IMG/VR virus record: IMGVR_UViG_3300023109_000074
Coordinates: 1 to 32,483 of that record
Source: a virus
DNA length: 32,483 nt
Reading direction: 5' to 3' (one strand)
In this document: piece after piece, positions 1 through 32,483 of the stretch
Position numbering within the stretch: position 1 is the stretch's first letter
Layout of the letters: the number at the start of each line of letters is the position of its first letter
Program-made: the position numbers and the translations under genes
Notes under the pieces: model-generated
Database searches by the model: none
The model's input: only the letters and a program-made list of their open reading frames with translations
What the model was told of the DNA's origin: nothing

Positions 1-437
1 GGAACTACTTTGTTCCAGTTCTCTTCATCAAAACAAGAAAAAACACACCAGTTAACATTTTTATCATTTATTAGTTTTTTTGTTGTGTATACACCGCTAT
101 CTTTGTATAAATAAATATTACTATTGTTTAAAGCATTTATAATAGGTGTAATAGCGTCTTGTCTGTCTTTGTTTAGAATTAAGCCATCATGATTACCAAG
201 AATTATATGAGTAGGCGCAATCTCAGCTAAACTATTAAACCACCAATTTAAATTATCAATAAGCTCAGGTGAAATACCTTGAGTTTTTGAATGAACAATA
301 TCCCCACCAATAAAGATAAGATCAGGCTTTTCTTTATTTAAGCTTTCAAAAAGCTTATTGAAAACAGCTCGATATTCTTCGTGTCTTTTAAGCCCACGCC
401 AATGGACATCTGATATATGTGCAAATCTTAGTGACAT
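1..437 (-). CDS. gp47: SbcD/gp47-like recombination nuclease (partial, 3' end outside window)
   Basis: This gene starts at an ATG at 437 and stays open to the window edge, giving about 145 N-terminal residues. They carry the calcineurin-type metallophosphoesterase motifs in order: D10-V-H12 in HISDVH, G45-D46 in FIGGD, and G81-N82-H83-D84 in LGNHDG. In the Mre11/SbcD/T4 gp47 family these residues bind two metal ions. The protein pairs with an SbcC/gp46 ATPase to trim DNA ends for recombination-dependent replication and repair. The partner gene and the capping domain would lie to the left of this window. An AAGGA ribosome site sits just ahead of the ATG, and the upstream primase gene stops 9 bases away, so the two are probably co-transcribed. 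The family call is firm; gp47 rather than another phosphoesterase follows from the HISDVHWRG opening and the T4-like context. Confidence 0.88.
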   Translation of the reverse strand, partial: MSLRFAHISDVHWRGLKRHEEYRAVFNKLFESLNKEKPDLIFIGGDIVHSKTQGISPELIDNLNWWFNSLAEIAPTHIILGNHDGLILNKDRQDAITPIINALNNSNIYLYKDSGVYTTKKLINDKNVNWCVFSCFDEENWNKVV

Positions 438-446
438 TTTGATTCC

Positions 447-1433
447 TTATAGCATTGCTATTTTTGTAAGTAGCAAGTCGTTTTCTCTATATTCTTTTGC
501 ATTGTTTAAACATTCGCTAAACTGACTGTATGTCATGTCTCCTACATCGTTAGCAGACCTTGTGTCTAATATGTTGACTTTTACATCATACTCATGAAGA
601 AGCTTAGCAATCTTAATCGTTTTAAAATAGACATCCTTGTCTAAAGCTAAATTAACTGCTGTCTTGTTTTCAACTATTCTTCTAAATAATTTCATATCAT
701 ACGTTAAAGAAGAGCCAAGCAAGCATGTTGCATTATCGTTTGTTTTTATTAGATCTAAAGGACCTTCAACCACAGTTAAAGGTCGGCTCCAGTCAATATA
801 AAGTTCATTAAATATAATTTCTTTTTTTGTAACACTAGCATTTTTATATTTCACAGGACTAGATGTATCAACATCGATTCTTCTTGCAGTATAGAAATTC
901 ATATCTCCTTTGTCGTCAAAGGAAGGAATAATTAAGCTTCGCCTAAACTCTATGTCTGTTGATACTCCAAGTCTTAAGAGGCACATCTTATGTTTATTGA
1001 TGCCTCTTTTAATTGCATATCTAAAGACGTCTCTAACATTTGGATCTTGTGAACTGTAATTGTTTGACAGAAGTTTGAAACCTCTAGGTGTGTCAACAGT
1101 TTCAATGGCATCTTCATCTAATTCTTCTGTTTCAAATAGATTAATTGAAAATGAATTTTCAATGTTTTTTCTTTTAAATAAAACTTTAGACTCATTAACT
1201 TTAGACTTATTAAACCTACTAACAATGTAGCTAACATCTGAACCTTTTTTATCACAAAGCCAACAATGCCAAAAGTTTTTCTCTAGATGTATCACTAGTT
1301 TTAGTTTGTTCTTATTAGAATGTTTACAAAAAGGACACCAAATAGAAACATTAACACCATCGTTAGACATGTGTGTTCTATTAGTTAGATTTTCAATAAA
1401 ACTTATCTTATTATTAGTTGATATTGTTTTCAT
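447..1433 (-). CDS. gp61: DNA primase, T4 gp61-like
   Basis: The protein has 328 residues if it starts at the ATG at 1433, close to T4 gp61 at about 340. An N-terminal zinc ribbon has C33-x2-C36 and C57-x2-C60 (CPFC and CWLC). A C-terminal TOPRIM domain has VVEGPLDLI (acidic residue near 223), LALDKD (near 265-267) and a SANDVGDM segment that parallels the KDVNDM stretch of T4 gp61. The expected role is RNA primer synthesis for lagging-strand replication together with a gp41-type helicase, which is not in this window. An upstream in-frame ATG at 1493 would add 20 residues read entirely inside the resolvase gene, so I prefer 1433. That still overlaps the end of the resolvase gene by 20 bases. 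The nearest ribosome site, AAAGG, is about 12 bases away, so translation is probably coupled to the resolvase gene. Confidence 0.85.
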   Translation of the reverse strand: MKTISTNNKISFIENLTNRTHMSNDGVNVSIWCPFCKHSNKNKLKLVIHLEKNFWHCWLCDKKGSDVSYIVSRFNKSKVNESKVLFKRKNIENSFSINLFETEELDEDAIETVDTPRGFKLLSNNYSSQDPNVRDVFRYAIKRGINKHKMCLLRLGVSTDIEFRRSLIIPSFDDKGDMNFYTARRIDVDTSSPVKYKNASVTKKEIIFNELYIDWSRPLTVVEGPLDLIKTNDNATCLLGSSLTYDMKLFRRIVENKTAVNLALDKDVYFKTIKIAKLLHEYDVKVNILDTRSANDVGDMTYSQFSECLNNAKEYRENDLLLTKIAML

Positions 1434-1998
1434 TATAAATTGCTGCCTTTGATATGACATAAGCGTCAGACATATCATAACAACAATCATCATTTTTTAC
1501 AAGTCCTTTATTTGGTCCTGATTTTAAAGTCCTTAAAGGCCAATCAAATTTAAAATTATTTTTTTCAAAATCATTCTTAACCCAGCTGAAAATTTGCTCT
1601 TTTGTGTTAATATCAAGCTTTTTGTTTAACTTTATTCCTAGATTCTTTCTTGCACTATTAACATTTATATATTCAGGAACAACAGAATAAACCTCAGCAG
1701 CAATATATGAAACTATTCCGTTAAACCTATTCAATTGTGATAAAGTCTTAGCAGATGAAAAACCTTTACTAAATGACTGGAATGATTCTTCTATTGAAAG
1801 AACTATGTCTTCTTCAAAAGAATAATTTTCAAAAAAAATTGTAAATTCATCTCTAATCTTCTTAGATTTATTAAAGATACATGATAACTTTTTAAGATTC
1901 ACGCTTCTTAAATCAACAAGATTTCCTAATCTATCTAAAAACGCTATACCAACTATAGATGTTGATATATCTAAACCAATATATTTTACTTTGTTCAT
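1414..1998 (-). CDS. RuvC-like Holliday junction resolvase
   Basis: This 194-residue protein looks like a RuvC/RNase H-fold nuclease. The visible acidic set is D10 in YIGLDIS, E70/E71 in LSIEES, and D175 and D178 in DMSDAYVIS. An NSARKNLGI segment near 115-122 resembles the substrate-contact helix of RuvC-type resolvases. It would cut branched DNA, resolving Holliday junctions and replication or packaging intermediates. T4 itself uses the unrelated endonuclease VII (gp49) for this, so here RuvC may be the replacement. The start codon overlaps the stop of the 1004-residue structural gene by one base (TAATG), and the end overlaps the primase gene. The resolvase therefore links the structural run to the replication genes. 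A non-resolvase nuclease or YqgF-like protein is possible but less likely. Confidence 0.8.
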   Translation of the reverse strand: MNKVKYIGLDISTSIVGIAFLDRLGNLVDLRSVNLKKLSCIFNKSKKIRDEFTIFFENYSFEEDIVLSIEESFQSFSKGFSSAKTLSQLNRFNGIVSYIAAEVYSVVPEYINVNSARKNLGIKLNKKLDINTKEQIFSWVKNDFEKNNFKFDWPLRTLKSGPNKGLVKNDDCCYDMSDAYVISKAAIYNENNIN

Positions 1999-4900
1999 TA
2001 AAAATCCATTTTAAGTCTAAATAACACATTATCAGAATCTTTTTTAGCATAAGGCTTAACAATTTTAGCTTTAGCTACTATATTAAGATTTGAATCATGT
2101 AGATTTATGTCTGTAATATATACAAAATCCTCATCAGAGTTAAATGCAGACTCATTTAGTCTTAGACTTTCAATTTGAGACGTATTATAAGACTTGTTAG
2201 TTCTTCCTGCATAAGCAGGCAAATTTAATTCATAAACATTTAATTTTGAAGAAGATTTAAAATCTAATTTTAAACTAAACTCTCCAAAGTTTTCTAGAGA
2301 AGGATGTAATATAGTTACAATTCCTTCATTATATAAACAATGACCGACATAACTCCATTCTGCATGTTTTGTAAGCGAGTCAGCTCTATATAAAGTTCCT
2401 TTACCATTATCTTTTAATTTAATCTTTTTATTTCCAAAAGTACCAGATAAACCTGAATCATACAATTCTACTGACTCTTTTTCTAATCTTCTTCCAAATA
2501 TCTGTGTTGATATACAAAAAGCTTTTGAATGAGTTTCAGACATATCATCATATAAGTTATATAAAGGATATTCTTGTTTAAAATATGGAATAAAATTAGC
2601 ATTATCATCAATATTGTCTAACTCTTTTTTAACAACATAAGGTAAATAACTAGCATTACTATTTACAAAAGAGTCATTAATTTTCCTAGATACTGGATTT
2701 GACAAATCTTTTAAGAAATAGCCTGTTCCAACTTCAACAAATTTATTATTATCATTGATATCACTTTTGATTTTTAAAAATTTTGTTTGATCATCATCTA
2801 AAAGTGTGAAATCTTCTCTAAAAAAATTGTTCAATGAAATATTTTTTAGTCCATCATAACTTATTTTAAATGACACATCACCAGAAATTTTATAATCTTC
2901 TCTTTGTTCAAGAGGCATAAGGCTTTTAAGACTATATGAATAATCATAAAGATCAGAGTCAGCTATATAAGTTATAAGATTATTTGATTTTAAAATAGAA
3001 TCTTCTTTGATAACTTTATTTAAACTAACATGTCCTATATCAAAATAATTGTTATCGTCATAGTGAGATTCTTCAACAGAATTATTATAATAATTTTTAT
3101 ATTTTTGTGTTTGAAGACCATTATCACATGGCATTATAAAATTATTTTTATAAGTAAAGTATTTTTTAAAATATAAGTCAAAATCACCACTGTCTTCTAA
3201 AGACAATTCATGAAGTTTTTGATGATATAGTTTATTAATACTTTCTCCTTTTTTAATATTATCAACTAAATTACTTTGACTATCTCCTAAAATATTACCA
3301 CTAGGTATATAACTTAATACATTAAACAAATTATAATTAACTTGATCTGATGTATATTCACCATTAAATACAACATTTGGACATGATTTTTGTTTAAACT
3401 CAAATAAGAATTTTTCAACTATTACTTCATGACCTAAACATTTGTTTGAAAAATAATTATTAATCGGACCTGAAAAGACATTGTTTTGCAAATTAATATT
3501 TGAAATAGAACCACTAGAAGTGTTATCACTTATTCCATTTAGATTAACGATTGATTTCTTTTTTATATCTTTATTAAAGTACAAAACAGGCAAGGAAAAT
3601 ATTAATCTATTATCACTAAAATCAGAAATACTATTTTCACATATAAGACTCTTAATATCCTTTATACTACTGTTGTAAATTCTTACATCACAAATTTCAG
3701 CACTTAAAGCTATACTAGTAGTATCTAAAACATAATTTTGAGCATCCAAATCAACTAAAGAATTGTTTATTTCAACATCAATAATAGTAGTACCGGTTTC
3801 AAAAAAATCATCTTCAATATTTTCTCCAAAGTTTATATTTTTAAGTGCATACGGACCAATATAATCTCCGTCAGAAGAATAATTCACTGAAAATAATCTT
3901 TTAAATATTTCAACTTCATCAGACACAGCTTTAAAAGAATTTCCAATACAAATAAAACTATTACTAGTGTTTGCTTTTCTAAAATCAGAAATTGCAGCAT
4001 TTACGCTGTCAACTTGATTTCCATCAATATGAATCTTTAAGTTTAAAGCATTATCCTTTATATCTTCTAAAGAAACACAAACATTATGCCAATGATTATA
4101 ATCAATAATATTATCACTACTTAAAACTATATTTGTATCTTTTTCAACATCATTTGATGATATATTACTATTTAAAAAATTTACTGATGCACCGCTTAGT
4201 ATATGTTCGTCGCCTAATGTTACAAACAATCTAAACTTATCTGTATAACCAGATTGATCTGTGCTTGAACCTTTAACTAAATACAAACCAATTATTCCTG
4301 GGATAAAAAAGACACAGCCAGGATTAAAACTGTAGCCTTCTATGTTTTTGTTGTTTTGATTTACATAGAAAGATAGGGTTAAATTATCATCGTCATTTTT
4401 GAAAAACTCATAAACACTTTTTACATCATGAAAAGCGTTAGGATAAACAACTACATTTTTGTGTGTTTTATCTGTGTTTTTTAAGTTATTTATATTAAAA
4501 AAATTTAAGCAATTATAATTTGAAAATCCCCAGTGCGGATTTAAAACTTTATATTTCATATTTTCTCTATAGAATTTATAAAGATTTTTTATTGTCTTTT
4601 TCTTGTAAAAATTTTCATCGTCTACAACAAACTTTTGCTTAACCTTTTCAACACCAAACTTAAATTCTCCAGAATTATCAAGTGAAAATCCAGCTTCTGA
4701 AAGTTTGACATCATGAGGACTATCTTGTTGTAACCTTATAGCATTAAGTTTTTCTAGGACTGTTTCACCTGAGTCTTTATCAAAATTTGAATTAATGTAA
4801 CTATTGAATTTTTCAAACTCATTAGAACCTAAAGAATAAGACTTTTTAGGATTATTAATCTTAGAACTTAATTGACCGTAAACTCCTGATTCTTCAATTT

Positions 4901-5012
4901 CTAAAGATTCTAAATCACTACATTCAATTGAAGCTGAAACATATGTTTTTTGAGGCTGTAATTCGATTGTGTTTTTTACAATCATTTTAGGATCAATTAA
5001 ATTTAAAGTCAT
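1998..5012 (-). CDS. LamG-like large tail/baseplate structural protein, 1004 aa
   Basis: I see no enzyme motif. Roughly residues 205-460 look like a concanavalin A/LamG jelly roll: a strand NLTLSFYVNQ, then NHWHNVCVSLEDI followed by LNLKIHIDG, the usual LamG order of 'cost of entry' strand, 'W-H-x-V' and 'L-x-x-Y/H-x-D-G'. The remainder is Asn/Ser/Asp-rich and acidic, with no signal peptide or membrane segment. LamG folds in phage virions usually bind glycans or mediate contacts between subunits, so this could be a peripheral baseplate or receptor-contact protein. It follows the 407-residue gene by 9 bases, with an AAGGGTAGG ribosome site, and its stop overlaps the resolvase start. That it is a virion protein is inferred from position, size and the fold. 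The ends of the domain are approximate. Confidence 0.65.
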   Translation of the reverse strand: MTLNLIDPKMIVKNTIELQPQKTYVSASIECSDLESLEIEESGVYGQLSSKINNPKKSYSLGSNEFEKFNSYINSNFDKDSGETVLEKLNAIRLQQDSPHDVKLSEAGFSLDNSGEFKFGVEKVKQKFVVDDENFYKKKTIKNLYKFYRENMKYKVLNPHWGFSNYNCLNFFNINNLKNTDKTHKNVVVYPNAFHDVKSVYEFFKNDDDNLTLSFYVNQNNKNIEGYSFNPGCVFFIPGIIGLYLVKGSSTDQSGYTDKFRLFVTLGDEHILSGASVNFLNSNISSNDVEKDTNIVLSSDNIIDYNHWHNVCVSLEDIKDNALNLKIHIDGNQVDSVNAAISDFRKANTSNSFICIGNSFKAVSDEVEIFKRLFSVNYSSDGDYIGPYALKNINFGENIEDDFFETGTTIIDVEINNSLVDLDAQNYVLDTTSIALSAEICDVRIYNSSIKDIKSLICENSISDFSDNRLIFSLPVLYFNKDIKKKSIVNLNGISDNTSSGSISNINLQNNVFSGPINNYFSNKCLGHEVIVEKFLFEFKQKSCPNVVFNGEYTSDQVNYNLFNVLSYIPSGNILGDSQSNLVDNIKKGESINKLYHQKLHELSLEDSGDFDLYFKKYFTYKNNFIMPCDNGLQTQKYKNYYNNSVEESHYDDNNYFDIGHVSLNKVIKEDSILKSNNLITYIADSDLYDYSYSLKSLMPLEQREDYKISGDVSFKISYDGLKNISLNNFFREDFTLLDDDQTKFLKIKSDINDNNKFVEVGTGYFLKDLSNPVSRKINDSFVNSNASYLPYVVKKELDNIDDNANFIPYFKQEYPLYNLYDDMSETHSKAFCISTQIFGRRLEKESVELYDSGLSGTFGNKKIKLKDNGKGTLYRADSLTKHAEWSYVGHCLYNEGIVTILHPSLENFGEFSLKLDFKSSSKLNVYELNLPAYAGRTNKSYNTSQIESLRLNESAFNSDEDFVYITDINLHDSNLNIVAKAKIVKPYAKKDSDNVLFRLKMDF

Positions 5013-5021
5013 AACCTACCC

Positions 5022-6245
5022 TTAATAATCTAGTCTAACGCTAATCGACAAATCAACTTCTGGGTTTTTCTCAATAGGTCTTGAAGTTTTAGCAACTGCT
5101 AATAATTCGTCATCTTTTGCTCCAAATAGACCAATAGTTGTAACGTATGTAAAAGGATCATCTCCTTTTTCTTGTATACATCTTATATTACCATCTTCAT
5201 CAATATAAGTTGGGTTAGTTGAAAAGTTTGCGTCATTTGGTCCAACTCTACAAAAATGAATTGTTGAATTAATGCTAGTCTGATTAATAAACCCAATAGC
5301 TGATTTGTTATCTCTTCCGAATCTTGTATCTGAAATGTGGTCTATAATATTATCAATTGATCCGCTTATCCAGAAATTAGGAATAAAGTCATTATCAAAA
5401 TCAACTTCATTATTATCACTATTAACAGAAGAAATTGGCCCAACAATATGATCTGTAGACGTAAAAACCTGTTCTGCGTCTAAAACAATAATTCCTTTAT
5501 TGTAAAATATTAATCCAACTTTTGTATCACTACCATCAGTAACGATAGAACCTATATGACCTGATATCGGTGATACATTTAAATTTGATGTAGAACCTAC
5601 ATCAGAATAAAGTTTAAAATCATTACTATCTGATGAAATAGATCCACTAATGTTATTAGTAACACTAGCAGCCTCATCAAGCGATTTGTGTATTTTAATT
5701 GAAAATTGTTCTTTATCTAATCCATCTCTTACAAATAGCCTTTTAAAGTTTACAAAAAGAGCATAATCAATTCTATCATCTAAACTAGACGACTCATATG
5801 GAACATGAAAAGCAGAGTCTGAATCGCCTAGTAAATAGTGTGCATATTGTTTGTATATGTTTGATTTTTCTCTCATCATAAGTGTAGTGTTATCAAACAC
5901 TTTTTTTCCGCTTGCATCCGGAGTAACAATAATTCCATTAATAGTTTCTGTTCCGTCGCTGTTTTTCTGTGAAAAAGACCCAATTGTTAAATCTAGCATT
6001 TCGTTAGAAGTTTGATATGTATGATTTTGATCAAATACTGTTTGATACAAAGACGAAGTTACTGAGCCTGACAGCTCTAAACCACCTGTTACGAAAACTT
6101 CATATTTTTTTCTTGTGTACGTTGGTGTTACGTCACTGTTTTCTTCATATTTACTTGCAATGTCTACCTGAAGTATATCAACTAACTGTCTAATATTAGA
6201 CTTCTTGTAAACCTTATCAGTGCTATTTATATTATAATATGTCAT
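5022..6245 (-). CDS. Virion structural protein, probable baseplate component, 407 aa
   Basis: The protein has no motif that names a function. Its N-terminal quarter, with KKSNIRQLVDILQVDIAS and then VFVTGG...SLYQTVFDQ and TSNEMLDLTIG, has a pattern I associate from memory with structural proteins encoded in the baseplate region of large marine myoviruses. The middle section has IYKQYAHYLLGD and RIDYALFVNFKRLFVRDGL. The C-terminal half is rich in Ser/Asp turns and ends in DLSISVRLDY. There is no signal peptide or membrane segment. A ribosome site (ATAGGAT) precedes the ATG, and gaps of 10 and 9 bases separate it from the neighbouring genes, so it is produced with the 248- and 1004-residue proteins. 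A peripheral wedge or tail-fibre attachment role is a guess from context. Confidence 0.6.
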   Translation of the reverse strand: MTYYNINSTDKVYKKSNIRQLVDILQVDIASKYEENSDVTPTYTRKKYEVFVTGGLELSGSVTSSLYQTVFDQNHTYQTSNEMLDLTIGSFSQKNSDGTETINGIIVTPDASGKKVFDNTTLMMREKSNIYKQYAHYLLGDSDSAFHVPYESSSLDDRIDYALFVNFKRLFVRDGLDKEQFSIKIHKSLDEAASVTNNISGSISSDSNDFKLYSDVGSTSNLNVSPISGHIGSIVTDGSDTKVGLIFYNKGIIVLDAEQVFTSTDHIVGPISSVNSDNNEVDFDNDFIPNFWISGSIDNIIDHISDTRFGRDNKSAIGFINQTSINSTIHFCRVGPNDANFSTNPTYIDEDGNIRCIQEKGDDPFTYVTTIGLFGAKDDELLAVAKTSRPIEKNPEVDLSISVRLDY

Positions 6246-6255
6246 TTAATTTATC

Positions 6256-7002
6256 CTATTCAATTGAATTACTAGTTATAGTAACTGGAAATATCAATGA
6301 AGACTTAGAATTATTTCCTATAATTTCTATTTGTGTCTTTATTTCTGAAGAGTTTGAAGAAGTTGCATAATATTTATAAGAGTCATTAGTAGTTTTACCT
6401 ATTGCAGTAACAATTATTTGACCAAATCTTTGATTGTCAAATTCAGCTTCTGAATTTAATTCTTGTGCAGGAATAACATAATAAGCAATATCATCTCTAA
6501 CGTCGTCAGGTTCTAGTTCATTTATTTTTATAATTTTATTAAACATTTTTACAATGAATTCTGAGTCTACCAACCCAGACTCTGTAATTACAAGGTCTTG
6601 ATCTTGATTTAAAAATGTTTTAAAGCTAATTTTTGCATTTTTTCCTAAATTAGACGAGCTATTAGAAGTTATTCTTATTGATGAGTCTTGAAAACTTCTT
6701 AGTTTTAGAAAAGGAAACGCATAAATACTATTAGTATTATTTGCAATAAATGATCTGATAGGATATTTTAATGCAAGGTCTTCATCAGTAACAGCTTCGA
6801 AAACTGGCGTATTCTTCTCTATTTTTTCTTTTCCAATAATAAGACCATATTTTTTCAAAATAGAGTAGTCAACTTCATCATCACCTAGTCTAAACCTAGA
6901 TATACTAAATGAATTGTCATTATTAGACAATAACTCTCTTCCTTTTTCTGTTAAAACAGCATCAATTATGACATTGTTTGTTGAATGATTTAGAAATCCC
7001 AT
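6256..7002 (-). CDS. Baseplate-region structural protein with IDxxLTxxGR N-terminal motif, 248 aa
   Basis: The first 45 residues, MGFLNHSTNNVIIDAVLTEK followed by GRELLS and RFRLGDDEVDY, form a motif that recurs in virion proteins of large phages. The 335-residue protein encoded at 16538-17545 carries the same motif, so the two are paralogous at least at the N terminus. The rest is a beta-rich, Ser/Asn-rich body with no known catalytic residues. The gene is first after the longest gap in the window. It has a good ribosome site (AGGAG, about 10 bases before ATG) and a possible late promoter directly upstream, so it may start a new transcript. The shared N terminus suggests that both paralogues dock on the same type of baseplate or tail surface. 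That docking role is inference. Confidence 0.65.
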   Translation of the reverse strand: MGFLNHSTNNVIIDAVLTEKGRELLSNNDNSFSISRFRLGDDEVDYSILKKYGLIIGKEKIEKNTPVFEAVTDEDLALKYPIRSFIANNTNSIYAFPFLKLRSFQDSSIRITSNSSSNLGKNAKISFKTFLNQDQDLVITESGLVDSEFIVKMFNKIIKINELEPDDVRDDIAYYVIPAQELNSEAEFDNQRFGQIIVTAIGKTTNDSYKYYATSSNSSEIKTQIEIIGNNSKSSLIFPVTITSNSIE

Positions 7003-7074
7003 GTGGCTTTTTCTCCTAGTAATACTATTTATTTTATATATAAATATAATTAAATAAAACTTGTTATTTTAATT
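7003..7074. other. Longest intergenic gap (72 bases)
   Basis: This gap lies between the stop of the FN3 gene and the start of the 248-residue gene and is almost all A and T. It contains the candidate late promoter at 7026-7033, an exact TATAAATA on the opposite strand at 7039-7046, and the AGGAG ribosome site. An imperfect A/T-only inverted repeat at about 7047-7072 is too weak to call a terminator. Confidence 0.5.
7026..7033 (-). promoter_or_regulatory. Candidate T4-type late promoter element
   Basis: On the minus strand this reads AATAAATA, seven of eight bases of the T4 late promoter TATAAATA. It is followed by GTATTACT and the AGGAG ribosome site of the 248-residue gene. It lies in the 72-base gap 7003-7074, the longest non-coding stretch in the window, and a gp55-like sigma factor is encoded at the right end. 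Because the region is extremely AT-rich, such a match is expected often by chance, so position is the main support. Confidence 0.3.
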
Positions 7075-8706
7075 TTATTGTTTTTCAAAGTTTTTTATTT
7101 TGAAATCTTTTTCGTACTTTTTTAAGTCGTTAACTCTAAATATAGTAAACTTGTAATCTTCATCATTTTTTAATATACTAATTTCGCTATTACCTAGTTT
7201 GACAAAACCGTGATCAGGTGTTACGTATAATTTTATGTTTTTTATGTTCTTTAAAATAGGCAAGTTATCAATCATGTTGTCGTTATATTTAAAAAACTTA
7301 CTATTTTGCATAATTTTTTCGTTAGGCTTGTTTCTCGGTGCGCCTGAGTCTGCAACTAAGTCATGTATTATTTTGTCTTCAAAAGGATCATATAAAATAG
7401 CAATTTGCTCTGAATAGCTTGAAAACATTCCATGCGCATCAATAGTCCTTATAGAATAAATTGTTATCTTTCCTCTTTTATAATCATTATCTAAATAATT
7501 ATATTTTACTTCACCCGGTGTCTTAACAATCATTTCTTCAGGTATTATTTCGCTTGGCTGATATAGATCATTCTCATCATGACCTTCTAATTGTGCAATA
7601 ATTGTAAATGGTTCATCTAAGCTATATCTTCTAAGTATTTGATACCCTTTGGCATCATACTGATAATCAGTTGGTTCGTCCCAACTAACTTTAAGGGAAT
7701 CTTTATTTAGTTTAAATCTTATATTATTAGGAGGCGGAGGAGCTTCGTTTTCAAAACATTCTATTTCTTTTGTGATATAAGGATGGTCACACAACAAGTA
7801 TGTATTTAAAATTAAAGTATCACTTGGATCATTTTGCATATAAAGGAAAACATTAGAAACAACATATCTATAAGTTTCACCATATCTTACAGCTTCGTCT
7901 TCATAAGAAGAGTTTAAATAAAGTTCCTCTGAGTCTGAATTTTTTGTTATAAACTTGCCACATAAAAATTTATATTTTTCATCTTCATCAAGAATATATT
8001 TTTCTAAAAGTAATCCACATCTTATTGCGTTATACTTAGAAAAATCAATGTTTACATTATTTGTTTCATTAACTTTCCTAGATAAAACATTTAAATTTGA
8101 AAATATAGAACCGTCTGAAGATGATTCACTAATTAAATCATCGTTTTCTTTTGATATGTTTGAATAAATAATATCATTATAGACTTTGTTGTGTTCGAAA
8201 AGTCCTGTTTCTGGGAAAAAAGAATTAATTGTTATTTTGTTTGTATTTATCCCAAAGTCTTCTGGGTTTAAATAAGATATTCTCTGTGTATATTTAATAT
8301 CGTTAGAGCTTGTAGTAAATTTGTCTTTATTATAAAATTCAATATTATCTGACTTTTCTTTTTCATCCAAATCAATAGATAAAAATTTTCTTTTCGTAAT
8401 CATTTGATCGATTTTGTTAAAAATTTTTATACTGATTTTGTCTATACTATTTAATAATGATAAATTAAAAACTTCTGGTAAAAAATTATCTCTATTGTAA
8501 TTAAATCTATCAATTTCATTGTGATTATTTAAAGTTAATCTAATAAATCTTTTTTTATATCTAGATGATTCTGTGATCTTTATAATACTATCATCTATAA
8601 CTGTTTCATTTTTCTCGTAATAGTTATAAATAAAATTTGATTCAACTTTTAAATCTTTATTTCTTCTTCCATTTAATGAAAAAATGTGATCAATAACTTT
8701 ATTCAT
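7075..8706 (-). CDS. Fibronectin type III-containing structural protein, 543 aa
   Basis: Residues about 323-440 form a fibronectin type III domain: a proline-rich entry (APPPPNNI), LKVSWDEP with W342, YQILRR, then IYSIRTIDAHGMFSSYSE. A second, less clear FN3-like unit may precede it near 225-320, around RYGETYRYVVSNVFLY. The N-terminal third is unrecognised and the C-terminal 100 residues start with a DSGAPRNKPN segment. FN3 domains in phage tails are usually structural or adhesive. The gene is translationally coupled to the 1714-residue gene (ATGA overlap) and also has a GAGG ribosome site 5 bases before its ATG. It is the last gene before the 72-base gap. A baseplate or tail-fibre connector role is inferred from domain and position. 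Confidence 0.68.
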   Translation of the reverse strand: MNKVIDHIFSLNGRRNKDLKVESNFIYNYYEKNETVIDDSIIKITESSRYKKRFIRLTLNNHNEIDRFNYNRDNFLPEVFNLSLLNSIDKISIKIFNKIDQMITKRKFLSIDLDEKEKSDNIEFYNKDKFTTSSNDIKYTQRISYLNPEDFGINTNKITINSFFPETGLFEHNKVYNDIIYSNISKENDDLISESSSDGSIFSNLNVLSRKVNETNNVNIDFSKYNAIRCGLLLEKYILDEDEKYKFLCGKFITKNSDSEELYLNSSYEDEAVRYGETYRYVVSNVFLYMQNDPSDTLILNTYLLCDHPYITKEIECFENEAPPPPNNIRFKLNKDSLKVSWDEPTDYQYDAKGYQILRRYSLDEPFTIIAQLEGHDENDLYQPSEIIPEEMIVKTPGEVKYNYLDNDYKRGKITIYSIRTIDAHGMFSSYSEQIAILYDPFEDKIIHDLVADSGAPRNKPNEKIMQNSKFFKYNDNMIDNLPILKNIKNIKLYVTPDHGFVKLGNSEISILKNDEDYKFTIFRVNDLKKYEKDFKIKNFEKQ

Positions 8707-11700
8707 ACAACCTCAACTTCGATAATATACGAAAAGCTATCATAAAATTCATCATTTTCATATGGCCTTCCAGGAAGCAGTGGTGAATCTGGTTCACCAT
8801 AATATTTTTCCATAATTGATTTAATATCTTCTCTACCTATAACTATTGAGAAAATATCATAAAAAGATTTATCTTGGAAAATTAAATCTAATCTATCATT
8901 ACTTGAATATTCTGATATGTGATTTAAAAAGTCAAGTGAATATATCCTATTTGAATTAATAAAACTTCTATCAATATCATCATTAAATATACTTTCTATA
9001 TTAGAAAAAGATTCTAAAAATACTTCTTCAAATTCTTTCTTGTTCATTATATTAACGAAACTCTGTGCTGAAGAGTTTATTAAGTTATTTTCTATATCAA
9101 TATCATTTATGTAATTTTCATCTATGTTTTTTTGTGTTCTATAGTTTGTATATTTTACTGAGTTTGATATTATCATTGAATTATAAATAGATAATGCTAT
9201 ACTAACAATACCATAACCGCTTGAATATAGTAATGATTGACTGTTATTAATCAATCTTTCTTTATTAATATTATTAATGATATTTTCTTTAATAAAGAAC
9301 ACTGATTCTTCTTTATTTAATAGATTATATCTTTCTTTCAAATCTTTACTATCGAAATTATACACTCCAATAATATCATCAATGAATATACCACTTCCAG
9401 ATGACAAAGTATTTCTTCTAGCTAAGTCTAAATATGAAGGAACAATATCAGTAAAAACTGGTGAGTAAATCTTATAAACAGGAGGAATAAATACATCAGG
9501 AAATTTATGATTTATTATATTACATTTAAATTTTAAAATCTTTTTATTGCTTAAAAGACTTGCTATTTTATAATCAATTCCAAACCTAATAATATCATAT
9601 TTCGTATATAGCGAGTTAAGAGTAGAAATACCTTGATTAGCTAATAAACTCTTGTTTTTTTCTCTCAATAATATGTTTTCAAAAAAACTTTTATTATTTT
9701 CGTTTATACTGTAATTAAAATGATTTTTTAAATTAAAATTTAAGTCTCTTGGTAAATCAAAATAATTTTTTCTATATTCTTTATCCTGAAAGTAATAATA
9801 GTCATTCATATGTTTTGAAATATAATTTAATCTTAAATCGTTGTTTATTAAATTGATTGGATTTTCTATTTGGAATCTTTCTTCTAATTTTGATAAACTA
9901 TCACTAATAAATACTAAATCATTTTGAGTCCCTTGAAAATTTTCAATTTCTGAAACATAACTATATAAAGTATCAAATGACATAATTTCACAAATATCAG
10001 AGTTATTTAGTGTTCTAAGAATATTTTGTAAGTCTGCATTTAGTTTTGTGTAAAGTATTTTATCAAATTCTTCATCGCTTTCTGGCAATATATCACGTTC
10101 AAATTCCATATCTTTAGATTTCGCAACCATTATATCAATAAATCTTTTAAAATATAAATCAAAAACTTCATCATTCCACATTGAATTTTTTACATTATCA
10201 AGTGATATACTTCCAACATAATGATCTGTTTGATCTGGTGGATCATTAATTGCATCGTATATATTTCTTTTAACTGATAACTCTATTATATTATCATAAT
10301 ATGTTGAATAGATATTACACATAGGTATAAGAAGACTTCCAAGTATTTCTATAGTATCTTTATTGTTATTTATATAATTATAAACGTCTTCTAATGTAGA
10401 AATACTTGAAATTTCACTTTCAAAATTATCATTAACAAATTTAAACATTTCTATAACTGTTTTATTAATAAGAGATGATAATTGTGAAACTCCACCACCT
10501 ATTAAATACTCTGGTATTGTTAATCCGTAAATATAGTAATTTAGAGAATCTAAGATGTCATCAAAAACTTTTTCTCCATTTTCATCACTAGCAGTAATAT
10601 TATCAATATAATCTTTTAAAGTTTTATCACCAATATTGGCGCCGTCTTTTGTTCTCCTATAAATATTATATATAATACCTTTATTATTGTCAAAGTCATA
10701 AGAAGTTTTTTCTTCTTTATCTAAATTTAAATAGACATCGTGATTATAAAATTCATTATATACATATTCATAGAGATCTGAAAAATCTTCATTATTACTA
10801 GAAATCATTTTAGGTGTTTCAGATTCAAGTGCACGATAAAGTGAACAATCTAAATTTTTTTCTATTTTGTAATTTGTAGAAATATATGGGAAACAATAAG
10901 TATAAATATTTCCTGGCATAACTCCAAAATCTTTATAATTATTTGCATTATATATATAATTAATACCATTAATAAGAATAGTACTGTTTGTTAAAAAAGT
11001 CTTAGCATCCTCTTCAGTCTCTACTGTAGAAACTTTTGTATCTGGAAAGTCTATTGTCCTTAATGTAAAACTTTTTTGTCTTTGTATGTTCTTAACTGAG
11101 AAAACTTTGTCTATATACTTTAAATATAATCCGTTAGTTTTTTCATTTATTACACTAAAGTCATTTTCTATTTCTATGTTTCTATATTTCAGTATTGAAG
11201 ATATTGCTATTACATTAAATATTTCGCTGTTTTTTTCATTAATAATTGCGTCACTTAATAATTTATCAAATCCATCTGCAGCTCTGTATAAAAATTTATT
11301 AAGATTGTTTCTAATTGACTTTAAAATATAATGAAAATATGTAGAGCTGTTTTTAAATTCACAGTCTGTATAATATTGACTTAGAAAATTCTTAATATCA
11401 CTCCTACTAACCGGAAAACTTATATCATCTCCGCTAGACAATTTAAATTCCATAGAATTTTTTATACCATTATACTCTTTTGAATAGTCAAAATTTTTGT
11501 AAAACTCTCCTTGAAAAGAATTAATAAATTCACTATCATTATAATTGTCTAAAGAATATTTTGATATATTTGAATATAGTAATGATAAGTAAGGTGTTGT
11601 TCTTTCAATCTTAGATACATTTTTAACTTTATCTTTAAAATTATCAAGATAATCAATAAAAGAGTTTTCATTAGAATTTTCTAATTTTTTTCTTTTTAAT

Positions 11701-13847
11701 CTATTAATATTTCTTCTTAAATCAAAAGATATTTTCTCCCAATTATCTTTATTAAAGCTTTTTTGTTTATCATCATCTATTATATGATAAAGATTTTTAT
11801 CGTCTTGACTATAAGACATTGAAACTAATCTATTAGGAATATACTCATCTATAGAAGTTAAAGAAGAATTAAATTTTATAAACTTTTCTGACATTTTGTT
11901 CAATGGAATATTATTCATTGAGTTTCTTAATAATACAAACCCAGGTTGAAGATTTAAATCATTATTAATAAAATCATTTTTTAAAATTGAATTATTTAAA
12001 TCTTCAACTTCAGACGAATAACTTAAATTTTCGTCATTTGAATGAGTATTTTTTATCATTTCTTTTGAATTTTTTAAATTAGAAGAATTTTTTAAATAAA
12101 TATTATTAAAATTGTCTGATGTTTCTTCTACAAAACCAAATGAATAAGACTTGATACTAATAGGGTCTACAAATATTCCAACATTATCTCCAAATTTTAA
12201 ATGTGTAAACTTTTCTATATTACTACTTTCAGACAAACCTTTATCTCTAACAAAAGAATATGTAAATTTAGTAGAAGATAATATTGATTTTGCGATATTG
12301 AAACTTATATCACTTTCTATATTATTTAAACTATTTAATTTTCCCCTATGACTAGACAAAGACAGGTCTGTCAAGTTTATTTCAAAGAAATTTTCTTTGC
12401 TGAAGCCAGATGTCGTCATTTGACTAAAAGTAAACGGATTAAAAATTAAGCTATTATATGTTTCTAAATCATTGTCATTTCTACTAAAACCCAATACTTT
12501 CCTAGACCCATTATTATAATGTTGATCCACAACATAACTGTATTTAGATACCACATTTTCTAAAAACAAACTATATTTAAAAGTGTCAAATGTTTCCTGG
12601 TTTGTAGTTGAAATTTCCCCAAATCCATCTTTTGATAAATTTTTTATTGAGTCAAAAATATCTTCATCAAAGTCTTTGAAATTAAAAACATTTTGATTTT
12701 TGATATAAATGTTATCGTAATTAATAGGATTAAAAATACCATCACTATTAGTTTCACGTGACAAAAGACTATTTATTTTTACAAAAGGTACGCTATTAAA
12801 ACTTTTACTTTCAATTAAAGAATAAGCTTCTTTTTCGTCACTACTATTAATTTTTTTATTATAGAATTCATGAGAAATTGAATCTTTATAAAAACCATTA
12901 AGAGAAATACTTGTATTTGCAAAAACTTGTCCAATTAACTTGTCTGAATTTATTATAAATTTACTCTCATTAGCACTTTTTAAGAAACTACTTTCACTTT
13001 CAAATGTTGAACACATAATTTCAAATACATTACTCATATTGCTAATGTAACTATTATTATCAAAATCATCTGTTGATCTATTCAAGATAAAATTTTCAAT
13101 ATTACTATTGAATTTCTTTTGATTGTTTTCTCCATTTGAGAAGTCAATATCGTCATTATTTAACAGAATTCTTGCAATCTTGCCTAAAGAAGATGATTTA
13201 CTTTCATTCAAATAAAAATTTGCTAATTTATTTCCAAAGTTTAATTTAGATTTTATAATATCTTTGTTTTCTAGGATAGTCTTTAAATTATTATAAGTTT
13301 TAATTATACTATCGTTAGTATCTTTTAAACCTTCATAATAAATCTCTCTAAATGTTTTTTGGTTCCTATTACTCAAGAAAAATCTGTTTGCATTAGCTTC
13401 TTGTATGTCTTCAAGGTAGTTTTTATGTATAGAAAATATAGAGTTCGGTAATATACTGCAGTCATTTGTTCTAAACAGGACTTTGTCTTTTACTTTTATC
13501 ATTTCATGAGTTAAAACATTAGGAAAATCAATATCTGTATTACTATCGTTAGAGTTTCCTAATGTTCTTAATAAATTATTTTTAATAAAGTTACTAGAAA
13601 TTAAAAAGTTATCGTATACAATATCTTCTGAAGGATTTTCTAAATTTAATGTTTCTTCAATCTCATCCTCAGTGAAAGGAGCAAGTTGTGATTCTGTCTG
13701 TGTTCTCACTAACTCTACAACAGACCCAATGTTTAAGTCTCTAGTAGTCATCTTAGTAAGACCAAGTGTTGTTTCATTGCCTAGATTAGTATTACCACTA
13801 AGACTAGTATCACTACCAAACTGGTTACCATTTAAATTTAAAACCAT
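8703..13847 (-). CDS. Giant uncharacterised structural protein, 1714 aa
   Basis: This is the largest gene in the window, about 5.1 kb, and I do not recognise it. It lacks visible hydrolase, lysozyme, collagen-like or tape-measure patterns; long uninterrupted coiled coil and transmembrane helices are also absent, which argues against a tape-measure protein. The sequence is rich in Asn, Ser, Asp, Ile and Lys, with many short strands. A stretch near residue 1000 (GVMPGNIYTYCFPYIS) resembles the closing strand of an FN3-like unit. The start is supported by a ribosome site AGTAGGA ahead of ATG at 13847, 12 bases after the upstream stop. It is coupled downstream to the FN3 gene by an ATGA overlap, and the two products may interact. 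Being in the middle of the baseplate module, it is most likely a virion protein. Confidence 0.6.
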   Translation of the reverse strand: MVLNLNGNQFGSDTSLSGNTNLGNETTLGLTKMTTRDLNIGSVVELVRTQTESQLAPFTEDEIEETLNLENPSEDIVYDNFLISSNFIKNNLLRTLGNSNDSNTDIDFPNVLTHEMIKVKDKVLFRTNDCSILPNSIFSIHKNYLEDIQEANANRFFLSNRNQKTFREIYYEGLKDTNDSIIKTYNNLKTILENKDIIKSKLNFGNKLANFYLNESKSSSLGKIARILLNNDDIDFSNGENNQKKFNSNIENFILNRSTDDFDNNSYISNMSNVFEIMCSTFESESSFLKSANESKFIINSDKLIGQVFANTSISLNGFYKDSISHEFYNKKINSSDEKEAYSLIESKSFNSVPFVKINSLLSRETNSDGIFNPINYDNIYIKNQNVFNFKDFDEDIFDSIKNLSKDGFGEISTTNQETFDTFKYSLFLENVVSKYSYVVDQHYNNGSRKVLGFSRNDNDLETYNSLIFNPFTFSQMTTSGFSKENFFEINLTDLSLSSHRGKLNSLNNIESDISFNIAKSILSSTKFTYSFVRDKGLSESSNIEKFTHLKFGDNVGIFVDPISIKSYSFGFVEETSDNFNNIYLKNSSNLKNSKEMIKNTHSNDENLSYSSEVEDLNNSILKNDFINNDLNLQPGFVLLRNSMNNIPLNKMSEKFIKFNSSLTSIDEYIPNRLVSMSYSQDDKNLYHIIDDDKQKSFNKDNWEKISFDLRRNINRLKRKKLENSNENSFIDYLDNFKDKVKNVSKIERTTPYLSLLYSNISKYSLDNYNDSEFINSFQGEFYKNFDYSKEYNGIKNSMEFKLSSGDDISFPVSRSDIKNFLSQYYTDCEFKNSSTYFHYILKSIRNNLNKFLYRAADGFDKLLSDAIINEKNSEIFNVIAISSILKYRNIEIENDFSVINEKTNGLYLKYIDKVFSVKNIQRQKSFTLRTIDFPDTKVSTVETEEDAKTFLTNSTILINGINYIYNANNYKDFGVMPGNIYTYCFPYISTNYKIEKNLDCSLYRALESETPKMISSNNEDFSDLYEYVYNEFYNHDVYLNLDKEEKTSYDFDNNKGIIYNIYRRTKDGANIGDKTLKDYIDNITASDENGEKVFDDILDSLNYYIYGLTIPEYLIGGGVSQLSSLINKTVIEMFKFVNDNFESEISSISTLEDVYNYINNNKDTIEILGSLLIPMCNIYSTYYDNIIELSVKRNIYDAINDPPDQTDHYVGSISLDNVKNSMWNDEVFDLYFKRFIDIMVAKSKDMEFERDILPESDEEFDKILYTKLNADLQNILRTLNNSDICEIMSFDTLYSYVSEIENFQGTQNDLVFISDSLSKLEERFQIENPINLINNDLRLNYISKHMNDYYYFQDKEYRKNYFDLPRDLNFNLKNHFNYSINENNKSFFENILLREKNKSLLANQGISTLNSLYTKYDIIRFGIDYKIASLLSNKKILKFKCNIINHKFPDVFIPPVYKIYSPVFTDIVPSYLDLARRNTLSSGSGIFIDDIIGVYNFDSKDLKERYNLLNKEESVFFIKENIINNINKERLINNSQSLLYSSGYGIVSIALSIYNSMIISNSVKYTNYRTQKNIDENYINDIDIENNLINSSAQSFVNIMNKKEFEEVFLESFSNIESIFNDDIDRSFINSNRIYSLDFLNHISEYSSNDRLDLIFQDKSFYDIFSIVIGREDIKSIMEKYYGEPDSPLLPGRPYENDEFYDSFSYIIEVEVV

Positions 13848-13859
13848 TATTTTCCTACT

Positions 13860-16538
13860 TTATATGTATTCTAGTTTAATATTTGGCATATGTAAATTGC
13901 TACTTAAAACATTAAACTCAAAAGAATTAGTTGTTAAAAGTAAACTTTGATTAACATAGTTATTTATAAGTATTTTTTCATGTAAAGAATTGTCTTTTTT
14001 ATTGTTTATAATGATACAAAATCTTTCTAACACTCTTCTAACAAATAACTGATTTCCTCTTCCCCATACTTTCCTGTAATCAGAATATACGCTTTTATTT
14101 ATTTCTAGTACATTATTGTCAATATTAGATAAATAAAGTTTTTTCTGTTCTATAAAAAATGGTATATTTTTAAAGATAAAAGAAGAGCCAGGTTTTAACA
14201 AAAATCTTTTTTCCTTGATATTATTTACATTGTTAGAAGAATTAAAGTCTGCAGGATTGAATTCAAAAGTTATCATTTTTGATATGTTAAATGTATAATT
14301 ATTAATATCTTTGTTTTCAAATAAATCTTTTACATCAAAAATAGAACTTAAACCTTCTTTCTTTTTTGAAAATAACCTGATGTTATTTCTATTAGCATCG
14401 TAATAAGACTTAAAAGTAAATTTGTTATAATATTCATTATTTTCGTTAGTGATATTATAAAGTTCTTGTTCTATATTAATGTTACTAACTGCATTAGTAT
14501 CTTCAATGTCTTCTGTTTGCTCTTCATCATCTATTTCTTGAATATTTGTTTTATTATTAACAAAAAAAACTTTGTTACTTAACTTATCTTTGCTTAAGTT
14601 AAAGATACTGTTGATTTTTTTGTTTATACTGTTATTTGAAGTATTTGTAAATAAAGAGTTTCTTAGTAAATTATCAATTTTAGAATATTCTCCAGGTAAT
14701 ATTTCATTTAAAAATTTTGATGTTTCTTCTTTTTTATTATCGTCAATATTGTTTTCACTTACAAGAGATGAATGAGTTCCGTTAGGCATCGTTATAGATC
14801 TAGTTATAATTTTTGTATTTGTAAACTCTCCCATATTAGATATTGGTATTTTAATTTTTTTAAGATCATCACTAATTAAATCAGATAATCTAAAATTAAA
14901 ATCTCTTTGTAGTACATCGTTACTACCAATAGGACTATAACTCATGCTAAATGACATGAATGTATTTTCTGCGACTTCTTGAGAAAGAAAATCATTAGAA
15001 GCAGTTTCGTAAGATAAACTATCTAAAAGATTTTTATTTGTAGCTATGATATTGTGGTTAAAATCTAATTCAAAACCACTTGATATAAAATTTGGATTAC
15101 TAAAAGAATTATTAATAAGATCATTGAAAAATCTTGAGTTACTATTAGATGAAGTAACTTTTGTATTATTTTCTTCTACGTTTACTATACTTCTAACTTG
15201 TGTTGTATCAATAGGATATATTTCAACATTTTCATATTTTACAATAATTCTATCAGGCTCAGGCGGAGTAATAGTAATTTGATTGTCTCTACTTCTTCTA
15301 GTATAATAAACATTGCTTGTCAAACTAGAATATATTGATTCTAAAGAAAAATTTCCATTTCTAGAAGTAATAGAATAATCATTTCTAAGATTTTTTGTTG
15401 TATAAAGTTTATTTATTAAAGGAGATTTACTTCCTTCTTTTCCTGATGATTGATTGTTTATTTTGAAATTTTTACTTCCAGTATCATTAGGAATTAAATA
15501 TAAGTCAACCTCTAAAAAATTTATCATATGATATGGAGTCCCACGCTCAGTTCCTGGACTAATTCTAATTTTATTTCTAAAAATTTCTTTTATTACTGTA
15601 TCTTTGTGTTTTTGATAAAAAACATTATAATACTCAATTATTTTTTCTCTAGAAATAAATTTTTCTTTTATAAACAAAAAACTTTTATATGTAAAACTTA
15701 TTTCAATATCCACACCAGTATTGTTATTGTCTGCAATACTTAAGAACATGTTTTTTATCAAATTATTAGAATAATTCTCTAATAGTTTATTAGATACAAA
15801 GTTTTCTTCAAATATGTTTTGACTAGAATTATCAGGTTTAATATTATAAACTTGGCTATTGAAATTTATTTGAATTTCTGCCATTGTTTTACTAAAAGAT
15901 TCTGAATTCAAAACAACTTCATCAAGTGTTATTATAGGCCCACCTTCATAATTGTCATTGTAAGAATTAAAAATTATATCAAAACTACTTTCAATTAGAT
16001 TTTGATTGATATCAATTCTATCAGAAATACTAATTACTTCATAATCAGATAATCTTTTATTATTTGTTTTGAATACATAATTTTCAACAATATTTTTATT
16101 ATCATCTAAAAAATATATCCTAAAAATGTGGGGTTTTTGGAATACTGCTGTAATTGAAGTTCCTGGAAGACCTTCGAGCGCGGTTACTTGTTCTAATATT
16201 GAACTTCTTACTTTAATCAAACTAACAGGCACGATATATTCTTCATAGGAATCATCGTTATCAAGATTTAAAACTAGTGGTATATTTTCATATCGGTATT
16301 GATTTGATATTTTTGGGTTGTTTGAATTTAAAAATCTATTATTGATTTTGTCTATATTTAAAATATCATATTGAACAAATTTTCCTGAAGAAGACTTCTC
16401 AACACACACTTTAATGTAACTTGCTCTTTTAGAAATAGCTTTACTTTTATTTATTAAAAAAGTAAAGTATAAAAAGTCTTTATCTTTAACAACATTATCA
16501 TCAACATTAAAATTTTTAATTATTTCATTTGTATTCAT
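13860..16538 (-). CDS. Uncharacterised structural protein, 892 aa
   Basis: No family is recognised. The N terminus (residues about 20-130) is strand-rich, with SYIKVCVEKSSSGKF and HIFRIYFLDDN. The middle is Asn/Ser-rich with an IIVKYENVEIYPID segment. The C-terminal 150 residues contain FLLKPGSSFIFKNIPFFI and KVWGRGNQLFVRRVLERFC, which look like an ordered domain. There is no signal peptide, membrane helix or enzyme motif. The ATG overlaps the stop of the 335-residue gene by one base (TAATG) with only a weak ribosome site, so it is probably made in step with that protein. The following 1714-residue gene begins 12 bases later. A baseplate-periphery role is inferred only from location and composition. 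Confidence 0.58.
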   Translation of the reverse strand: MNTNEIIKNFNVDDNVVKDKDFLYFTFLINKSKAISKRASYIKVCVEKSSSGKFVQYDILNIDKINNRFLNSNNPKISNQYRYENIPLVLNLDNDDSYEEYIVPVSLIKVRSSILEQVTALEGLPGTSITAVFQKPHIFRIYFLDDNKNIVENYVFKTNNKRLSDYEVISISDRIDINQNLIESSFDIIFNSYNDNYEGGPIITLDEVVLNSESFSKTMAEIQINFNSQVYNIKPDNSSQNIFEENFVSNKLLENYSNNLIKNMFLSIADNNNTGVDIEISFTYKSFLFIKEKFISREKIIEYYNVFYQKHKDTVIKEIFRNKIRISPGTERGTPYHMINFLEVDLYLIPNDTGSKNFKINNQSSGKEGSKSPLINKLYTTKNLRNDYSITSRNGNFSLESIYSSLTSNVYYTRRSRDNQITITPPEPDRIIVKYENVEIYPIDTTQVRSIVNVEENNTKVTSSNSNSRFFNDLINNSFSNPNFISSGFELDFNHNIIATNKNLLDSLSYETASNDFLSQEVAENTFMSFSMSYSPIGSNDVLQRDFNFRLSDLISDDLKKIKIPISNMGEFTNTKIITRSITMPNGTHSSLVSENNIDDNKKEETSKFLNEILPGEYSKIDNLLRNSLFTNTSNNSINKKINSIFNLSKDKLSNKVFFVNNKTNIQEIDDEEQTEDIEDTNAVSNINIEQELYNITNENNEYYNKFTFKSYYDANRNNIRLFSKKKEGLSSIFDVKDLFENKDINNYTFNISKMITFEFNPADFNSSNNVNNIKEKRFLLKPGSSFIFKNIPFFIEQKKLYLSNIDNNVLEINKSVYSDYRKVWGRGNQLFVRRVLERFCIIINNKKDNSLHEKILINNYVNQSLLLTTNSFEFNVLSSNLHMPNIKLEYI

Positions 16539-17545
16539 TATTCAACAACCAATGTAAACATATTAATAAAGCTATAGTCATTATTTAAATTAAAATAATA
16601 TCTTTTATTTTCTTCATTTATTTCTTCTTTTAAGTTTCTTGTTAAAAATATTTTCCCTATTAAATAAATGTTCTTGAAATTATACTCTTTTGAATCGTAA
16701 AATTCACCTAAATGAACAAAAGAAAGTTTTGACAAGTTTTTAACGTCGCCAGATGATATTACATTATGCATTTCAAAAAGATAAACATCTTCATCTAACA
16801 TTTTTTCTTCATTGAAAATATATTCTAATTTATGAATATTTCTGCTAACAGATATTTTATTAATAACATCTATGACAAAGTCTTCTTTGTTTGTAAATTG
16901 AGGTATTTCATCATCAATATTCAAACTTTTAAAAATAATTTCAAGTGGCTTGTCCAAGAAAATATCTTCGTCTAGAAAAAGACTTCTTCCACTAGAAACG
17001 GTAGGAGGCATGACTTTATTTCTTGTTTTGTCAATAAATCGCTTGTCGTTTTTTACATATTCAACATTGCTTAATAAAGTTTTATATGACTTAATTGTAG
17101 GATAAGCTGAAGGTTTGTTTTGAAAATTAAATTCATCTTTTTCATCTTTATAGTCAAAACTAATTTCTCTGTCATCTTCTTCTGATTTTAAAACTTTATT
17201 ATCTAGCAACTTTAACGCAATTAAATAATCAGATGTTGTCCTGTTTGATTCTTTATTTACAAACAATATATTGTTATCAAGCTGATCAAAGGATATAACA
17301 GAAGACAACGTATACTCAGGATTAATTAAGTTATTAACATTTGTATCGACTTCGAAAGGTAAAAATGAAGTTATATCAGACACCTTGAAACTTTTCAAAG
17401 TCTCATAGTCTTCATTATAAACAATACTACTGTCCGAAAAGGTGTAATATTTCAAGTCGAGTGTGCCTAAAGACAACTTGTCTCTACCGAACTCTGTTAA
17501 TTTATAGTCAATAAGTCTTTTATCTTTTTCTAGAAAACCTGCCAT
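16538..17545 (-). CDS. Paralogue with IDxxLTxxGR N-terminal motif, 335 aa
   Basis: The opening MAGFLEKDKRLIDYKLTEFG, continuing RDKLSLG and YYTFSDSSIVYN, matches the N terminus of the 248-residue protein at 6256-7002 position by position: MxxFL, ID, LTE, GR, LS, then an F/D segment and a closing Y. Beyond residue 50 the two proteins diverge. This one has a central acidic stretch and a C-terminal strand-rich part ending NDYSFINMFTLVVE. An AAAGGAA ribosome site lies before ATG and a 25-base gap separates it from the 1039-residue gene. Its stop overlaps the start of the 892-residue gene. The shared N terminus suggests a common docking module used twice in the baseplate. Function beyond that is unknown. 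Confidence 0.65.
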   Translation of the reverse strand: MAGFLEKDKRLIDYKLTEFGRDKLSLGTLDLKYYTFSDSSIVYNEDYETLKSFKVSDITSFLPFEVDTNVNNLINPEYTLSSVISFDQLDNNILFVNKESNRTTSDYLIALKLLDNKVLKSEEDDREISFDYKDEKDEFNFQNKPSAYPTIKSYKTLLSNVEYVKNDKRFIDKTRNKVMPPTVSSGRSLFLDEDIFLDKPLEIIFKSLNIDDEIPQFTNKEDFVIDVINKISVSRNIHKLEYIFNEEKMLDEDVYLFEMHNVISSGDVKNLSKLSFVHLGEFYDSKEYNFKNIYLIGKIFLTRNLKEEINEENKRYYFNLNNDYSFINMFTLVVE

Positions 17546-17570
17546 TTAACTATATTCCTTTATTAATATG

Positions 17571-20500
17571 TTAAGTATCTGAAAATATTATTTCACTTGA
17601 ATTATAATAAGCATTTTTATTCGTATTGTAACTTTTAATTAATTCACCCTCTTCTATAGAGAAATCTTCAAATGAAACACAAGAATTAAATTCATCACCT
17701 TCAATTTTAGCTGTAGGGTTTCCAAATGTTCCTAATTTATCTAAAGTAATTTTTATCTCAACTAAGTTTGTATGTAAACTTTCTTCAACAACTTCAGCTG
17801 TAACATTTAACTTAAAGTCTATAACATTATTTGAATCATCTATTTCTTGCTGACTCTTGTTATTTATTTCATTAATACTTGAAGCAACTAAATCTACAAA
17901 AGCTCTTTTTTGTATTTCTAAGTCTAAAGGGTATGTTTCATTTGATTTTATAAAAGCATTATAAATGACTGGATCAACTTCTGTTAGTATAACTTTGTTA
18001 TTTTCTATTACACTAAACAAATCAGAAACAGAATACCTTGGAGGATTTAGTTGATTTGCTCCATTTGCAATACCTAACGTTGAATCTGTTAATAAATAAA
18101 CACTTACAGAATTTTGATCATTATCAGTAATTTTAAATGATAGAGAAGACTTTCCTGCTGTTTTCCCTGTAGTTGAAGACATAATTTTTTCTTTTAGATA
18201 ATTTGTACCTTTAAATTCATTAATTTTATTAAAATTAAAAATCAATTTTCCTGATATCTTTGCTGGTTTTTTCTGTTTAAAATATCCAGACATAAATCTT
18301 TTATTAATATTAAAATATTTACTGTTGTCAAATTGATGAATTAAAGAGTAATATAGCTTATCAATAGGCATCCCAAAATGATATTTATTAAAATAGTGTT
18401 TAATTGAATATTTTTCATCATTTTGAGTAAAATAATCGTTTGTTGGTAAAGAAGAAGTATATTCACTATGAGGATAATTAACACCTGCTACAAAATCATC
18501 AATATCAGGTTTACCAAAACTAGGTAGTTCAAAAAAATTACCTAACTTTATTTTATTTTGGCTAGAATACTTGTTTTTATTTATAAGAAAACCTGATCTT
18601 CCTATTATTTCTCTATCATAAAAATTGTTATCTAAATAGCCTAGATTACTTCCAACTTGGTCTACCAATTCTTTTTGAAAATAACCTATTTTTTTTGTAT
18701 TTTTGTATTGTTTGCTTTCTTTATTTAAAATTATTTTTTTATTCTTATCTTCTTGATAATGCCCTATTAAGTGTATTTTAAAGGGGTAATCATTACTAGA
18801 ACTAATTTTAACTAAGTCTTCACCTATTCTTATATTATTATTTTCTGGATAGTCTTCTTGACATTCAAAAGAATTACTTAAAGAAATACCTAGAACTAGA
18901 TTATCACTTGGTAATAATATATAACTACTTTCTTCATACATTTTTTCATTTAATATAACATTTTTATTGTTTACATCTAAAATGATTTCTTTGTTTGAAG
19001 TATTATTTAAATTTTCTGCAATTATTGATCTTCCTGACTTTGAAGACAAATTTGTTCTATCACTTGAAGGCTTTCCAGGATATAAATCAAAACTAGTAAA
19101 TTTTGGAAGGTTTTTGTTTTCATAGAAATGTTTGACTGGAGCAACAATTTTAATCGATTCATTAGTATAAATACATTCTGAATCATTTGAAGAATCCAAC
19201 AAAGGAGATTGTGATTTATTTATCAATAAATCAACAGAATTTTCTATCTTTTCTAAATTAATCATATGATTATCTGGATTAGATTTACCTGAAGCATAGT
19301 TTGCAATAGAAACAGAAGTTATAATATCTCTTTGTTGAGTTCCATAATATTTTTTGTCAATGTTTTGTATATTATTTGTTTGTATAAAATCGCTATTATA
19401 AACAGAATCTCCAAGAACTGTCCCATGTAATTCCATATCATCAATCTGTGATTGAGTAAAGTTTGAGTTTTGGTCTTTATTGTTAGAAGTAAATACAGTA
19501 TCACCTTCGTAATTAATAGGGTCAATATTAATAAACATACTATTTCCTCCATAATAAGTCTTTAATGAATTGTCTAGATTAGAAGTATTTAATATTCCTC
19601 TTTGATTAATTAAAAATAAATTTACAAAGTTTAAACAAGGATCTTCTCCTTGTTGATCATTTAAAGAAACAGACCAATTTGACATTGTAAATTCTAAACA
19701 AACTTTTTCAATCACAAAAGGTTTCGAAATGTAGTCTGAAGCTTTTATTATATGTCTATCCTTTGCAGCATATTTTGAATCAAATGGAAACCCAAAATTA
19801 CTAATAGGTATTGACCCGTAAGAAGATTTAATAATACTATCTGAAAGTGCTGGGTTTGAAGTTATATCTTCGCGAATTTTTCCAGTAGATGCGCTACTAA
19901 AACATATTGGCGAATTCGCAACAAAAGAGCCAACATCATGTTTATAATCACTTGAAATGTTACCTAGATAATCATATGGGCCAAAATTATTTTTTATATA
20001 CTCTGGATTATATAGATAAACAGTATTACCATTAAAAGTATGATAAGAAGTCCCATCAGGAAATGTAACTTCTCTAGTATTACCTTTTTTACTAAAAGAC
20101 AGATAAATATCGCTATTGTTTGATTTTTTTAAATCATAATCGATTGTAATTATATTATTTATTTCTGTTTTTTCTAAAACATCATTGTCTTCTTTAAAAA
20201 TACAAGACATATCTTCAAGATAATTTTCTTTAAGCATTCTATCATAAACATGCGGATTTTGTGTAAAAGTCTGTTGTTCAAATCCAGAAACACCAACTTG
20301 TGAATTATTACTATTAATTATTTCATAAAAAGGATATGTGTTAGGAGTATTGACTATTTTAGACTTGTTATAAAAGCCAATTTCAGTCAATATATTATTA
20401 CTAATATATTTTGACTCTATACCCGCTGTTGGTATTATATTTTTTTCTAAAAAGTTAATAGTTCTGCTATCATGGAAAAAATATTCTCTTTTATCTAATT

Positions 20501-20690
20501 TAATGTCTGTGTGGATTAATTCATTATCAAAAAAACTAAAGCTCAACTCTGAGTCTTCTCTTTGTTTGTTGAAAGATTGAGTTACTATTCCTGATTTTAT
20601 TGTATGATGATCATCACTATGATTAACAGACAGACTTGATCCACCAAATTTATTATATCCAATTGAATTAAATTTTGTTCTATATTTCAT
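17571..20690 (-). CDS. Uncharacterised large structural protein, 1039 aa
   Basis: I do not recognise a family name. The protein is soluble-looking, rich in Asn, Ser, Asp and Tyr, with no membrane segment. A block near residues 245-355 is the most ordered-looking part. It runs from FGPYDYLGNI through SSYGSIPISNFGFPFDSKY to SKPFVIEKVCLEFTMSNWSV, and I associate the 'P-F-x-x-E-K' strand with exterior structural proteins of large phages. The C-terminal 250 residues carry a strand pair KISGKLIFNFN and SLSFKITDNDQNSVSVYLL that may be a separate beta-sandwich. The start overlaps the stop of the 307-residue gene by one base, with GGAAGA upstream, so the two products may form a complex. Virion role is inferred from context. 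Confidence 0.58.
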   Translation of the reverse strand: MKYRTKFNSIGYNKFGGSSLSVNHSDDHHTIKSGIVTQSFNKQREDSELSFSFFDNELIHTDIKLDKREYFFHDSRTINFLEKNIIPTAGIESKYISNNILTEIGFYNKSKIVNTPNTYPFYEIINSNNSQVGVSGFEQQTFTQNPHVYDRMLKENYLEDMSCIFKEDNDVLEKTEINNIITIDYDLKKSNNSDIYLSFSKKGNTREVTFPDGTSYHTFNGNTVYLYNPEYIKNNFGPYDYLGNISSDYKHDVGSFVANSPICFSSASTGKIREDITSNPALSDSIIKSSYGSIPISNFGFPFDSKYAAKDRHIIKASDYISKPFVIEKVCLEFTMSNWSVSLNDQQGEDPCLNFVNLFLINQRGILNTSNLDNSLKTYYGGNSMFINIDPINYEGDTVFTSNNKDQNSNFTQSQIDDMELHGTVLGDSVYNSDFIQTNNIQNIDKKYYGTQQRDIITSVSIANYASGKSNPDNHMINLEKIENSVDLLINKSQSPLLDSSNDSECIYTNESIKIVAPVKHFYENKNLPKFTSFDLYPGKPSSDRTNLSSKSGRSIIAENLNNTSNKEIILDVNNKNVILNEKMYEESSYILLPSDNLVLGISLSNSFECQEDYPENNNIRIGEDLVKISSSNDYPFKIHLIGHYQEDKNKKIILNKESKQYKNTKKIGYFQKELVDQVGSNLGYLDNNFYDREIIGRSGFLINKNKYSSQNKIKLGNFFELPSFGKPDIDDFVAGVNYPHSEYTSSLPTNDYFTQNDEKYSIKHYFNKYHFGMPIDKLYYSLIHQFDNSKYFNINKRFMSGYFKQKKPAKISGKLIFNFNKINEFKGTNYLKEKIMSSTTGKTAGKSSLSFKITDNDQNSVSVYLLTDSTLGIANGANQLNPPRYSVSDLFSVIENNKVILTEVDPVIYNAFIKSNETYPLDLEIQKRAFVDLVASSINEINNKSQQEIDDSNNVIDFKLNVTAEVVEESLHTNLVEIKITLDKLGTFGNPTAKIEGDEFNSCVSFEDFSIEEGELIKSYNTNKNAYYNSSEIIFSDT

Positions 20691-21613
20691 TAATCTATTC
20701 TTCCATAAAATGCTAAAGAGTCTATACCGTTCGATAAAGAATAATCACAATCTATTCCTCTAGAATAATACAAAGTAGATTCTTCCATAGCCTTGTTTTT
20801 GTCTCTCATTGACAATATTTTATTATTTATAGATTCACTCGTAAACTTATATCTGTTTTGCTTAGAGTCAATCTGATGATTATTTGCGTTTTCTGATCTG
20901 TCAAAGAAAGGATTGGTTTTTTGTTCTTTGTATGCAAAATATCTTACTTCACTCGATATTATATTTTTCTTCTTTGTAACGACTGTATTTGTCGTTATTC
21001 CAGAAATAGGATTGACATTTTTTATTATTTTATCTATAACTATTTTATCTTTTTCTGAATGAATAAAACTAGAAATAATATCGTCTTCATAATGTGATAC
21101 TGTGTCATCTATCTTTTCTGTTTTGTTGACAATTCGCAGTATTTCGCCAAAAGAGTTTTTTGAATTGCCCAAAGAGTTACTTTTAAATCCTCTTAAATTA
21201 TCAATATACGATTGATTCATCTGGATTTTGCTAACGTTAGAAAAAACATCTAATCTATTAGTCAAAGCAAAAAAATTATCATAATTAAAAGAAAAAGGAT
21301 AGTCTACGATATCATCTAATGAATCAAAACCTGCATATTTTCTTGTAGATAGAATGCTTCTTTCAACAAAACCATTATCTTTTCTAAATGTATCTACTCC
21401 TAATTTTATCTTAGTAATAGTATTTTTAACCTTAACTAATTTTCTGTCTCCAAAGTCTAAAAAAGGGTTAAACTTTTGAGTCTCTTGAAACATCTCCTTA
21501 TACTTTTCTTCTGTTACATACTCACAATTAGTATCAATTAAAGATTTAGATCTTTTAAAATTAAATTTAAATTCTTTTCTGTTTTGTCTTTCTTCAAATC
21601 TAGAATCATTCAT
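20690..21613 (-). CDS. Uncharacterised baseplate-module protein, 307 aa
   Basis: No domain or motif is recognised. The protein begins basic and charged (SRFEERQNRKEFKFNFKRSK), has a middle part with KQNPFLDFGD-like and YPFSFNYDNFFALTNRLD segments, and ends with ESTLYYSRGIDCDYSLSNGI. It lies 12 bases after the double-LamG gene and is coupled to the 1039-residue gene by a TAATG overlap. The ribosome site AGAAAG is weak, which fits coupled translation from the upstream gene. It could be an adaptor between the LamG protein and the 1039-residue protein, but this is speculation from gene order. It is not a shadow frame: it fills the only open frame between its neighbours. Confidence 0.55.
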   Translation of the reverse strand: MNDSRFEERQNRKEFKFNFKRSKSLIDTNCEYVTEEKYKEMFQETQKFNPFLDFGDRKLVKVKNTITKIKLGVDTFRKDNGFVERSILSTRKYAGFDSLDDIVDYPFSFNYDNFFALTNRLDVFSNVSKIQMNQSYIDNLRGFKSNSLGNSKNSFGEILRIVNKTEKIDDTVSHYEDDIISSFIHSEKDKIVIDKIIKNVNPISGITTNTVVTKKKNIISSEVRYFAYKEQKTNPFFDRSENANNHQIDSKQNRYKFTSESINNKILSMRDKNKAMEESTLYYSRGIDCDYSLSNGIDSLAFYGRID

Positions 21614-21625
21614 TTATAAATCTTT

Positions 21626-24600
21626 CTATGTTTTTTTAATTATAGCATTTTCTAAAAATCCTGTAGCATCATCATATCTAAATTTTTTATTTTGACTTCT
21701 ATAATTTTGATAATTATACAAATCTGAGTTTGAAACTGGGATACGACTATCTGAGTTTTTATATTGGTACTTGTTTCTTTCTAAGATATGCGACTCATAT
21801 ACGAAATTAAATCCTAAATAGTTAACTCTAGATGGTATTGCTTCATATAATAAGTCTTCTAGAATATTATCAAAATATTTATATACCTGATATAACATAT
21901 TAAAATTGATTTCTTCTCTCGGTTTTATTCTCTTAAAGTAATCGTCTCTTAATTTAGAAAAATCTAAATAGTCTTGTTCATAAAGATAACTAGATATTGA
22001 CAACTTGTCAGTAAAATAATCATTGATCGATATAAGTTTTGATATATCTTGATTTAAGAAATGAACAGCAGAAAAATCAATATATAACCTTTGATCGTCA
22101 TGATATAAATACTCTGGATGATGTTGTGAAGAAAAACTTAAATTGTAATTTTTATATTGATCTTTGATTGAGTCACTTTCAAAAGAATTTATATAAATCT
22201 TATTAGAATTACTAGGTGAATCTATTTCATAGTTTTGTTTAAAAAGTATTAAATCATCAGCAGAAAATATATTTTCACTATTAATGTTGTTATCTGTAAG
22301 AAGCGCACTGCCTACATAAAGATAAGATTTTAAGTCTGTTCCACTTTCAACTTTTGATAAATCACTAATATAATTAAATAGTTTATTTGAAGCTTGATAT
22401 TCTTGATTAATATTTTCACTTAAATCGATATTTATGTAAAGATTATCAACAGACATATTATCTGTTTTTTCTCCAATAAATTGTATATCCTTAGACTTGT
22501 TTCTTAATATATCATTATGTAAGTACTTATCATATAATCTAATTTGGCTTATCTTACCTTGAAAAGAAGTTTCATAAGATAAACCATTAATCTCACTACT
22601 ACTTACTGTATCACTGTATTTATAGTCTCCACATGAAATTTGATAAACATTTGTTAAACCACCAGCATCTTCATAATTTAAAGATGTTTTTATTTTAATA
22701 TTTTTATTATATGAGTAAGACAATTGACCTATCGGAGATACATCAAGTTGATATTCATAAATGTCTTTTGAATCAATATACTTTTTTCTTAAACAAATAT
22801 AATATGTATATCCATTTAATAGATTAATATTTTCTATTGTTTCTTTTAGAACTGTATTGTTATTTAAATTTTGAATATTCAAATAAAGATCTAAATCTCC
22901 AAAGTCTACTTCTTTGTTTTTTCTATTAAACACAACATTAATATAAGGACTATTATATTGACCAGAAGTAATAGTCCTGTTTATTCTAAAAAGTGATTGG
23001 TTATTATTAAACATTTTAACTTTTGACTTGTCAAAGTTAAAATAAAATTCAAAAGTCCAATTTTTTTCAAAACTGTTTGTTAGACTATTAAACTTCGATT
23101 TTCTAAATCTTTCAGACCTATAATTTATTTTATTTAATGCATTACCTATATCGTCATAAGTTGTAGTATCAAATTTTTTACTGTGACGATTAAAATCAAT
23201 AAATTTTATTTTTTGTCTATTTGAACAAAATTGATTGTTTATATTTAATCTATTTTGCCCATTTAACTCTTTTATCTTTATAAACTTACTAGACTCTAAA
23301 CCGAAAGAATTAAAAACAGAATTTATGCTTCTTACAGTTCCTTTTGACGCAAGATAATCTTTTGAATTTAGTAAAAACCTTTTCCAAAGAATGTTTTGTA
23401 TTTGTCTTATACTTAATGTTGACATAACTTCTTCATAAGACAAATTTTTATTATCAAGTTTTTCTTTTAAAGGAAATGCATATAACTCTCTAAATTTAAA
23501 ACCCATTTGATTTAATGCTAATGGTAAGATTACACCATCAATTTTTTTATTTTTATTGATTTTATCATAATCAAAACTCAACAATTCCGTAAAGTTGTCA
23601 ATATACATTTTTATTTGATCAAAAAATCTTGCCCAAATAGAGATGAGCTTAATCAGCTCTTGATTTATAGATCTTTCAGTACCAATTATATTAGATTGAC
23701 TTTTTACTTTATCACTAATATATGTTGCGTTAATATTATCATAATCAGAGCCTTCTAGAAAAATATTTTTAGGAAAAAGTTTCCAGAAAGAGTTTGGATT
23801 AACTAAGTCATATTCTTTAGCAAGAGCTAACAATGTAACTTTTTGGTCGTGCGAATGTACTGAAAATAGTATTGGGTTTAAATTATCTTTTTCATATTTT
23901 AATGGAATTTCAATATTAGATACAATTCCATTTCTTTCATAATTATCGATAATAGAAAATATATTATTTATGTCATCATTAGAGACAACAGACTTTAATT
24001 CACCATGTAATTTGTTTCCAGAGTAATCCAAAACAATATGATTATTAGAGTATATACCAGATGGTTCATTTAGTCTTAAATAAAGTTTTAAATTTTCTTG
24101 CGAATGCATATTTTCATCTTTAAATTTCAATATGTCTTTAGTGTCTCTATCTTTTCCAGAGAAAAACCTAAACTCATCAATTAGACCAACAAATCCTCCA
24201 GAAAAACTAACGTTAACTTCGTTGTTAAGGTTATGCGTTAATTTAGAAGAATTACCTATATATACTTTTGCGTTTTTAAATTCCTGACTAGAAAAATTTA
24301 AATTTAAAATATTTATATCACCAATTATAGTAACTTCTGAAGAAGATTTATTTATTTCTTTGCCATTAACATATAAATAAAAACTATTTTCAGTTAAACC
24401 ACTTCTTACTTCGAAACAGATATGTTGGAATTCTTCTAATTTTATTTTAAAAGTAACTTCAAAATAATTTTGATTACTCGATATTATAAATGATATATCA
24501 CATGTATTATTAGCTGAATTATGTCTTTTTGCTTTTACAAAAAACCCTTCATTGTCGCCATATTTTTCAAAAATACATACACTTGGACTTATACCTCCGG

Positions 24601-25159
24601 CAAGAGAAATATTATTTGGATATATCCAGAAATCAAAAGAAAAAGATTTGCCATTAGGGTTGAAGTTATCTAGAAAAGTTTTGCCTTTGTAATCGTTTAA
24701 CAAACTTCCTTTTGAATCATTTATAACAATTGACTTACTACCGTCAAATTGCATATAATTTCTTGACTTATTTACTTTGTTGTCTAGAATGTATTTTGTA
24801 AATCCGTCAAGTTTCTTAAGATACTGACTTACTTGGAATCTTGACTTATCATATGGAAATTCATTTATTGATTTGTCAAAAGCAAAGTTAACTTTTTCTA
24901 CGGCAGAGTCAAAAAACACATGCTCAGCAAAGTTTTCATAATCAATACTTTCTATTTGCTGTGTGCTTATAAATCCATCATATCCATCGATTCTTTCAAA
25001 AAATTCTGTTTCATTATTAAGGTAAAGATCTAGAAAAGTTTTAAAATCAGAACTTTCTAGTAGACTTTTCGAAGTAATAAAATTGCTATGAGACTTTCTC
25101 TTATTAGTGTTTTGCAATGTATTTGCAATTTCTGGTTTAGAAGAAATTAAATTTGTCAT
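21626..25159 (-). CDS. Double LamG-like baseplate protein with WKRFL/SKGT core, 1177 aa
   Basis: Three parts are visible. Residues 100-135 carry FPYDKSRFQVSQYLKKLDGF and YILDN, leading into a first concanavalin A/LamG fold (about 135-385: SFSFDFWIYPNN, FQHICFEV, SFYLYVNGKEI, GGFVGLIDEFRFF, LYLRLNEPSG). A helical core follows at about 500-625, with LWKRFLLNSKDYLASKGTVR and SINSVFNSFGL, a pattern I associate from memory with large baseplate proteins of big myoviruses. A second LamG-like fold is at about 680-890 (WTFEFYFNF, YEYQLDVSPIG, FQGKISQIRLYDKYL). The likely role is a peripheral wedge component that organises or carries host-contact parts. It overlaps the DNRLRE-type gene by one base (TAATG) and comes two genes after gp6. 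No enzyme residues are seen. T4 gp7 equivalence is possible from gene order but not shown by sequence. Confidence 0.7.
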   Translation of the reverse strand: MTNLISSKPEIANTLQNTNKRKSHSNFITSKSLLESSDFKTFLDLYLNNETEFFERIDGYDGFISTQQIESIDYENFAEHVFFDSAVEKVNFAFDKSINEFPYDKSRFQVSQYLKKLDGFTKYILDNKVNKSRNYMQFDGSKSIVINDSKGSLLNDYKGKTFLDNFNPNGKSFSFDFWIYPNNISLAGGISPSVCIFEKYGDNEGFFVKAKRHNSANNTCDISFIISSNQNYFEVTFKIKLEEFQHICFEVRSGLTENSFYLYVNGKEINKSSSEVTIIGDINILNLNFSSQEFKNAKVYIGNSSKLTHNLNNEVNVSFSGGFVGLIDEFRFFSGKDRDTKDILKFKDENMHSQENLKLYLRLNEPSGIYSNNHIVLDYSGNKLHGELKSVVSNDDINNIFSIIDNYERNGIVSNIEIPLKYEKDNLNPILFSVHSHDQKVTLLALAKEYDLVNPNSFWKLFPKNIFLEGSDYDNINATYISDKVKSQSNIIGTERSINQELIKLISIWARFFDQIKMYIDNFTELLSFDYDKINKNKKIDGVILPLALNQMGFKFRELYAFPLKEKLDNKNLSYEEVMSTLSIRQIQNILWKRFLLNSKDYLASKGTVRSINSVFNSFGLESSKFIKIKELNGQNRLNINNQFCSNRQKIKFIDFNRHSKKFDTTTYDDIGNALNKINYRSERFRKSKFNSLTNSFEKNWTFEFYFNFDKSKVKMFNNNQSLFRINRTITSGQYNSPYINVVFNRKNKEVDFGDLDLYLNIQNLNNNTVLKETIENINLLNGYTYYICLRKKYIDSKDIYEYQLDVSPIGQLSYSYNKNIKIKTSLNYEDAGGLTNVYQISCGDYKYSDTVSSSEINGLSYETSFQGKISQIRLYDKYLHNDILRNKSKDIQFIGEKTDNMSVDNLYINIDLSENINQEYQASNKLFNYISDLSKVESGTDLKSYLYVGSALLTDNNINSENIFSADDLILFKQNYEIDSPSNSNKIYINSFESDSIKDQYKNYNLSFSSQHHPEYLYHDDQRLYIDFSAVHFLNQDISKLISINDYFTDKLSISSYLYEQDYLDFSKLRDDYFKRIKPREEINFNMLYQVYKYFDNILEDLLYEAIPSRVNYLGFNFVYESHILERNKYQYKNSDSRIPVSNSDLYNYQNYRSQNKKFRYDDATGFLENAIIKKT

Positions 25160-27003
25160 TATATAAACCTTAGAATTGTATTGTCATTTGATGCTTTTTT
25201 ATAAAGACCAGTTAACGGATCTGTGTATTTGAATATAAAATTGACTCTTTTATTTTTAAAATTATCTGAAGCAAATATGTTTAGTATATAATGTTTGCCA
25301 TTGAATTTAAGCATTGTATACAAGTCTTCGTCACTGATTATCTTTTCGCCTGTGTCAACATCATACATTTCGTAAGTTACTTTTCCTAAGTTTTCGCTAT
25401 AAAGCTTTGTAGGGACATTGACTGCTTTGTATTGTTTATTTGTATCAATAAAACTCAACTTTATTGATACAAATGTGTTATCTGCCTTTAACTCGCTTTG
25501 CAAAATATCTAAAGAAACTCTAATATTCCTATTATCAAAAGATATTTCACTTTGATCGACTTCTGAAAGATTGAAGTTTATATTTTCTTTTTTGATTGTA
25601 GAAGTTGTGCCTAAATTGTTGTCATAGTAATATTCTAGCTCAACTGGAATGTATCCGAGTTTGTTTAATTTAGCGTTGAAAATAGAATCAGATTGAATTT
25701 GGCTTATTACTGAACTAGTTAGAGAAAACTTTTTTATTCCTAAGACTTCCTCACCTTTATAATTGTATATAGACTGTCCTGTTATTGATTGAGTTTCTGC
25801 AAAAATGTTTTCATTATCATCACCTATAAATGAAAATCTAAGACTTACATCGAATCCAACCGTAAAACTTTTAAGTGAATTACCTTTAGCATTCATAAGA
25901 TAAAAGTCTTCCTCATTGTCAAAGTACCTCTTTTTATCTGTTATAACACTTTCAATTTCATTATCGTCTATTTTTATTATTAGCTGTGGTATTAAGCTTT
26001 TATTTTTTAAATTTCTACTACCGAATCTTTTAACAAAATAAGTGTTTTCATCAAAAAGATTGTCTAAATCAAAATGAATTACAAAAGACTCTTTGTCAAA
26101 ATTAGGTGTGCCTTTAAAAAATTCATGGACATAGTCTGTAACGTTAAATGATAAATTTTCTTTTCCTGATTCTACGTCAAAACTCTCAAAAGTGCTATCT
26201 GTCCGAATAAAGAGATCATCGCCGGAAACTATTCCTTCATTTGTCCAAGATGTATTAGAGCTACTATTTAAAATTTTAAAATTTGCGTCATCTAGATCGG
26301 AGAAGTGTACAACATCTTTTCCTAATCCTTCTCTAAAATCATTTTCTAGAACGTTTAAATTCAAGGAAAAGTCTTTTGCTCTAGTAGAAGACTGTCCTAC
26401 ATCTATTAATCTTATCTCTGCACTAAACTTAGGATTTTCTATGTCTCTAAAGACTGAGTTTGCTATATTACCATCAGAAATGTGAGATTTTTTGATTTTT
26501 GAAATGTCAAACGTTATAAGTCCTGCTGAGTGCTCAAATCTAGTAAATCCTTTTGAAGAAAGATTTAGACCAGATGTAACAATCTGTGTATCACCAGATG
26601 ATCCAGGTTTATTCTGTTTAAACAGAATTTTATCATCGTATAATTTCATTGCCGTGATGCCAAAGTTAGCATCTGAGTTAATCTCAGTAATGACGTTAGA
26701 CAAGGTCTCGACTGTGTTAACACCAATGCTTATTAAAATATTGTTATTATCAACAGAAGCGTCATTATCAAATTCATACGTTTTACTAACGCCACTTGAA
26801 TCTATGACTGTAAATGTGTCTCCGTCTAATAATATTCCAGAAATATTTAGTATTCCTCTAGCAAAAGTTTTCTTGTTCTCACCAGCAATTTTAAATAAGT
26901 CTATTGACGAAGATTGACCAACGTTTGAGTTCAAACCATTATTGCTTACAGTTTGAATATCAGTTACATATGTATCTTTTTTAGGGTTTTCTATTATAAT
27001 CAT
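25159..27003 (-). CDS. DNRLRE-type structural protein with nested insertion, about 614 aa
   Basis: The N terminus (KKDTYVTDI, then NVGQSSSIDLFKI) and the later LITFDISKI, FSLNLNVLENDFREGLGKDV and DLDDANF segments follow the DNRLRE/beta-sandwich pattern of phage structural proteins. Between them, at about residues 56-155, an extra domain is inserted: DGDTFTVIDSSG, TYEFDND, LISIGVNTVETLSN, INSDANFGITA, LFKQNKPGSSGD. Such 'dGDT...YeFd...IN...ITA' units recur in marine phage proteins. The C-terminal 250 residues are further beta-rich parts. Start choice: ATG at 27003 lies 4 bases after the gp6 stop, and a GTG at 27015 in the same frame would add four residues and overlap gp6 by 8 bases. Neither has a strong ribosome site. 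Location between gp6 and the LamG protein implies a wedge-associated role. Confidence 0.68.
   Translation of the reverse strand: MIIIENPKKDTYVTDIQTVSNNGLNSNVGQSSSIDLFKIAGENKKTFARGILNISGILLDGDTFTVIDSSGVSKTYEFDNDASVDNNNILISIGVNTVETLSNVITEINSDANFGITAMKLYDDKILFKQNKPGSSGDTQIVTSGLNLSSKGFTRFEHSAGLITFDISKIKKSHISDGNIANSVFRDIENPKFSAEIRLIDVGQSSTRAKDFSLNLNVLENDFREGLGKDVVHFSDLDDANFKILNSSSNTSWTNEGIVSGDDLFIRTDSTFESFDVESGKENLSFNVTDYVHEFFKGTPNFDKESFVIHFDLDNLFDENTYFVKRFGSRNLKNKSLIPQLIIKIDDNEIESVITDKKRYFDNEEDFYLMNAKGNSLKSFTVGFDVSLRFSFIGDDNENIFAETQSITGQSIYNYKGEEVLGIKKFSLTSSVISQIQSDSIFNAKLNKLGYIPVELEYYYDNNLGTTSTIKKENINFNLSEVDQSEISFDNRNIRVSLDILQSELKADNTFVSIKLSFIDTNKQYKAVNVPTKLYSENLGKVTYEMYDVDTGEKIISDEDLYTMLKFNGKHYILNIFASDNFKNKRVNFIFKYTDPLTGLYKKASNDNTILRFI
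26611..26628. repeat. 18-bp perfect palindrome
   Basis: The sequence ATTCTGTTTAAACAGAAT is its own reverse complement. It lies inside the inserted domain of the DNRLRE-type gene, where it encodes part of LFKQNKPG. In such an AT-rich window one palindrome of this length is roughly what chance gives, so no function is claimed. Confidence 0.5.
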
Positions 27004-27007
27004 ATTG

Positions 27008-28855
27008 TCATCCACTCACAACTTCAACATCAGATGAATATTTAAGTTGAAATATCCCACCTTTAGGAGGTGATAAGATTCCGTCTTTGTAATTTTCAAA
27101 GACGGAAAAGCTATTATTGTTATACGTTCTATCTAAATTATCTAAATCAATTCTATTTAAATCATCATTAGTTCTTGGTCTTATAATTGTCTTAAAATTA
27201 GAAGTTATCGTAAGCACTCCAGGTGTATCTAGGGCTATTTTAACAATTTTATTAACATTTATAGCTTCCCCGATTTGAAGTTTTTCAAACATCATTAAAC
27301 TAAAAATTTTACTTTGTACTTCTATTATTACATCTTGTTGATCGTAATTACTTGATATTTTAATTTTCAAATATATTCCAATATTGAACACGTCTGTGTC
27401 GATTATGTTAAATGTGTCGCCTATTATCCTATATTCGTTTAAATAGTTAGATAAGTTATATTTAAGCGCATCATTTGATGCTGTATAAAATCCTAATTCA
27501 TCACGACATATTATATAAAGATCTTTCGTAGACTTTGAATAAGGATTATCTAGTACAGATGATTTACTAATTCTTCCAAAATTTGAAGGCATACTGTGTA
27601 TTCTAGCTAGCAAGTCTTCGTGTGTTACAATTCTTGATTGCGCTTTCATTGCGGAAGATATGTGGCCTCTAAGCTCTTCTAATGTTAGTGCGTTTGAACC
27701 ACCAACTGAAGGTTCTTCATTTAATACTGAAACTGAATTAATAATGAGATCAACCTCAGTGTCATTTTCGCTTGTTAAGTTTGGAAAAAAGTAATTTAAA
27801 CTATCAACAATATTGATACTTCTAGCAGAAACATTATGATCTTCACCACCACCAAATTTATATTTAACATTTATTGTTTTACCAGCTGGTGAAACTCCCA
27901 GACTATTACTGTTAATTAAATTCTTAGGATCTAATGAGTAGCTTCCAATATAGTCTCTAGAAAGCAAAGGCAATGCAATCTCTTCAGGGTTGGTTAGAAC
28001 GCCGTTTTCGTTAATTACGTTTCCATTACTGTTGCCGAATCTGATTGTGGTTAAACCATCTTCAAAGTCTCTTTCTAAGACATATCTAAAAGCTGCAGGT
28101 GTTACATTGAAATATGCATTTTCTCCTAAGTCAACCTTCTCATAAACTGTGTCTTGAGACAAGAATTCAACTTCTTTATACTCATTAATATCCGAAGAGT
28201 TATCGTTAACTTTAAATATTTTTGTAATGTTTTCATTACTTAATGTATAAGATAAAAAACTATCAACATTATTTTCGTCAAACATAAAAGATTCGTTTGT
28301 AATATCACCAGATATACAAATGCCTTCTTTTTTAAGCATTAAATATCTTTTTTCTCCAACAAATACTTCTTGTATAATATTAATATCTTTTGAAAAATCA
28401 ACATTTTCTTCTAATATAAATGATATATCATCAATTGACCTTAACTGAGTTTCTCTTTTTATGATAGGAAGATATTTTTTTTGAGGCATATCCATATCTT
28501 GTATAGCAGGAACAATCATATAAAAAGAAACTTCAACGCTTGAAGGAGAAGCAAATCCTGACTTTATGTTAGCTTTCCTCAAATGATTTAATAAACTATA
28601 CTCTGTAGATGCTGTCTCATAATCTAGTTCGTTAATTTGTTGATCAATATAAAAAGTCAAAGATTCACCTACAATAGCTGCAAAGTCAAGAAGCATACCT
28701 CCAAGTGAAGCTTCAGAAAAATCAGAAATCCTATCAGGAAAATTACTCCTTGCGTAATCTAAAAGTTCACTTTTAAATTCTTCTTTGTTTTTGTTTATAA
28801 GTCTTTTTCTATTAAAATAATTTTTTTCTTTATTAAGAATGCTTACGTTTGACAC
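27008..28855 (-). CDS. gp6: Baseplate wedge protein, gp6-like (Baseplate J family)
   Basis: The protein has 615 residues, close to T4 gp6 (660). Diagnostic parts in order are: LLDYARSNFPDRISDFSEAS with LGGMLLDFAAIVGESLTFYI at 31-70, the N-terminal helical region of gp6/J proteins; GVSPAGKTINVKYKFGGG at about 320-337, the beta core; and LTLEELRGHI, AQSRIVTHEDLLARI and MPSNFGRISK at 390-430, the typical 'R-x-V-T-x-x-D' region. Gp6 forms the ring that holds the wedges of the myovirus baseplate together and transmits sheath contraction. It starts at GTG (28855): there is no earlier in-frame ATG, and GAGGTAA lies just upstream. It follows gp25-like by 5 bases, as expected for interacting wedge proteins. 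A perfect 11-bp stem-loop lies near its 3' end. Confidence 0.9.
   Translation of the reverse strand: MSNVSILNKEKNYFNRKRLINKNKEEFKSELLDYARSNFPDRISDFSEASLGGMLLDFAAIVGESLTFYIDQQINELDYETASTEYSLLNHLRKANIKSGFASPSSVEVSFYMIVPAIQDMDMPQKKYLPIIKRETQLRSIDDISFILEENVDFSKDINIIQEVFVGEKRYLMLKKEGICISGDITNESFMFDENNVDSFLSYTLSNENITKIFKVNDNSSDINEYKEVEFLSQDTVYEKVDLGENAYFNVTPAAFRYVLERDFEDGLTTIRFGNSNGNVINENGVLTNPEEIALPLLSRDYIGSYSLDPKNLINSNSLGVSPAGKTINVKYKFGGGEDHNVSARSINIVDSLNYFFPNLTSENDTEVDLIINSVSVLNEEPSVGGSNALTLEELRGHISSAMKAQSRIVTHEDLLARIHSMPSNFGRISKSSVLDNPYSKSTKDLYIICRDELGFYTASNDALKYNLSNYLNEYRIIGDTFNIIDTDVFNIGIYLKIKISSNYDQQDVIIEVQSKIFSLMMFEKLQIGEAINVNKIVKIALDTPGVLTITSNFKTIIRPRTNDDLNRIDLDNLDRTYNNNSFSVFENYKDGILSPPKGGIFQLKYSSDVEVVSG
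27079..27107. repeat. Perfect 11-bp inverted repeat (stem-loop) near 3' end of gp6-like gene
   Basis: TTCCGTCTTTG at 27079-27089 and CAAAGACGGAA at 27097-27107 are exact reverse complements separated by a 7-base loop. Five of the 11 pairs are G-C, which is unusual here. It sits 69 bases before the stop of the gp6-like gene and encodes SVFENYKDG. No U-run follows on the transcribed strand, so it is not a classical terminator. An RNA-processing or translational role is possible. Confidence 0.6.
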
Positions 28856-28860
28856 TTAAA

Positions 28861-28867
28861 TTACCTC
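28861..28867 (-). promoter_or_regulatory. Ribosome binding site supporting GTG start of gp6-like gene
   Basis: On the minus strand GAGGTAA precedes GTG at 28855 by five bases, and its last three bases are also the stop codon of the gp25-like gene. With no upstream in-frame ATG, this site decides the start of the gp6-like gene. Confidence 0.6.
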
Positions 28868-29349
28868 GATGTTAATAATTTAATTATTAACTTGTTTTTT
28901 TCTTCTATATCACTTATTGTATAATCAATATTAATTTCAAAATATTCTGGATTGTCAAAAGTCTCAGGTATTTTAACTGAAGAGTAATTGCTTAACGAGA
29001 CAAAAGGCATAAATAACGACACAGCAGACTGTATTTCAGACATTACTATATCTTCTATGTTTTCCAATTCAGCGCTATTGTACATGTCTATTAAGTTTGT
29101 TCCAAAGTCTGGCAGGCAAAGATACTCACCTTTTCTAGTTAAAACTAAATTTTTAAGATTACTTTCAATTTGGTCAGAAATCTCATAAGTCATTTCAAAT
29201 AAAGTCTCTTTGCTATGTCTAGAAGGAGAAATAGGCAATTTTATCCCTATTGGGTTTTTGTTTGATTCAAGTATCTTATTTTTATACTTTTCTTTTTTAA
29301 CAAAATCTTTTCTAAGCTTACCTGTGTTTTTAAACTTTGAATTTAACAT
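28861..29349 (-). CDS. gp25: Baseplate wedge protein, gp25-like
   Basis: This 162-residue protein has the GPW/gp25 fold signature: GIKLPISP near 35-42, then LVLTRKGEYLCLPDFGTNL at 68-86 (the conserved 'R-x-G-E-x-x-x-x-P-D-F-G' motif), VMSEIQSAVSLFMPFV at 102-117, and a closing strand YFEINIDYTISD. T4 gp25 has 132 residues; the extra length is a basic N-terminal tail of about 30 residues. Gp25 sits in the inner baseplate at the sheath interface with gp6 and gp53 and helps start sheath assembly. The next gene is gp6-like, 5 bases away. The start ATG at 29349 has AGGA upstream and follows a 56-base gap, the second longest in the window. No obvious promoter is visible in that gap beyond a TATAAT sequence without a -35 match. 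Confidence 0.92.
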   Translation of the reverse strand: MLNSKFKNTGKLRKDFVKKEKYKNKILESNKNPIGIKLPISPSRHSKETLFEMTYEISDQIESNLKNLVLTRKGEYLCLPDFGTNLIDMYNSAELENIEDIVMSEIQSAVSLFMPFVSLSNYSSVKIPETFDNPEYFEINIDYTISDIEEKNKLIIKLLTSR

Positions 29350-29405
29350 TTAAGAATTTCCTAGTCTTGCAATTAACAAAGATAATTATATGAACTTAAA
29401 ATAAT
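29350..29405. other. Intergenic gap (56 bases) before gp25-like gene
   Basis: This is the second longest gap, between the hub gene stop and the gp25-like start. On the minus strand it contains TATAAT (29385-29390) without a -35-like hexamer at the right distance, and an AGGA ribosome site. I see no TATAAATA-type element and no stem-loop that could end transcription. Confidence 0.4.
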
Positions 29406-31295
29406 TCATGATGTTTTAACAAATTTACTAAGTAATTTATCTAAATTATTTTCAATTTTTTCTAGTCTTTTAAATAAATCTTCTTCTTTTGAAGCTTTAA
29501 AGTTATCTATTTGAGTTTGATAAGCATCAATATTTAATTTTGAAAACATAGTCATAGATTTAGAAACTTCTACTAAAAGACTTGATCCTGGTACTTGCAT
29601 TGGTGGTATATTTGATATCGACGAAGAAAAAGCATTTAAGCCGTTTAAAAGACTTTCTAAAGAATCTTTTGTAATTTTATCAATCTCTTTAGACTGAATA
29701 AAAAGATCTTTTATAAGACGTAAACTTGTTTTTTGAACAAACATTATTTCTTCTAAGAAAGAATTTAATTGTTCTCCCAATACTAAACTATTCATTTCAC
29801 TAGAATATCCTAAGAAAACTGATGCGTTATATCCATTCTGATTATCTGGTGATCTATTATAATCTCCTATCACTATTTTCTGTCCATTTAAATGAATATT
29901 TCCTTCATTGTTTAACATTAGATATGAAGAAAAGTTATCGTTTGACTTAGGGTTTAAAAGTGTAATACTTCCTTGCGAATCGTCATGAAGACTAAATACA
30001 ATATCATCTGACATGGCTGCTATTGATGACATTTTATTTTGGTTATATGTTGTTATTGGTCTGCTATTTGGTATAAAAGAAACATAATCATTACTTAGCG
30101 GAAGTCTTTCTAAAGTATTTTTTTGCAACAAAACAGGTTCTACGGAATTATCAATATGCGGAATTGTAAATTCAATATTATCTTTGATAGACTTAATCTC
30201 GCTAGAAGATTCAGAAACTATTAAAGAAGAACTATTGTTTTTTATGCTATATTGCTTTTTAACACTTAATGAGGCTCTAATGCTGTTATCTACTTTGTCT
30301 GGATTTTTAAACTGTTGCACAGACTTAATTGATTCATAAAAAAAGCCATTATCAATATCAGGACTAATATTGTTATTATATAGATTTATTTTTATTCCGT
30401 AATCATCAATTATATTTTCATCAGTAATAAAACTAATTTTTTTAGTAGAATTAAAAGATTTGTTTTTTAATTTCTCGTTAATACCAGCAATAATAGATAT
30501 CTTTCCACTAGCTGGGTCTCTAAATGTACTATCATTTTCAGACAAGCTCTTTTCAACGTTATAGTAATCAGAGCCAAGTTTAATACTAGTATTATGAGTC
30601 CCTCTTAGGACTAAGTCTTCATGATTGATTATTGAATCGCAAGAAGGTCTTAACCTATACTTTTTTAATTCACTTGTGTAATAATCATTATTTAGCAATC
30701 TATTAGAAATAATAGATTTAACTTCTGTGTCTGGATTATGAATTAAATTATTATTTAAACTAAGAATTTCTTTATTATTATTTTCGATTCCAAGAATACC
30801 ACCTTGTTCTGATTTGATACCATCATTAATATCAAGTCTGCTAGGAGAAAAATAAGATATTTCTCTTTCATTGAAGCAATAAGATGTATCTTCTGTATTT
30901 AGTAAACTGTGTACTCTTCCTAGGTAATATCCATTTATATTGTATTTTTCTACATTGTTGAACTTTTTATTATTTAAATTATACTTGTAAAACCACACAG
31001 ACTCGCCAATCTTTATTGGAAAATTTACATGTGAAGAAATAAAAGGAATAGCAATACTTATAAAGTTATCTTCTTGTTTGATAAAATTATCATTATAAAC
31101 TAAGTCTACACAAAATACTGTGTTTTGGGGTAGTGAAGATACAAATCTTAAAAAGTTTTTGTCTTCAGTAACACTGTCATCATCAAAATACCTTTTTAGA
31201 ATATTATGCTGGATCAAATCATTTGTTATTTTTATAGCATCTCCAGCAAATTCTTTAATAACATAAATTACTTTAGATTGAGTAAACATAGACAT
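29406..31295 (-). CDS. gp5: Baseplate hub/spike protein, gp5-like OB-fold, no visible lysozyme domain
   Basis: Residues about 55-150 look like the OB-fold module found in hub proteins annotated gp5 in marine T4-type phages: FCVDLVYND, IAIPFISSHVNFPIKIGESV, VWFYKY, then YYLGRVHSLLNTEDTSYCF. A long Asn/Ser-rich section follows (160-440). Then comes LMLNNEGNIHLNGQKIVIGD, which looks like a beta-strand repeat of a spike base, and a C-terminal helix about 595-629 (FKRLEKIENNLDKLLSKF) able to form a coiled coil. I see no glutamate-aspartate-threonine pattern of T4 lysozyme, so cell-wall cutting, if any, must come from another protein. The 629-residue length compares with 575 in T4 gp5. The ATG directly abuts the stop of the upstream gene. 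The gp5 label is a family-level inference; the hub role is likely. Confidence 0.6.
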   Translation of the reverse strand: MSMFTQSKVIYVIKEFAGDAIKITNDLIQHNILKRYFDDDSVTEDKNFLRFVSSLPQNTVFCVDLVYNDNFIKQEDNFISIAIPFISSHVNFPIKIGESVWFYKYNLNNKKFNNVEKYNINGYYLGRVHSLLNTEDTSYCFNEREISYFSPSRLDINDGIKSEQGGILGIENNNKEILSLNNNLIHNPDTEVKSIISNRLLNNDYYTSELKKYRLRPSCDSIINHEDLVLRGTHNTSIKLGSDYYNVEKSLSENDSTFRDPASGKISIIAGINEKLKNKSFNSTKKISFITDENIIDDYGIKINLYNNNISPDIDNGFFYESIKSVQQFKNPDKVDNSIRASLSVKKQYSIKNNSSSLIVSESSSEIKSIKDNIEFTIPHIDNSVEPVLLQKNTLERLPLSNDYVSFIPNSRPITTYNQNKMSSIAAMSDDIVFSLHDDSQGSITLLNPKSNDNFSSYLMLNNEGNIHLNGQKIVIGDYNRSPDNQNGYNASVFLGYSSEMNSLVLGEQLNSFLEEIMFVQKTSLRLIKDLFIQSKEIDKITKDSLESLLNGLNAFSSSISNIPPMQVPGSSLLVEVSKSMTMFSKLNIDAYQTQIDNFKASKEEDLFKRLEKIENNLDKLLSKFVKTS

Positions 31296-31676
31296 TTAAC
31301 CGTTAATCTTATTGAAAATATCGTCTTCTGAAATTTCGGAAGACTTTTCTTCTTCTTTGGAAATAAGTTCAGCAAGTTTTAATATTTGATCGTTTGATTT
31401 GCTCATTCTCTCAATATACTTTGACATAATTGCACCAATATTCATATGTTCATTGATACCTGCACCTGTCATTGAAATATAGGCATCATTAAAAAGCATT
31501 TTTGATTTTTCCCTATCTTCAACTGAATTTTCATATATTTCTTTCCAAAGCATTTTCTTTTTGTCTTCTAACGAATCAATGTTTTCTAAAATATCAGAAA
31601 AGTTCTTAATCAGTTCTTCTTTTTTATCAACTTTATCAATTTTTTTCGATAAATTTTCTATTTGATTTTCTTTCAT
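31296..31676 (-). CDS. Small coiled-coil protein, possible gp16-like small terminase subunit
   Basis: This 126-residue, highly charged and helical protein has two likely coiled-coil stretches (about 1-50 and 80-115). The centre, MLFNDAYISM, then NEHMNIGAIMSKYIERMSKS and NDQILKLAELI, parallels the central helices of T4 gp16 as I remember them (MLMDAAKIFLETA, RHMEVFATLMGQM, NKEILKLHKDM) in spacing and pattern. Gp16 is the small terminase subunit that recognises DNA and regulates the gp17 packaging motor. T4 gp16 has 164 residues, so this would be a short version. A strong ribosome site AGAGGTGA precedes the ATG and an 11-base gap follows the sigma gene. No gp17 large terminase is in this window. 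Another structural or regulatory coiled-coil protein is the main alternative. Confidence 0.5.
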   Translation of the reverse strand: MKENQIENLSKKIDKVDKKEELIKNFSDILENIDSLEDKKKMLWKEIYENSVEDREKSKMLFNDAYISMTGAGINEHMNIGAIMSKYIERMSKSNDQILKLAELISKEEEKSSEISEDDIFNKING

Positions 31677-31687
31677 TACATCACCTC

Positions 31688-32413
31688 TTAGCTATATATG
31701 TCAAACATGTTATCAATACCTACAACTTTGCTTGCGTGTTTTCTTATTGTGGAAAGAGAAGAACTTAGCTCTGAGCTAGACAAACCTGAAATTTCTCTTA
31801 GATAAACAAATACTGCTCTTTTATTTAAGTAGTCTAGATTATCTATATTTTCAAACAAATGAATAACTGCTTTAATACATTTTACGTCTCTTTCTCTTTT
31901 AAGCTGCTTTTCAACATGTTTAAACATATCAATTATGACATTCGGTCTATTACTCTTACGCTCAGCATCTTCAGGAGACAATTCTATACTGACGTTGGAA
32001 AGTGTTTTTTTGTCAGAGTTCGACAAACTTTCAACACAATCAATAGACACATTTCTTTTAGCGTTTTTCATTAGTCTTCTAGAATTAATTGTCAACCAGT
32101 TTTTAGCAACTACGTTATAATAAGAAAATGCTTTGGTTCCCTTTTCTGGATTCCATTTATGAAGTGTTTCAAATAAGAATGTAGTGCAATCATTCTTTAA
32201 ATGATTTATATCTTCATTAGAAGCTTTAAATTTATATACTGCAACTAAACTATTTACTAATTCTGTAAATGCCGGCATAATGTGTTTTACATATAACCTG
32301 TCTTTAGTTTTTTTGACTTCACAGTTTTGATACTCAATAATTTTTTCCTGGGTTTCTAAGGTAAAGTAATTTCTTTTTTTAGACTTTTTTCTAGTTTTCA
32401 CAACATCATTCAT
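31688..32413 (-). CDS. gp55: Late transcription sigma factor, gp55-like
   Basis: The protein has 241 residues from the ATG at 32413. Residues about 60-120 resemble sigma region 2: HLKNDCTTFLFETLHKWNPE, then KGTKAFSYYNVVAKNWLTIN and SRRLMKNAKRN, a pattern shared by gp55-type late sigma factors that bind host RNA polymerase. The C-terminal part (YLNKRAVFVYLREISGLSSS, ELSSSLSTIRKHASKVV) looks like a helix-turn-helix similar to region 4, which would explain the larger size than T4 gp55 (185). The upstream in-frame ATG at 32446 would add 11 residues, but GAGAAGGA lies 5 bases before 32413, so I choose the inner start. The preceding gene ends 8 bases into it. Gp55 with the sliding clamp and gp33 drives late gene expression; its position at the head of a late module fits. 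Confidence 0.72.
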   Translation of the reverse strand: MNDVVKTRKKSKKRNYFTLETQEKIIEYQNCEVKKTKDRLYVKHIMPAFTELVNSLVAVYKFKASNEDINHLKNDCTTFLFETLHKWNPEKGTKAFSYYNVVAKNWLTINSRRLMKNAKRNVSIDCVESLSNSDKKTLSNVSIELSPEDAERKSNRPNVIIDMFKHVEKQLKRERDVKCIKAVIHLFENIDNLDYLNKRAVFVYLREISGLSSSELSSSLSTIRKHASKVVGIDNMFDIYS

Positions 32414-32483
32414 TTTGATCCTTCTCACTGCTGTTATTATATGCACTTGTCAAAGAATCAGATATTTCTAGAATTACTTCTTG
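32406..32483 (-). CDS. Unidentified gene, C-terminal 25 codons only
   Basis: Reading leftward from the window edge, one frame stays open for 25 codons and ends at TGA (32408-32406), encoding ...ILEISDSLTSAYNNSSEKDQ followed by NE. The other two minus-strand frames are closed by stops within this short stretch. The stop overlaps the sigma gene start by 8 bases, and the sigma ribosome site lies inside this reading frame, as is usual elsewhere in the window. Too little is present to name the protein. Confidence 0.5.
   Translation of the reverse strand, partial: QEVILEISDSLTSAYNNSSEKDQNE
32419..32426 (-). promoter_or_regulatory. Ribosome binding site fixing the gp55-like start
   Basis: GAGAAGGA on the minus strand lies 5 bases before the ATG at 32413. 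The alternative start at 32446 has no comparable site, so the shorter protein is preferred. Confidence 0.65.

Follow-up and report, generated by a model that had tools for sequence, protein, structure and literature searches.

A run of eleven genes for large proteins beside gp25 and gp6 as a probable new version of the T4-type baseplate region

Layout of the gene run and its anchors

We analyzed a viral contig of 32,483 bp (IMG/VR record IMGVR_UViG_3300023109_000074; the whole stretch is called the window below), in which every large gene lies on the minus strand. In the order of transcription, the window encodes proteins of 252, 126, 629, 162 (gp25), 615 (gp6), 618, 1177, 307, 1039, 335, 892, 1714, 543, 248, 407, and 1004 aa. 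After gp6 comes a run of 11 collinear minus-strand genes from 1998 to 27015, with products of 248-1714 aa (8284 aa in total) and nearly back-to-back spacing of -8 to +72 bp. The initial annotation had counted ten collinear genes of 248 to 1714 residues here; place, collinearity, and sizes were right, and the number is eleven. The anchors and the run are listed in the order of transcription.

28861..29349, minus strand: gp25-like wedge protein of the baseplate, 162 aa, which anchors the module; PHROG 261 and 43 (baseplate wedge subunit), E 1e-6 and 2.1e-6; PF04965, E 5.8e-6, just below the cut-off
27008..28855, minus strand: gp6/Baseplate_J-like wedge protein, 615 aa; PHROG 6, E 4.9e-9
25159..27015, minus strand: DNRLRE/CBM96-type beta protein, 618 aa, directly after gp6; profile match of 79% (E 1.6e-5) to a family of distant phages
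21626..25159, minus strand: probable gp7-position wedge protein, 1177 aa; Laminin_G_3 (Pfam), conserved core family, match to S-PM2p084, sub-cut-off PF09684 in homologues
20690..21613, minus strand: 307 aa, first gene of the extra block; same position in long-form relatives
17571..20690, minus strand: 1039 aa, no recognized fold; position shared by homologues of 742-1045 aa; profile match of 99.1% (E 1.9e-18) to distant long-form phages
16538..17545, minus strand: 335 aa; profile match of 97.9% to distant long-form phages
13860..16538, minus strand: 892 aa, fast evolving (dN/dS 0.36); position conserved
8703..13847, minus strand: 1714 aa, the largest protein, fast evolving (dN/dS 0.35); near relatives have homologues of 1733-1966 aa in this position
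7075..8706, minus strand: 543 aa, marginal FN3 (fn3, E 6.8e-4, below the cut-off), precedes the 248/407 pair in the long form; profile match of 99.6% to distant long-form phages
6256..7002, minus strand: 248 aa, first gene of the pair, motif DAxLTxKGRELL...FxLxDDEVDY; relatives in at least 590 IMG/VR stretches; RM378p129, E 2.9e-9
5022..6245, minus strand: 407 aa, second gene of the pair, C-terminal 'TTVGLYDxxxELLAVAKLSxPxxK' domain; RM378p128, E 5.5e-42
1998..5012, minus strand: 1004 aa, terminal gene with LamG-like middle; profile match of 100% to distant long-form phages

The gp25-like and gp6-like genes had been called clear, and the PHROG baseplate-wedge families agree with this, the Pfam score staying just under the cut-off; gp6 also matches a Flavobacterium phage immuto gene annotated as baseplate wedge protein (E 3e-44). 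None of the 11 genes of the run reached a PHROG family of known function, so that the description as mostly unrecognized proteins was correct, and among the run and its anchors only gp6 and gp25 gave matches to known tail functions. Compared with one close relative, all 11 genes are under purifying selection (dN/dS 0.06-0.36) and are therefore real genes. The ratio was 0.06-0.16 in eight of them, 0.26 for the 1004-aa gene, 0.35 for the 1714-aa gene, and 0.36 for the 892-aa gene (463 codons compared).

At the head of the module lies the 252-aa gene (31688-32446, minus strand), for which PHROG and Pfam give no function and which is conserved in relatives including immuto (E 2.6e-26) and Microcystis phage Mel-JY01. 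At the other end, the 1004-aa gene is followed by RuvC-like and primase-like genes (PHROG 159 and 47) and then by what appears to be an SbcD-like N-terminus. These genes (positions 1-1998) directly after the run keep their order in most relatives and tie the tail to replication genes.

Three domain assignments made at first sight fared differently. The FN3 call is marginal, as the 543-aa match lies below the Pfam cut-off. The DNRLRE-type call for the 618-aa protein came through a relative: the window protein itself has no Pfam match to CBM96, and the Mel-JY01 counterpart scored E 5.5e-5 at 23.5 bits, below the cut-off of 26. The 618-aa profile reached 99.6% against the family of the distant contigs G016, G018, and G019. 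As for the two LamG proteins, the 1177-aa assignment holds (Laminin_G_3, E 1.5e-9, 38.6 bits, above the cut-off of 27.6; ConA-like PDB matches of its model), and that of the 1004-aa protein was reached only via relatives (profile match of 57%; Laminin_G_3 at E 1.2e-8 in the same-position gene of L107).

The 1177-aa protein at the gp7 position

The 1177-aa protein consists of a LamG domain (about 136-403), a helical core with a KGT motif (about 405-660), a second LamG-like domain (about 677-890), and a helical C-terminus. Aligned with distant homologues, it shares a core of about 255 residues in which K-G-T is invariant; the core family (A15) comprises 52 sequences with invariant R190 and K202-G203-T204 (segment numbering). 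The visible LamG domains are additions to this core. A profile of the 52 core sequences was searched against whole phage genomes. The genome of S-PM2 gave a single match, S-PM2p084 (E 4.7e-5), a protein of 3048 aa, virion structural by annotation, encoded immediately after gp25-gp6, and through it the 1177-aa core is homologous to a gp7-position virion protein, as annotated. RM378 also gave a single match, RM378p100 (1019 aa), to part of the core (E 6.9e-4), and T4, RB43, ZPAH1, P2, and Mu gave none. When the core profile was run on a set of 13 tail and control proteins, the top ranks went to the three gp7 proteins of T4 type, at non-significant scores, and the similarity of T4 gp7 itself to the 1177-aa core was likewise not significant. 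The Tail_P2_I family (PF09684) matched at the aligned place in two homologues (E 0.0024 and 0.024) and in one member of the wider family A12 (E 0.015); all of these matches are below the cut-off and none is in the 1177-aa window protein, and T4 is likewise missed by the PF09684 model. The S-PM2 counterpart follows gp6 directly; here, and likewise in related phages, the 618-aa gene intervenes.

Structure prediction added little for the core. The full-length model (8 sequences) had a pLDDT of 47 and was usable only in the ConA-like domains, and the core model (52 sequences) reached a mean pLDDT of 56; at this low confidence, a fold search of the core model against PDB and BFVD gave no significant match. 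The gp7-like profile gave nothing in a sequence search of the PDB, and no relative of the 1177-aa window protein emerged from tblastn in annotated phages. The best PDB hits of the full-length model included clostridial toxin receptor-binding domains, which we set aside as sharing only the common jelly-roll, with no toxicity implied.

Based on the conserved core, the sub-cut-off PF09684 matches, and the sole S-PM2 match right after gp6, we call the 1177-aa product a gp7-position wedge protein that is probably homologous to gp7, any homology to T4 gp7 itself being tentative. Cyano- and pelagimyophages have been reported to lack T4 gp7, and VrlC has been proposed in its place (PMC7029224). If gp7 had been lost or replaced here in the same way, the KGT motif would be convergent, and the non-significant similarity to T4 gp7, the core model with no fold match, and the reported absence of gp7 in those phages would all fit. 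We consider this unlikely, as the S-PM2 match was obtained genome-wide and fell on the very gene after gp6, and PF09684 matched at the same place in separate homologues. Through S-PM2p084, assignment of the 1177-aa protein to the gp7 position also suggests an explanation, open to testing, for the reported lack of gp7 in cyano- and pelagimyophages.

The initial annotation had recognized none of gp7 to gp12. For gp7 this has to be revised, since the 1177-aa core is detectable; for gp8 to gp12 it stands, as T4 profiles gave no match to the module proteins (gp9, gp11, and gp12 were compared with module proteins only). A one-to-one match of the run with gp7-gp12, which would have contradicted the initial annotation, did not occur. 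The gp8 profile found nothing in 11 records (the window, G001, G002, G014, G016, G018, G020, immuto, Mel-JY01, LR756508, and RM378); it does find the gp8 of S-PM2, which is part of the profile (E 9.5e-116). With the gp10 profile, the sole matches were to N-terminal fragments lying beyond the module, in G002 (C1:170345-170575, E 7.6e-6) and G020 (C1:125038-125343, E 4.1e-8). The G002 frame has 1152 aa and the G020 frame 512 aa, interrupted by a single stop; both are possible fibre genes. A tail sheath protein above the Pfam cut-off was present in G002, G014, G020, and three annotated relatives; G001, G016, and G018, possibly fragments, gave no sheath match, and the window itself is a 32-kb fragment. 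T4-type terminase, portal, protease, and capsid families occur in G001. Judging by these relatives, the phage probably has a contractile tail and head genes of the T4 type.

Long and short forms of the module

About ten other virus contigs show the eleven positions in unchanged order. Near relatives with this long form are G001 (211 kb), G002 (240 kb), G003, G008, G010, and G013, where for the last three the reading began inside the 618-aa gene; G009 keeps the order to the contig's end. The more distant G016, G018, G019, and G020 also keep it; G016 and G018 additionally contain a few small genes. Profile matches to G016, G018, and G019 were 97.9-100% for the 618, 1177, 1039, 335, 543, and 1004 families. 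A short form lacking the six middle genes is found in immuto, Mel-JY01, LR756508 (484-kb), and G014 (178-kb), in the order gp25, gp6, 618-type, a small gene, gp7-like (1265-1446 aa), 248-type, and 407-type; immuto and LR756508 have one other gene ahead of the 248-type gene. The short form (gp7-like, 248, and 407) is common, and the window carries the long form. Relatives of the 618, 1177, 248, and 407-aa genes and of the 1004-aa end domain exist in distant phages, three of them also in RM378. The run is thus not unique, and large structural proteins had already been reported (PMC7029224).

Two contigs or groups of contigs depart from these layouts. In G003 (L004/L030), otherwise 84-95% identical, the gp6, gp7-like, and 892-aa genes are each split into two frames, probably by assembly or sequencing errors in the metagenome contig. 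G021 and G022 (L092/L093) show a third arrangement, possibly an intermediate form, with a gp7-like gene of 1381 aa, genes of 740 and 361 aa, and after these a 242-aa protein that matches the 335 family as well as the 248 family.

The 248-aa and 407-aa genes form a near-obligate pair. Among the best-scoring 80 of the at least 590 loci, the 407 family lay directly downstream of the 248 family in 74; the preceding gene was gp7-like in 46, of the 543 type (long form) in 7, another in 26, and none in 1. These 80 loci were the best-scoring ones, so the proportions are no census. The first gene is carried by at least 590 IMG/VR stretches, and neither Pfam nor PHROG names the members scanned, which suggests that the pair is a widespread tail component of aquatic phages still lacking a name. 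In Mel-JY01, five consecutive genes match the 407 family, and in the window the 1004-aa C-terminus is paralogous to the C-terminal domain of the 407-aa family (90% profile match). The pair motif weakly resembles the P2 gpH attachment domain (profile match of 18.5%, E 0.0013); PF12571, the Pfam model of that domain, matched only in the Mel-JY01 relative, below the cut-off (E 0.030). Tandem duplication with one shared C-terminal domain, together with the weak gpH likeness, suggests that the pair and the 1004-aa C-terminus may serve as adaptor and receptor-binding end.

The long form differs by an extra block of six genes (307-1039-335-892-1714-543; 4830 aa) between the gp7-like gene and the pair. 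The 1039-aa protein has no T4, P2, or S-PM2 match, and tblastn against annotated phages turned up nothing related to the 335-aa window protein or to a distant 1039-aa homologue. The 307, 892, and 1714 families gave no profile signal against G016, G018, and G019 and were equated with their distant counterparts by position alone. The N-terminal 44 aa of the 335-aa protein matched the 248-aa family (40%, E 3e-4) with a shared LTxxGRxxLS motif, and this N-terminus is apparently paralogous to the putative 248-aa adaptor. A recent insertion limited to the close clade of the window was dropped as an explanation, since G016, G018, and G019 carry the block.

The six genes may encode an additional baseplate layer with new folds, limited to the long-form lineage, in which receptor-binding domains would be displayed in an alternative way, between the gp7-type protein and the putative adaptor pair; we put the chance of this at slightly less than even. 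They might otherwise be cargo or regulatory genes that were inserted as a cluster into the baseplate run and are not virion structure, as the absence of the block from short-form phages and its unrecognized folds could be taken to indicate. This appears very improbable to us given the near-zero spacing within the same gene run, the resemblance of the 335-aa N-terminus to that of the 248-aa protein, and the retention of the block by all long-form relatives. If the block is a peripheral layer, the long and short forms provide a natural comparison of baseplates with and without it.

Proposed organization and comparison with known systems

We consider it likely that the run is a wedge-periphery and host-contact module made up of the gp7-type 1177-aa protein, the 248/407 adaptor end, and the six-gene peripheral layer. 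The initial proposal of a different, larger baseplate periphery or host-contact apparatus fits the conserved position and order and the lectin-like domains, and no gp8 was found in the window or the relatives tested; gp7, however, is not missing, and the run is not unique. By homology, gp25 and gp6 form the inner wedge, followed by the 618-aa DNRLRE/CBM96-type protein. The helical core of the gp7-type protein would be joined to gp6, with its LamG domains grafted outside. The pair and the 1004-aa C-terminus would provide the adaptor and the receptor-binding end, and the block an extra peripheral layer placed, if it is in the virion, between the gp7-like protein and the pair. The lectin-like domains may bind surface glycans, and the wedge would relay binding to sheath contraction, as in T4. 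The module would be an enlarged wedge periphery with built-in carbohydrate-binding domains, and we predict that its proteins are present in the virion, the one link to virions so far being the annotation of S-PM2p084.

Could the run instead be mainly a tail-fibre cluster for host range, like the host recognition cluster of pelagimyophages, with each large protein an independent and swappable receptor-binding protein? The LamG and CBM96-type domains, the faster evolution of the 892 and 1714-aa proteins, the five consecutive 407-family genes of Mel-JY01, and the clusters and concanavalin-type structural proteins reported in PMC7029224 are in its favor. The pelagimyophage cluster, however, is non-syntenic (PMC7029224), whereas order and content here do not vary even among long-form phages with no more than about 30-70% identity. 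In addition, the gp10-N-terminus-like fragments of G002 and G020 lie outside the module, so that fibre-type genes may sit elsewhere. We regard a host-range cluster as an improbable explanation and retain the wedge-periphery and host-contact module.

The run had also been called large even for a myovirus. This does not hold: the genes that follow gp6 in S-PM2 encode proteins of 3048, 175, 634, 2747, 67, 1251, 168, and 3338 aa, among others, and take up over 36 kb in the same place compared with the 25-kb run. Large unidentified structural proteins have been reported for marine T4-like phages, and ones with concanavalin-type domains for cyano- and pelagimyophages (PMC7029224), and the size of the run is thus unexceptional among marine myoviruses. 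No virion proteome of RM378, immuto-type phages, Mel-JY01, or the long-form clade was found in the searchable literature.

The module shares gp25, gp6, and a large gp7-type subunit with the gp6-gp12 wedge of T4, but its proteins have no profile match to gp8-gp12, and gp8 was not found in the related genomes tested. In S-PM2, the gene right after gp25-gp6 encodes a very large protein that shares the KGT core, gp8 lies between it and the 2747-aa protein, and very large structural proteins are again numerous; S-PM2 differs in retaining gp8 and the 'virulence associated' S-PM2p087, and the other window proteins gave no significant match to its neighboring products. Rhodothermus phage RM378 has the pair (RM378p129/p128) and, in RM378p100, a match to part of the gp7-like core, but its genes are scattered, p100 lying about 27 kb from the pair. 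Mel-JY01 and immuto come closest in order, with gp25, gp6, 618-type, large gp7-like, 248-type, and 407-type genes in succession, and differ in having the short form and, in Mel-JY01, the repeated 407-family genes. We concluded that the run is a new version of the baseplate region known from T4-type phages.
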